51,993 nucleotides of DNA, from NCBI GenBank assembly GCA_005791875.1, contig SXTU01000234.1:1-51993 (forward strand), written 5' to 3'. The stretch comes from Verrucomicrobiales bacterium. GTDB taxonomy: Bacteria > Verrucomicrobiota > Verrucomicrobiia > Limisphaerales > SXTU01. This document shows positions 1 through 51,993 of this stretch, piece by piece (within the stretch, counting starts at the first letter, position 1; each line of letters starts with the position of its first letter). The position numbers and the translations under genes were made by a program. Below the pieces are notes generated by a model, which was not told where the DNA came from, did not search any database, and saw only the letters and a program-made list of their open reading frames with translations.

Positions 1-216
1 CGCACGGCAAAGTGGTTGGCCTCCTTCTCCTCCAGCGCCCGCCACCAGATGCGATTCAGGTCCGGGGACTGAGGCGCTATGTTGCTCATCAGGAAGGTCT
101 CCCGCTGCGCCTCGTGCCCGTAGCGCGTGCCGATGGCGTAGTTGGGTGCCATGTGTCCGCGGTCATACCCTGAGTTGCTGTAGTCCTGATGCGCGACCCG
201 GCTCGTCGTGCGTCCC
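1..216 (-). pseudogene. 5'-truncated fragment of a DNA/RNA non-specific endonuclease (NUC family)
   Basis: Reading the minus strand from about 216 to the left edge gives an open frame containing SGYDRGHMAPN, then MSNIAPQSPDLNRIWWRALE. These are the DRGH catalytic motif and the metal-binding Asn region of the NUC (Serratia nuclease-like) family. The match to the intact nuclease at 19218-20087 is clear over this whole stretch and starts abruptly near base 216. The roughly 95 upstream residues of the intact copy (membrane anchor and N-terminal part of the domain) are missing, and no start codon is evident. The rest of the gene lies off the left edge, so only the 5' truncation is certain. It abuts, in another frame, the small gene at 230-646. 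Confidence 0.7.
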
Positions 217-229
217 CTCCAACGGGGGA

Positions 230-646
230 CTATGCGGGGCTCGTCACCGTGGCGGTGGCGGGGTTGAGGGTTTCGGTTGTGGTGCTCGACTCCGTAGCGG
301 AGCTCACGCGGGTCAGGCCGCTCGCGCGGTCCATGTCCGTGACGTAGCCCTGCGCGCGGATGAGGGCCGAGTTGTCCCCGTGCTTGGGATGCGCCCGCAT
401 GCCGTGGACGACTTTCTGGTATTCGGCCCACGCCTGGTCGTCCGCCTTTTCCCGGGCGACCAGCCAACGGTTGAATTCCAGAGCCAGCTCATCCAAGCGG
501 CGGCGGGCCTCCAAGGCGGGCTCCACAACGGCTTTGAACTGCACCAGTGTATAACCCGCGAACTCATCGGTCGCGGCCAATTGCTCCCATGCCGCCATGG
601 CGGTCAGGAGTGATTCTTGCATTTCTTTTTTGGACTTAGTTGACAT
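230..646 (-). CDS. hypothetical protein, 138 aa, helical
   Basis: I do not recognise this protein. It starts MSTKSKKEMQ, is rich in Ala, Glu, Leu and Arg through residue ~95, which suggests amphipathic helices, and ends in a Thr/Ser-rich low-complexity tail. There is no signal peptide, membrane segment or cysteine motif. Confidence that it is real comes from the upstream signals: consensus -35 and -10 boxes lie directly before the ATG, with only six bases between the -10 box and the start codon, and a symmetrical operator-like sequence covers the -35 box. The gene ends at the edge of the nuclease fragment to its left, so its own 3' end may have been altered by the event that truncated the nuclease. 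Confidence 0.6.
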   Translation of the reverse strand: MSTKSKKEMQESLLTAMAAWEQLAATDEFAGYTLVQFKAVVEPALEARRRLDELALEFNRWLVAREKADDQAWAEYQKVVHGMRAHPKHGDNSALIRAQGYVTDMDRASGLTRVSSATESSTTTETLNPATATVTSPA

Positions 647-652
647 AAGCTA

Positions 653-680
653 ATTATACCTTAATTTTGATGCTTGTCAA
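653..680 (-). promoter_or_regulatory. consensus sigma-70-type promoter, probably leaderless
   Basis: On the minus strand TTGACA (680-675) is followed after 16 bases by TATAAT (658-653). Both hexamers match the consensus exactly. The ATG of the 138-aa gene begins six bases after the -10 box, where transcription would normally start, so the mRNA is expected to have essentially no 5' leader. Confidence 0.75.
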
Positions 681-683
681 GCA
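671..683. promoter_or_regulatory. operator-like palindrome overlapping the -35 box
   Basis: TGCTTG-T-CAAGCA is a perfect 6+1+6 palindrome. Partial symmetry continues outward (TTTG on one side, CAAA on the other). It contains the -35 hexamer of the promoter at 653-680, which is where a dimeric repressor would block polymerase. The regulator is unknown. Confidence 0.5.
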
Positions 684-720
684 CAAATCGTTGCATTGTA
701 GCACTTTGCATATCTTTCAT

Positions 721-743
721 ATTAACCGTTTGAAACGATTAAT
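721..743. promoter_or_regulatory. 23-bp near-perfect AT-rich palindrome
   Basis: ATTAACCGTTT-G-AAACGATTAAT has 11-bp arms with a single mismatch. It lies about 40 bp upstream of the -35 box of the 138-aa gene, in an AT-rich patch that contrasts with the GC-rich surroundings. It could be a second regulatory site; no T-run follows, so a terminator is less likely. Confidence 0.4.
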
Positions 744-800
744 ATCTCAATCCCAGCGGGGTATTTCTAAATTCCGGCGTGTGGGCTGCTTTTGGGCTGG

Positions 801-1010
801 GGATGCCCGCCTCCCCGTTGGGTAGGGCCGTCTCCCCAGTGGGGAGGGTCGCCTACCCGCTGAGTATGGCCGTCTCCCCGGCGGGGAGGACCGCCTACCC
901 ACTGGGGCTGCGCGTCTCCCCAAGGGGGAGAGCCGTCTCCCCGGCGGGGAGGGCCGTCTCCCCAGCGGGGATGGCTGCCTTACCCAGTGGGAATGCGCGT
1001 CTTCCCAAGC
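801..1010. repeat. ~24-bp tandem array of small hairpins
   Basis: Eight or nine degenerate units with a ~24-bp period each contain a core such as TCCCC-GGC-GGGGA, so every unit can fold as a short GC hairpin. Because 24 is a multiple of three, open frames encoding an eight-residue repeat (GRAVSPAG on +, GRRPSPLG on -) run through it, but there is no start signal or known domain. I read it as non-coding repeat DNA. Confidence 0.65.
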
Positions 1011-1171
1011 ATGAAAAAAGTTGTGTGCGTCAAGTTCAGCAAAAGAGTTTGGGCCATGGCCGCTGGGGCGCTGGCCCGCCTCGCGTTCCTCCCGACGCGC
1101 CCCTGAAGGCTGAGGGATAATACCGACTGCCGCTGAAGTCCGGTAGAATCCGGCGGGCTCCACGCAGCCAT

Positions 1172-1297
1172 CTCCCTCTCCCTTTGCGGCGCAAGGGGAG
1201 AGGGCTGGGGTGAGGGGTGAGCGTCGTCGGCATGGGCGGCCGCACTCCTCATCCGGCCTTCGGCCACCTTCTCCCCTCGCTGCGCGAAGGGAGAAGG
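1172..1297. repeat. 126-bp composite palindromic element, copy 1
   Basis: Two purine/pyrimidine-rich hairpins flank a conserved middle (GGCATGGGCGGCC then ATCCGGCCTTCGGCCACC). A second copy of exactly the same length lies at 41611-41736, with the middle conserved but the hairpin tips different. The two hairpins within a copy are also approximate inverted copies of each other. Together with the tandem array this accounts for most of the 747-1485 non-coding gap; the remainder (1298-1485) shows nothing further. Confidence 0.7.
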
Positions 1298-1485
1298 CAA
1301 TCACAGGCAACCACACTTCATTCCACCAGGTTCCATCAGGAGTTGGTATAATTTATCAAAATTGCGCTTGCCCCCCGACGGAAGGCCATTCTCCAAAAAT
1401 AAGCCCGACCCAAAAGAAAATCCCATCGAACGGGGGGGCTAAAAAGCAAGATTGTATCAGTTAAGCAAGAATCAAAATAAACACC

Positions 1486-1614
1486 ATGAAATCACACCTC
1501 AGCACTCGTTCGTTCGTCCTCACTGCACTCGCACTGTTCGTGGCGGTCTGCCGCCGCGAGGGCGCGCAGCTCGTCGTCGGCAAAACCAGCCAGGCCACCG
1601 GGAAGACGGCCTAA
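1486..1614 (+). CDS. small ORF, 42 aa, signal-like N-terminus
   Basis: An ATG opens a short frame beginning MKSHLSTRSFVLTALALFVA, which resembles a signal sequence (basic start, hydrophobic stretch), followed by about 22 polar residues ending in TAA. No convincing Shine-Dalgarno sequence precedes it. It may be a tiny secreted peptide or the decayed start of a longer secreted protein. The short repeat hairpin at 1621-1650 begins just after the stop. Confidence 0.3.
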   Translation: MKSHLSTRSFVLTALALFVAVCRREGAQLVVGKTSQATGKTA

Positions 1615-1620
1615 CGCCCG

Positions 1621-1650
1621 CGCCGGCGGTTTGCAACCGCCGCAGCTAGC
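1621..1650. repeat. short dispersed hairpin (GGCGGTTTGCAACCGCC type)
   Basis: GGCGGTT-TGC-AACCGCC folds as a hairpin at 1625-1641. The same type occurs at 40206-40235 and, in longer form, inside the gene at 48781-51207. Confidence 0.5.
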
Positions 1651-1696
1651 GCGAGCGACATTGAACCTTCCCGGTCCGCGCGCCAGCATCGCGCCG

Positions 1697-2752
1697 ATGA
1701 CTTCGCGCCCGCGCCCGTTCCGCTTCGAGCGAGGTGCGGTGCATTTGCCCGAACTCGCGCTGTGGCTCGACGCGCACGACTCGCGCGGCCCGGACGAATG
1801 GGCAGTTGTCAGCCACGCGCACTCCGACCACATCGCACGACACAAGCGCGTGATCCTCACCGGGCCGACCGCTCGGCTGCTGCGGCAACGGCTCAGCGGG
1901 CAGCGTGAGGAGCGCGTGCTGCGTTTCGGCGAACGCACGGCGTTCAACGGGCCAAGCGGCGACTTCGCGCTCACGCTCCTGCCCGCCGGCCACATCCTCG
2001 GCAGCGCGATGGTGCTCGTGGAGTGGCGCGGGGGCTCGCTGCTCTACACCGGTGACTTCCGTCTGCGAGCCAGTCCTGCCTGTGAACCCTGCGACTTCAA
2101 CCCTGCGCGCGGCTGCGACTGGCTCGTGATGGAAACCACTTTTGGGCACCCGGAATATGTTTTCCCGCCCACGGTGCAAGTCGCGGCAAACCTGCTGCAC
2201 TTCTGCCGCGAAGCCCTCGGCGCGGGCGAGACTCCCGTGCTCCTCGGCTGGACCCTCGGCAAGGCGCAGGAGCTGATGCGCCTGCTCGCCGACAGCGGCC
2301 TGCGCGTCGCCGTCCACGCGGCCGTGCTCCCGCTGGCCCGCATCTACGAGCAGTGCGGCGTGCGGCTGGGCACTTACGAACCGCTCGACGCGACCCAGGC
2401 AAAGGACCGCGTCCTCATCTGCCCACCCACGTTCGCGCAATCCGCAGCGCGCGCTGCGCTTGGCCCGTGCCGCCTTGCCGTGGCCACCGGCTGGGCGATG
2501 GAGAGCAGTTGCAAGTATCGCTCCGGCGTGGACGCGGCGTTTCCGCTGAGCGACCACGCCGACTTCAACGAGCTGGTTGAGTTCGTCCGCCAAGTGCGCC
2601 CGCGCCGCGTCTTCACCACGCACGGCTTCGCGGCCGACTTCGCCGCGACCTTGCGTGACCTTGGTTTTGCCGCAGAAGCCCTCGTGGCAGCGGAGCAACT
2701 GACCCTGTCCCTCGGCGTGGCCCCCACCCCGAGCCTGCGCCCGGCGCCGTAG
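1697..2752 (+). CDS. MBL-fold exonuclease, ligase-associated exonuclease type
   Basis: 351-residue metallo-beta-lactamase-fold protein. The signature metal-binding motif SHAHSDH is near residue 40, TGDFR near 118, METTFG near 145, and a C-terminal SDHADF / TTHG segment follows. This layout matches the CPSF/SNM1-like branch of MBL nucleases, particularly the proteins annotated as DNA-ligase-associated exonucleases. The expected role is metal-dependent nucleic-acid hydrolysis in the cytoplasm. The ATG at 1697 was preferred over an upstream in-frame start because family similarity begins with [13 protein letters not shown]. No ligase gene is adjacent in this window, so the exact partner and substrate are inferred only from family membership. 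Confidence 0.75.
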
Positions 2753-2855
2753 AGGCCGGAGTCCGGAGCCTTTTCCTTGGCGCCCTGCGCGACCGTTGCG
2801 AGGGGCACAAACTCCACTTGCCTTTGCGTTCTCTTCCGCAACACTCGCGCCGCTT

Positions 2856-4028
2856 ATGAGCAAAAACGCTGGCCCCAAAGTCTCCAAAAAATTTGCCGCC
2901 TATCCTCGCCTCAACCCACTCGGTGTGGGTAAGGACATCTCCGCCGCCGATTTGATTGATCAGGTCATGCTCGCCTACAACGGCGGCCGGCTCCGCGAGG
3001 CCAGCCAGCTCCTCGCGAAGAAGATGCTGCCCCAGGACGGCTTCATCGGCATGAGCCTCACGGGCGCGCTCACGCCCGCCGGCCTGGGCAAGTCCTGCCT
3101 CATCCCACTGATGAAGGCCGGCTTCGTGGACTGGATCATCTCCACCGGCGCGAACCTCTACCACGATCTCCACTTCGGCCTCGATATGCAGCTCCACAGC
3201 GGCTCGCCGTTCCTCGACGACGTGCAACTGCACCAAGACGGCGTCATCCGCATCTACGATGTGCTCTTCGACTACAACGTGCTGCTCGACACCGATGCCT
3301 TCGTGCGCGAGGTCATCCAAGGCCCCGAGTTCCAGCGGCCCATGGGCACGGATGAATTTCACTACCTCCTCGGCAAATACGTCGCCGCGCGCGGGGAGAA
3401 ACTCGGCCTCAAGGACAGTTCCGTCCTCGCCACCGCCTACGAGTGCGGCATCCCTATCTTCACCAGCAGTCCCGGCGACAGCAGCATCGGCATGAACGTC
3501 GCCGCGATGGCCATGCGCGGCTCGGCGTTGTTGCCTGACGTGAACCGCGACGTGAACCAGACCGCCGCAATCGTCTATCATGCCAAGTCCACCGGCCACA
3601 CAAGCAGCGTGTGGATCCTCGGTGGCGGCAGCCCAAAGAACTTTATGCTCCAGACCGAGCCGCAGATTCAGGAAGTGCTCGGCATCCAGGAGAAGGGCCA
3701 CGACTATTTCCTCCAAGTTACCGACGCCCGCCCCGACACCGGTGGTCTCTCCGGCGCGACCCCCGCCGAAGCCGTGAGCTGGGGCAAAGTGGACCCCGAC
3801 AAACTCCCCGACAGCGTCGTCTGCTACACCGACAGCACCATCGCCCTGCCGCTCCTCACCGCATACGTCCTCTCGCGCGTGAAGCCGCGCAAGCTCAAGC
3901 GCCTCTACGACCACCGCGACGCCATCCTCGACCTGGTGAAGCAGAAGTATCTCAAGTCCGGCACGGTGACGAAGGTGCTGACCAGCCGGAAGCTTTCGAA
4001 GCGCGGCAGCAGCGTCGGCCTGAAATAG
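2856..4028 (+). CDS. deoxyhypusine synthase family protein
   Basis: 390-residue member of the deoxyhypusine synthase (DHS) fold. [10 protein letters not shown] in the first third, [10 protein letters not shown] mid-protein, the GGGSPKNF segment near residue 260 and [12 protein letters not shown] downstream all correspond to NAD- and spermidine-binding elements of DHS. The lysine in GGGSPKNF aligns with the catalytic lysine that forms the enzyme-imine intermediate. Bacteria lack eIF5A, so bacterial members are thought to act on polyamines (homospermidine-synthase-like) rather than on a protein. The start at 2856 ([10 protein letters not shown]) fits the family better than an earlier in-frame codon. 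No other polyamine genes are visible nearby. Confidence 0.8.
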
Positions 4029-4130
4029 TTCCGTTGGAGACAGTGAGTGTCCGAGTGGAAATGCGCTTGCGCGGTGCCAGAACCGCTGATTAGGTTCCCG
4101 CCCGCGTTTGACCGGACGCGTGTCCTCGGC

Positions 4131-4206
4131 GGGCTGGTAGCTCAGTTGGTAGAGCAGTGCCCTTTTAAGGCATTGGTCGCGGGTTCGAGTCCCGCCCAGC
4201 CCACCA
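4131..4206 (+). tRNA. tRNA-Lys (anticodon TTT)
   Basis: Full cloverleaf: acceptor GGGCTGG pairs with CCAGCCC, D arm GCTC/GAGC, anticodon stem GTGCC/GGCAT with loop CTTTTAA (anticodon 4164-4166, TTT), T arm with GGTTCGAGTCC, and an encoded CCA end. It sits alone between the DHS-like and rhodanese genes. Nothing else is seen between 4207 and 4372. Confidence 0.97.
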
Positions 4207-4372
4207 CCTCTTATTCACCCTGTCTCCCTCGATTCTGGGGCGTGGGGACATCTTGTTCATGGGCTACGGGACAAACTGCGCACCTCTCACCCGCGGCCTT
4301 TGTGGCCATCGCAGCGGGTTCGCCACTGGGAAATTCCTTTGCCCCGCGTTTGCTCGCCGCTACTTTCCGTGC

Positions 4373-4747
4373 GTGGATCATTCGCCCGGCTTCCTCAAGC
4401 TCGTCAACGCGGCCCGCGCCTCGGTGCGTGAGGTGACCATCGAGCAGTTGCACACCCGGCTTGCCGCGAACCCGCGCGCGGTGCTGCTGGATGTGCGCGA
4501 GGATTCTGAGTGGCTGGCCGGTCACGGGGAGCAGGCCCAGCACCTCGGCAAGGGCATTCTGGAGCGCGACCTGGAGCAGCGGTTCCCCGATCCGGACGCG
4601 GAGATCATCATGTATTGCGGCGGCGGCTTCCGCTCTGCGCTGACGTGCGACGCCGCGCAACGCATGGGCTACCGAAACGTCGCGTCGCTCATCGGCGGCT
4701 ACAAGGGGCTGGTCGCCGCAGGCTGGCCGATGAAGAAGGAGGCCTGA
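4373..4747 (+). CDS. rhodanese-domain protein
   Basis: 124-residue single-domain rhodanese. LLDVREDSEWLAGH marks the conserved acidic and His positions, and MYCGGGFRSA contains the active-site cysteine loop (C-G-G-G-F-R) expected to carry a persulfide sulfur. These proteins act as sulfurtransferases or sulfur carriers in the cytoplasm. The start is a GTG at 4373 (MDHSPGFLKLV), because close family members begin with a very similar sequence; an upstream ATG at 4253 would add an unconserved extension overlapping the tRNA trailer. It lies 12 bp upstream of the secreted DsbD-like gene, so the two are probably co-transcribed, a plausible pairing of sulfur and thiol chemistry. Confidence 0.8.
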   Translation: MDHSPGFLKLVNAARASVREVTIEQLHTRLAANPRAVLLDVREDSEWLAGHGEQAQHLGKGILERDLEQRFPDPDAEIIMYCGGGFRSALTCDAAQRMGYRNVASLIGGYKGLVAAGWPMKKEA

Positions 4748-4759
4748 GCAACGTCCTCA

Positions 4760-5305
4760 ATGAAGTTCGACTTTATGAAACACCTGCTTCCTCTGTTCGC
4801 CGCCTTGTTCATCGCACAGCAATCCGCCTTCGCCCAGGCGACCACCATCGTCACGTTCGAGTCCGCCAAGGTCACCGCCGGCGAGGCGCTTCCCGGCAGC
4901 AATTGCGTCGTGGCCGTCAGCTTCAAGATTCAGGCGGGCTATTACCTCCACTCCAACCGGCCAACGGTCCCCCGCGTCACTCCCACAGTCATCCAGGTCG
5001 GCGCGCTCGGAGCGACCCGCGCGCTGCCGCCCACGTATTCCGCGGCTGGGCAAAAGACTATCCCCGGAAATCCAGCGCCAGTGCCTGTGTATGAGGGAAG
5101 TTTCACCGCACTAATCCCCGTGGTCCTCGCGCCTAACGCCACCTTCCCCATCACCCTGCCCGGCGTTATCGGCTACGCGCCGGTGAACGAGAAGACCCAG
5201 TCCGCCGGCCGCATGGAACAGGTGCGCTTCACCATGACCATCCCGCGCTCCACCAACCCGCCGGCGGCCAAGTCGCCGACGCCTGACCCGAAGAAGAAGA
5301 AATAG
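4760..5305 (+). CDS. secreted protein resembling the N-terminal domain of DsbD
   Basis: 181 residues with a signal peptide (MKFDFMKHLLPLFAALFIA... cleaved near AFA-QA) and one beta-sandwich-like domain. Elements such as FKIQAGYYLHSN and VYEGSF resemble the periplasmic N-terminal domain of DsbD-type thiol:disulfide reductases. Only one cysteine is visible (SNC near residue 54), so the two-cysteine redox pair of true DsbD-alpha is absent; the domain may therefore bind or scaffold rather than transfer electrons. The C-terminus is a Pro/Lys-rich tail. It follows the rhodanese gene by 12 bp and precedes the FG-GAP gene. The fold assignment is moderate. Confidence 0.6.
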   Translation: MKFDFMKHLLPLFAALFIAQQSAFAQATTIVTFESAKVTAGEALPGSNCVVAVSFKIQAGYYLHSNRPTVPRVTPTVIQVGALGATRALPPTYSAAGQKTIPGNPAPVPVYEGSFTALIPVVLAPNATFPITLPGVIGYAPVNEKTQSAGRMEQVRFTMTIPRSTNPPAAKSPTPDPKKKK

Positions 5306-5367
5306 GCCCGTGCGAAGGACGACGCTGTCCTGCGGTGCGCTTGCCAACCCTCCTTGCCATTCTTGCG

Positions 5368-7350
5368 ATGAAGAGTTCAGCCCCCGCCCTGACCGTCGTC
5401 TGGCTCCTCGCGCTCGCCTTCCCCGTCGCAGCGTTGGAGCGCGTGAAGTTCAACCACCCCGGCCTCACCGTGGATCTCGGGGTCGGCCTGTGGGCGTGGC
5501 CCGTGCCTGCGGACGCGGGAGGCAACGGCCAGTTCGATCTCTTCGTCGCGTGCCCGGACAAGCCGTTCAACGGCGTGTGGCTCTTCGAGAATCCCACCGG
5601 CGCCACGGCGAAGAATCCTTTCCCAGTCTTCAAAGCCGCGCGCCAACTCAGCCGGGCCGTCCACTACGTCACGCCTTCGTATGTGGATGGTCGCGTGCGG
5701 GTGCTCTCGCCGACGACGGAGTATCCCGACTTCCTCACAGCTGGACTCGCGAAGTCGCTCAAGCTCGGCCTGCCCGCGAACATCCACACCAACCTCGTCA
5801 ATCCCAAGGCCACCAAAGGGCCGCGCATCCGGCACAACCAGTGGCGCTTCGCCGACTTCGACGGCGACGGCGCGCTCGATCTCGTCGTGGGCGTCGAGGA
5901 CTGGAGCGACTACGGCTGGGACGACGCGTGGGACCGGGCGGGCAAGTGGACCAACGGCCCGCTGCACGGCTTCGTGTATCTGCTGCGCAACCTCGGCACG
6001 ACGGCCGCGCCGCACTACGAGGCGGCCCGCAAGGTCGAGGCCGGCGGCGCCCCCGTCGACACATTCGGTTGTCCCTCGCCGAACTTCGTGGACTTCGACG
6101 GCGACGGCGACCTCGACCTGCTCTGCGGCGAGTTCCTCGACGGCTTCACTTACTTCGAGAACGTCGGCACTCGCACGCAGCCCCGCTACGCGCCGGGCCG
6201 CCGGCTCAAGCTGCCAGGCGGCCCACCGCTCACGATGGACCTGGAGATGATCGTCCCCGTCGCGTTCGACTGGAACAAGGACGGCCAGCCGGACCTCATC
6301 GTGGGCGACGAGGACGGGCGCGTCGCGTTGCTGCTCAACACCGGCAAGCTCGCTGCCGACCGCACGCCGCAGTTCCTCGCGCCGCGCTACTTCCAGCAGG
6401 AGGCCGACGATCTCAAGTGCGGCGCGCTCGCCACGCCGGTGGGCATTGATTGGGACGGCGACGGCGACATCGACATCCTCTGCGGCAACACGGCGGGCTA
6501 CGTGGAGTTCTTCGAGAACCTGAGCGGCCCCGGCGTCGAGCAACCCAAGTGGGCCGCGCCGCGCCGGCTTGAAGCCGACGGCAAGGTCATCCGCTTCATG
6601 GCCGGGCCGAACGGCAGCATCCAAGGCCCCGCCGAGGCGAAGTGGGGCTACACCACGTTGAGCGCCGCTGACTGGGACGGCGATGGCCTGCCCGATCTCA
6701 TCGTGAACTCGATCCTCGGCAAGGTGGTTTGGTTCAAGAACTCCGGCACGCGCAAAGCGCCGAAGCTCTCCGCCGCCCAGCCGATCGAAGTCGAATGGAG
6801 TAGCCCGCCGCCCACGCTCGCCTGGGGCTGGCTACGGCCCGAGGGCAAGGCGCTCCTCACGCAATGGCGCACCACGCCCTTCGCCGTGGATTGGAACCGC
6901 GACGGCCTCGCCGACCTCGTGATGCTCGACACCGAGGGCTACCTCACCTTCTTCGAGCGGGCGAAGCGCGAAGGCAAACTCGCGCTGCTCCAGCCCAAGA
7001 GGATTTTCTGCGATGAGCAAGGCCAGTCGCTCAAGCTCTCGGCCGGCCCCGCTGGCAAGAGCGGTCGCCGCAAACTCTGCGTCGTGGACTGGGACGGCGA
7101 CGGCAAGCTCGACCTCCTGCTCAACGGCGAGAACGCGAACTTCCTCCGTCAGGTGGCTGCCCACGACGGCAAGTTCCACTTCAAGGACGTGGGCAAGCTT
7201 GCCGACAAGAACGTCGCCAGCCACGACGTCAGCCCGACGGTCGTGGACTGGAATGGCGACGGCATCCCCGACCTGCTCGCGGGCGCGGAGGACGGGCATC
7301 TCTACTATCTGCGCAACGCCCGCAGCGAGAAGAAGCCTTCGGCGAAGTGA
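5368..7350 (+). CDS. secreted FG-GAP/VCBS-repeat beta-propeller protein
   Basis: 660-residue exported protein. An N-terminal signal peptide (MKSSAPALTVVWLLALAFPV) is followed by at least eight calcium-binding-type D-x-D/N-x-D-G motifs: DFDGDGALDL, DFDGDGDLDL, DWNKDGQPDL, DWDGDGDIDI, DWDGDGLPDL, DWNRDGLADL, DWDGDGKLDL and DWNGDGIPDL. Each is followed by a short hydrophobic strand and a G/N-rich turn, typical of FG-GAP/VCBS blades of an integrin-like propeller. The ATG at 5368 places the signal peptide at the very N-terminus; a GTG at 5335 would add eleven residues ahead of it. Such proteins are abundant in Verrucomicrobiota and Planctomycetota; their ligands are generally unknown. Confidence 0.85.
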   Translation: MKSSAPALTVVWLLALAFPVAALERVKFNHPGLTVDLGVGLWAWPVPADAGGNGQFDLFVACPDKPFNGVWLFENPTGATAKNPFPVFKAARQLSRAVHYVTPSYVDGRVRVLSPTTEYPDFLTAGLAKSLKLGLPANIHTNLVNPKATKGPRIRHNQWRFADFDGDGALDLVVGVEDWSDYGWDDAWDRAGKWTNGPLHGFVYLLRNLGTTAAPHYEAARKVEAGGAPVDTFGCPSPNFVDFDGDGDLDLLCGEFLDGFTYFENVGTRTQPRYAPGRRLKLPGGPPLTMDLEMIVPVAFDWNKDGQPDLIVGDEDGRVALLLNTGKLAADRTPQFLAPRYFQQEADDLKCGALATPVGIDWDGDGDIDILCGNTAGYVEFFENLSGPGVEQPKWAAPRRLEADGKVIRFMAGPNGSIQGPAEAKWGYTTLSAADWDGDGLPDLIVNSILGKVVWFKNSGTRKAPKLSAAQPIEVEWSSPPPTLAWGWLRPEGKALLTQWRTTPFAVDWNRDGLADLVMLDTEGYLTFFERAKREGKLALLQPKRIFCDEQGQSLKLSAGPAGKSGRRKLCVVDWDGDGKLDLLLNGENANFLRQVAAHDGKFHFKDVGKLADKNVASHDVSPTVVDWNGDGIPDLLAGAEDGHLYYLRNARSEKKPSAK

Positions 7351-7357
7351 GCTTGCC

Positions 7358-7777
7358 ATGATGCTCATCCGCACGCGCGTCGCGCCCAGCACGATCCACG
7401 GTATGGGCCTGTTCACCGTCGAGCCGGCCGTGAAAGGCACGCCCATCTGGCGCTTCGAGCCGGGTTTCGATCACGACTTCTCGCCGGAGTAGTTCGCCGC
7501 GCTGCCGTTGCTGGCAGGTGACCACACGCGCTGGTTCTGCTTCGTCAGCAAGGTGGATGGTCACGTCATCCTCAGCGGCGACCACGCGTGCTTCATCAAC
7601 CACTCACCGACGAACAACACCGGTGCGCCGCCAAATCCGCAGCCGCCCGTCACCACCGTCGCGCTGCGCGACCTCGCCGCCGGCGAGGAAACCACCTGCG
7701 ACTACTGGAGCTACGACGCGGACACCCCGTGGAAGCTCGGCCTCGTCCCGCGCGACGCACTGCGGGGAGCCTCGTAG
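7358..7777 (+). pseudogene. SET-domain protein with an in-frame TAG stop
   Basis: One frame from ATG 7358 to TAG 7775 encodes a small SET-domain protein of about 139 residues, interrupted by a TAG at 7490-7492. Before the stop: RTRVAPSTIHGMGLFTVEPAVKG, the classical SET opening (x-G-x-G-L-F); after it: CFINHSPTNN (the N-H-S substrate/cofactor motif) and AGEETTCDYW (the terminal E-x-x-x-D-Y). The two halves lie in the same frame, so a single base change is enough to explain the break; the context DFSPE-stop-FAALP suggests CAG (Gln) to TAG. It is most simply a recent nonsense pseudogene or a sequencing error. The normal stop codon lies inside a palindromic repeat. Confidence 0.75.
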
Positions 7778-7842
7778 CCGCCGACGTGAGGAGGCGGACG
7801 GTTGGAATACGGTTGGTTCCGCCTCCTGACCTCGGCGGCTAC
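7774..7842. terminator. palindromic element between convergent genes, carrying both stop codons
   Basis: 25-bp arms (7774-7798 and 7818-7842; GTAGCCGCCGA... and its reverse complement) with two mismatches flank a 19-bp loop. The left GTAG provides the TAG of the SET-domain gene and the right CTAC provides the TAG of xthA on the other strand. It should act as a bidirectional hairpin terminator, although it lacks T-runs. It belongs to the same family as the elements at 26957-27034 and 47335-47430. Confidence 0.6.
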
Positions 7843-8591
7843 TTGAGTTCAATCCCCACTGGGCAATGGTCGCTGCCCGGGACCTTCGCGCGGATGAACG
7901 CGGACTTCAGCTTCGGCCGCAGCGAGGCGCTGAGGAGAAAATGATCCAGCCGCCACCCGACGTTTCGCGAGCGCGCGCCGCCCATCGGACTCCACCACGA
8001 GTAGTGGCCGCCGCCCTTCTCGAACTCGCGGAACGTGTCCACGAAGCCGGCGTTCACAAAGGCTGTGAAGCCCGCGCGCTCCTCCGGCGTGAAGCCGTGG
8101 TTCTTCACGTTGGCCTTGGGGTTTGCGAGGTCCAGCTCCGTGTGTGCCACGTTCAAGTCGCCGCACCAGATGACGGGCTTGGTCCGCTCCAGCTTCTTGA
8201 GATACGCGAGGAAATCCCTGTCCCACTGCTGGCGATACGGCAGCCGCGTCAACTCGCGCTTCGAGTTCGGCACATAGACGTTCACGAGGTGGAAACCAGG
8301 ATACTCGGCGGTGATGACGCGCCCCTCGTGGTCGTGCTCGGCGACGCCGAGGTGGTTCGTGACTTTGAGCGGCCGCGTCTTGGTGAAGACCGCCGTGCCG
8401 CTGTAGCCCTTCTTCTCGGCGGAGTTCCAGTAAGTCGTGTAGTCCGACGGCCAGAGCTGCTCCACGTCGTCGGGCGTGCATTTGGTTTCCTGAAGACAGA
8501 GCACGTCCGGATTCTCCTCAGCTAGGTAGTCGAGGAAGTTCTTTTTCAGCACGGCGCGCAGGCCGTTGACGTTCCAGGAAATAAGTTTCAC
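7839..8591 (-). CDS. xthA: exodeoxyribonuclease III
   Basis: 250-residue ExoIII/AP-endonuclease-family enzyme of normal length. Motifs in order: ISWNVNGLR (metal-site Asn), LQETK (catalytic Glu), YVPNS, CGDLNVAH (Asp/Asn pair), WRLDHFL and SDHCPVG (catalytic His). It removes nucleotides 3' to 5' and cleaves DNA at abasic sites in base excision repair. The start is a GTG at 8589-8591, which puts MKLISWNVNG at the N-terminus as in relatives; the frame stays open upstream but that part is unconserved and lies in a repeat. It is convergent with the SET-domain gene and divergent from the TIM-barrel gene. Confidence 0.92.
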   Translation of the reverse strand: MKLISWNVNGLRAVLKKNFLDYLAEENPDVLCLQETKCTPDDVEQLWPSDYTTYWNSAEKKGYSGTAVFTKTRPLKVTNHLGVAEHDHEGRVITAEYPGFHLVNVYVPNSKRELTRLPYRQQWDRDFLAYLKKLERTKPVIWCGDLNVAHTELDLANPKANVKNHGFTPEERAGFTAFVNAGFVDTFREFEKGGGHYSWWSPMGGARSRNVGWRLDHFLLSASLRPKLKSAFIRAKVPGSDHCPVGIELK

Positions 8592-8649
8592 GAGCGGCGA
8601 CGCTAGCGGAGCCAGTGTAACTGCGCCAGCCCGAGGCGCGCGGAAGGCG

Positions 8650-8721
8650 CCGCAGAGGAGGGAAAGTCGCAGAGAAGAACCTTGCTGAGATCGCCCCTCT
8701 GCGTCTTTCCCGCCTCTGCGG
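8650..8721. repeat. palindromic repeat (CGCAGAGG / CCTCTGCG type)
   Basis: GCCGCAGAGG...CGCAGAG on the left is mirrored by CCTCTGCG...CCTCTGCGG on the right around a ~25-bp centre. It fills the divergent region between xthA and the TIM-barrel gene. A relative with CTTTGCG words is at 43395-43600. Confidence 0.6.
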
Positions 8722-8775
8722 TGCTCCACTTGCCTTCTTGCTCGGGGCGCGCGCGCCATCGCAGTCTCAGCATGT

Positions 8776-9780
8776 ATGAACTCTCCCATCCGCCTCGGCA
8801 TCGACAACTACGCCCTCCGCTCGCTCGGCTGGAAGGCCGGGCAAATCCTCGACCACGCCGCTTCGCTCCAACTCGACGCCGTGCTTTTCTCGGACTTCGA
8901 CGTCTATGAGTCGCTGGCTGACGACCACCTCCGCGACCTCAAGCGCCGCGCAGACGACCTCGGCCTCCATCTCTACGCCGGCATGTTGAGCATCTGCCCG
9001 ACCTCGGTGATTTTCGACGCGCGGCGCGGCACAGGGGAGGAGCAACTGCGCCTTTGCCTGCGCATCGCGAAGCTGCTCGGTTCACCCGTCGCGCGCTGCG
9101 TGCTGGGCAAGGTCGAGGACCGGCGCAGCCCTGGCGGCATCGCCGCACGCATCGCCGAGACGCTCACGGTGCTGCGTCCCGTGCACAGCGAGGCGCTCGA
9201 TGCAGGCATCAAAATCGCCCTCGAAAACCACGCGGGCGACATGAACTCCACCGAACTGCTCGAACTGATCGACGCGGCAGGACGCGACTTCGTGGGCGCG
9301 ACGCTCGACACCGGCAACGCGCTGTGGGCCTTGGAGGAGCCGATGGACGCGCTCGAAACGCTCGGCCCCGTCACGGTTTGCACCGGCATCCGCGACTCGT
9401 ATCTGTGGGAAACCCCCGAGGGCGCGACGCTGCAATGGACTTCCGTCGGCACCGGTCTCGTGGACTGGCCCGCCTTCTTCCGCCGCTTCGCCGAGCTATG
9501 CCCGCGAGCACCGATAATCATCGAGACGATTTCAGGCCGCCCGATTTCCCTGCCGATGCTGCGCGACGATTTCTGGTCCGCCTACCCGCGCGCCACGCCG
9601 CAGATCATGTCGAAGCTGCTTCGTCTCGCCCGCGCTGGAAAACCGCGTGAACCGTTCACACCCCCGCCGGGAACCGACGGGTTGCGCGCAGAGCGGGAAC
9701 AGCAACTGGCCGAGCTGGAAAGCAGTGTGCGCCACTGCGGGGAATTGTTCAGGGAACTGGGCGGGGCGGGGCGGAGGTAG
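8776..9780 (+). CDS. sugar phosphate isomerase/epimerase family (xylose-isomerase-like TIM barrel)
   Basis: 334-residue cytoplasmic protein of the AP-endonuclease-2/xylose-isomerase-like TIM-barrel superfamily. Visible metal-site elements include ALENHAGDMNSTELL (Glu and His near residue 153), ATLDTGNALW (Asp near 178) and IIETISG (terminal Glu near 250). Typical substrates are keto-sugars or inositol derivatives, but the particular reaction cannot be read from sequence. The C-terminal ~60 residues are charged and helical, beyond the barrel. It is divergent from xthA with no obvious operon partner. Confidence 0.8.
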   Translation: MNSPIRLGIDNYALRSLGWKAGQILDHAASLQLDAVLFSDFDVYESLADDHLRDLKRRADDLGLHLYAGMLSICPTSVIFDARRGTGEEQLRLCLRIAKLLGSPVARCVLGKVEDRRSPGGIAARIAETLTVLRPVHSEALDAGIKIALENHAGDMNSTELLELIDAAGRDFVGATLDTGNALWALEEPMDALETLGPVTVCTGIRDSYLWETPEGATLQWTSVGTGLVDWPAFFRRFAELCPRAPIIIETISGRPISLPMLRDDFWSAYPRATPQIMSKLLRLARAGKPREPFTPPPGTDGLRAEREQQLAELESSVRHCGELFRELGGAGRR

Positions 9781-9783
9781 TCG

Positions 9784-9905
9784 CATCCTTCAGGTTGCGA
9801 ACTTGATCCTGTGGCGGCGCTCTGTGAGCGCCGGGCGAATATCATCCGAAGAAACGGCGGTCACAGACCGCCGCTACACAAGCGCAGGCTGAAGCCTGCG
9901 GCTAC
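9784..9905. repeat. cluster of three short hairpin repeats
   Basis: Three hairpins follow each other: GGCGCTCTGTGAGCGCC (9816-9832), CGGCGGTCACAGACCGCCG (9855-9873, followed by CTAC) and GCAGGCTGAAGCCTGC (9884-9899, followed by GGCTAC). The final CTAC supplies the TAG stop of the minus-strand membrane-protein gene. The cluster sits between two gene ends and could terminate both. Confidence 0.6.
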
Positions 9906-10276
9906 GGTGTGCGCTGCGGCAAATAGTCCGGAAGCGGCTTGAGCACGCCGTGCTTCACCAGCGCGATGATAAGGAGGGTATAGGCCAGCGAGATGCCGAT
10001 GTCTCCGGCAAGCTGCCGGCGGGTGTAAGGCTTGGGCTCGCCCGACAACACCTGCTGCGCGCCCTTCTGCATGAGCACGAGGCCGAGTATGTTGGTCAGC
10101 CAGTAGCCCAGGACAAAACTCGCCCCGAACACCGCAGGCCAGAAGAGGCTCACCACCCACGCGAACGCCAGCGCGAGCGGGACGTTTACAAAGAGGTCGT
10201 TCCACCACGACAGCGGCGAAAGCATGAAGCCGATGAAAGCGAGAGTGCTGCCGGTGAGTTTGCGTTTCCAAAGCAT
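9902..10276 (-). CDS. small integral membrane protein, 124 aa
   Basis: Hydrophobic protein with three or four likely membrane segments: around residues 9-25 (with SPLSWWNDLFVN at its end), 34-70, and 93-108. A short basic loop (GEPKPYTRRQ) sits before the last segment. I do not recognise a named family. It starts MLWKRKLTGS at 10276, one base after a heptad palindrome that separates it from the pyruvate kinase gene upstream on the same strand, so the two may be co-transcribed. Confidence 0.6.
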   Translation of the reverse strand: MLWKRKLTGSTLAFIGFMLSPLSWWNDLFVNVPLALAFAWVVSLFWPAVFGASFVLGYWLTNILGLVLMQKGAQQVLSGEPKPYTRRQLAGDIGISLAYTLLIIALVKHGVLKPLPDYLPQRTP

Positions 10277-10351
10277 TGGAATGGCGAGTGGCGAATTTCG
10301 AATGGAGAATCAGTGCGGACGCACGACGAATGATTCGCCATTCGCAATTAA
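10277..10351. repeat. heptad palindrome (GAATGGC/GAATTTC words)
   Basis: The left arm has imperfect 7-bp words (GAATGGC, GAGTGGC, GAATTTC, GAATGGA). The right arm has complementary words (ATTCGCC, ATTCGCA). It fills the entire gap between the pyruvate kinase stop and the next start. Confidence 0.7.
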
Positions 10352-10352
10352 T

Positions 10353-11759
10353 TTACTCCAGCACCCGCATCTGCACCGCGTCAACGATCTGCGTGCCGCT
10401 GGACATGGCGCTGATGATGACGACGGTGTGGCCGCGATGGAGGATGCCGGCGGCCTTCATGTTGGCGAGCGCGACATCAATGTTCTTCTCGGGGTTGTTG
10501 TAGTCGAAGGGGAACACGACTGGCGTGACACCCCAGTTGAGCGCAAGGGAGTCGGCGAGCGGCCACGTCTCGCACACGGCATAGATGGGCGAGAAGCGCG
10601 GGCGCAGCCAAGAGGTCCAGCGTGCCATGTTGCCGCCGCGGGTGAAGACGATGACGGCCTCGGCGCGGAGCTGGTCGGCCATGACGACGGCGCTCTTGAC
10701 GAGTTTCTGGCGCGGGCTGGTCAGCTCGGCGCGCTCGTGATAGCCGGCGTTGCCGCTGCGCTCGATGCGGCGGGCGATCTTGTCGAAGACCTCGATGCAT
10801 TTCACCGGGTATTTGCCCACGGTGGTCTCCCCGGAGAGCATGATCGCGTCGGTCTGCTCGAAGACGGCGTTGGCCACGTCGGTGATCTCGGCGCGCGTGG
10901 GCATGGGGTTCTCGATCATGCTCTCGAGCATGTGCGTGGCGACGATGACGGGCTTGCCGACGCGAAGGCAGATTTTGACGACCTTGCGCTGGATGATGGG
11001 CAGCTCCTCGTAGGGCACCTCGATGCCGAGGTCGCCGCGCGCGACCATGATGCCGTCAGCCTCGGTGATGATCTCGTCAATGTTCTTCACGGCCTGCTGG
11101 TCCTCGATCTTGGCGATGAGCTGCGGGCGATGCTTGGAACCCTGCGTGAGCGCGCGGAGCTGCATGATGTCCTTCGCCTCGCGCACGAAGGAGAGGGCGA
11201 TGTAGTCGACGCCGAGTTCAAGGCCGAGCGCCACGTCAGCGATGTCCTTCGCGGTGAGCGCAGGGAGGCTGACCTTGACGCCGGGGAGATTGATGTGGCG
11301 GCGGCTGCCGAGCTTGCCGGGGGTGAGGACTTCGCACTCGACCTTGTTGTGGTGCTTGGCGAGCACCTTCATGTGGATGGCGCCGTTGTCGAACAGCACG
11401 ACGTCGCCCACGCTGATGTCGCTGACGAAGTGCTCGTAGTTCACGTCCACGGAATGCTCTTCCTCGCTCTTCTCACCGCGCACGGTGAGGGTGAACTTCT
11501 GGCCGGGCTTGAGATCCAGCGGCACGGGGAGGTCTCCGGTGCGGATGGCCGGCCCCTGCGTGTCCATGAGGATCCCGATGGAGCGCTTGCCGGCCTCGGC
11601 GGCGGCGCGGAGATGCTTCACCGTGGCGCGCACCCAGTCGTGCGGCGCATGCGACATGTTGAGCCGGGCGATGTTCATGCCGGCGTCCACGAGCTGGCCG
11701 ATGATCTCCGGAGAACTCGTGGCAGGCCCGAGCGTGGCAATGATTTTGGTGCGGCGCAT
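10353..11759 (-). CDS. pyk: pyruvate kinase
   Basis: 468-residue pyruvate kinase of usual length, transferring phosphate from phosphoenolpyruvate to ADP in the last step of glycolysis. Recognisable elements in order: TKIIATLGPATSS, RLNMSHAPHDW, DTQGPAIRTG, then the B-domain lid, IAKIEDQQAV with the catalytic Lys, MVARGDLGIEVP, THMLESMIENPMPTRAE, and DAIMLSGETTVGKYP, followed by the C-terminal regulatory domain. ATG 11759 (MRRTKII) matches the family N-terminus; an ATG four codons earlier is also possible. It is transcribed away from tRNA-Gln, with the intervening ~145 bp available for divergent promoters. Confidence 0.95.
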   Translation of the reverse strand: MRRTKIIATLGPATSSPEIIGQLVDAGMNIARLNMSHAPHDWVRATVKHLRAAAEAGKRSIGILMDTQGPAIRTGDLPVPLDLKPGQKFTLTVRGEKSEEEHSVDVNYEHFVSDISVGDVVLFDNGAIHMKVLAKHHNKVECEVLTPGKLGSRRHINLPGVKVSLPALTAKDIADVALGLELGVDYIALSFVREAKDIMQLRALTQGSKHRPQLIAKIEDQQAVKNIDEIITEADGIMVARGDLGIEVPYEELPIIQRKVVKICLRVGKPVIVATHMLESMIENPMPTRAEITDVANAVFEQTDAIMLSGETTVGKYPVKCIEVFDKIARRIERSGNAGYHERAELTSPRQKLVKSAVVMADQLRAEAVIVFTRGGNMARWTSWLRPRFSPIYAVCETWPLADSLALNWGVTPVVFPFDYNNPEKNIDVALANMKAAGILHRGHTVVIISAMSSGTQIVDAVQMRVLE

Positions 11760-11905
11760 AAGCGGTGGCATGGGGGAACCCGCGGCTGGCGGCGGCCAGC
11801 GCAACTTGGCCGACGATAGTTGCGCGCCGAGGGAATGAAAGAGCCAAGTGGGGCCTGAAAAACCTTTGCGCGCCCGCGCCCGTTCGCTAGGTTCCCGGCA
11901 CGGTT

Positions 11906-11979
11906 TGTCCGATGGTGTAATGGTAGCACAAGGCCCTTTGAAGGCCTTTGTCATGGTTCGAATCCATGTCGGACAACCA
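11906..11979 (+). tRNA. tRNA-Gln (anticodon TTG)
   Basis: Acceptor TGTCCGA pairs with TCGGACA, the anticodon stem is AGGCC/GGCCT with loop CTTTGAA (anticodon 11938-11940, TTG), the T arm contains GGTTCGAATCC and the CCA end is encoded. Its 3' part from the T arm onward is the attachment site of the island that follows. Confidence 0.97.
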
Positions 11980-11981
11980 AA
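11955..11981 (+). repeat. attL of the tRNA-Gln island (27-bp direct repeat)
   Basis: The 27 bases from GGTTCGAATCC through the tRNA CCA end and three further bases (ending CCAAA) recur identically at 29868-29894. The repeat covers the T arm and acceptor end, the usual target of tyrosine integrases, so the tRNA stays intact after integration. Confidence 0.92.
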
Positions 11982-12013
11982 AACACAGAGGAAATCGAAG
12001 AAATACGGCCTGC

Positions 12014-12031
12014 GGACACAGATTTGTCACA
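12014..12031. promoter_or_regulatory. putative integrase/excisionase arm sites, left end
   Basis: GGACACA (12014-12020) followed by GTCACA (12026-12031). The same GACACA/GTCACA words are clustered near the right end at 29641-29726, which suggests arm-type protein-binding sites at both termini. Confidence 0.4.
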
Positions 12032-12059
12032 GGTTTTCCGGGAATCCAGCGAGGCGGAA

Positions 12060-13370
12060 GTGATCAAGTGGCCCAAGAAGGTGAAGCGCCACGGCAAGGT
12101 GCTCGCCAAGATTTACCGTTCCACCGGACGGCGAGGCTACCGCGTGGGCTGGCAGCCAGCCGGAGGCCGGCGGCAGATGAAGTCCTTCGCCACCTATGGC
12201 GGGACCAAGGGCGCACTCCAATTCGCGGAAGCAGTCGTGAAGGAAATCGCCACCGGCTCCGACACTGCGCGCCTTACTTCCAAGCAAGCCCGTGCCGCGC
12301 TTGCCATCTTCGATGCCCTGGACGCCTTCCACCGCAAGACGGGCCGCGCCATCTCTGCGCTGCAAGCCGTCACCGAATACCTCGACGCCGCGCGCAAGCT
12401 CGGCGAGCAGCACACGCTTTCTGCCGCCGTGACGGGCTTTCTCGCCAACGCCGCCACCGTCCGGCGCGTGACCGTGTCCACCGCCGCCGAGGAGTTCCTC
12501 GCTGCCTGCGCTGCCAAGACGCACGCCCCGGAGGGCAAGCGCCCGCAGTTGTCCCGCACCTATGCCTACATGACCGGCCATTTCCTCCGCCGGTTCACCA
12601 ACACTTTCTCCGGCTACGCCGTGTGCGACCTGACCAGGGACAACCTCGACCTCTTCCTCGGCGCACTGGCGAAACTCTCGCCCAAGACGCGGAACCACTA
12701 CCGCGCCACGCTCAAGATGTTCCTCGGCTGGGCGGTGAAGAAGGATTACCTCTCCGTCACCCACCGGCTGCTCGACGCGCCCGCCATGAAGCCCGAGCCG
12801 CTCACGGCGGGGGACACGGATTACTACCGGCCCGCCGAACTGCGGCTCATGCTCGACCACGCGGACGACGAGTTGCGCCCCATCATCGCGCTTTGCGGGC
12901 TGGCCGGCCTGCGCTTGCAGGAATCCCTCCGCCTCACCTGGGAGGACGTGTTCCGCAGGCGCGGCCATGTGGACATCACCCCGGCCAAGAGCAAGACCCG
13001 CAGCCGCCGGCTCGTCGAGATTGTGCCGGCGCTGGCGGAACGGCTCCGCCCCTGGCACCAGCGCACCGGCCCGCTCTGGTCGCAGAGCGTGGACCGCTAC
13101 ATGGAGCGGTCCATCGAGCTGCGCGAGTCCCTCGGCATTCCCACCCGGCGCAACGGTCTGCGCCACGCCTTCTGCACCTACCACTACGCTCTTCACAAGG
13201 GCAACGAGCACTACACCGCGCAGCAGGCCGGCAACTCCCCGGCCATGATTCACGCGCACTACAAGGGCCTCGCCACCGAGGAGGAGGCGAAGGAATGGTT
13301 CGCCGTGTGCCCGCCCGACGCCGCGCAGAACATCGTCAGCCTGCCCCTTGCCGCCGGAGGTGCCGCATGA
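12060..13370 (+). CDS. int: tyrosine recombinase (island integrase)
   Basis: 436-residue phage-type integrase that would recombine the island into tRNA-Gln. Residues ~1-90 form the arm-binding-like region, then a core-binding SAM-like segment (TYAYMTGHFLRRF...NHYRATLKMFLGWAVKK), then the catalytic domain. That domain contains LAGLRLQESLRLTWEDV (first Arg), a Lys-bearing hairpin (AKSKTRSRR), NGLRHAFCTYH (second Arg and His) and IHAHYKGLA (nucleophilic Tyr). The usual first His of HxxR is Asn here, which is common in related verrucomicrobial integrases. GTG 12060 (MIKWPKKVKRHG) is preferred over TTG 12024. Its stop overlaps the next ATG by four bases. Confidence 0.9.
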   Translation: MIKWPKKVKRHGKVLAKIYRSTGRRGYRVGWQPAGGRRQMKSFATYGGTKGALQFAEAVVKEIATGSDTARLTSKQARAALAIFDALDAFHRKTGRAISALQAVTEYLDAARKLGEQHTLSAAVTGFLANAATVRRVTVSTAAEEFLAACAAKTHAPEGKRPQLSRTYAYMTGHFLRRFTNTFSGYAVCDLTRDNLDLFLGALAKLSPKTRNHYRATLKMFLGWAVKKDYLSVTHRLLDAPAMKPEPLTAGDTDYYRPAELRLMLDHADDELRPIIALCGLAGLRLQESLRLTWEDVFRRRGHVDITPAKSKTRSRRLVEIVPALAERLRPWHQRTGPLWSQSVDRYMERSIELRESLGIPTRRNGLRHAFCTYHYALHKGNEHYTAQQAGNSPAMIHAHYKGLATEEEAKEWFAVCPPDAAQNIVSLPLAAGGAA

Positions 13371-13675
13371 AGAAGACCATCACCATCACGCTCGACGAAT
13401 ACGACGCGCGGCTCCTGGAAGCTGCTTTACGCGCCACCCGGCGGCCTTACAGCTCCGGCGAGGAAGTGGACCGGTCGCAACGCCGTTGCGTCTTGGGCTG
13501 GATGCTGCGCTCCGTCGCCGCCGCCATCCTCCGCCAGGGAAATATGCCTGCGCCGCTCGCGGTGGAACTGCGGCATGAAACCGAGGTGGAGACGGAGCAA
13601 CGGTTGCGGAAGCAGTTGCCCCGGCCGCCGCTGCCCCCGCTGTCGGGCGGCGGCCAGCCTTCGTGGTTGAACTGA
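13367..13675 (+). CDS. hypothetical island protein, 102 aa
   Basis: Begins MKKTITITLDEYDARLLEAALRATRR, resembling the opening strand-helix of small DNA-binding or antitoxin-like proteins. It continues with a helix containing RSQRRCVLGWMLRSVAAAILRQ and ends in a Pro/Gly-rich tail. ATGA overlap with the integrase stop implies translational coupling, so it may assist or regulate recombination. I do not recognise a named family. Confidence 0.6.
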   Translation: MKKTITITLDEYDARLLEAALRATRRPYSSGEEVDRSQRRCVLGWMLRSVAAAILRQGNMPAPLAVELRHETEVETEQRLRKQLPRPPLPPLSGGGQPSWLN

Positions 13676-13688
13676 ACCCGCAAGAGCC

Positions 13689-14594
13689 ATGAAAAAAGCA
13701 TCCCAAGAAAAGGCGCATGCCCTCCGCACGCCAAGAGCACCGCAGGGCAACAGCAAGCCGGTGAAGCCCGTAGTCATGCAAGACGAACCTTACGAGGCGA
13801 AGGTGCTTGGGCAGGCGCGTGCAGTCCTTAGAGCATGGACGCCCGAAGGGAACCTGTCGTTGGCAGATGGCACCGAGTTCGTGTTCGAGCCGCTGGTGAA
13901 GCCGTCCTTCGGTTTCCGCTCCCGCGCGTTGCACTCTGTCGCTTCCCTTGAGCTTACTGACGACGGATGGGATGAGGACGGACTCGGGGAAGACCGCTGG
14001 CTCTTGAATGGCGAGAATTGTCTCAGTCGAGACGCTGTGAATGCTTTGGCTGACAAAAACGACCCCGACGCCTTTCGCTTTTTGATTCTACGCGCCAAAC
14101 TACAAAGCCTCGACGACGAGGCTTCACACTCGGTGTGTGCCGTCGCGTGGTTCGCTCCAACCTATGCGCTCAAGGGCCAGGATGAGCCGGTGCTGCTCCG
14201 CGAGTTCTACAGGGTTCAGACTGCCATCAAGGAGCCACCTGCCAGTCCGCCAAGTGAGAAGCACGAACGGGAACTCTGCTGGTGGCACGATTCGGAAATC
14301 ACAAACATCAAGGGAACAACGAAGCGAGGGAAAGAGTTTGTGGTTCCCATCTCGCCGGCACTGCGGGAGGTCCTCCAACTGCTTCTCGAACAACCGGGGG
14401 AGCCTGTGCCGCTGGCTCGGTTGAAGGACCGAGTGAACCAATCGCGTGATACGGCAGGCTACCGCGCGGCGAAGATTCTGGACTCAGCCGAGGCCAAGGA
14501 ATTGCATCGGGTCGGCGTGCTGAAATGGCACAAAGCACCGGGAGGCAAGCTGGTTTCCTACTCAGTGGTTCCGCCCAGCAATCCTGTGTCGTAA
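13689..14594 (+). CDS. hypothetical island protein, 301 aa
   Basis: Soluble protein with a basic N-terminus (MKKASQEKAHALRTPRAPQG). Residues ~40-165 are acidic/aromatic-rich and contain a DDGWDEDGLGEDRW stretch. The C-terminal ~90 residues (SPALREVLQLLLEQPGEPVPLARLKDRVNQSRDTAGYRAAKILDSAEAK in part) look like a winged-helix or similar small helical domain. No catalytic motif or signal peptide is seen. It is 13 bp after the 102-aa gene and in the same direction, so it probably belongs to the integrase transcript. Function unknown. Confidence 0.6.
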   Translation: MKKASQEKAHALRTPRAPQGNSKPVKPVVMQDEPYEAKVLGQARAVLRAWTPEGNLSLADGTEFVFEPLVKPSFGFRSRALHSVASLELTDDGWDEDGLGEDRWLLNGENCLSRDAVNALADKNDPDAFRFLILRAKLQSLDDEASHSVCAVAWFAPTYALKGQDEPVLLREFYRVQTAIKEPPASPPSEKHERELCWWHDSEITNIKGTTKRGKEFVVPISPALREVLQLLLEQPGEPVPLARLKDRVNQSRDTAGYRAAKILDSAEAKELHRVGVLKWHKAPGGKLVSYSVVPPSNPVS

Positions 14595-14691
14595 CGGAAG
14601 AAAACGGGCACAAAACGGCCAGATAGCTCCCGTGGCTTGTCGGTGGCAGGTGCGCTTTCCTTTGTAGCGACGAGCAACGCTCGTGCTGCAA

Positions 14692-14919
14692 ATGAAAACT
14701 GAAGCAACGACCACCCCGCCATCGGCTGAGAGAAACAGCCCCTTCCTAGACTTCCCCGGCCTCTGCGCTCGCGTGCCCTACTCTCCGCGCTCGCTGCGTG
14801 CGTTGGTGCAGCGCGGCGAAATTCCCAGCATTCGCCTCCCCCGCTGCCGAAAGCTGCTCTTTGACTGGCCCGCCGTCGAAGCCGCGCTGCGCCACAACGC
14901 CAAGGGAAGCGGCCTGTGA
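14692..14919 (+). CDS. helix-turn-helix protein, AlpA/excisionase-like
   Basis: 75-residue protein whose core reads PGLCARVPYSPRSLRALVQRGEIPSIRLPRCRKLLFDWPAVEAAL. This is the MerR-type winged HTH arrangement of excisionases and AlpA regulators (helix, turn, recognition helix, R-R/K-L-F-D wing, then VEAAL helix). Such proteins direct excision or switch on integrase in islands and satellites. The ATG at 14692 follows a short hairpin repeat (GCGACGAGC-AAC-GCTCGTGCT); a GTG at 14683 is an alternative start. It overlaps the following small gene by four bases. Confidence 0.75.
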   Translation: MKTEATTTPPSAERNSPFLDFPGLCARVPYSPRSLRALVQRGEIPSIRLPRCRKLLFDWPAVEAALRHNAKGSGL

Positions 14920-15104
14920 ACCTCGAACGCGAACAGCAGTGGCTCCGCTTCGGCCGGCTCACCGACACGCTGCGCTGCATCGAGGCCAAGCACGAGTTGC
15001 CGCGCACCAACCTCGCGCCGTTGCTCGACGAGTTCTTCGCCAACCCCGAGGACGCGCTCACCGCGCTTGAGCGCCATCTGCTCTCCGTCGTCGCCGCGAC
15101 CTGA
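14916..15104 (+). CDS. small coupled island protein, 62 aa
   Basis: GTG start overlaps the stop of the HTH gene (GTGA), giving MNLEREQQWLRFGRLTDTLR followed by a second helix (NLAPLLDEFFANPEDALTALERHLLSVVAA). It is entirely helical in appearance, with no cysteines. It lies 42 bp before the primase-helicase and may be an accessory to regulation or replication. Not recognised. Confidence 0.5.
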   Translation: MNLEREQQWLRFGRLTDTLRCIEAKHELPRTNLAPLLDEFFANPEDALTALERHLLSVVAAT

Positions 15105-15146
15105 ACCGCACCGCTGAATCGCCCTGCTCCTGCCGCTGCCCCTGCC

Positions 15147-17453
15147 ATGAACCCGCTCCTGTCCATGACCCGCAACGCCCTCGACCCCGCCACCAAGGAC
15201 ACCCGCACCGTCGCCGTCATCGAGGCCATCCGCTCCGACCGCTGGCGCGAGCCAGTCGAGCAGCTCCGCGCGGAGTATGCCCGCGTGCTCGCCGCCACGG
15301 GCGACGTGAAGCAGGCGAAGAAAACCGCCGGCCCGCTCAAGACCCAACTGCCCGGCGTGCTGTGGAGCGGCAATTTTTCCCAGCGCCGCGCGGAATCGCT
15401 CGTGGCCCATTCCGGCCTGCTCTGCGCGGACCTGGACGACCTCGGCGAACCGCTTGGCGAAGTCCGCGCGCGGCTGCTTACCAGCCCGCATTTGTGGGCG
15501 CTGTTCACGTCGCCCACGGGCACGGGCTTGAAGTCCGTGTTCCGCGTCGCCGCCGCTGCCGCGCCGCACGCCGCCAGCTTCGTCGCCGTCGCCGCGCACG
15601 TCCGCGAGTTGTGCGGCGTGGAGATTGACCGCGCGTGCCGTGACGTGGCCCGGCTCTGCTTTGTGAGCCACGACCCCGACGCCTTCCTCAACCGCGACGC
15701 CACCGAGCTGCCGCCACACGTCGAGTCCACCGGGCCAGCGGCAAAGCCTTTGGCTCCCGCGCCTGCCACCCGCGCGGCAGCAGCGGCAAAGCCCGACCTC
15801 CGCCGCACCATCGCGGGCGAGCTGCTCGGTGAAGTCGGGTGGACAGACGACACGCGCGGCTTCTGCGCCTGCCCTGGCCGCGCGCAGCACACGAACCCCG
15901 ACGGCCCGCGCGACTGCCGCGTGCATCTGGACGGCGCACCGACGCTCCATTGCCTTCACAATTCCTGCCGCGCCGCCGTGGACGCCGCCAACCGCGAGCT
16001 GCGCTCCCGCATCGGTGTGGCCGAGTCCACCAACGGCGTCGAGACGGCGGAAGTCGCGCGGCTCGCCACACTGCCGCCCTTGGATTACGACCGCGAGCGC
16101 CAGCTGGCGGCGGAGCGGCTCGGCGTGCGCGTCGGCGCGCTGGACGCGGAGGTTGCCCGGCGGCGCACCAGCGCGGGCGGCGTGCAAGGCGGCGCGGTGG
16201 AGTTTCCCGCCGTCGAACCTTGGCCGGAGTCGGTGGACGGCGCGGAAGTTCTCGCCGCCACCGCTGCGGTCTTCGCGCACTATGTCGTGCTGCCACCGCA
16301 CGCGGCGGACACCCTCGCGCTCTGGACCGCGCACGCGCACGCCTACGAGTCATTTCTCCACACGCCCCGGCTCAACCTGCGCTCGCCGGAGAAGGGCTGC
16401 GGCAAGACCACGCTGCTCGACGTGCTCGCCGCCTTGGTGCCGCGCCCGCTCCGCACCGAGAGCATCACGCCCGCCGTGCTGTTCCGGCTCGTCGAGGCGC
16501 ACAAGCCCGTGCTGCTGCTGGATGAAGTGGACACCTACCTCCGCGACAACGAGGAGCTGCGCGGTCTGCTCAACGCCGGCCACAAGCGCGGCGCGAAGGC
16601 TTACCGCTGCGAGGGCGACCGCAACGAGGTCCGCGCGTTCGCCGCGTTCGCCCCGGCCGTGCTCGCCGGCATCGGCGAGCTGCCCGGCACGCTCCACGAC
16701 CGCAGCCTCGTGGTGAAGCTGGTCCGCGCCAAGCCCGGCGAAGTGCCGGCCCGCTTCGACTCCCGCCGCACCGCAGCGGAAGCGGACGTGTGCCGCCAGC
16801 TCGCCCGGTGGACAGCGGACGCCACGCCACAGCTTGAGTCCCTCGACCCGTCGTTGCCGGAGTCCGCGTTCAACCGCCTCGCGGACAACTGGCGCCCGCT
16901 GTTCGCCCTCGCGCACGCGGCCGGCGGTGACTGGCCCGCCCGCGCGGTCGCCGCGTTCAACGCCTTCACGACCGGTGACGACCTCGACGCGCACGGCCTG
17001 GGCACCACGCTGCTCGCCGACATTCGCGACGTGTTCACCGCCGGGCGAGTGGACCGGCTCGCCTCCGCGCGGCTGGCCGAATTACTCAGCGACATCGAAG
17101 GCCGGCCTTGGGCGGAGTTCGGCAAGAGCCGCCGGCCCATCAGCGCCAACCAGCTCGCGCGCCTGCTCCGGCCTTTCGGTGTCAGCAGCCGCAACATCCG
17201 CGTGGGCGACGACACGCCCAAGGGCTACCCGCTCGACGACTTCGCCGAGGCGTTCGAGCGTTACCTGCCCGCCGCCCCCCTTTCCAACCGCCACACCGCC
17301 ACAAGCCCCGTGAACATTGAGGATTCCGCCCATTTGGAAGCGCCACAGCCGGGAGACGTGTGGCGGATTGAAAAGCCTGTTCCAACCAATGAAATCAATG
17401 CTTGTGGCGGTGTGGCGGATGCGGAACCCCCGGCCGAGGTGCTTCATGTCTGA
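15147..17453 (+). CDS. primase-helicase-like replication protein (VirE_N/BT4734-like plus DUF3631-like)
   Basis: 768 residues with two functional halves. Residues ~60-190 carry the BT4734/VirE_N-type primase-like domain (SGLLCADLDDLG, WALFTSPTGTGLKSVFRV, RDVARLCFVSHDPDAF). A Cys/His cluster at ~240-290 (CACPGRAQH...CRVHLD...CLHNSC) resembles a zinc finger. The ATPase half holds a Walker A RSPEKGCGKTTLLDVLAAL near residue 415, Walker B-like VLLLDEVDTYL near 455, and the DUF3631 region after it (GHKRGAKAYRCEGDRN, ALAGIG-like, DRSLVVKLVR). The probable role is autonomous replication of the excised island, equivalent to pri-rep of phage satellites. The C-terminal ~70 residues are low-complexity. 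Confidence 0.8.
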   Translation: MNPLLSMTRNALDPATKDTRTVAVIEAIRSDRWREPVEQLRAEYARVLAATGDVKQAKKTAGPLKTQLPGVLWSGNFSQRRAESLVAHSGLLCADLDDLGEPLGEVRARLLTSPHLWALFTSPTGTGLKSVFRVAAAAAPHAASFVAVAAHVRELCGVEIDRACRDVARLCFVSHDPDAFLNRDATELPPHVESTGPAAKPLAPAPATRAAAAAKPDLRRTIAGELLGEVGWTDDTRGFCACPGRAQHTNPDGPRDCRVHLDGAPTLHCLHNSCRAAVDAANRELRSRIGVAESTNGVETAEVARLATLPPLDYDRERQLAAERLGVRVGALDAEVARRRTSAGGVQGGAVEFPAVEPWPESVDGAEVLAATAAVFAHYVVLPPHAADTLALWTAHAHAYESFLHTPRLNLRSPEKGCGKTTLLDVLAALVPRPLRTESITPAVLFRLVEAHKPVLLLDEVDTYLRDNEELRGLLNAGHKRGAKAYRCEGDRNEVRAFAAFAPAVLAGIGELPGTLHDRSLVVKLVRAKPGEVPARFDSRRTAAEADVCRQLARWTADATPQLESLDPSLPESAFNRLADNWRPLFALAHAAGGDWPARAVAAFNAFTTGDDLDAHGLGTTLLADIRDVFTAGRVDRLASARLAELLSDIEGRPWAEFGKSRRPISANQLARLLRPFGVSSRNIRVGDDTPKGYPLDDFAEAFERYLPAAPLSNRHTATSPVNIEDSAHLEAPQPGDVWRIEKPVPTNEINACGGVADAEPPAEVLHV

Positions 17454-17802
17454 CGCCGCCGCCATCCTCGCCCGCTGCCGCCTGGCCGGGCTGCACGTCT
17501 GGCGCGACGGCGACGGCCTCGCCATCGCTCCCGCGCGGCGCTGCCCGCCCGAGTTGCTCGCCGAGATTCGCGCCGCCAAACCGCAGTTGCTCGACTGGCT
17601 CGACGCGCGCGCCAGCGAACTGCCCGCTGACGAAATCCCGTGGCTCCACATCGCGCGACAGGTGCTTGCCGGCGAGTTCGCCGGCTGCGACCGCAGCACC
17701 GCCGCCAGCCTCCGCATCGGCCTGCGCGGCCTCGCCAGGCGCGGCATCCGTCTCGCGCGGCGCGCGGAGGAACACCTTCACCAGCCCCATCGCCACGCAT
17801 GA
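17446..17802 (+). CDS. small island protein with a TubC_N-like docking domain
   Basis: 118 residues. The first ~55 (ILARCRLAGLHVWRDGDGLAIAPARRCPPELLAEIRAAKPQLLDWL) match the pattern of TubC N-terminal docking domains, which pair with partner proteins in assembly lines and also occur beside mobile-element primases. The C-terminal part is helical and Arg-rich. Its ATG lies eight bases inside the end of the primase-helicase gene, so it is translated from the same message and may dock to that protein. Confidence 0.55.
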   Translation: MSDAAAILARCRLAGLHVWRDGDGLAIAPARRCPPELLAEIRAAKPQLLDWLDARASELPADEIPWLHIARQVLAGEFAGCDRSTAASLRIGLRGLARRGIRLARRAEEHLHQPHRHA

Positions 17803-17912
17803 ACGCCGCGACCCTTTCGGCTCCGTCGGAGTTTCCACGCCACCCGGCGCGGACGGCGGAGCCGCAGCCAAAGCAACCGCAACCGCAACGCACTGAAAGG
17901 AACCAGACATGA
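17799..17912 (+). CDS. tiny coupled ORF, 37 aa
   Basis: ATGA overlap with the stop of the preceding gene at 17799 and ATGA overlap with the next start at 17909. The peptide (MNAATLSAPSEFPRHPARTA, then a Pro/Gln-rich tail) is disordered in appearance. The double overlap suggests it is translated, if only to carry ribosomes to the next gene. Confidence 0.4.
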   Translation: MNAATLSAPSEFPRHPARTAEPQPKQPQPQRTERNQT

Positions 17913-18337
17913 AACTCACCGAAGCCTTCCCCTCGAAGTGGCTCCGCGCCGCCGACCTCGACGGCCAACCCCGCCTCGTGACCATCGAGGGCGTGAAGCT
18001 CGAAGCCGTCGAGCCGGGCAAGCCCGCCAAGCCCGTGATTGGCCTCCGGGGCATGACACAGGGCTTGGTGCTCAACAAGACCAACGGCAACACTCTCGCC
18101 GCCTTCCTCGGCGACGACACCGACACTTGGCCGGGGAAGAAGATTGTCCTCTATCCCACGCAGGCGGAGTTCCAAGGCAAGCTCGTGGACTGCCTCCGCG
18201 TCCGCGCGCCCAAGCCGCAGCCGGCCAGCTCCGCACCGGAGAGCGCCGCAGCCACGAAGCCCGCTGCGCCGCCGGCCCGCCCCAGCAAGGTCGCCGAGGA
18301 ACTCGCCACCGCCACCGCCGATGACGTGCCCTTCTGA
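17909..18337 (+). CDS. phage-type hypothetical protein with an SSB-like C-terminal tip
   Basis: 142 residues. The N-terminal ~95 (starting MKLTEAFPSKWLRAADLDGQ, with LVLNKTNGNTLAAFLGDDTD and YPTQAEFQGKLVDCLRVRAP) match a conserved hypothetical family common in phages and mobile elements. A Pro/Ala linker then leads to a terminal ADDVPF, closely resembling the acidic D-D-x-P-F tip by which single-stranded-DNA-binding proteins recruit replication and repair partners. I infer a DNA-binding or replication-accessory role with the upstream primase-helicase. Confidence 0.6.
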   Translation: MKLTEAFPSKWLRAADLDGQPRLVTIEGVKLEAVEPGKPAKPVIGLRGMTQGLVLNKTNGNTLAAFLGDDTDTWPGKKIVLYPTQAEFQGKLVDCLRVRAPKPQPASSAPESAAATKPAAPPARPSKVAEELATATADDVPF

Positions 18338-18352
18338 GTCAGCCGTCCGCCC

Positions 18353-18375
18353 TCGCGCGCGCACGCGCGCGCGTA
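18353..18375. other. alternating CG/CA tract, possible Z-DNA
   Basis: An almost uninterrupted purine-pyrimidine alternation (CGCGCGCGCACGCGCGCGCG) sits between two island genes, ending 25 bp before the next ATG. A small AGGGT/ACCCT hairpin follows directly. Confidence 0.45.
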
Positions 18376-18399
18376 GGGTGGTGCAAATTACCCTCGTCC

Positions 18400-18738
18400 A
18401 TGAGCAAACTCCGCAAGACCCGCGCGCCCGGCCGCCCGGCGCTAATCACCTTCGCCGTGATGGAGCAGGTCGCCGCGCTGGTGGCGGAGGGAATGCCGGA
18501 GCGCGCGGCGTGCGCCCTGGTGACACCGCCGGTGTGCCACGAGTCGTTTCGCTCGGCCAAGCGCCGCAACCCCCGGTTCGCGCTCGTCATCCACCAGGCA
18601 CAGGCGGAATTCCTCGCCCGCGCGCTTACGGTCATCCACACCGACGGGCCGGGGAGTGGCGGCTATCGCTGGTTGCTGGAACGCCGCCACCCCGAGGACT
18701 TCGGCCCGAAGGCAGTCCGGCGCACGGTCGGCGACTGA
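18400..18738 (+). CDS. terminase-small-subunit-like HTH protein
   Basis: 112 residues. GRPALITFAVMEQVAALVAEGMPERAACALV forms a homeodomain-like helix-turn-helix, followed by a helix (FALVIHQAQAEFLARALTVI). The ending YRWLLERRHPEDFGPKA is the W-L-L-E-R-R-x-P-x-x-F/W signature frequent at the C-terminus of phage terminase small subunits. Other possibilities are a transposase-like or regulatory HTH. In a satellite, such a protein would bias packaging toward the island; that role is inferred from position and sequence, since no large terminase is present. Confidence 0.55.
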   Translation: MSKLRKTRAPGRPALITFAVMEQVAALVAEGMPERAACALVTPPVCHESFRSAKRRNPRFALVIHQAQAEFLARALTVIHTDGPGSGGYRWLLERRHPEDFGPKAVRRTVGD

Positions 18739-18874
18739 CAGCGGTGGCAAGTTGACCGCGCGCGGCCTTGCAACGCGCTCCATCCGTGTTCACGATTGGC
18801 GCTGCTGGGCCCTGAACTGTCACTGCGGGCACTGCCCCGATGGGCACCCAAGCGGAGGGAGAAGCCTCCACCAG

Positions 18875-18898
18875 CCTGACGCCGCGCGCGGCGTCAGG
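18875..18898. repeat. 24-bp perfect palindrome
   Basis: CCTGACGCCGCG followed directly by its exact reverse complement, with no loop. It lies in a 480-bp stretch (18739-19217) that otherwise holds only the doubtful minus-strand ORF at 18894-19106. It could be a terminator core or a binding site. Confidence 0.55.
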
Positions 18899-19106
18899 AA
18901 GGCGCAGCGGAACCGGGTGGAAATCCCGGTAGCAGTCCAGCCACTTTCCTTTTTCTCCGCGCCGCGCGCTCGGCCGACTCGTCAATCTGCGCCGCCAGCG
19001 GCGTGCGGCGGAACAGATGCCAGAAGCAGAGGCGCACCCGGCGCAAACCAGGAGCGGCCGAGCGGCGGCTCGTTTTGCCCCTCTTTTGCGGCGCAGTAGT
19101 CGTCAT
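18894..19106 (-). CDS. possible small basic protein, 70 aa
   Basis: ATG at 19106 opens MTTTAPQKRGKTSRRSAAPG and a very Arg/Lys-rich helix (RRVRLCFWHLFRRTPLAAQIDESAERAARRKRK). It lies downstream of the nuclease on the same strand, after a 111-bp gap. The basic character could reflect nucleic-acid binding, or simply GC-rich chance; no family is recognised. Confidence 0.25.
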   Translation of the reverse strand: MTTTAPQKRGKTSRRSAAPGLRRVRLCFWHLFRRTPLAAQIDESAERAARRKRKVAGLLPGFPPGSAAPS

Positions 19107-19217
19107 GCTGCGCTGACTATTCGCCAACCCCGCCGGCTGCTCAAAGTCCTTTTGCTGTAAATTTTCTCTCACCCTACCTATCGCATCTCCCGTCCGCCCC
19201 GCGCAACGCAAATCCTC

Positions 19218-20087
19218 CTACCACAACCACTGGGCCTTCACGTTTTCAATCCGATCCTGCAATTCCTTGGGCAGCGCCGCGTAGAAATCGAGGCCGGTCT
19301 GCCTTTCGACTTCACGGACGCTGGTAAGGAACTGCGACAACGGTTCATTCCCAGTGACTGATTGCGGGACAAGGAAGGCGAGCACTCGGGGCTGGCCGTT
19401 CTCCTCGTCAAGGACCTCGTCGAGGATGATGCGATAGAAGGCGGTCGGAACGTCCACGCCTCCGTGCAGTTTCTTGACGGTGCCGTTGAACACTGGCCCC
19501 GTGACGATCCACACCCGTTCGAGCCTCACCGCGAAGTCGTTGGCCTCCTTCTCTTCGAGAACACGCCACCACATCTGGTTCAGCTCTTTGGTTTGCGGTG
19601 AGATGTTGCTCATGAAGAACGTCTCCTTCTGAGCTTCCTGTCCGTAGCGCGTGCCGATGGCGAAATTGGGTGCCATGTGTCCACGGTCGTAGCCGCTGTT
19701 GGTGAAGTCTTGATGCGTTGCGCTCCGTGTCCGTGAGTCCGTGAAGAATTTGCTTGGGCGTTTTGCCAGCGAACCAACCGTGATGCTGCTGATGCTGAAC
19801 CCGACCCACGCGGGGTTGCGCCGCGCCTCACAGTAGCCACTTAGGTAGCCAATGTTGGTGAGGACCAGAACTGGATGGCCGTAGTTGGCGGCGCTGGGTA
19901 GGCCGCCGTAGATGCGAAACTCCGAGGAGTCCGTGCGCGTAGCAGCGGCACGACTGGCCGTGCGGTTCCGCTCGACCATCAGCGCCCAGACCACCGCCGT
20001 AATCAGGGCGGCGACCAGGAGCAGCACGGCCAGGGCGACGATCCAGCCCTGTTTCCGCGACGTGCTGGGAGGCTCCGGGTCACTCAC
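19218..20087 (-). CDS. membrane-anchored DNA/RNA non-specific endonuclease (NUC family)
   Basis: 289 residues from a GTG at 20087. A single membrane helix (residues ~14-37, WIVALAVLLLVAALITAVVWALM) precedes an extracytoplasmic NUC domain. The catalytic DRGHMAPN motif is near residue 136, MSNISPQ with the metal-binding Asn region N-x-x-W-W-R-V-L-E follows, and VWIVTGPVF, YRIILDEV and LAFLVPQS complete the family pattern. The expected activity is Mg-dependent, sequence-independent cleavage of DNA and RNA at the cell surface. The start overlaps the stop of the small CPFC gene (GTGA). It is the only gene block on the minus strand of the island. A truncated homologue lies at the left edge of the window, outside the island. 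Confidence 0.85.
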   Translation of the reverse strand: MSDPEPPSTSRKQGWIVALAVLLLVAALITAVVWALMVERNRTASRAAATRTDSSEFRIYGGLPSAANYGHPVLVLTNIGYLSGYCEARRNPAWVGFSISSITVGSLAKRPSKFFTDSRTRSATHQDFTNSGYDRGHMAPNFAIGTRYGQEAQKETFFMSNISPQTKELNQMWWRVLEEKEANDFAVRLERVWIVTGPVFNGTVKKLHGGVDVPTAFYRIILDEVLDEENGQPRVLAFLVPQSVTGNEPLSQFLTSVREVERQTGLDFYAALPKELQDRIENVKAQWLW

Positions 20088-20230
20088 GGCACCCCGCCTC
20101 CGGCCATCCCTTGCATCAGGTCGTCGAGCGGCTGAAGCCACTCAGCCTCCATCTTGAGCAAGGTGTTCCCACCCAACCAGACCCTGCTTTCAGGCAGGTG
20201 GCAGAACGGGCATTGACCGACCGTGGACAT
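20084..20230 (-). CDS. small Cys-x-x-Cys protein coupled to the nuclease, 48 aa
   Basis: MSTVGQCPFCHLPESRVWLG opens the frame, with CPFC-H suggesting a zinc knuckle; the rest is helical. The opening resembles the N-terminal zinc-binding segment of some HIT-family proteins, without the HIT domain, so it may be a remnant or an independent small partner. Its stop codon overlaps the nuclease GTG start by four bases, which implies coupled translation. Confidence 0.5.
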   Translation of the reverse strand: MSTVGQCPFCHLPESRVWLGGNTLLKMEAEWLQPLDDLMQGMAGGGVP

Positions 20231-20594
20231 GGGAGAGGAATAACGGAGAGGGGACGCAGGCTCCAGCCGGAAGTCGGTGCGGCGAGCTACCGAGCCGGGG
20301 AGAAGCGGCCCGCCTGGCGAGTTGTCCCAGAGGTCAAACCAAACAACCCAAGTGCGGAGGCTACCCGCTCTCGCCAGCCGGACCAAAGGTGAGGTGCTGG
20401 AACTGCCAGACAGCCCGACACTGCGCCAGTGCAAACCGGGCTTGGCAGGCAGCGGCGACTGGGCGCACTGGGCGCGTGCCGCTGATCTGCCTCGCTGCCA
20501 TCAGCTGGAACAATTGAAAATCCGTTGAGCGCAACCATTTGAAACGCTTTGAATTTGCCACGGGCGGCGTGCCCCTTACGATGCAGTCATATTC
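20231..20594. other. 364-bp divergent intergenic region
   Basis: Lies between the minus-strand nuclease pair and the plus-strand restriction locus. It must contain both promoters, but I see no convincing consensus boxes, repeats or RNA structure in it. Confidence 0.4.
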
Positions 20595-21866
20595 ATGCAC
20601 TGGATCGCCCCTTCCGAAAAAGACGCCGCCTCCGCCGCGCTGGAAAAGCGCCTCTGGGATGCGGCTGACCAGTTCCGCGCCAACTCCGGCCTGAAGTCCC
20701 AGGAATACTCCGCGCCCGTCCTCGGCCTCATCTTCCTGCGCTTCGGCGAAGTCCGCTTCGCCGCCCAGCGCGCCAAGCTGGAGAAAGTGGCCGCGTCGTC
20801 TCGACGCGGTTCTCGACTCGACGAACCCGCCGCCTATCACGCCGAGGGCATCCTCTATCTGCCCGCCGAGGCGCGGTTCGATTACCTGCTCAACCGCCCC
20901 GAAGCCGAGAACATCGGCGCGAAGGTCAATGCCGCCATGCGCGACGTAGCGAAGTTCGAAGTTCGAGTTGCGAATTCCGAAGTTCCGTCCGTTCGACATT
21001 CGACATTCGTCATTCGCACTTCCCCGGTTCCCGCCTCGCTGGACTACGACGCCTTCGGGCGCATCTACGAATACTTCCTCGGCGAGTTCGCCATGAGCGA
21101 GGGCCAGGGCGGCGGCGAATTTTACACCCCCAGCAGCATCGTCCGCCTCCTCACCGAAGTCATCGAGCCCTACCACGGGCGCATCCTCGACCCCGCGTGC
21201 GGTTCGGGCGGCATGTTCGTCTCGTCCGCCCGCTTCGTGGCGGAACACAAGCGGCAACCTGCCGCTGGGCAATCTGCGGGGAATAGGCCAAAGGACTATT
21301 CCGGTGAACCAACTCGCGAGTTGTCCATCCACGGCGTCGAGAAAACCGACGAAACCGGCCGCCTCTGCCGACTGAACCTCGCCGTCCACGGCCTCGAAGG
21401 TGAAATCAAACACGGCGGCAACATCAACAGCTACTACGACGACCCGCACGACGCCACCCGCCGCTTCGACTTCGTCCTCGCCAACCCGCCGTTCAACGTC
21501 AACGCCGTGGACAAAGAGCGGTTGAAAGACCAAGTGGGATCAAACCGCAGGTTTGCCTTCGGCCTGCCGCGCACCGACAACGCCAATTACCTCTGGATTC
21601 AACTCTTCCACTCCGCGCTCAACGCCAAAGGTCGCGCCGGTTTTGTGATGGCCAACTCCGCCTCCGAGGCCCGCGCATCCGAGCAGGAAGTCCGGCAGAA
21701 ACTCATCGAGAGCCGCGCCGTGGACGTGATGGCCGCACAATGCTGCAATTTGGTGCTTTCATGCCCTTGTGATTCTTCACCCTTCAAGCGTGGAAAAAGG
21801 AGGAACTTCGGCGTGAAACAACACGGAAAAACGAATGATCTTGGATGTAGGAAATGGAGCAAATGA
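20595..21866 (+). pseudogene. hsdM: type I restriction-modification methyltransferase subunit, 3'-truncated
   Basis: 423 codons, of which the first ~383 are HsdM: an N-terminal helical domain (EKRLWDAADQFRANSGLKSQEYSAPVLGLIFLRF), GRIYEYFLGEFAMSEGQGGGEFYTP, the SAM-binding motif DPACGSGGMFVSSARF, and the catalytic NPPF (FDFVLANPPFNV). Homology ends abruptly after SRAVDVMAA near base 21745, where relatives continue into the N-x-F-Y-x-T-x-x-P-C region and ~100 more residues. The final 40 codons are unrelated. The methylation motifs are intact but the subunit lacks its C-terminus and its HsdS partner is absent. A heptad palindrome is inserted in frame at 20950-21020. Its stop overlaps the next ATG (ATGA). 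Confidence 0.85.
20950..21020. repeat. heptad palindrome inside hsdM
   Basis: Left words CGAAGTT, CGAAGTT, CGAGTTG, CGAATTC, CGAAGTT; right words TCGACAT, TCGACAT, TCGTCAT, TCGCACT. It is translated as KFEVRVANSEV...RHSTFVIRTS between AAMRDV and LDYDAFGRIYEY, where HsdM normally has a short linker, and the frame is kept. Confidence 0.75.
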
Positions 21867-24800
21867 AATCTATGAAAACTGCAAAACACAATCAGACTAT
21901 GGGCTGGTTAATGTTCATCTCAACAGCCGTCATGCTGTTGTCCACCGCTGTCGGGCGTGGCGCAAGCGTCAGCGGTTCAAACACCGGAAATGTGACAATC
22001 CCCGATGCGGGTGGTTATGTTTCCAGCACCATCGCGATTTCAAGCGCGCCCGCTGGTTCGGTGGTGACAAGCATTGATGTCAATTTCAAATGCACCCACA
22101 CGTATTCAGGCGACCTGACTGTGGATTTGAATGCCGACTCAACTGGCAGCTTGGGCAATCGCAACCTTTGGAATCGCGAAGGAGGATCGGCAGATAATCC
22201 GACCAGAACCACCACCGGGATTACGACGTTCAATGGTCTTTCAGTCAATCGAACCTGGTATCTTTACGCTAAGGATTTCGTGGCGGGCGACAGCGGATAC
22301 ATTGATGAGTGGACAATTACCATCAACTATTCGACTCCCAACACAACGCCGACATCGGGTTTGGCGAACCAATATCGCACTGACAGCGGTGCGGCGATTC
22401 CACTCGGCGGCACAATCCCATCGGGCGTGAACGTAAATTTCAAAGCCACGGTCAACGATGCAGACGGAGACACGGTGAAGTTGGAAGTGGAGTTGCGACA
22501 ATTGCCAGCAACTTTCACCGGCGTTGCGACCCACAGCAGCGGCTTCGTCAGCAGTGGTTCGCAAGCGACGACGGCGACAGCAAGCGGTTTGGCGGCAGGA
22601 AACTGGGGCTGGCGTTATCGCGTCGTGGACAGTCGCGGAGCAGCGGGGAATTGGAGTTCGGTCGGCAATCCCGATTTTGTTGTGCAGGCGGCGAATCAGA
22701 CGCCGACTTCGGGTTTGGCCAACCAGTATCGCACTGACAGCGGCGCAGCGATCCCGCTCGGTGGCACGATCCCATCAGGCGTGAACGTGAATTTCAAAGC
22801 CACGGTCAATGATGCAGATGGAGACACAGTGAAGCTGGAAGTGGAGTTGCGACAATTGCCAGCGACTTTCACCGGCGTTGCGACGCACAGCAGCGGCTTT
22901 GTCAGCAGCGGTTCACAGGCAACGACGGCGACGGCTAGCGGTTTGGCGGCGGGGAATTGGGGCTGGCGTTATCGCGTTGTGGACAGTCGCGGAGCAGCGG
23001 GGAGTTGGAGTTCCGTCGGCAATCCCGATTTTGTTGTGCAGGCGGCGAATCAGACGCCGACTTCGGGTTTGGCCAACCAGTATCGCACTGACAGCGGCGC
23101 AGCGATCCCGCTCGGTGGCACGATCCCATCGGGCGTGAACGTAAATTTCAAAGCCACGGTCAACGATGCAGACGGAGACACAGTGAAGCTGGAAGTGGAG
23201 TTGCGACAATTGCCAGCAACTTTCACCGGCGTTGCGACCCACAGCAGCGGCTTCGTCAGCAGTGGTTCGCAAGCGACGACGGCAACAGCAAGCGGTTTGG
23301 CGGCAGGAAACTGGGGCTGGCGTTATCGCGTCGTGGACAGTCGCGGAGCAACGGGGAATTGGAGTTCCGTCGGCAATCCTGATTTTGTTGTCCAAGCAGC
23401 CAACCAAACGCCGACATCCGGCTTGGCGAATCAGTATCGCACGGACACCGGCGCGGCAATTCCTCTCGGCAGCGCGATTCCGACAGGCATCAACGTGAAC
23501 TTCAAGGCTACGCTCAACGATGCGGATGGGGACACAGTGAAGTTGGAAGTCGAGTTGCGGCAATTGCCAGCGACATTCACCGGCGCGGCCACACACAGCA
23601 GCAGTTTCGTCACGAGTGGGACACAGGCAACCACAGCTACCGCAACTGGACTAGCGGCGGGCAACTGGGGCTGGCGTTATCGCGTGGTTGACGACCGAGG
23701 AGCGGCGGGCAACTGGAGTTCGGTTGGTAACCCGGATTTCATCGTCCAAGCGACGGTGACACCTGCCATCACCAGCGTCAGCCCGAACCCCGTAACCGGT
23801 TCAAACAGTCAGCAGCCGTTCACAATCAACGGGAACAACTTCGTTTCCGGCTGCAACGTCACGCTGCGCGATTTGTCCACTGGCGAGGTGTTTCCGAATC
23901 GAGCGATTTCGTCATTCAGCGCCAACCAAATCGTCGTCAATCCGAACTTCACAACTGCCGCGCACAACTGGAGCGTGGAAGTCATTAACCCCGGTGGAGC
24001 AACTTCCGGGCAGTTCAATTTCACCGTTGGTGCTCCAGTCGCGACACCTACGATTACGGGCGTCAGTCCCAATCCCGTGACCGGCTCATCCAGCGCGCAG
24101 CCGTTCACGATTCTCGGTAACAACTTTGCCTCCGGGTGCAATGTGACGTTGCGGGACTTGTCCGCAGGACAGTCGTTTCCAAACCGCGCCATCAGTTCTT
24201 TCAGCGCCAATCAAATCATCATCAATCCGAACTTTACGACGGCGGCGCACAACTGGAGTGTCGAAGTCATCAACCCAAATGGTGCATCATCCGGCCAGTA
24301 TGCTTTTGCCGTGGTTGCTCCCGGTGGTGGATTCTATCTCAGCTTCCCGCTGGCTAATCGGACTCCATACACGGCAACGATTAACAGCGTGTTCGACCAC
24401 GCGACTGGCTCAGGAGTGGTAATCGCATTCACGGGTGAGAAAGGTGAAGAACAGTATGGCCGCTTGTCACAAAGCGATCCCAGCTTCAAGCAGGCGAACG
24501 GAAATAACTTTTCCGTTACTGGGAATGGCCACTACAGTGGAGGCGGGTTTCCAAATTACCTTTCCTACGACGGCCACCAAGGGTTCGACTATCGAACCAG
24601 AGATGCCGACCAAGACCCGGTAAATGGCAGAGTGAACGTGATGGCGGCTGCGCCGGGTGTCGTTCACTGGATTGCGGGAAGCCAATACAACACCATCGAA
24701 ATTGACCACGGGGGCGGCTACACGACTCGGTATCTGCACCTCTACAGCCGCCAAGCCGGACTTGATGGTGTGACGGTGACTCGCGGCCAGGTGATTGGCA

Positions 24801-26113
24801 TTTCCGGTGACACTGGTTCGCTGGGAAGCCCGCATCTCCATTTTGAAGTGCGCTTGAATGGCGTTGCTGTTGATCCGTATGGCTGGTCCGGCGTTGGCAC
24901 AGACCCTTACAAGACCGCAACCGGCATCGAGAGCGTCAACCTCTGGAACGAGCCGCAGGGATGCACGTATGTCGTTTCACCTGTCAGTCGTTCTCACGGC
25001 TCTGCTGCTGACTCCGGGACTTTTTCAATCACTGCGGGAACAGGTTGCACTTGGACTGCCACGCCAAACGCGGTCTGGATAACCATTAATAGCGGGAGCA
25101 GCGGAAGCGGCAACGGCACGGTGAGTTATTCAGTGACCGCGAATACCGGCAGCGGCATCCGCACAGGCACAATCAATGTGCAAGGAACTGCGTTCACGAT
25201 TTCACAGGCCGGCGTTGCCGGAGACCGAATCTATGGAGTTGATGTTTCGTCCGTCGGGCAAGGGACAATAACGCCTTCGCAATGGAGTCAGGTGAAGAAC
25301 TCCGGCAAGAGCTTCGCGTGGATTCGCGCTTCCAAGGGCAATGCTGATTCAGACGGTAACTGCCGCTTTCTCGACCCGAAATTCTACAGCAACATCAGTA
25401 ACGCCAAAGCAGCGGGCTTGATTGCAGGTGCGTATCACGTCGGCAATGTCGTTCAACACTCAGCCGTCGAAGAAGCCGCCTTCTTCGTCAGCGTGGCTGG
25501 TGACTACATCAAGCCGGGGCATCTTCGCCCGGTGCTCGATTTGGAATCGCACTCCTGCGGCGACCCTGCATCGCTCGGAGCTTCCGCTCTCTCAACTTGG
25601 GTTGACCAATGGGCAACCGAAGTCCAGCGGCTCACCGGCGTCTCGCCAATCATTTACTGCAACCAAAGTTTTCTTGTGAATCTTCAATCCAGCATCGCGC
25701 AGAAATACGACTTGTGGGTGGCGAAGTTCACTGAGAATCCCGAATCAGCCGTCAGCGTCACTCCTTGGAGCGACTGGACTGCTTTCCAATACAGCCAGAG
25801 CGGGTCGGTTGGCGGAATCTCTCCTGTTGACCTGAACGTCTTTCGCGGGACTCTGGCAGAGTTCCAAAACCGGCTCGTCATCCCGATGCCTCAAATTACC
25901 GGGATCGGCGGCGGCGGAATTCAACCGCCCAGCAACGGGCAGTTCCAGTTCGAGGTTTCAGCGCCAAGCCAGCAGCAAGTAATCTTGCAGGCGTCTGACG
26001 ACTTGGCGACGTGGACAGACGTTGGCGCAGTCATCATCGTCAACGGCAAGGCGACATTCACAGACTCGGACGCGAACGCACACCCCAAACGGTTCTACAG
26101 GCCGAAGCCTTGA
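21863..26113 (+). CDS. secreted multidomain cell-wall hydrolase (M23 peptidase plus GH25 lysozyme)
   Basis: 1416 residues. In order: signal peptide (1-35); a P/proprotein-convertase-like beta domain (~38-150, ending WTITINYS); four 118-residue repeats (162-633); two IPT/TIG-like domains (~634-820, ITSVSPNPVTGS); an M23 lysostaphin-type peptidase (~880-1005) with HQGFDY, YLHLYS and HLHFEV zinc/active-site motifs; a BACON-like domain (~1034-1118, WTATPNAVWITINSG); a GH25 lysozyme domain (~1121-1336) with YGVDVSS and RPVLDLES acidic residues; and a C-terminal beta module typical of verrucomicrobial exported proteins. It should cut both peptide and glycan parts of peptidoglycan. GC is visibly lower than its neighbours. 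It sits between the hsdM and hsdR stumps; ATG 21863 overlaps the hsdM' stop. Confidence 0.88.
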   Translation: MKSMKTAKHNQTMGWLMFISTAVMLLSTAVGRGASVSGSNTGNVTIPDAGGYVSSTIAISSAPAGSVVTSIDVNFKCTHTYSGDLTVDLNADSTGSLGNRNLWNREGGSADNPTRTTTGITTFNGLSVNRTWYLYAKDFVAGDSGYIDEWTITINYSTPNTTPTSGLANQYRTDSGAAIPLGGTIPSGVNVNFKATVNDADGDTVKLEVELRQLPATFTGVATHSSGFVSSGSQATTATASGLAAGNWGWRYRVVDSRGAAGNWSSVGNPDFVVQAANQTPTSGLANQYRTDSGAAIPLGGTIPSGVNVNFKATVNDADGDTVKLEVELRQLPATFTGVATHSSGFVSSGSQATTATASGLAAGNWGWRYRVVDSRGAAGSWSSVGNPDFVVQAANQTPTSGLANQYRTDSGAAIPLGGTIPSGVNVNFKATVNDADGDTVKLEVELRQLPATFTGVATHSSGFVSSGSQATTATASGLAAGNWGWRYRVVDSRGATGNWSSVGNPDFVVQAANQTPTSGLANQYRTDTGAAIPLGSAIPTGINVNFKATLNDADGDTVKLEVELRQLPATFTGAATHSSSFVTSGTQATTATATGLAAGNWGWRYRVVDDRGAAGNWSSVGNPDFIVQATVTPAITSVSPNPVTGSNSQQPFTINGNNFVSGCNVTLRDLSTGEVFPNRAISSFSANQIVVNPNFTTAAHNWSVEVINPGGATSGQFNFTVGAPVATPTITGVSPNPVTGSSSAQPFTILGNNFASGCNVTLRDLSAGQSFPNRAISSFSANQIIINPNFTTAAHNWSVEVINPNGASSGQYAFAVVAPGGGFYLSFPLANRTPYTATINSVFDHATGSGVVIAFTGEKGEEQYGRLSQSDPSFKQANGNNFSVTGNGHYSGGGFPNYLSYDGHQGFDYRTRDADQDPVNGRVNVMAAAPGVVHWIAGSQYNTIEIDHGGGYTTRYLHLYSRQAGLDGVTVTRGQVIGISGDTGSLGSPHLHFEVRLNGVAVDPYGWSGVGTDPYKTATGIESVNLWNEPQGCTYVVSPVSRSHGSAADSGTFSITAGTGCTWTATPNAVWITINSGSSGSGNGTVSYSVTANTGSGIRTGTINVQGTAFTISQAGVAGDRIYGVDVSSVGQGTITPSQWSQVKNSGKSFAWIRASKGNADSDGNCRFLDPKFYSNISNAKAAGLIAGAYHVGNVVQHSAVEEAAFFVSVAGDYIKPGHLRPVLDLESHSCGDPASLGASALSTWVDQWATEVQRLTGVSPIIYCNQSFLVNLQSSIAQKYDLWVAKFTENPESAVSVTPWSDWTAFQYSQSGSVGGISPVDLNVFRGTLAEFQNRLVIPMPQITGIGGGGIQPPSNGQFQFEVSAPSQQQVILQASDDLATWTDVGAVIIVNGKATFTDSDANAHPKRFYRPKP
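22346..23761 (+). repeat. four 354-bp tandem repeats in the wall-hydrolase gene
   Basis: Units start at 22346, 22700, 23054 and 23408, all exactly 354 bp (118 codons, TPTSGLANQYRTDSG...FVVQAANQ). The first three are nearly identical at DNA level; the fourth has diverged. This indicates recent unit duplication. Confidence 0.92.
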
Positions 26114-26306
26114 GCTTGACGCTAACGACATACTCGGTTGCGCGCGGCGCTGGAGCGGCTCAATCCCGCGCTGCCACCCGAGGCCATCACCGCTGCGATT
26201 GATGATTTGACCCGAGACCGTTCGGTCATGGGGCTTCCGGCGGCCAATCGGGAAATCTATCGGCTCTTGAAGGATGGCATTGCCGTGTCGATTGCCGCGC
26301 CAGAAG

Positions 26307-26398
26307 CCCCACCCTCATCCCCGGCCCTTCTCCCAGGGGGAGAAGGGAGAGTAGCCGTTCCCTCTACCTTTGGGAGAGGGATCAAGGGTGAGGGTGGC
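26307..26398. repeat. purine/pyrimidine-rich palindromes inside hsdR
   Basis: CACCCTCATCCCCGGCCC...CTCCC-AGG-GGGAG and CTTTGGGAGAGGG...GGGTGAGGGTG pair across the element. It is translated in frame as a Pro/Gly-rich insert (APPSSPALLPGGEGR... and onward). Confidence 0.65.
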
Positions 26399-26956
26399 GG
26401 CGACGATGCTTCGCGGCGTGACAGCGGTGGTCAGCGCACCGAGAGAGTCCGCGTCATCGACTGGGAAACCCCCGCCGCGAATGATTTCCTGCTGGTCAGC
26501 CAGTTCAGCGTCACCGGCGCGCTTTACACCTGCCGGCCGGATTTGGTCGGCTTCGTCAACGGCTTGCCGCTGGTGGTCATCGAGTTGAAGAAGCCCGGCG
26601 TGCCCGCGCGTGCGGCGTTCGACGAGAACCTGACACACTACAAGGCGGAGATTCCGCAGCTCTTCTGGTTCAACGCGCTGCTCATCGCCTCGCACGGCAC
26701 GGACAGCCGCGTCGGCTCGCTCACGGCGGATTGGGAGCGGTTCTTCGAGTGGAAACGCATCGAGCGCGAGGACGAGCCGCGCCGGGTGTCGCTGGAGGTG
26801 ATGTTGCGCGGGACGTGCGACCGGGCGCGCCTGCTCGACCTGGTGGAGAATTTCACGCTGTTCTCGGAGCACAAGGCCGGGCTGGTGAAAATCATCGGGC
26901 AGAATCACCAGTTCCTCGGCGTGAACAACGCCATCGCCTCGATGCTCCAAATCCGA

Positions 26957-27034
26957 CGTAGCAGCCGACGTGAGGAGGCTCTAACTTTTCCGGCACACGG
27001 GAGAGAAGTGAGCCTCCTCACGTCGGCTGCTACG
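26957..27034. repeat. 24-bp perfect inverted repeat inside hsdR
   Basis: CGTAGCAGCCGACGTGAGGA and four more bases (26957-26980) are exactly reverse-complemented at 27011-27034 around a 30-bp loop. The insert reads RRSSRREEAL...SLLTSAATG in the protein. Same family as 7774-7842, 47335-47430 and 49984-50010. Confidence 0.85.
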
Positions 27035-27355
27035 GGAAAGGGTGAACGAACGCCCGCACCTCGATCCGCCTCCGCCAATCCGAACGGCGTGGGTGTGTTC
27101 TGGCACACCCAAGGTTCAGGGAAGTCATTCTCGATGGTGTTCTTCGCGCAGAAGGTGCTGCGCAAGGTGGCGGGCAACTGGACGTTCGTGGTCGTGACCG
27201 ACCGCGTGGAGCTGGACGACCAGATTGCCAAGACTTTCAAGGCCACGGGCGCGGTGAGCGAAGCCGAAGGCGACCATTGCCACGCCGCAAGCGGCGCGCA
27301 TCTGCGGGAATTGCTGCGCGGGAATCATCGCTACGTCTTCACGCTGATCCACAAG

Positions 27356-27443
27356 TTCCAGCCCGAAAAGGCTCGGGCTGGAACACCCTCACCCGGCCCG
27401 TCGGGCCCCCCTCTCCCAGGGGGAGGGGGAGAGGGTGAGGGTA
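27356..27443. repeat. hairpin plus purine-rich palindrome inside hsdR
   Basis: TTCCAGCCCGA-AAAGGC-TCGGGCTGGAA (27356-27383 approximately) is followed by CACCCTCACCCGGCCC... mirrored by GGGGAGAGGGTGAGGGT. Both are read through in frame between IHKFQP and VMPVLCDRHD. Confidence 0.65.
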
Positions 27444-29640
27444 ACGAGGGCGTCATGCCTGTGTTGTGTGACAGGCATGATGTCATCGTTTTGACGGACG
27501 AGGCGCACCGCAGCCAATACGACACGCTGGCGTTGAACATGCGTGCGGCGTTGCCCAAGGCGCTGTTCCTCGCCTTCACCGGCACGCCGCTCATCGCCGG
27601 CGAGGAGCGCACCAAGGACGTGTTCGGCGATTACGTGTCCATCTACGACTTCCAGCAATCCGTCGAGGACGGCGCGACCGTGCCGCTGTTCTACGAGAAC
27701 CGCACGCCGGAGTTGCAGCTCGTGAACCCGGACCTGAATGAGGACATCTACAATCTCATCGAGGCGGCGGAACTTGACCCCGAGCAGGAAGCGAAACTCG
27801 AACGGGAGTTGAGCCGGCAATACCACATCCTCACCCGTGACGACCGGCTGGAGACGGTGGCGCAGGACATCGTCCGGCATTTTCTCGGGCGCGGGTTCGT
27901 CGGCAAGGCGATGGTGGTGTCCATTGACAAGGCCACCGCCCTCAAGATGCACGACAAGGTGCGAAAGTATTGGGACGTAGAGGCGCGGCGCGTGCGGTTG
28001 GAGTTGGGGAAGCACGGGCTGACCACGGAGCAGAAGGACGAACTGCTCGACCGATTGCAGGTGTTGAACACGACGGACATGGCGCTCATCGTCTCGCCCG
28101 GTCAGAACGAGATTGAGCAGATGCAGAAGCACGGCCTTGACATCGTGCCGCATCGGAAGCGGATGAACGAGTCGCAGCCGCCGCTGGACGAGAAGTTCAA
28201 GGACAAGGATGACCCGCTGCGGATCGTGTTCCTGTGCGCCATGTGGCTGACCGGCTTCGACGCGCCGAGCTGCTCCACGGTGTATCTCGACAAGCCGATG
28301 CGGAATCACACGCTCATGCAGACCATCGCGCGGGCCAACCGCGTGTTCCCCGGCAAGCACAGCGGCATGATCGTGGATTACGCCAACGTGTTCGCCTCAC
28401 TGGAAAAGGCACTGGCCATCTACGGGGCAGGCAAGGGCGGTAAGAATCCGGTGAAGGACAAGGCCAAGCTGGTCGCGGATTTGCGCCGGGCAATTGATGA
28501 GGCAACAGCTTCTTGCGCCACGCGTCAGGTGGTTCTTCCCGCCATTGAACAACTCCCGACTGGAAGCCTGGCGCGCTTGCAGCGGATTGACGATGCGGTG
28601 AACGCACTGATTTCACCCGACCCGCTGCGCCGTGAGTTCTTCGGCCATGAACGCATCGTCAGCACGCTCTACGGTGCGGTGAAGCCCGACCCGGCCGCGC
28701 TGGAGTTCTCTGGCCGGGTTGCCTGCCTGATGGCCATCGCGGACGCCATCCGCAGCAAGCTCAATCCGAATCCCGCGGACATCACCGGCGTCATGGGCGA
28801 CATCGCCAAGCTGCTCGACGCCTCGATTACCGGCGTGGACATGCCCGCCAAGCCCGCGCCAGTAATGGACTTGTCAAAGATTGATTTCGAGGCGCTCCGC
28901 GTCCGATTCAAGGAATCGAAACACAAGAGCACAACCCTTGAAGTCCTCAAGTCTGCCATCCGCGCTGAATTGGAAAAGCTGATTCGCCTGAACCAGACCC
29001 GCGCCGATTTTGCGGAAAAGTTCGAGGAATTGATTGAGTCCTACAACGCCGGCACCCGCAACATCGAAGAATTGTTCGAGGAATTGGTGAAGTTGAGCCG
29101 CAACCTGAGCGAAGAACAGCAACGCCACATCCGCGAGAACATGACCGAGGAAGAACTGGTCATCTTCGACATCCTCACGCGCCCCGCGCCCGAGCTGAGC
29201 GCCGACGAGCGCGCCGAGGTGAAGAAGGTTGCCCGCGACCTCTTGGACCGGCTCAAGCAACTGCTGGTTCTGGATTGGCGTCAGAGATCGGCCTCTCGTT
29301 CCCAACTCAAGCTCACCATCGAGGACGTGCTCGATACCGGCCTCCCGCGCGCCTACGATAAACCTCTCTACGAGCAGAAGTGCTCCGCCCTCTTCGAGCA
29401 CGTATTCGAGAACTACCCGGAACGGGATGCGGGAACCTACGCGAATGCGGCTTGATGTCAGCGGTCAGTAGCACTGCATTGCACGGCGTTCCACCGCAAC
29501 AGCGCTTCCCAGTTCGGCTTGCGTCGCCAGAGCCGCCAGAGAGTGAGCTGCCATTTGCTGAAAATTTTCTCGGACCCAACCCATCGTCTCGCTTCACCCC
29601 CGCCCCAACGCACGCCCCCCCCCCGCCGCCTCTTGGTCCG

Positions 29641-29726
29641 TGACACAGATTGGACACAAGAACCGCCCGTTTTAGGTGCGGACACACTTTGGACACACGC
29701 CGCGCGTCGTGACACAAACGGTCACA
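29641..29726. promoter_or_regulatory. cluster of GACACA-type repeats near attR
   Basis: TGACACA 29641, TGGACACA 29651, GGACACA 29680 and 29691, TGACACA 29710, GTCACA 29721. Pairs are spaced 10-11 bp, one helical turn. The cluster lies 140-230 bp inside attR, in the 350-bp non-coding gap after hsdR, which also holds an 11-C run at 29614-29624. It is likely the integrase/excisionase arm region, or iterons. Confidence 0.45.
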
Positions 29727-29804
29727 GCTTTTCGCGTCACTCATTGCCGCGCACTGCAACGAGACCATTGACAGCAAAGTCGATTTCGCGCATTCGTCGT
29801 TGCA

Positions 29805-30458
29805 ATGAACAACACGAGCGTTGCAACAAACGGCTCTTGTGTTCGCGGCGAAACGACATTGGAAACAGGTTCGAATCCATGTCGGACAACCAAACTTCAA
29901 CCGCTCGCCTTCACGCTGCGTCTCGCGCTCCCGATCGCCCTCGTCCTCCTTTCCACCAACCTCACCAGCGCGGCCATAGAGTCCGGCCCCGCTGTGGACA
30001 GCCCGCTGCCGGAGTTGAAGGCCGACGCTGTCACCGGCGATGACGCGGGCAAGAAGACAACCTTCACCACCACGCGCAAGGCCAAGCCGACGGTTTACGT
30101 TTTCATCCGCGCGGACAAGTTCGCCCGCCCCATCGCGCGCTACCTCAAGGTTCTCGACAAGGCGCTCGCCGAGTTGGGCAAGGACAGGCACGTCGTCGCC
30201 GTGTGGATCACCGAGGACGCCGACAAGACCCGCGAGTATCTGCCCAAGGTCCAGCAGTCCATCAAGCTCGAGGCCACCACGCTAGCGCTCTACGCCGAGG
30301 ACAAGAACGGCCCCAACGCGCGGGCCATCAACGATCGTGCCCATGTCACCAGCATCGCGAGCGACGGGACGAAGGTGAAGGCGCGCTTCGCCGAGCAGTC
30401 GTTCAACGAGACCAACGTCCCCGAGGTCACCGCCGCGCTGAAGGTCCTGTTGAAGTGA
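29805..30458 (+). CDS. secreted thioredoxin-like (redoxin-fold) protein; start supplied by the island
   Basis: The recognisable protein begins at LRLALPIALVLLSTNLTSAA (signal-peptide-like, from ~29916). It continues with AIESGPAVDSPLPELKADAVTGDDAG, PTVYVFIRADKFARPIARYLKVLD, VVAVWITED and a strand-rich C-terminus: a thioredoxin-like fold lacking the CxxC pair, common in Verrucomicrobiota and Planctomycetota. No ATG or GTG occurs in frame between attR and the signal peptide. The first ATG is at 29805 inside the island, and the frame passes through attR, so translation either starts in the island, adding ~37 residues, or uses a CTG at 29916. Expression may thus depend on whether the island is integrated. 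Confidence 0.65.
   Translation: MNNTSVATNGSCVRGETTLETGSNPCRTTKLQPLAFTLRLALPIALVLLSTNLTSAAIESGPAVDSPLPELKADAVTGDDAGKKTTFTTTRKAKPTVYVFIRADKFARPIARYLKVLDKALAELGKDRHVVAVWITEDADKTREYLPKVQQSIKLEATTLALYAEDKNGPNARAINDRAHVTSIASDGTKVKARFAEQSFNETNVPEVTAALKVLLK
29868..29894 (+). repeat. attR of the tRNA-Gln island
   Basis: Exact copy of the 27 bases at 11955-11981 (the 3' end of tRNA-Gln plus three bases). The upstream sequence here is not tRNA, as expected for the distal end of an integrated element. Confidence 0.92.
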
Positions 30459-30512
30459 CGCGCGGCGCTCGCGCGGCTTGTCTTCGTCACTCCTTTGCCG
30501 CAGTCTTCGGGG

Positions 30513-30917
30513 ATGGCAGAAATCGTCCAGTTCGTTCACCGCGGCGCGGCGCAGGTCACGCCCAAGATTCTTGAGGGCATCCACCGCAAGCTGCCGATGC
30601 TCAAGATCGAGTTCGCGCAGATCAACGCGCCCAACCATCCCCACCTCGTCGAGCAGCTCGAGTTCCTCGCCGATGTGGTCGAGGACAACGTCGAGGGCGC
30701 GGACAAGGAAGTGCCTTTGTTCGTCGTCGCGGAAGCCGCCTTCGCCCTCGCCTACGCGCACAAGCAGCGCGACCTGATTCCCGACACCAACGTCGAATTC
30801 GGCTACGCGGACGATTCCGCCGTCGTGCGCGCCGTGCTCATTGAGAACGAGCGCGTGCTCGCCGCCTACGCCAAGCGCCACAAGCTCAACTGGAGCCGGG
30901 TCACGGTGAAGGCGTGA
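30513..30917 (+). CDS. YkvA/DUF1232-like protein
   Basis: 134 residues. The second half contains AFALAYAHKQRDLIPDTNVEFGYADDSAVVRAVL, the characteristic D-L-I-P-D...G-Y-x-D-D-x-x-V-V pattern of YkvA/DUF1232 proteins. The N-terminal half is charged and helical, with no signal peptide. The ATG at 30513 is preferred to a TTG six codons upstream. Function of the family is unknown. A heptad palindrome separates it from glcD. Confidence 0.65.
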   Translation: MAEIVQFVHRGAAQVTPKILEGIHRKLPMLKIEFAQINAPNHPHLVEQLEFLADVVEDNVEGADKEVPLFVVAEAAFALAYAHKQRDLIPDTNVEFGYADDSAVVRAVLIENERVLAAYAKRHKLNWSRVTVKA

Positions 30918-30928
30918 AGGGCGCTGAA

Positions 30929-31000
30929 AGTAATTAGTGATTAGAAATCAGTTCGCCGCCTCCGTGCCGCCGCCCACTAATCACTAACTACCAATCACTC
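30929..31000. repeat. heptad palindrome (ATTAGTG/CACTAAT words)
   Basis: TAATTAGTGATTAGAAATCAG on the left is mirrored by ACTAATCACTAACTACCAATCAC on the right around a 25-bp GC-rich loop. It ends just before the glcD start. Confidence 0.7.
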
Positions 31001-31004
31001 TTCC

Positions 31005-32387
31005 ATGCCCCTCCCTCCCGCCACGCTCGCCCAGCTCCGCGCACTTCTCGGTGCCGACCATGTGCTGACCGGGAAGGAAGACCTCATCCCTTACGCCTAC
31101 GATGGCACGGCCGCGATGAACCAGATGCCCGGCTGCGTCGTGTTCGTTACGACCACCGAGCAAATCGCTGGTGTGCTCAAGCTGGCGACCGCGACAAAAA
31201 CCCCCGTCGTCACGCGCGGCTCCGGAACGGGCCTCAGCGGCGGCAGCCTGCCTTCGCGGGATTGCATCGTGATGTGCACCGCGCGGATGAACCGCATTCT
31301 CGAAGTGGACCGCGCGAATCTCACCATGCTCGTCGAGCCGGGCGTCACCACGCTCGCCATCGCGGACGCCGCTGCTGCGGTCGGCCTCTTCTACCCGCCC
31401 GACCCTGGCTCGATGAAGATTTCCACCATCGGTGGGAACGTCGCGGAAAACTCCGGCGGTTTGCGCGGCCTCAAATACGGCATCACCCGCAACTATGTGA
31501 TGGGCCTCGAAGTGGTTTTGCCCGACGGCGAAGTCCTCTTCACCGGCAACAAGTGCGTGAAGGACGTGGCCGGCTACTCGCTGAAAGACCTCTTCGTCGG
31601 CAGCGAGGGCACGCTGGGCGTGATGACCAAGGTGCTGCTCAAGCTCATCCCCAAACCCGCCGCGAAGAAGACGATGGTCGCCACCTTCAGCGCGATGGAC
31701 GCCGCCGCGCAGACCGTCAGCGATATCATCGCCGCGCAAATCATCCCCTGCACCCTGGAGTTCCTCGACCGCACCACGATCCACTGCGTCGAGGACTTCG
31801 CGAAGGTCGGCCTGCCGCTTGATTGCGAAGCTCTGCTCCTCATGGAAACCGACGGCCACCCCGCCGCCGTCGAGGACGAGGCCGCGAAGATGGTCGAGCT
31901 GGCGAAGAAAAACGGCGCGATGGAAGTCCGCGTGGCCAAGGACGAGGCTGAGGCGAACAAGCTCGCCGCCGCTCGCCGCAGCGCGTTCAGCGCGCTCGCC
32001 CGCCTCGCGCCCACGACCATCCTCGAAGACGCCACCGTCCCGCGCAGCGAGCTGGCGAAGATGGTCCGCTTCGTCGCTGTCATCGCGAAGAAATACAACC
32101 TGCGCGTTGGCACCTTCGGCCACATGGGCGACGGAAATCTTCATCCCACCTTCCTCACCGACGAGCGCAACCACGCCGAGATGCACCGCGTCCACGAGGC
32201 GTTCAAGGAAATCTTCGACGAAGCCATCCGCCTCGGCGGCACCATCACCGGCGAGCACGGTGTGGGGCTGGCGAAGAAGGACTTCCTCCCCAAGTTCATC
32301 GGTCCCGCCTCCCTCCGCGTCCACCGCGAGTTGCGCAAGGCGCTCGACCCACACGGCATCCTGAACCCGGGGAAGATGTTTGATTAA
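31005..32387 (+). CDS. glcD: FAD-linked oxidase, glycolate oxidase subunit GlcD type
   Basis: 460-residue flavoprotein of the VAO/GlcD family, oxidising glycolate or a related 2-hydroxy acid. The FAD-binding domain shows VVTRGSGTGLSGGSLP, MLVEPGVTT, YPPDPGSMKISTIGGNVAENSGGLRGLKYG and GSEGTLGVMTKVLLKL. The C-terminal substrate cap has GTFGHMGDGNLHPTFL with metal/substrate His residues and GGTITGEHGVGLAKKDFL. Length and order are standard. ATG 31005 follows the heptad palindrome directly. The partner subunits GlcE and GlcF are not adjacent, so it may act as a single-subunit dehydrogenase. Confidence 0.88.
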   Translation: MPLPPATLAQLRALLGADHVLTGKEDLIPYAYDGTAAMNQMPGCVVFVTTTEQIAGVLKLATATKTPVVTRGSGTGLSGGSLPSRDCIVMCTARMNRILEVDRANLTMLVEPGVTTLAIADAAAAVGLFYPPDPGSMKISTIGGNVAENSGGLRGLKYGITRNYVMGLEVVLPDGEVLFTGNKCVKDVAGYSLKDLFVGSEGTLGVMTKVLLKLIPKPAAKKTMVATFSAMDAAAQTVSDIIAAQIIPCTLEFLDRTTIHCVEDFAKVGLPLDCEALLLMETDGHPAAVEDEAAKMVELAKKNGAMEVRVAKDEAEANKLAAARRSAFSALARLAPTTILEDATVPRSELAKMVRFVAVIAKKYNLRVGTFGHMGDGNLHPTFLTDERNHAEMHRVHEAFKEIFDEAIRLGGTITGEHGVGLAKKDFLPKFIGPASLRVHRELRKALDPHGILNPGKMFD

Positions 32388-32424
32388 TCGTGCCAGCGAG
32401 GGCCTCAAGCCCGCTAGGTCCGCG

Positions 32425-35253
<2,829 letters not shown>

Positions 35254-35358
35254 GGAAAAGTGCCAGCACGAGTAGGCTAGGGCGCGGTGCCGGGAGCGTC
35301 GAGCCTCGTTGATGGATGAGCGCGAGATTTTCGTGTGGGCTGTCGGAAAGCACGCGGC

Positions 35359-35389
35359 TTGACCTGGCCGGCAGCGTGGTGGATAGTAT
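35359..35389 (+). promoter_or_regulatory. possible tmRNA promoter
   Basis: TTGACC (35359-35364) and TAGTAT (35384-35389) separated by 19 bp, ending 12 bp before the mature tmRNA 5' end. The spacing is longer than ideal. Confidence 0.4.
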
Positions 35390-35401
35390 TTGCCGCTGAC
35401 T

Positions 35402-35754
35402 GGGGGCGCACTGGTTTCGACTTGGGAGATGCGCCAGAGGCGGCATGCCGAGGACGGTTCGTTTGCCTCGTTAATCCTCGAACCAAAACATAGTTGCTAA
35501 CAACGAGTTGGCTCTCGCGGCCTAACGGCCCCGACGTTCACCGGTGGACACCTGCTACGCCGGATGAACGCTACAGCAGGTTAGGTTGCTGACGGGGACC
35601 GCGCGGCAGCAGCCGAAATATTTTCATGCGGACTAAGCAGCGGGTTTCGAGTTCAAGCGCTATCCCGTGGCCGACAATTCACCTTGGACTAAGCATGTAG
35701 TCGCGGCTGGCAATTCCACCAAGGACGGGGGTTCGACTCCCCCCGCCTCCACCA
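35402..35754 (+). ncRNA. ssrA: tmRNA (ssrA)
   Basis: The 5' GGGGGCG pairs with CGCCTCC before the 3' ACCA, forming the tRNA-like acceptor stem. GCACTGGTTTCGACTTGGGA is the conserved tmRNA 5' segment and GGGGGTTCGACTCCCCCCGC is the T arm. The internal reading frame gives the tag. It rescues stalled ribosomes with SmpB. It is a one-piece tmRNA of normal length, between the U32 gene (divergent) and the PQQ-like gene. Confidence 0.95.
35496..35525 (+). other. tmRNA proteolysis tag reading frame (ANNELALAA)
   Basis: GCT-AAC-AAC-GAG-TTG-GCT-CTC-GCG-GCC-TAA. The LAA ending is the degron recognised by ClpXP-type proteases. The resume codon is GCT at 35496, preceded by the usual CATAGTT segment. Confidence 0.85.
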
Positions 35755-35850
35755 GTCTTTGATCGTGTTTCACAGATTACAAACGCAGTTTTACACCGGC
35801 TTGTTCCGCCTGCCGCACTGAACGCCACGCTCCAACTGAATGGTCCCGGT

Positions 35851-37092
35851 TTGGCCGCCCTGCGCGCCGGACTTCTCGCAGGCGCACTTCTGGTCGCAGC
35901 CTCGGTCGCCGCGCGCGGTGCTGACTGGCCGCAATGGCGTGGACCGGATGAAAACGGCATCTCCAGCGAACGGCTGCCGGACAAGCCCGACTTCGACAAG
36001 GTGAGCTGGCGCAAGCAGGTGGGCACGGGCTTCAGCTCGGTCGCCGTGGCGGAGAAGCGCCTCTACACGATGGGCCATCTCGGGCCGAAGGTGGGCGGAT
36101 CGGAAACCGTGTGGTGCCTCGACGCGGAGAGCGGCGCGGAAATCTGGGCGCACTCGTATCCCGCGCCGTTGCTCGATCGCTTCTACGAGGGCGGGCCCGG
36201 GGCCACGCCAACCGTGCGCCAGGGCCGGGTGTTCATTTACAGCAAGCACGGACGGCTTCACTGTTACGAGGCGCAGACCGGGAAAATTGTCTGGCAGCGC
36301 GACATGCTGGCCGAGGCGGGCCTGGGCGGGCCGCCGGAATGGGGCTTCGCCAGCTCGCCGTATTTTCTCAACGACCAGACGCTTATCATCGAGGCGGGGG
36401 CGACCTTCGCGTTGGAGGCGGCGACGGGGAAAGTGTTGTGGCAGGGCGAGCGCTTCACCCCCGCGTATGGCACGCCGAAGCGGTTCGAAGTAGACGGCCG
36501 AAAATTGCTGGCCGTGATGAAGACGGAGGGCTTGGCCGTGGTGGATGCGGGGAATGGCAAGACCGTGGCGACCGTGGATTGGAAGACGGCCTTCGACACG
36601 ACGGCCACGACGCCCATCGTGCTGGGCAGCCGGATTTTCATCTCCACGGGATACGATCGCGGCTGCGCGCTGTTCGACCTGGCCGGCGATCGGCTTCGGA
36701 AAATCTACGAGAACAAGCGCATGGCCAACCACATGAACAACAGCGTGCTGCTGGACGGCCATCTGTATGGCTTCGATGGCACGGCTCACCGCGGCCGGCC
36801 GACGGAGTTCGTCTGCATGGAGCTGGCCACTGGCACCGAGAAGTGGCGCGTGCCTCCGAGCGAAACGCTGGGCTGCGGGTCGATGATGGCGACCGCTGGG
36901 GGCACCTTGCTGATCCTCAGCGAGCGCGGCGAGTTGGTGTCGGCTCCGGCGGCTCCGGCGGGTTTCAAGGCCACCGCTCGATCTTCGGTCCTAGGTGGCA
37001 AGTGCTGGACCGTGCCCGTGCTTTCCAATGGCCGCATCTACTGCCGCAACTCGCGCGGCGACCTGGTGTGCGTGAACTTGGCCGCGCAGTAG
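35851..37092 (+). CDS. secreted PQQ-like beta-propeller protein
   Basis: 413 residues with a signal peptide (MAALRAGLLAGALLVAASVA) and then repeated propeller blades. ADWPQWRGPDENGISSE is the standard opening of verrucomicrobial and planctomycetal PQQ-like proteins, and blades carry W-C-L-D-A-E-S-G-A-E-I-W, CYEAQTGKIVWQ, LEAATGKVLWQ and MELATGTEKWRV motifs. It is likely a periplasmic structural or binding propeller; the residues that chelate PQQ and calcium in true dehydrogenases are not evident. The start is a TTG at 35851, because no ATG or GTG lies in frame ahead of the signal peptide. Confidence 0.82.
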   Translation: MAALRAGLLAGALLVAASVAARGADWPQWRGPDENGISSERLPDKPDFDKVSWRKQVGTGFSSVAVAEKRLYTMGHLGPKVGGSETVWCLDAESGAEIWAHSYPAPLLDRFYEGGPGATPTVRQGRVFIYSKHGRLHCYEAQTGKIVWQRDMLAEAGLGGPPEWGFASSPYFLNDQTLIIEAGATFALEAATGKVLWQGERFTPAYGTPKRFEVDGRKLLAVMKTEGLAVVDAGNGKTVATVDWKTAFDTTATTPIVLGSRIFISTGYDRGCALFDLAGDRLRKIYENKRMANHMNNSVLLDGHLYGFDGTAHRGRPTEFVCMELATGTEKWRVPPSETLGCGSMMATAGGTLLILSERGELVSAPAAPAGFKATARSSVLGGKCWTVPVLSNGRIYCRNSRGDLVCVNLAAQ

Positions 37093-37116
37093 CGGAGCGT
37101 GCCGAGAGGCCCTTGT

Positions 37117-38265
37117 CTAATTGGCCCCAAAGCGGAACACCGTCGTGCTCTTCAGTGTCTGGCCGGGCCGCAGGATCGTCGTGGGGAACGACGGCTGGTT
37201 CGGCGAGTCAGGATAGTGCTGCGTCTCCAGGCAAAAGCCGTTGCGGAATTCGTATGGCCGGCCGCTCTTGCCCGTCAGTTTTCCATCGAGAAAGTTGCCG
37301 CAGTAAAACTGCAGGCCTGGCTCGGTGGTGAGCACCTCCATCGTGCGGCCAGTCGTCGGCTCATACACGGTGGCGGCGAGGGCGAGGCTGCCGGTCTGGT
37401 TGTCGAGAACCCAGTTGTGGTCATAGCCGCCGCCGAACTTCATCTGCTCGTCGACCGAGTTCACGCGCTCGCCGATGGCGTGCTTGCTGGTGAAATCGAA
37501 CGGCGTGCCCTTGACCGGCCGCAACTCGCCAGTGGGGATCAACCCCGCGTTCACTGGCGTGAACTTGGAAGCCTTGAACGTCAGCTCGTGGCCAAGGATG
37601 TCGCCGTTGCCTTCGCCCTTGAGGTTGAAATAGCTGTGCTGCGTCACGTTGATCGGTGTGGCCTTGTCCGTCGTGGCCAGATAATCCACGCGCCACTCGT
37701 TGTTGTCGGAGAGCCAGTAGGTGACGGTGAGCGCGAGCGTGCCGGGATAGCCTTCCTCGCCGTCCTTGCTGACGTAGCGGAACCTCACGCCCTGTGCGCC
37801 CGCCTGAGTCACGCCCTCGCCCTGCCACACCACCTTGTCGAAGCCCTTCAAGCCGCCATGCAGCGCGCACGGCATGCCACCGGGAGTGTTGTTCGTCGCC
37901 AGCGAATGCTGTTTGCCGTCAACCTTGAACTTCCCCTGCGCGATGCGGTTGCCGTAGCGCCCGACTATCGCCCCGAAGTAGGGCGTGCTCTTGATGTAGT
38001 CGGCGAGCGTCCGATAGCCCAACACGATGTCCGCGCTCTTGCCGTTGCGGTCGGGTGTTTCGAGACTGAGCACAATCGCTCCGTAAGTCATGGCGCGGAG
38101 CTTGATCCCCTTCGCGTTGGTCAGCGTGAAAACTTCGACGGGCGTGCCGTCAGCGGTTTTGCCGAACGGCTCTCCTTTTGGTTTCGCTGCGGCAGCAGCC
38201 GCTGAAGCTGTCGTGATGGTCGCGATGGTCATGGCGGCGGTGAGGCAGTAGGCGATGAGTTTCAT
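37117..38265 (-). CDS. galM: exported aldose 1-epimerase
   Basis: 382 residues. A signal peptide (MKLIAYCLTAAMTIATITTA) is followed by a complete galactose mutarotase fold: GRYGNRIAQGKF, LHGGLKGFDKVVW (catalytic-site His), NVTQHSYFNLKGEG (second His), YDHNWVLD, and EPGLQFYCGNFLDG with the terminal catalytic Glu nearby in GFCLETQHYPDSPNQPSFP. It interconverts alpha and beta anomers of galactose or glucose, here outside the cytoplasm. ATG 38265 was chosen because it puts the signal peptide first. It is convergent with the PQQ-like gene; the 24-bp gap between them shows nothing. Confidence 0.9.
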   Translation of the reverse strand: MKLIAYCLTAAMTIATITTASAAAAAAKPKGEPFGKTADGTPVEVFTLTNAKGIKLRAMTYGAIVLSLETPDRNGKSADIVLGYRTLADYIKSTPYFGAIVGRYGNRIAQGKFKVDGKQHSLATNNTPGGMPCALHGGLKGFDKVVWQGEGVTQAGAQGVRFRYVSKDGEEGYPGTLALTVTYWLSDNNEWRVDYLATTDKATPINVTQHSYFNLKGEGNGDILGHELTFKASKFTPVNAGLIPTGELRPVKGTPFDFTSKHAIGERVNSVDEQMKFGGGYDHNWVLDNQTGSLALAATVYEPTTGRTMEVLTTEPGLQFYCGNFLDGKLTGKSGRPYEFRNGFCLETQHYPDSPNQPSFPTTILRPGQTLKSTTVFRFGAN

Positions 38266-38438
38266 GCTGACTTCGGTTTGAATCGAACGAGTTGTCACCA
38301 GCAGCGCTCACGAAGGCGCGGACACGGCAGTCCCAACGTCGAGGCGGCTGATGCGATGGGCGCAGACTACAGGCCGCGATGCTCAGGGCAAGTCCGGGAA
38401 CTCACACGGCGCATCAGGCCCGGCAAGCCCCACCCAAT

Positions 38439-39131
38439 TCACCGCTCGTAAAGCCGCCGCAACTCCTCCAGCGGCACGCCGCGATAATAGCCCAGCGTCA
38501 CCCGCCACATCAGTGCGTATGTCCGCAGCACGCCCAGCTTGCGGAACTTCCGCGCCGAGGTGACGACCGTCGCGTCCGCCAATGCGAGCCGGCCGAGCAG
38601 GCGAAGCCGTTTGCACAGCTCGAACTCCTCCATCAACGGCACGTCCGGCACGCCGCCGATTCGCGCCAGCGTCTCGCTCCGGAGAAAAATTCCCTGGTCC
38701 GCCATCACGCGCCGCGCGACCATAAGCCGCCACCAACACTTGAAGCGCGACCCGCGCACCAGACAGCTCGGCGGGTCACGGAACACTTTGTAGAAGCCAC
38801 CCGCCACCACACGAGGCTGGGCCAAACACGCTAGCAGCGCCCACCCCGCATCCTGCGGAACCCAAGTATCCGCATGCAGGAACAAGATCACTTCACCCGT
38901 CGCCCGCTCCGCTCCCGCGCGCAGTTGATGTCCGCGTCCCGGCGCGCAGTTCACCACAACGCAGCCCGCCTCTTCTGCCAGCTTCACCGTGTCGTCCCGG
39001 CTCCCGCCATCCGCGATGAGGATTTCCCTCACCTCCGGCACCCGCCGCAACCGCCGCAACGTCTCCGGCAGCTCCGCCGCCTCGTTCAGCGTTGGGATGA
39101 CGACGGAGATGTTCTGGGCAGTTTCGGCCAC
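38439..39131 (-). CDS. family 2 glycosyltransferase (TIGR04283-like)
   Basis: 230 residues forming one GT-A domain. ISVVIPTLNEAAELPETL is the nucleotide-sugar-binding start, LIADGGSRDDTV the second strand, VILFLHADT the D-x-D-like metal site (HAD), GGFYKVF follows, and LMEEFELCKRL is the ED-like acceptor site. This subfamily is often linked to small-molecule or lipid glycosylation. GTG 39131 (MAETAQNISVV) was preferred over a TTG seven codons upstream. It stands alone on the minus strand. Confidence 0.82.
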   Translation of the reverse strand: MAETAQNISVVIPTLNEAAELPETLRRLRRVPEVREILIADGGSRDDTVKLAEEAGCVVVNCAPGRGHQLRAGAERATGEVILFLHADTWVPQDAGWALLACLAQPRVVAGGFYKVFRDPPSCLVRGSRFKCWWRLMVARRVMADQGIFLRSETLARIGGVPDVPLMEEFELCKRLRLLGRLALADATVVTSARKFRKLGVLRTYALMWRVTLGYYRGVPLEELRRLYER

Positions 39132-39199
39132 GCGCGCAGTGTAAAAGCTCAACGGCGTTTTGGCACAAACTTATGCCAGTCGCGTAGCAACGACCGGAT

Positions 39200-39240
39200 T
39201 GTAGCCGTGGGTTTCAACCCACGGACAGCCAAGCAAGCAA
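39200..39240. repeat. short dispersed hairpin (CGTGGGTTTCAACCCACG)
   Basis: GTAGC-CGTGGGTT-TC-AACCCACG in the gap between the glycosyltransferase and the next gene. The GTAGC border is shared with the hairpins at 9784-9905. Confidence 0.55.
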
Positions 39241-39368
39241 AGCGAGTCGCGTAGCGACGGAAGGACGACGCGCACCAAATGCGCTGTCGGCAACGCGCGG
39301 CTCAAGCGTTGTCCAAATCGGCTTTCTCCCCACCCGCCGCAGTGCTACTGTCAGCCCACCAAAACATC

Positions 39369-40205
39369 ATGCGCCGCGAACGCCTCCTCCTGTTGCTCTC
39401 CCTGACTGCGAACGTCCTGCTGCTCGCGACCTTGTTCTATGGGCTGAACCAGTTGGCGCGAGCGAGAGTTGTTGGGGCGAAGGAGCGTCAGCAAAGCGAC
39501 CGGCTGTGGAAACGTGTCAACGAACTTGAATCCGCTGCCAAAGCTGCCGCACCGAACAAACCCGCCCTCTCCGACTCCGAAGTCCTCGAACTCGCCCGGC
39601 TCCGCAACGAAGTCACGCGCCTGCGCAACGAACAGCGCACCGCAACGCTCACCAACTCCCCGTCCGTCCGCCGCCCCACCACCCCACCGCCGACTTCACC
39701 TCCGCTCGCCTCACCGGTCACGAAACTGACCAGCACTGTCTCAGCGCAGATGCCGCTCGGCCACGCGCTGGCCCTCGGCGGCTGGGCCGGGCCAGAGCCG
39801 GGCCAGCGCATCGTCGGCTTCATCACACCGGCTACCGATGCCAGCATCCCCGGCCAAGTTTTCCTCCAAACGCACTTGGTGACCATTCCCGACCGCCTGC
39901 TCGACCGCCTCGGTTTGCAAGATCTGCGCACTGATCAGCCCGTCAGCCAAAGCGCCGCCGGTCTTGACCCAGCGCGGCTCGCCGCGCTGCTCAAGTTGGC
40001 TGAGGGGCAAACCGGCGTGTCCATTCTCGGCGCACCTCGGGTCGTCACCAACAGCGGCCAAGACGCGCAAGTTTCCGTCGCCCAGATTCAACCTGATGGC
40101 ACTCAGACCGGCCCGGTCCTCAAGCTCACACCCACGCTCGACGCCACCGGAACCTCGGTGCGGCTTGATGTGGGGCTGGAGTGGAGCCTGCCGACGAAGC
40201 CCTAA
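39369..40205 (+). CDS. membrane-anchored protein with a secretin-like C-terminal segment
   Basis: 278 residues. MRRERLLLLLSLTANVLLLATLFYGL is a signal anchor, followed by a coiled-coil-like stretch (RQQSDRLWKRVNELESAAKA...ELARLRNEVTRLRNEQ) and a Pro/Thr linker. In the C-terminal domain, GVSILGAPRVVTNSGQDAQVSVAQ and GPVLKLTPTLDATGTSVRLDV resemble the I-L-x-A-P-R-V-x-T and G-x-x-L-x-V-x-P strands of secretins. It has only a fragment of a secretin and no pore region, so it is more likely a stand-alone binding module. ATG 39369 gives the anchor at the N-terminus. It precedes hflX by 81 bp. Confidence 0.55.
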   Translation: MRRERLLLLLSLTANVLLLATLFYGLNQLARARVVGAKERQQSDRLWKRVNELESAAKAAAPNKPALSDSEVLELARLRNEVTRLRNEQRTATLTNSPSVRRPTTPPPTSPPLASPVTKLTSTVSAQMPLGHALALGGWAGPEPGQRIVGFITPATDASIPGQVFLQTHLVTIPDRLLDRLGLQDLRTDQPVSQSAAGLDPARLAALLKLAEGQTGVSILGAPRVVTNSGQDAQVSVAQIQPDGTQTGPVLKLTPTLDATGTSVRLDVGLEWSLPTKP

Positions 40206-40235
40206 CCCGTGCCGGCGACTTGCAGTCGCCGCCAC
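40206..40235. repeat. short dispersed hairpin (GGCGACTTGCAGTCGCC)
   Basis: GTGCC-GGCGACT-TGC-AGTCGCC-GCCAC immediately after the stop codon of the preceding gene. Same type as 1621-1650. Confidence 0.55.
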
Positions 40236-40286
40236 ACCACCCTTCCGCCCAGCCCCGCTCCCTGTTACGTTCCGCGCCGTCCTGAT

Positions 40287-41570
40287 TTGAAAGCACTCAT
40301 CGCCAACCCCAAGCACAAGGCCCAGCGCGTCTTCCTCGTCGGTGTGGAGTTGAAGTCCGGAACGGAGTGGGAGACCGCCGATTCCATCGCGGAGCTAGAG
40401 GAACTCGCGCGCACCGCCGGCTCGAACATCGTCGGCGAGGGCACGCAGAGGCTGGAGTCCATCAGCCCCGCCACCTTTATCGGCACCGGCAAGGCGGAGG
40501 AATTCGCCGCTAGCTGCCGCGAGTCCAAGGTGGACACGGTCATCTTCGACGACGAGCTTTCGCCCGCCCAGACGCGCAACTTAGAGAAGGTCTTTGACTG
40601 CACCGTGCTTGACCGCACGGCGCTCATCCTCGACATCTTCGCCCAGCGCGCCCGCACGCGCGAGGGCAAGCTTCAGGTCGAGCTAGCGCAGCTTCAGTAT
40701 CTGCTCCCGCGCCTCACGCGTTACTGGACGCACCTCTCGCGTCAGCGCGGCGGCGTGGGCGCGATGGGCGGCGAAGGCGAATCGCAGCTCGAAGTGGACC
40801 GCCGCAAAATCTCCGAGCGCATCTTGAAGCTCGACGAGGAACTCATTCTCGTCCGCCGCCAGCGCGCGACGCAGCGCGCCGGCCGCCAGCGCAACCAGTG
40901 GCCGCTTGCGTCCATCGTCGGCTACACGAACGCCGGCAAGTCCACGCTGTTCAACCAACTCACCGGCGCGACGGTGCTCGCTGAGGACAAGCTCTTCGCC
41001 ACGCTCGACCCGACTACGCGCCGCCTGCGCCTGCCGACGAACCAGAACGTCCTGCTCTCCGACACCGTCGGCTTCATCCGCAAGCTGCCCACGCGCCTCG
41101 TCGAGGCGTTTAAGGCCACGCTCGAGGAAGTCGTGGAGGCGGACCTGCTGTTGCACGTCGTGGACTGCTCGCACCCGCAGGCCGAGGACCAGATTCGCGC
41201 GGTGAACACGGTGCTGGAGGAAATCCACGCTGGGGACAAACCCATTTTGCTCGTGCTCAATAAAATTGACCGCGCCGAGCCTGACCTCGTGGCCCGTTGG
41301 CTGATGCAGCACCCGCGTGCTGTGGCCGTCTCCGCGCGCACGGGCGAAGGTTTCAAGGCGTTGATGGCGGAGCTTGGCACCGCGCTGCGGCCGGTCCGCA
41401 ACTACGTTCAGCTCGCCATCCCGCACGAGCAATCCGCCGTCATCGCCAAGCTCCACGAGGTCGCGCAAATCGTGGAGCGCAACTACCGCGGCAAGGCCGC
41501 GCGCTTCAAGGCCCGCATCCCGCCCCACCTGCACGCGGAGTTCGCGGAGTTTGTGGTGAAGGAGCTATGA
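40287..41570 (+). CDS. hflX: ribosome-associated GTPase HflX
   Basis: 427 residues. The N-terminal HflX domain (FIGTGKAEEF, TVIFDDELSPAQTRNLEK, CTVLDRTALILDIFAQRARTREGKLQVELAQL, then SRQRGG-GA-GGEGESQLE) precedes a TRAFAC GTPase with G1 GYTNAGKSTLFNQL, G2/G3 region LFATLDPTTR and DTVGFI, G4 NKID and G5 SART. It splits stalled or hibernating ribosomes. Start: TTG 40287 (MKALIANPKHK), with alternatives further upstream. It is followed by two repeat elements and then radC. Confidence 0.92.
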   Translation: MKALIANPKHKAQRVFLVGVELKSGTEWETADSIAELEELARTAGSNIVGEGTQRLESISPATFIGTGKAEEFAASCRESKVDTVIFDDELSPAQTRNLEKVFDCTVLDRTALILDIFAQRARTREGKLQVELAQLQYLLPRLTRYWTHLSRQRGGVGAMGGEGESQLEVDRRKISERILKLDEELILVRRQRATQRAGRQRNQWPLASIVGYTNAGKSTLFNQLTGATVLAEDKLFATLDPTTRRLRLPTNQNVLLSDTVGFIRKLPTRLVEAFKATLEEVVEADLLLHVVDCSHPQAEDQIRAVNTVLEEIHAGDKPILLVLNKIDRAEPDLVARWLMQHPRAVAVSARTGEGFKALMAELGTALRPVRNYVQLAIPHEQSAVIAKLHEVAQIVERNYRGKAARFKARIPPHLHAEFAEFVVKEL

Positions 41571-41601
41571 GCGGTCAGCTATCAGCAGTCAGCGGTCAGC
41601 C
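41571..41601. repeat. heptad array (GCGGTCA words) after hflX
   Basis: GCGGTCAGCTATCAGCAGTC followed by AGCGGTCAGCC: four 7-bp words starting immediately after the hflX stop codon. No mirrored arm is evident. Confidence 0.55.
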
Positions 41602-41610
41602 ATGCGCTGG

Positions 41611-41736
41611 CTCCCTCTCCCTTCCTCGGAGGAGGGGAGAGGGTTGGGGTGAGGGGTTACGTGCGTTGGCATTGGCGGCCCCTCCCCTAATCCGGCCTGC
41701 GGCCACCTTCTCCCCTCCTCCGAGGAAGGGAGAAGG
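41611..41736. repeat. 126-bp composite palindromic element, copy 2
   Basis: Same length and layout as 1172-1297. Its two hairpins (tips CCTCGGAGG and CCTCCGAGG) are almost exact reverse complements of one another, so the element can fold as two hairpins or as one long stem. Confidence 0.75.
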
Positions 41737-41793
41737 CGCGCGCGGTGCCCACCGGTTGGCAGGCCAATACCTGGAGCTTGGAGCATTCCCCCC

Positions 41794-42501
41794 ATGAGCG
41801 GTCCGCGCATCAAAGACATCCCCGCCAATGAGCGCCCGCGCGAGCGCCTCGCGGCGAACGGCGCGGACACGCTGGCCAACTCCGACCTCATCGCCATCCT
41901 GCTGCGCACTGGCTTGCAGGGAAAATCCGCACTGGTCATCGGCTCGGAGCTGCTCGCGAAGTTCCAGACCCTCGACCGCCTCTCGCAGGCGTCGGTGAAG
42001 GAACTTTGCGCAGTGAAAGGCATCGGACGCGACAAGGCGGTGACACTTCAGGCCGCGTTCACCCTCGCGCGCCGCATGGCGGCGGAGATTCGCACCGAGT
42101 CGCCGCTGCTCGACACGCCCGAGCGCATCGCCGACCTGCTGCGCGAGGATGCGCGCGGCTACGCGGTGGAGCATTTCCTCGTGCTGCTGCTCAACACGCG
42201 CCGCCGGCTCATCCGTGTGGAACGCATCTCGCACGGCACGCTGGACTCCATCCACGTCCACGCCCGCGAAGTCTTCAAGCACGCCATCGTCGCCAACGCC
42301 GCCGCCATCGTGCTCGTTCACAACCACCCCAGCGGCGACCCGACGCCGAGCGAGGCCGACATCAAAGTCACGCGCGACCTCATCCGCGCCGGGCAGTTGC
42401 TCAAGATTGAAGTGCTGGACCACGTCATCCTCGGCCACCGCACGACGGAGCGGGCGCGAGATTTTGCGTCGCTGCGGGAGTTGGGTTTTTTCTACTCATG
42501 A
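41794..42501 (+). CDS. radC: RadC-family JAB-domain protein
   Basis: 235 residues of normal length. The N-terminal helix-hairpin-helix-like part (IKDIPANERPRERLAANGAD, LCAVKGIGRDKAVTLQAAF) precedes the JAB/MPN metalloprotease-like domain with FLVLLLNTRRRL and the zinc-binding HNHPSGDPTPSEAD near residues 172-187. Despite its name its role is unsettled; suggested functions include processing at recombination intermediates. It lies between repeat elements, with hflX upstream and lpxA downstream. Confidence 0.93.
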   Translation: MSGPRIKDIPANERPRERLAANGADTLANSDLIAILLRTGLQGKSALVIGSELLAKFQTLDRLSQASVKELCAVKGIGRDKAVTLQAAFTLARRMAAEIRTESPLLDTPERIADLLREDARGYAVEHFLVLLLNTRRRLIRVERISHGTLDSIHVHAREVFKHAIVANAAAIVLVHNHPSGDPTPSEADIKVTRDLIRAGQLLKIEVLDHVILGHRTTERARDFASLRELGFFYS

Positions 42502-42511
42502 AGGCGAAGCA

Positions 42512-42586
42512 AGTATTCAGTGTTCAGATTGCGGCCCGGTGCGCCCCTTCCGTCACTGCTTACTGAACACTGACTACTGAACACTT
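42512..42586. repeat. heptad palindrome (CAGTGTT/AACACTG words)
   Basis: GTATTCAGTGTTCAG on the left is mirrored by TACTGAACACTGACTACTGA on the right around a ~35-bp GC-rich loop, filling the radC-lpxA gap. Same words as 45382-45487 and 50540-50643. Confidence 0.75.
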
Positions 42587-42591
42587 TCCCC

Positions 42592-43380
42592 ATGCTCCAC
42601 CCCACCGCCCTCATCGCCCCGACCGCGCAACTTGCGCCCGACGTGCAGGTCGGCCCCTACGCCGTCATCGAGGGTCACGTCACGCTCGGCCCCGGCTGCG
42701 TGGTCGGGCCGTTCGTGCATCTCCTCGGGCATACGACCCTCGGCGCGCGGAACCGGATCCACGCCGGCGCGGTTATCGGCGACACGCCGCAGGACTTGAA
42801 ATACAAGGGCGATCCGACGCGCCTGGTCATCGGCGACGACAACATCATCCGCGAGCACGCCACCATCCACTGCTCGACCAAGGAAGACACCGCCACGACC
42901 ATCGGCTCGCACTGCTTCATCATGGGCAACGCGCACGTCGGCCACGACGTGCAGGTGCGGGACCACGCGATTCTGTGCAACGGCATCGCCATCGCCGGCT
43001 TCGCGGTGATCGGCGAGCGCGCGTTCCTCTCGGCGAACTCACTCGTGCATCAGTTCTGCCGCGTCGGTCCGCTGGCGTTGTTGCAAGGCAGCGCAGCGGT
43101 GAGCAAGGACGTGCCGCCCTTCTGCATTGCCACGGGCATCAACTCGATCTGCGGGCTGAACACCATCGGCCTGCGGCGCGGCGGCTTCACTGGAGAGCAA
43201 CGCGCGGAGCTCAAGCGCCTTTACCACCTGCTGTTCCTCAGCGGCAAGCTGCGCCGCGACGCGCTCGTGGAGGCTGGAACGTTCACCACCGGTGAGGCCG
43301 CGAGGCTCCTGCTCGACTTCGTTGCCGCCAGCACGCGCGGCGTCTGCGGTCATGTCAGCGAGCGGCAGCATGAGGAGTAG
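42592..43380 (+). CDS. lpxA: UDP-N-acetylglucosamine acyltransferase LpxA
   Basis: 262 residues of standard length. Hexapeptide repeats of a left-handed beta-helix (IAPTAQLAPDVQVGPYAVIEG...) lead into the catalytic-site region GNAHVGHDVQV near residue 115 (His corresponding to the general base), IGERAFLSANSLVHQFCRVG, and a C-terminal helical domain (GFTGEQRAELKRLYHLLF). It catalyses the first step of lipid A synthesis, so the organism should have an LPS-type outer membrane. ATG 42592 follows the heptad palindrome. No other lpx genes are adjacent. Confidence 0.93.
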   Translation: MLHPTALIAPTAQLAPDVQVGPYAVIEGHVTLGPGCVVGPFVHLLGHTTLGARNRIHAGAVIGDTPQDLKYKGDPTRLVIGDDNIIREHATIHCSTKEDTATTIGSHCFIMGNAHVGHDVQVRDHAILCNGIAIAGFAVIGERAFLSANSLVHQFCRVGPLALLQGSAAVSKDVPPFCIATGINSICGLNTIGLRRGGFTGEQRAELKRLYHLLFLSGKLRRDALVEAGTFTTGEAARLLLDFVAASTRGVCGHVSERQHEE

Positions 43381-43394
43381 GTCCGGTTCCCCGT

Positions 43395-43690
43395 TGGTTC
43401 CGAACTCCGAAGTTGGCCGCAAAGAACGCAAGAAGACGCAAAAGGGACACGGCATTCCATCACTGGGCTTGGAACTTTTTCCGCCCTCCGCTTGGTCTCC
43501 CGCAATGGCTTCTCTTTGCGCCTCTTTGCGTTCTTTGAGGCAACCCTGTTTCGGACTTCGGGTTGATTCCGAACTCCGAAGCGACCCGGCGGACTGAGAC
43601 CTGTGGAACAGGAGCGGCAGACGGCTGCAATCCAGCGAAACAGGAGACTGCAAGTCTGCGCTGCGATGTCTAGCCGTCTCGACTTCGGAG
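43395..43690. repeat. cluster of palindromic repeats in the lpxA-YfhO gap
   Basis: GCAAAGAACGCAAGAAGACG on the left is mirrored by TCTCTTTGCGCCTCTTTGCG on the right, inside a further pair GAACTCCGAAG...CTTCGG. Then short hairpins (GCAGACGGCTGCAATCC..., AGACTGCAAGTCT) run up to the end of the next gene. They account for the entire 330-bp gap. Confidence 0.65.
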
Positions 43691-43711
43691 TTCGGGACAA
43701 CTGCCGGCCGT

Positions 43712-46216
43712 TCAAGAAAGCCGCGTCCGCCTCCAGAGGACGCCGCAGCCCAGCAGCGTCGCCAGCGAGATGCACGCACCGATGCGGAAGGGCCGGTCCA
43801 CGTAGTCGAGGCGGACGGCGCTCTCGCCGGCGGGAATGGGGATGGCTTGGAAGGCGTGGTTTGCACGGAGCACGGGTGCGGGCTGGCCGTTCACGGTCGC
43901 GCGCCAGCTTGGATAGAAGTTTTGCGCGATCGCCAACCCCTGAGCGGCGTTCACTCGAACATTCAACTCCAAGTGCGCAGGACCGACGCTGGTGACGCGG
44001 GCAGAACCAACCAGCGCGGCGATGTCGGGCGGGCCATAGTCCCACTTCACCCCGCCATTGCCCGTCACCGGCAGTCCGGTGACGAAAGCCTCCCGCTGCG
44101 GGTCCCAGTCTGGCGACATCATCGCCTTGAGTGCCCGGCCCGGCTCTGTTGCTTCAACCGCCTCGGCTGGAAATGTCACCAGTGGCATCGCGTTCGTGCG
44201 GCGTTCCCACTGCATCAGTTCGCCGGGCTTGGTGGTGTGCGTCACGCCGAGGAAGTCCATGAGGTTCGCGGGCGCGGGGTTCGTGGTGCCGTAGAGGAAA
44301 TACTCCACGTCGTTCCACTCGCGCGTCACGAGGGTGGACGCACCGTTCACTTTGGGGAGTCCGTCGAGCAGGTTTAGGTTGCCCCAGAACGCGAGCCGCT
44401 GGCCGATGAAGTCGTCGTAGAACTTCGGCACCATCCGCGTGTGCAGCGCCCGCTCGGCCAGCGGACTGAGCATGAGGCGCGACTCGCCGAGCTTCGGCAC
44501 GGGCGTGAGCGCACCCTTGCTGGCGTGGTAAGCGGCGGCCAGGCCCGGTTCGAAGGCGGAGGCGGGGATGGTGGGGTTGAGGCCTTTGAGGTGAAACACA
44601 CCGTGGGCAGCGACCAGGAGAAGCAACGTGAGTTTAACCGCAATGGACAGCGGGCGCGCGCCGCGAAACTGAGGGACAACCACCATCGCAGCAGCAAAGG
44701 CTAAAACCGCGATGCAACCAGCTATCGAGTTTTGCACATCGCTTGAAACGCGGGACAGCACCGGGAACTGCGTGTTCACCTTGAGGAGCAAAGCACCCAG
44801 CGCTCCAACGGCAGTTCCCACGATCAGGCATTGCTCAAGGATACGAGGGAGCCGCTTGCCATCTTGTAAAACGTCCGCCTCCGCCGCGCGGAGTCGCGCT
44901 TCAAACTCCGCAACTCCCCACGCCGCCAGCAGTGGCAGCGTGAAGGCCGCCAGCAACAGCGCCTTCACCGGGAAGCGCACCACGCCCAGCGGCAGCACTT
45001 CGCGCAGCCAACCCCACAGCACAAAGTTGTCACCGAAGGCCAGCAGCACGGCCAGCAGTGTGGCCGCGCCGAGCAGCTTCACCTCCGGCGTGCGCACGCG
45101 CCACACCGCCAGCAGCGCCAGCGTGAGCGGCACGAGGCCGAGATAGACCGAGGGGAAGAACGCTTGGCTGATCATCACGAACACGCCCTGCTCGGTCTGA
45201 AAGTTCATGAACAGCGGGAAGAACAGGTTCACCCAGCCCCAGCCGGGCAGCGACCAGAACGAGTTCACCGCATCCCCGCTGCGTTGCGAGAGCGAGAGGA
45301 GCTGGAAGAAGGGGAGCAGTTGCGCGGCGCAGAGGCCGGTGATGAGGGCGATGACGGCGGCGAAGCGGCGACCCAGCAGAAAGTGTTCAGTGTTCAGTAT
45401 CCAGTGTTCAGACTTGGCGTTGGGTTGTCCGGGAGGCGCGGGGAATTTTGCATCCTTACTGAACACTGAACACTGAACACTGACCACTTCGGTCAAAGCC
45501 AGTGCCGCGAGAAAACCCCCCGTCAGCAGAATGATTTCCGGCGCGCCGGAGAGCATCTGCATTGCGCCGGCCAGCGCGGCGAGGACGAGGCTTCGCCCGC
45601 CTTCCTGCCACGCGCGCCGTGTGGCGAGCACAACCCACGGCATCCAGCCCAGCGCGACGAGGTAGTTCGGATAGATGACGCAGCTCAGCACCAGCCCGCT
45701 GAAGACGAATGTCACACCCGCCACCGCCGCGCCGAAGCGGCTGCCCGTCCAACGCTCCGCCAGCGCGCGCATCCCCATGCCGCCGAGGAGCAGGTGCGCG
45801 ACGCAGAAGAAACCCAGCGACCACGGAAGCGGGAGGAGCAGGTAGAGGAGCGAGCCGGGGTAAAGGCACAGCGTGTTCCACTGGGCGAGGTAGGGCGCGC
45901 CGCAGTTCACGTAGGGATTCCAGAGCGGGAAGAAATCGCCGTTCCAGAAACACTCGCGATGAAAGAACGCGAATGGGTAGCCGAGGAACCCGTAGTCACG
46001 ATAGAAGAACGCCTCGCCGCCGAAGAGCACGCGCCAGAAAGTGACTGCGAGGAGCGCGGCGAGGATGAGCGCGAAGCGGTTCGGCGTGAGCCAGGTGTCC
46101 GCCGTGCCGGGGTCTGGTGTCTGGGGTCTGGCGTCTGGGGTGGGAGGTTCGGGAGTCACGATGACTTTGGACTTTGGACCTTGGGACTTGGTCTTTTCCA
46201 CCAGAGGAAGCCGCAC
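43712..46216 (-). CDS. YfhO-family integral membrane protein (copy A)
   Basis: 834 residues. After an unconserved repeat-encoded leader come about a dozen membrane helices and the YfhO-type segment FYRDYGFLGYPFAFFHRECF...WNPYVNCGAPYLAQWNT-CLYPGS. A large C-terminal extracytoplasmic part carries NLLDGLPKVNGASTL, FYPSWRATVNGQP and HAFQAIPIPAGESAVRLDYV, then a final helix. YfhO proteins have a GT-C-like topology and are linked to surface glycolipid or polymer glycosylation; the substrate here is unknown. The GTG start at 46216 lies 61 bp inside copy B, within a shared heptad repeat, so the true start may be downstream. It is the last gene of a four-gene tandem. Confidence 0.8.
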   Translation of the reverse strand: MRLPLVEKTKSQGPKSKVIVTPEPPTPDARPQTPDPGTADTWLTPNRFALILAALLAVTFWRVLFGGEAFFYRDYGFLGYPFAFFHRECFWNGDFFPLWNPYVNCGAPYLAQWNTLCLYPGSLLYLLLPLPWSLGFFCVAHLLLGGMGMRALAERWTGSRFGAAVAGVTFVFSGLVLSCVIYPNYLVALGWMPWVVLATRRAWQEGGRSLVLAALAGAMQMLSGAPEIILLTGGFLAALALTEVVSVQCSVFSKDAKFPAPPGQPNAKSEHWILNTEHFLLGRRFAAVIALITGLCAAQLLPFFQLLSLSQRSGDAVNSFWSLPGWGWVNLFFPLFMNFQTEQGVFVMISQAFFPSVYLGLVPLTLALLAVWRVRTPEVKLLGAATLLAVLLAFGDNFVLWGWLREVLPLGVVRFPVKALLLAAFTLPLLAAWGVAEFEARLRAAEADVLQDGKRLPRILEQCLIVGTAVGALGALLLKVNTQFPVLSRVSSDVQNSIAGCIAVLAFAAAMVVVPQFRGARPLSIAVKLTLLLLVAAHGVFHLKGLNPTIPASAFEPGLAAAYHASKGALTPVPKLGESRLMLSPLAERALHTRMVPKFYDDFIGQRLAFWGNLNLLDGLPKVNGASTLVTREWNDVEYFLYGTTNPAPANLMDFLGVTHTTKPGELMQWERRTNAMPLVTFPAEAVEATEPGRALKAMMSPDWDPQREAFVTGLPVTGNGGVKWDYGPPDIAALVGSARVTSVGPAHLELNVRVNAAQGLAIAQNFYPSWRATVNGQPAPVLRANHAFQAIPIPAGESAVRLDYVDRPFRIGACISLATLLGCGVLWRRTRLS
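45382..45487. repeat. heptad palindrome inside YfhO copy A (CAGTGTT words)
   Basis: AAGTGTTCAGTGTTCAGTAT with further words on the left is mirrored by ACTGAACACTGAACACTGAA with further words on the right around a ~45-bp loop. Read in frame as VQCSVFSKDAKF...SEHWILNTEH between two membrane segments. Confidence 0.8.
46108..46195. repeat. two heptad arrays at the copy A/copy B junction
   Basis: GGTCTGGTGTCTGGGGTCTG-type words, then ACTTTGGACTTTGGACCTTG-type words. The second array encodes both the last residues of copy B (PKVQSPKSS) and the first of copy A (KTKSQGPKSK), in two frames. Confidence 0.75.
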
Positions 46217-48771
46217 ACGGCCAAGCCCGTCAGCGAGATTCTGACACCGAGGCGGAACTTTTCATCCACATACACCAGGCGGACGGTGTGCTTTCCCGCC
46301 GGGACGGCGAGGGCTTGGAAGGCGTAGTTCACGCGCCAGAGCTTGACCGGTTGGCCATCCACGAACGCGCGCCACGGGTGGTAGAACGACTGCGCCACGG
46401 TCACGAGCGTCGGGGCGTCGGTCTCGACCTCGGCGAGGATTTCGTGGGCGGCGAAGCGGTGGGTGGTGAGGCGGGCATTGGCAGCGTTGGTGGGGATGGA
46501 GGCTTCGGCTTCGGGCGGGAGGTGGGCGACTTGGCGAGGGTTGAAGTCGGCGGCGAGGAGTTGTGAAAGGGTCTCGATGGCTGGGGTGAAGTGCGGCGCG
46601 GCTCCCGCGAACACGAGTGGCTGCGCGGTCGTGCGGTTGGACCACATCGAACCAGCGAACAACGCGGTCTGCTCCTTGACGCCGAGGAAGTCGAGCAGGC
46701 CCGCTGCGGCCAGAGCGTTCGTGGCACTTGGTGGGTAGAGGCGGCGTTGCAACTCGTCCTGCTCGCGGAGGCGGAGGTTGGAGGAGCCGTTCACTTTGGG
46801 GACGCCGTCGAGCAGGTTGAGGTGCGACCAGCCCGCGCGGAGTTTGCCGGCGAAATCGAGCACTTGGAGATTTAGCGGCGAGGCGGGCACACCGGGTGGG
46901 AGGCGTTGCGGATCCACGTGGCGGCCGTAGAGGAGGAGCTCTTCGTCGGTGGGAGAAATCATGGCGCGACCAGTGGGAAGGGTGGCCAGCTCGGGCTGCT
47001 CAGGGGAAATACCCGCGCGGTTCAGAACCGCTGTGGGGATGCGCGGCGATTGGCTTGGCAGGTGAGAGCAAGCGTCGCCCGCGAGCAAAACGAGAGCGGC
47101 ACCGGCGGCGAGGAGGCGTTCCCGCACTGCGCGCGTGCCGAGGCCGGCCACGATGGCGATGGCTCCGAGCGCAGTCGCCAGCCACGCGAGGCGGACGAGG
47201 GCGTTGGCGCGCGTCTCCGGCCAGCGGTCGTATTGCAGCGGGTGCTGCTGGCCAAGCCAAATTATCAGCGCCACGCCAGCCACGAACGCGAGGGCGATGG
47301 CGAGGAGTGCCGAACTCCGATTCGGCCCGCCACTGGCAGCCGACGACGTGAGGAGGCTTTGACTGGATTCCGCACTCCGCGTTCCGCACTCCGCATTGTT
47401 AGATGTAGCCTCCTCACGTCGGCTGCTACCGCGCAGGAGCCACGCGACGCCGAAGGCGGCAAGCATGGGCACAGTGAAGGCGGCGAGGAGGACGAACTTC
47501 ACCGGGAAGCGCGCGATCCCGCCGCCGGGCAGCAGGTTCTTCAACGCGGTGTAGAGGAAGCCCGCGTCACCGAGGGCTATGATGAGGACGAAGAGTGTCA
47601 CGCCCGCCAGCAGCCAGACACGAAGCTCGCGAAATTTCCACACGGCCAGTAGCGCGAGGGCGAGCGGGGCGAGGCCGAGGTAGTAGCTGGAGAGGAATTG
47701 TTGGTCGTGCTGCACCCAGAAGCCTTGCGGGGTTTGGAAGTAGCGGAAGAGGGGCACGAAGAAATTCGCCCAGCCCCACGGCGGCATCGGCCAGCGGGCG
47801 TCGCGATAGGCGGCGTCGCGCTGCGAGTGGGCGAGGAGGTCGAAGAAGGGGAGGAGTTGCGCGGCGGAGAGGGCGGCGATGAGGGCGATGACGGCGAGAA
47901 AGCGGGTGAGGAGTGAGAAGTGATTGGTGATTAGCGGGCTGGGGTGCGGACGTTCGGAAGCGGTGGGTTGTGGGTGGCTTGCCCCCTCACCCCGGCCCTC
48001 TCCCCCGGTGGGGGCGAGGGGGACCGAGGTCGTGGGTGCTTGGTGCGGTCCGGAGCATTCGTGCGCTGACGGACTTTGGACTCTGGACTTTGGACCTTGG
48101 ACCCATTCGGCAATGAGCATCGCCGCGAGCAGCCCCCACGTCATCGCAACCAACTCCGGCACACCCGTCAGCATCTGCATCGTGCCTGCCAAGGCGGCGA
48201 GGACGAGCTTGCGACCACCTTCGCACCAGGCTTGCTCGGTGAGCAGGATGATCCACGGCATCCAGCCGAGGGCGACGCAGTAGTTCGGCCAGGTGATGCA
48301 CGCGAGCGACGCGCCGTTGAGGGCGAAGGCCGTGCCGGCGACGGCGGCGGCGAAGCGGTTGCCGGTCCAACGTTCCGCCAAGGCGCGCACGCCGAGTCCG
48401 CCGAACCAGAGGTGCAGCAGGCAGAAGACGCCCAGCGCCCACGGCATCGGCAGCGCGACGAAGAAGAGCGAGCCGGGGTAGAGGCACATGGTTCCCCATT
48501 GCGCGAGGAAGGGCGCGCCGCAGTTCGAGAGCGGGTTCCAGAGCGGCAGCTCGCCCGCGCGCAGGCTCTCGCGCAGGTAGTGCGCGGATGGGTAAGCCAT
48601 CACGCCGTAGTCGGAGCGGAAGAAGGTCTCCGTGCCCGCCCAGATGCCGGGGAAGGCGAGGACAAAGGCGAGCAGGAGAAACACGGCGAAGCGGCGCAGG
48701 GTGAACCAGGCGGGCAATTGCGAATTGCGAATTGCGAATTGCGAGTCGGCGATGGGGACGGGGTCGGACAA
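46156..48771 (-). CDS. YfhO-family integral membrane protein (copy B)
   Basis: 871 residues from a TTG start. Same architecture as copy A: N-terminal helix (FAVFLLLAFVLAFPGIW), FFRSDYGVMAYPSAHYLRES, WNPLSNCGAPFLAQWGTMCLYPGS, multiple membrane helices, then HLNLLDGVPKVNGSSNL, FYHPWRAFVDGQPVKLW and NYAFQALAVPAGKHTVRLVYVDE. The first ~20 residues (PIADSQFAIRNSQLPAW) are encoded by a heptad repeat, and two more palindromic clusters are inserted in loops (47335-47430, 47908-48104). It starts 9 bp after the stop of copy C and overlaps copy A by 61 bp, which suggests one transcript. Confidence 0.82.
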   Translation of the reverse strand: MSDPVPIADSQFAIRNSQLPAWFTLRRFAVFLLLAFVLAFPGIWAGTETFFRSDYGVMAYPSAHYLRESLRAGELPLWNPLSNCGAPFLAQWGTMCLYPGSLFFVALPMPWALGVFCLLHLWFGGLGVRALAERWTGNRFAAAVAGTAFALNGASLACITWPNYCVALGWMPWIILLTEQAWCEGGRKLVLAALAGTMQMLTGVPELVAMTWGLLAAMLIAEWVQGPKSRVQSPSAHECSGPHQAPTTSVPLAPTGGEGRGEGASHPQPTASERPHPSPLITNHFSLLTRFLAVIALIAALSAAQLLPFFDLLAHSQRDAAYRDARWPMPPWGWANFFVPLFRYFQTPQGFWVQHDQQFLSSYYLGLAPLALALLAVWKFRELRVWLLAGVTLFVLIIALGDAGFLYTALKNLLPGGGIARFPVKFVLLAAFTVPMLAAFGVAWLLRGSSRREEATSNNAECGTRSAESSQSLLTSSAASGGPNRSSALLAIALAFVAGVALIIWLGQQHPLQYDRWPETRANALVRLAWLATALGAIAIVAGLGTRAVRERLLAAGAALVLLAGDACSHLPSQSPRIPTAVLNRAGISPEQPELATLPTGRAMISPTDEELLLYGRHVDPQRLPPGVPASPLNLQVLDFAGKLRAGWSHLNLLDGVPKVNGSSNLRLREQDELQRRLYPPSATNALAAAGLLDFLGVKEQTALFAGSMWSNRTTAQPLVFAGAAPHFTPAIETLSQLLAADFNPRQVAHLPPEAEASIPTNAANARLTTHRFAAHEILAEVETDAPTLVTVAQSFYHPWRAFVDGQPVKLWRVNYAFQALAVPAGKHTVRLVYVDEKFRLGVRISLTGLAVCGFLWWKRPSPKVQSPKSS
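47335..47430. repeat. 24-bp inverted repeat with heptad array in its loop, inside copy B
   Basis: GGCAGCCGACGACGTGAGGA... is mirrored by ...TCCTCACGTCGGCTGCTACC. The loop contains heptad words (CCGCACT, CCGCGTT, CCGCACT, CCGCATT), so one element family has inserted into or combined with another. Read in frame as GSSRREEAT...AESSQSLLTSSAAS. Confidence 0.75.
47908..48104. repeat. compound palindromic cluster inside copy B
   Basis: Three families in a row: TGATTGGTGATTAG words, a purine-rich hairpin (CCCCCTCACCCCGGCCCTCT ... GGGGGCGAGGGGG), and GGACTTTGGACTCTGGACTT words. Together they add ~65 in-frame residues. Confidence 0.7.
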
Positions 48772-48801
48772 GAGGAGTGATTAGTGATTGGTGATTAGTG
48801 C
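48714..48801. repeat. heptad arrays at the copy B/copy C junction
   Basis: Four GCGAATT words (48717-48743) and GTGATTA/GTGATTG words (48777-48799). They encode the start of copy B and the end of copy C (RVALITNH), including the region of its stop codon. Confidence 0.75.
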
Positions 48802-51207
48802 TACGCGCGGTCGGCTGCGCCACCAGAGCACGATGCACGCGATGAGTCCAAGTGCGGACAGGACGATGCCGAGGCGGAAGCGGCGGTCCACATACTCCAG
48901 TCGCACGGTGCTGCGGCCGGCGGGAACGGGCACGGCTTGGAAGGCGTGGTTGGCACGGAGGATTGTGGCGGGCTGGCCGTTCACGGTGGCTCGCCAAGGA
49001 TGGTAGAACGCTTGTGCAATGACGACCAGCGTGGGCGCGGAGGATTCCACTTCGCACTCGATGCGCTGGGCGGACCACTTGGCGGAGAGCACGCGTGCGC
49101 TGGTGCCGACGGTTTGCAACCGCCGTTCTGCGGGTTCGTTCGCAACAGACGGCGATTGCAAATCGCCGGCACGGGGGACGAGTGCCTTGTCCCACGGATG
49201 GAGGAAAACAGTTTCTGTTGGGATCCAGTTCGTGCCGGCCATTGCGGGCAGGGAAATCTCGGCGGCGGCGAATTCAGGGCGTTGCCCGGCGGTGATGAGC
49301 GGGAGCGAGGTGTCGCGGCGGTGCCACTTGAAGATGTTCGTCGGCGAGCTGACGTGCGCGATGCCGAGGAAGTCCGCGAGCGGGCCGGGCAGCGAGTTGG
49401 TGCCGCCGGACAGAAAGAGGCGCGCCTCGACTTCCTGCTGCGGCCGAAGGTAGAGGCTGAAGATGCCGTCGGTTTTGGCGAGGCCCTCGAGAAGGTTCAA
49501 GTTGTCGTAGAGACCGACGCGCTGGAGCAGGAGCGTGTCGGCGAGGCTGGGGAGCATTTTGCTTTTGAACTCTTTCAGCGCGGCCCAGGTGAGGGACGCG
49601 CGGGCGGTGCCGTCGCGCGGCGCGGGGGTAAGTGCCTGCAAGTCCGGCTGGCCGGGCTGGAGGTAGCCAGGCGGGACACGCGGGGTGAGGTTAGGTAGGT
49701 GCAGCCGCAGGTCGGCAAAAAGCAGGCCCAGCACCGCCAGCGACCACAATGTCTGTCGCCATCGACTCCCGGCGTGCCGCAGACCAAGCACGGCGGCGGC
49801 GGTGAAGACGACGAAGAGTCCGCTGGCCAGCGCGCTGAAGAGGAGAAGCAGTTGCGTTTCCTGGCCCTCGCCCGCGAGCGGATTGAACCAGCCGAGCACG
49901 GCGATGAGCGCGATGGCGGCGGTCATTACGGTGGTAATCGCCCGCAGGCGGTGGCGGGCCATGCGGGAGCGGACTTCGTCCACGGTAGCAGCCGACGTGA
50001 GGAGGCTCTGACTTTCGTTTGGCGTTTCGGGTTTGGAGGTGGGAGTTGAGTCGGAGGCGTCACGGAAGAGCTCCTTGATGGCGAAGGCGGCGAGCATGGG
50101 CATGATGAAGGTGAGCGGGATGATGAACTTCACCGGGTAACGCATGACGCCGAGCGGGAGCACGCGGTCGAACAAGGAGTAGAGGAAGCCGCTCTGGCCC
50201 AACGCCAGCAGGAGGAAAATCGCGCCGAGCAAGGACAGCAGGCGTGAGCGCCGGTCCGAAACCCGCAGCACGGCGAGCAACGCCAGCGCGAGCACGCCCG
50301 CGCCGGCGTAGTAGGACGAGGTCCAGTTCTGGCCGCCGTGCAGTGGCACGCCGGGCGAGGTGAGCACGCAGCGGAACAGTGGCACGAGGTAGTTGGCAAA
50401 GCCCCACGCGGGCAGCGACCATACGGAGTCGCCGAAGCCGGCGTCCCGCTGCGAGTGGCGGAGGAGGTCGAGGAAGGGGAGGATCTGGGCGGCGGAGAGG
50501 AGGGTGACGAGGGCGGCGATCCCGAGGAGGCGGGAGTTTGCAGTATTCAGTAACCAGTGTTCAGTTTTCAGTGCGGGGCGCTCGGCAGACCCGGCGGGTT
50601 CCAAGCGCTCACTGACCACTGAACACTGAACACTGAACACTCCTCTGAGGCTCATCGATCCCAGTAGCAGCCACGTGGACACGATGACTTCCGGCGCTCC
50701 GGTGAGCATCTGCAACGCGCCGACCAGCGCGGCCAAGACGAGTTTTCTCCCGCCTTCGCGGACGCCGTTCTCCACGGTGAGCACAACCCACGGGAGCAGG
50801 CCGAAGGCGGCGATGTTGTTCGGCCACATGAGCGATTGCTGGGTGAGGCCGTGGAACGCATAGGCCACGCCGGCGACGGCGGCGGCGAAGTTCAGGCCGG
50901 TCCAGCGGCGCGCGACGGCAAAAGTGCCGAGTCCGCCCAGCCACAGATGCAGCAGCATGAAAAACCCAAGCGACCACGGCAGCGGCAGAAGCAGGTAGAC
51001 CAAGGAGCCGGGGTAGAGCGTCATTGTGTTCCACTGCGCGAGGAAGGGCAGGCCGCAGTTGTTGAGCGGGTTCCAAAGCGGCAGTTCCCCACGCCAGAAG
51101 CACTCGCGGTGGTAGTGCGCGATGGGGTAGCCGAAAACGCTGAAGTCGCGCAGGACAAAGCTCGCTGAGCCGAGGAGCACGTCAGGCCACGAGGCGAAGA
51201 CAAGCAA
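48781..51207 (-). CDS. YfhO-family integral membrane protein (copy C)
   Basis: 808 residues as opened from a TTG at 51207. Paralogue of copies A and B: VLRDFSVFGYPIAHYHRECFWRGE, WNPLNNCGLPFLAQWNTMTL, many membrane helices, NLNLLEGLAKTDGIFSL, FYHPWRATVNGQPATILRA and NHAFQAVPVPAGRSTVRLEY. Alignment with the paralogues extends upstream of the TTG (LLSPARFAALLALLVFASWP), and the only in-frame codon before the upstream TAA that could serve is a CTG at 51262-51264, so the real start is uncertain. Three repeat insertions are present (49102-49172, 49984-50010, 50540-50643). Confidence 0.8.
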   Translation of the reverse strand: MLVFASWPDVLLGSASFVLRDFSVFGYPIAHYHRECFWRGELPLWNPLNNCGLPFLAQWNTMTLYPGSLVYLLLPLPWSLGFFMLLHLWLGGLGTFAVARRWTGLNFAAAVAGVAYAFHGLTQQSLMWPNNIAAFGLLPWVVLTVENGVREGGRKLVLAALVGALQMLTGAPEVIVSTWLLLGSMSLRGVFSVQCSVVSERLEPAGSAERPALKTEHWLLNTANSRLLGIAALVTLLSAAQILPFLDLLRHSQRDAGFGDSVWSLPAWGFANYLVPLFRCVLTSPGVPLHGGQNWTSSYYAGAGVLALALLAVLRVSDRRSRLLSLLGAIFLLLALGQSGFLYSLFDRVLPLGVMRYPVKFIIPLTFIMPMLAAFAIKELFRDASDSTPTSKPETPNESQSLLTSAATVDEVRSRMARHRLRAITTVMTAAIALIAVLGWFNPLAGEGQETQLLLLFSALASGLFVVFTAAAVLGLRHAGSRWRQTLWSLAVLGLLFADLRLHLPNLTPRVPPGYLQPGQPDLQALTPAPRDGTARASLTWAALKEFKSKMLPSLADTLLLQRVGLYDNLNLLEGLAKTDGIFSLYLRPQQEVEARLFLSGGTNSLPGPLADFLGIAHVSSPTNIFKWHRRDTSLPLITAGQRPEFAAAEISLPAMAGTNWIPTETVFLHPWDKALVPRAGDLQSPSVANEPAERRLQTVGTSARVLSAKWSAQRIECEVESSAPTLVVIAQAFYHPWRATVNGQPATILRANHAFQAVPVPAGRSTVRLEYVDRRFRLGIVLSALGLIACIVLWWRSRPRVALITNH
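49102..49172. repeat. 70-bp inverted repeat built of hairpins, inside copy C
   Basis: GTGCCGACGGTTTGCAACCG... is mirrored by ...GGCGATTGCAAATCGCCGGCAC. Each arm is itself a hairpin of the 1621-1650 type. Read in frame as RAGDLQSPSVANEP...RRLQTVGTS. Confidence 0.7.
49984..50010. repeat. single arm of the 24-bp inverted-repeat family, inside copy C
   Basis: GGTAGCAGCCGACGTGAGGA followed by GGCT, with no opposite arm. Read in frame as SQSLLTSAATV. Confidence 0.65.
50540..50643. repeat. heptad palindrome inside copy C (CAGTGTT words)
   Basis: CAGTATTCAGTAACCAGTGT with further words on the left is mirrored by CTGACCACTGAACACTGAAC with further words on the right around a ~40-bp loop. It lies at the equivalent protein position to the insertion in copy A (45382-45487) but with a different loop sequence. 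Confidence 0.8.
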
Positions 51208-51269
51208 CGCGAGCAGGGCGGCGAAGCGGGCGGGCGATAGTAAGTTGGCGGCTGGAGAGTTCAGGGAGA

Positions 51270-51299
51270 GTGATTAAGGAATCAGTGTCCAGTTTTCAG
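51270..51299. repeat. heptad remnant at the copy C/copy D junction
   Basis: GTGATTAAGGAATCAGTGTC followed by CAGTTTTCAG. It encodes the last residues of copy D (GPLKTGH) and supplies its stop. Confidence 0.55.
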
Positions 51300-51993
51300 T
51301 GGGCCGCGAGTGCGGAGGATGCCGAGGAGCACAAGGGCAAGCGTGGTGAGCGAGAGCAGCGCGCCGAGACGGAAGGCGTGGTCCACGTAGCGCAGTTCGA
51401 TGTGGTGGCGGCCTGCACTGATTTCAATGGCTTGGAAGGCGTGGTTGGCGCGACGGATGGGTAACTCGCGGTCGCCCTCGAAGGCTTTCCACGGATGGTA
51501 GTAGGTCTGCGCGATGACGACCCAGACGGGCGCGTTGGCCTCGACTTCGATGCTGATGGATTCGCGGTCCCAGCGCGTGGAGAGAACGGTCGCGCGCGTG
51601 ATGGCACTGGCGTTGGTCGCGCCGGAGACGGCGAGCAGTTCCTTAGGTAAGAAGACGTTTCCAGCGGGGTCGAAACCTGTATCCGCAAGTTCGCGCAGAG
51701 TATTCGTGGCGTCAGTGAAGACCGGTTCCGCGCCGGCGGTCACGAGCGGTAGCGCATTGGTGCGTTGCGTCCAAGTGAAGAGCGTCTCGCTGGAGGAGAT
51801 GTGCGTGATGCCGAGGAAGTCCGCGAAGCGATCTGGGAACGAGCGGGCGGGGTCGTAGAGCAGCCACCAGGTTTCGGACAGCTCGCGTGGGAACTGCGAG
51901 AAGAAGCCGTTCGCCTTGGGCACGCCGTCGAGGAGGTTCCAGTTGGCGAAGGCGGCACGGCGGGCACCGATGGAGTAGTTGAGAGCGTTGGGA
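51282..51993 (-). CDS. YfhO-family integral membrane protein (copy D), 3' part only
   Basis: The frame is open to the right edge, so the 5' end lies outside the window. The visible 236 residues are the extracytoplasmic C-terminal part: WNLLDGVPKANGFFSQF, DFLGITHISSSETLFTWTQR, TYYHPWKAFEGDRELPI, NHAFQAIEISAGRHHIELRY and a last helix (LLSLTTLALVLLGIL). The match to the ends of copies A-C is clear. It is the first visible gene of the minus-strand tandem. Confidence 0.78.
   Translation of the reverse strand, partial: PNALNYSIGARRAAFANWNLLDGVPKANGFFSQFPRELSETWWLLYDPARSFPDRFADFLGITHISSSETLFTWTQRTNALPLVTAGAEPVFTDATNTLRELADTGFDPAGNVFLPKELLAVSGATNASAITRATVLSTRWDRESISIEVEANAPVWVVIAQTYYHPWKAFEGDRELPIRRANHAFQAIEISAGRHHIELRYVDHAFRLGALLSLTTLALVLLGILRTRGPLKTGH

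Follow-up and report, generated by a model that had tools for sequence, protein, structure and literature searches.

Short palindromes with heptad-word arms point to a poorly described, fast-changing class of bacterial DNA repeats

Cyanobacterial STRR sequences are heptanucleotide repeats, and Rickettsia palindromic elements are in-frame palindromic insertions in protein genes, forming sequence families of one genus. Observations of a heptamer excess in bacteria go back to 2007 (cited in PMC4692102 and PMC4679880), and others have proposed polymerase contact as the reason for the length of 7 nt (reported in PMC4679880 and PMC4692102). Described arrays include TAACTGA (MacGregor 2015, PMC4679880) and GGGNATC in Xanthomonas and Nostoc (Rehm et al. 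2015, PMC4692102), and the Xanthomonas arrays are mostly flanked by identical genes in the two species compared, while varying in length and sequence. According to the latter article, there was no detailed literature on heptameric repeats as of 2015. In the portions of these two articles drawn on here, the repeats are treated as direct, with inverted cases in passing, and not as palindromes with exchangeable words. REPs of the GTAG and CGTC families have stems of 5-13 bp and loops of 2-20 bp, and GTAG REPs have been reported in the PVC superphylum (PMC3733652). Among the texts cited, the nearest described case is the heptad hairpin in the P6b stem-loop of the Nostoc tRNA-Leu(UAA) group I intron (trnL), where heptads belong to Class I (TDNGATT) or Class II (NNTGAGT), lengths change by 7 and 14 nt, and the motif class has repeatedly been replaced; the authors infer that the whole region was replaced (Kaasalainen et al. 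2015, PMC4476775).

Here, palindromes with arms of heptad words were followed in a window of 51,993 nucleotides (the whole stretch of DNA analysed), belonging to a 4.7-Mb draft genome of a Verrucomicrobiales bacterium in 314 contigs. As in Nostoc P6b, complementary heptad arms pair and the motif varies between relatives at the same site. However, P6b is one cyanobacterial intron stem with two word classes, whereas the elements described here use dozens of words at many chromosomal sites, some of them element-free in certain relatives; these sites lie in protein genes and gene junctions and not in a tRNA-Leu intron, the tRNAs of the window being located elsewhere. Heptanucleotide repeats likewise have a 7-nt unit and are largely intergenic, and tandem 7-nt units are above expectation here, as in repeats of the STRR/LSSR type. 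REP and REPIN sequences are likewise palindromic, dispersed and of high copy number, mostly extragenic with some intragenic copies, but they combine short stems with a GTAG or CGTC tag, whereas the heptad elements have long word-built arms (11-45 nt) around a loop with a median of 34 nt (10th percentile 17) and no common tag. Rickettsia palindromic elements also lie in protein genes, whereas the arms of the present elements consist of heptad arrays with changing words. The heptamer excess in general is already known; for a chromosome-wide class of heptad palindromes with exchangeable words, no description was found by title or abstract in the open-access literature searched.

All genomes compared are drafts, the window's own genome being G000 and the other congeners G001-G010, and word families were assigned by eye throughout. 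Period-7 order was scored as the best match within a 14-position stretch (maximum 14); when 300 stretches of 130 bp were drawn at random from the window, 3.0% reached a score of 11. For inverted repeats (IR), the threshold was 12 or more, which 3.7% of random stretches attain. Seventeen places were scored, comprising 15 from an earlier note on this DNA and the arrays at 47367 and 48071, both from TRF. The features of the window are as follows.

10278-10350, no strand assigned: heptad palindrome, word GAATGGC, 3' of the pyruvate kinase gene (10353-11954, minus strand); IR 14, period-7 score 11/14
20950-21022, no strand assigned: imperfect heptad palindrome (TRF), words CGAAGTT and TTCGACA, inside ORF 20595-21866, with imperfect arms of 24 nt around a 17-nt loop; IR 9, period-7 score 13/14
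30930-30991, no strand assigned: intergenic heptad palindrome, word AGTGATT; IR 12.5, period-7 score 10/14
32425-35253, minus strand: peptidase U32 host gene (PF01136, PF12392), 942 aa, in which five sites are occupied (A-E, from orthologue alignment)
33132-33227, minus strand: heptad palindrome, word GGTGACA, U32 site E
33375-33500, minus strand: CCCTCTCCCC-type palindrome, not heptad, U32 site D
33971-34005, minus strand: one-armed heptad array TTCCGCG (TRF), U32 site C
34239-34311, minus strand: mixed element of CGGCAAT and CGCGGAA arrays, arms not pairing, U32 site B
34638-34710, minus strand: heptad palindrome, word GGTGACA, U32 site A
41563-41600, no strand assigned: one-armed heptad array AGCGGTC, adjoining a CCCTCTCC-type palindrome (41605-41744)
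42512-42585, no strand assigned: heptad palindrome TCAGTNN in the gap between ORFs 41794-42501 and 42592-43380, which we take, from our reading of the ORFs, to be RadC-like and LpxA-like; period-7 score 10/14
45381-45489, minus strand: heptad palindrome TCAGTNN inside the YfhO-like gene 43712-46216
46109-46189, minus strand: two one-armed arrays, GTCTGGC and GACTTTG (TRF)
47335-47430, minus strand: GTAG-type (REP-like) palindrome, its loop holding the one-armed heptad array TTCCGCACTCCGC (47367-47397)
47905-47934, minus strand: one-armed heptad array of the AGTGATT type
48071-48104, minus strand: one-armed heptad array GGACTTT (TRF)
48713-48800, minus strand: two one-armed arrays, AATTGCG and AGTGATT (TRF)
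50542-50641, minus strand: heptad palindrome TCAGTNN inside the YfhO-like gene 48781-51207
51269-51301, minus strand: weak one-armed array of the TCAGTNN type; period-7 score only 9/14

The earlier note had reported repeated 7-bp words at its 15 places, and 14 of these score 10-14 (those at 30929 and 42512 score 10, and 51270 scores 9). Where it had seen two arms, an IR of 12 or more was recovered at seven of eight places (10277, 30929, 33136, 34632, 42512, 45382 and 50540), with 20950 at 9, and the seven places that it had labelled one-armed or mixed have IR values of 6-11.5, in keeping with the label. At 41571, the IR scored comes from the adjacent CCCTCTCC-type palindrome. The statement that such arrays can be read through in any frame was too strong, as 24 of 103 in-gene arrays contain sense-strand stop triplets, 37 in all; 36 of them are out of frame, which is mostly forced by lying within an ORF. 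The heptad palindromes are, as had been stated, not known REP units, but the window as a whole also carries GTAG-tagged REP-type palindromes, one with the array at 47367 inside its loop. Rfam gave three window matches above the gathering score (tmRNA and two tRNAs), none of them at heptad loci.

The excess of period 7 extends beyond the window. In a 269-kb sample of the own genome, window included, 37 period-7 arrays were counted, compared with 1.7 in Markov controls; the count was 0-4 for periods other than multiples of 3 or 7, and periods 6 and 9 were likewise above controls (17 and 16 versus about 2). Samples of five congeneric genomes (269, 520, 178, 200 and 200 kb; 1.37 Mb in total), counted with slightly different code from the own-genome count, held 36, 100, 12, 16 and 27 period-7 arrays, respectively, and in all five, period 7 topped periods 4-15, the runner-up having 16, 20, 7, 13 and 7 arrays. 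These 1.37 Mb contain 168 strict heptad arrays of 81 words, and an inverted partner (score 12 or more) accompanies 69 of the 168 compared with 5 of 336 random segments. A genome-wide count no higher than controls, which had been named beforehand as evidence against a distinct element, was thus not seen, the counts lying far above controls. By our own simple gene calls, 105 of the 168 arrays are in genes, 60 are intergenic and 3 lie at edges, which bears out the proposal that such elements are tolerated within coding sequence.

Each heptad is composed of a conserved core of 4-5 nt and 2-3 adjacent variable nucleotides, e.g., TCAGTNN, and adjacent variable positions number 1030 compared with 790 ± 28 by chance (229 arrays). 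Among 60 distinct palindromes (score 11 or more), 29 are genic, 25 lie in co-directional gaps, 4 in convergent gaps, 1 in a divergent gap and 1 at an edge. Gaps of 60 bp or more are, by length, 57% co-directional, 28% divergent and 15% convergent; since divergent gaps hold only 1 of 30 intergenic palindromes (p 0.0007), they are avoided. Same-word pairs are more frequent than expected at distances of 0.3-5 kb (35/296 versus 19.9 expected, p 0.017) and not at 5-20 kb (23/447 versus 24.9), a weak sign of local spreading of same-word elements. Mismatches in 54 sense-oriented stems comprise 51 G.U, 74 A.C and 99 others, so an excess of G.U on the sense strand is absent. Selection on an RNA hairpin should spare G.U, which is not spared here, and the symmetry therefore looks DNA-level; folding is likely relevant at the DNA rather than the mRNA level, and mRNA-level selection on the stems is left unsupported by the G.U versus A.C test.

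The pattern CAGTNNYCAGTNNYCAGT, 22-52 nt, ACTGRNNACTGRNNACTG matched at least 118 stretches in GTDB r220, where chance matches are estimated by arithmetic at below 0.01. Palindromes of this one word reach 11-12 phyla among the 80 matches listed, depending on taxonomy (record titles), and these matches are mostly MAGs. The matches listed include Planctomycetota, Bacteroidota, Acidobacteriota, Chloroflexota, Cyanobacteria (Anabaena, Microcystis and Scytonema), Poribacteria, Alpha-, Gamma- and Deltaproteobacteria, Verrucomicrobiota, Patescibacteria, Clostridia and Chlorobi. With the matched elements masked, the 80 loci, which had been chosen for carrying an element, gave 110 arrays of period 7 and 15 of the next period. 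In IMG/VR contigs, one word gave 117 stretches with the inverted period-7 pattern and 84 with the direct one, whereas its period-6 and period-8 versions gave no matches; four IMG/VR loci that were laid out show palindromes at many gene junctions. The shared word core was considered as proof of horizontal transfer between phyla and rejected, because any 5-nt core is expected to turn up repeatedly when arrays and words are so numerous.

Comparing intergenic gaps revealed that congeners occupy the same site with different word families or with nothing. The gap at the pyruvate kinase gene carries GAATGGC-type elements also in G004, G005 and G010, hexad-armed palindromes in G003 and G007 (by eye), and none apparent in G002 and G006. 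On the lpxA side, the gap 42512-42585 has TCAGT- or TTAGT-type words in 9 of 10 genomes, the own included, G006 being degenerate. In gap L122:19441 (G005 coordinates), heptad order is 12-14 of 14 in all seven congeners and the arms pair in six (13-30; G003 scores 6), with five word families by eye; arm complementarity there is 18.4 within a genome (n=7) and 10.9 between genomes (n=42), the arms of G003 being unpaired. Gap L115:8775 holds one family in G005 and G003, another in G000 and a composite in G004, and is without an element in three of seven genomes (G001, G007 and G010), where the stop lies near the start; no obvious target-site duplication, such as accompanies the terminal inverted repeats of a MITE, is seen between empty and filled alleles, whose edges have diverged. 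Gap L115:14145 lacks the element in two of six genomes (G003 and G004), and G001 has a shrunken copy with a loop resembling that of G005. L115:10583 was not classifiable and is left out of these assignments. Orthologues sharing all insertions with ordinary drift, an outcome that the earlier note had set against its own reading, are not what was found, as positions are common and sequences mostly are not.

The same is seen inside the peptidase U32 gene, for whose sites the comparison covered 9 of 11 congeners (own included; G002 and G007 left out). At site A, paired heptad arms consist of GGTGACA in G000, GCGGTCA in G008 and G010, GTTCAAA in G005, AATGCGA in G003 and GGTCGAG in G004; G009 has a one-armed GAATTGC array, and the elements of G001 (TCAGTGT) and G006 (GGTGACA-like) are weak. 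G008 and G009 carry unrelated elements here and are 94.7% identical over 3648 bp at the locus. Site B has the GATTTAC type in G008, G009 and G010, the GGTCGAG type in G003 and G004, an unpaired CGGCAAT array in G000 and G001, a GTAG-type palindrome in G005 and nothing clear in G006. By eye, some words fit the Nostoc TDNGATT motif (site B of G008 and G010). Site D is occupied by CCCTCTCCCC palindromes in G000, G003 and G009, a worn copy in G008 and heptad palindromes in G004 and G005, and site E by a GGTGACA palindrome in G000 and elsewhere mostly by one-armed arrays. Beyond the genus, in four other families of the same order, heptad palindromes are found at site A in G012, G015 and G027 and at sites B and D in G039; G017, G023, G034 and G036 have short or unstructured loops at the sites located by anchors, which failed for 11 of 30 genome-site pairs.

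The arms of an element pair better with each other than with those of the orthologous site. Arm complementarity is 16.1 for arms of one genome (n=50) and 9.1 for arms taken from different genomes at one site (n=354; p 7e-11), compared with 6.3 when shuffled, gap L122:19441 entering this set from three of its seven genomes. Loops of orthologous heptad sites, leaving out the lpxA gap, align with a mean z of 3.67 within one word family (7/19 above 2) and 0.29 between different families (7/90 above 2; p 4e-4); without the G008-G010 sister pairs, the values are 1.64 (3/15) and 0.25 (6/88), p 0.011. As loops align more within a word family than across, an exchange of arms and loop together is favoured and can be regarded as partly shown by these alignments. 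Yet 12 of the 19 same-family loops do not align, which leaves the test with little power, and pairs of one family tend to come from closer relatives.

Between different sites, arms of one family align at 39 versus 14 shuffled and 38 versus 11 shuffled, whereas loops reach only 13.5 versus 12.3 (p 0.02) and 15.6 versus 13.7 (p 5e-5). In addition, AAGCTCC copies have an irregular AAAGAA/AGAGAA interruption in common (by eye). Likeness across sites and a common irregular interruption mean that the arms share one origin, and the alignments show arms that are shared family-wise between unrelated sites. Loops are hardly shared, meaning either old copies whose arms have been kept alike or arms spreading without the loop. 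No clear source of the loops was found elsewhere in the sampled 1.37 Mb; of the 79 matches at E<0.05 for 52 loops, most either span 14-20 nt or come from heptad remnants that fall within long "loops". Different elements of one stretch have a dialect of variable letters in common, and the two arms within an element show no particular likeness: identical blocks amount to 0.133 within an element, 0.211 with another element on the same stretch and 0.122 with another stretch (58 elements on 16 contig stretches with three or more elements). Ordered copying from arm to arm appeared in 38 elements picked by self-score (p 9e-7), a biased choice, and is unsupported in 73 elements picked by core letters only, where the order of variable letters scores 4.40 versus 4.36 permuted (p 0.31).

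Taken together, the observations may be explained, with roughly an even chance that this is correct, by several families of dispersed non-coding palindromic repeats, selfish or neutral, with rapid turnover at fixed permissive sites. The elements have degenerate-heptad arms, whose period of 7 is shown, around a loop of 20-45 nt that mostly differs from site to site, and they show no sign of selection for mRNA pairing. They would arrive by a putative activity, perhaps acting on single-stranded hairpins at replication forks, where harm is small, i.e., in co-directional stop-to-start gaps, loops of tolerant proteins and loops of older palindromes. Arrays would then lengthen and shorten in 7-bp steps by slippage, while old elements would decay or be overwritten by the next arrival. 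Sites without an element, changed words per site and arms common to unrelated sites agree with the mobile or self-propagating behaviour that the earlier note had proposed; its other suggestion, template-switching synthesis as the source of the second arm, finds no support in the order of variable letters, which is unmirrored, or in the likeness of the two arms, and its interpretation as a whole is partly supported. Copying of whole elements should give the members of a family common loops, which they hardly have, and this counts against the preferred reading. So does the fact that neither a target-site duplication nor an excision product or a dedicated enzyme was found.

The strongest rival is word change in place, i.e., evolution without mobility in which 7-nt slippage homogenises the heptads, fold-back template switching keeps the arms complementary, and the words drift. 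The low power of the loop test leaves this process standing against the preferred reading, and so does the near-constant insert length at U32 site A, which is 108 or 111 nt in six of nine genomes regardless of word. Related words at the lpxA-side gap (TGTTCAG, TATTCAG, TTTTCAG and TGATTAG), where one arm differs by 14 bp, or two heptads, between G000 and G008/G009, would also fit such drift, as would the polymerase-contact reason proposed for 7 nt (PMC4679880). However, it does not account for gaps without any element or for arms at several sites with the same irregular interruption; loops align less across a word change, a modest effect, and the order of variable blocks is unmirrored in the set not chosen for mirroring. 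Word change in place is regarded as unlikely. A further alternative, considered less likely still, is that of pan-bacterial mobile palindromes whose propagating unit is the heptad word or arm. Here, a putative activity with a 7-nt register would write or copy both arms, each genome would have its word dialect, words would change at fixed sites, and the loop would stay particular to the site.

The heptad elements could also derive from GTAG-type REPs, or travel as their passengers, with RAYT (Y1) transposases as the movers. GTAG-tagged palindromes do occur in the same genomes (21 found, with the GTAG letters in 19), and GTAG REPs have been reported in the PVC superphylum (PMC3733652). Period-7 order is present in the loop region of 9 of the 21 compared with 89 of 2000 random control stretches, the controls being 50 bp and the tested stretch being the loop, or 70 bp where only one arm was found. 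Of the two-armed GTAG palindromes, 3 of 10 hold such an array, as do 6 of 11 one-armed ones. Elements seem to land or grow in the loops of hairpins, which would offer a route for one family to take another's place. PF01797 (RAYT, Y1 transposase) was found in 8 of 11 congeners but not in G001, G003 and G009 (82, 92 and 80% complete), and the failure to find it in three genomes, one of them 92% complete, counts against the preferred reading as well; RAYT as the only mover is neither supported nor discounted by these counts. Inspection of the heptad palindromes printed with their flanks revealed no common GTAG or CGTC foot, and their arms and median loop exceed the REP ranges (PMC3733652), making this reading improbable.

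Alternatively, replacement at fixed sites may mostly be homologous recombination between species bringing in another allele, true insertion being rare. At the start of the site-A element, G009 matches the more distant G003 and not its sister G008, which suggests allelic exchange. Yet recombination needs a source of many unrelated alleles, the five word families among seven genomes at one gap must still originate, and arms common to unrelated sites are left unexplained, so recombination as the main process is quite improbable. Finally, functional RNA hairpins acting in translation coupling, mRNA stability or termination between genes would suit elements in stop-to-start gaps of co-directional genes and at many gene junctions of some IMG/VR contigs, but the missing G.U excess, the 29 of 60 palindromes inside genes and the element-free gaps make them a very remote prospect.

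In summary of the genus-level comparison, one genus gives a series of identical sites with different words and of element-free sites, and the origin of heptads is thereby testable in closely related strains. Conserved proteins, peptidase U32 among them, also acquire rapidly changing peptides from the heptad elements.

By eye, the palindromes lying 3' of the pyruvate kinase gene in two congeneric genomes, G007 (locus L040) and G003 (L041), are built from 6-nt words (AGTAAG/ATTAGG; CTCATC), whereas four other genomes carry 7-nt words at this site. Words of 6 nt are possibly also the building units of the CCCTCTCCCC/GGGGAGAGGG palindromes, one of several palindrome types in the window:

26309-26397, 33375-33500 and 41605-41744, CCCTCTCCCC/GGGGAGAGGG palindromes
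43416-43541, palindrome made of CGCAAAGAA-like units
7774-7842, 26957-27034, 47335-47430 and near 49991, GTAG-tagged palindromes (GTAGCAGCCGACGTGAGGAGGC...)

One of the element-occupied sites in the peptidase U32 gene is filled by a CCCTCTCCCC/GGGGAGAGGG palindrome, and the same site holds heptad palindromes in two relatives. The GTAG-tagged palindromes are REP-like, and among the 21 found in 1.37 Mb from five congeneric genomes, including the window's own, nine harbor a heptad array within the loop region.

Many gene junctions in the IMG/VR contigs L287, L295 and L299, which may be pieces of chromosome rather than virus, carry palindromes of the TCAGTNN word family, the loops of which share, by eye, AAGGCAAA-type letters.

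The window further contains repeats, genes and RNAs:

798-1007, array of GC-rich 21/42-bp repeats
22346-23739, 354-bp repeat (3.9 copies, 87% matches), within a 1419-aa ORF (21854-26113)
26138-29455, gene for the R subunit of a type I restriction enzyme (PF04313, PF11867)
35402-35754, tmRNA (Rfam)
4131-4203 and 11906-11976, tRNAs (Rfam)
43712-51974, three tandem YfhO-like genes and a partial fourth similar gene, a run holding several heptad insertions
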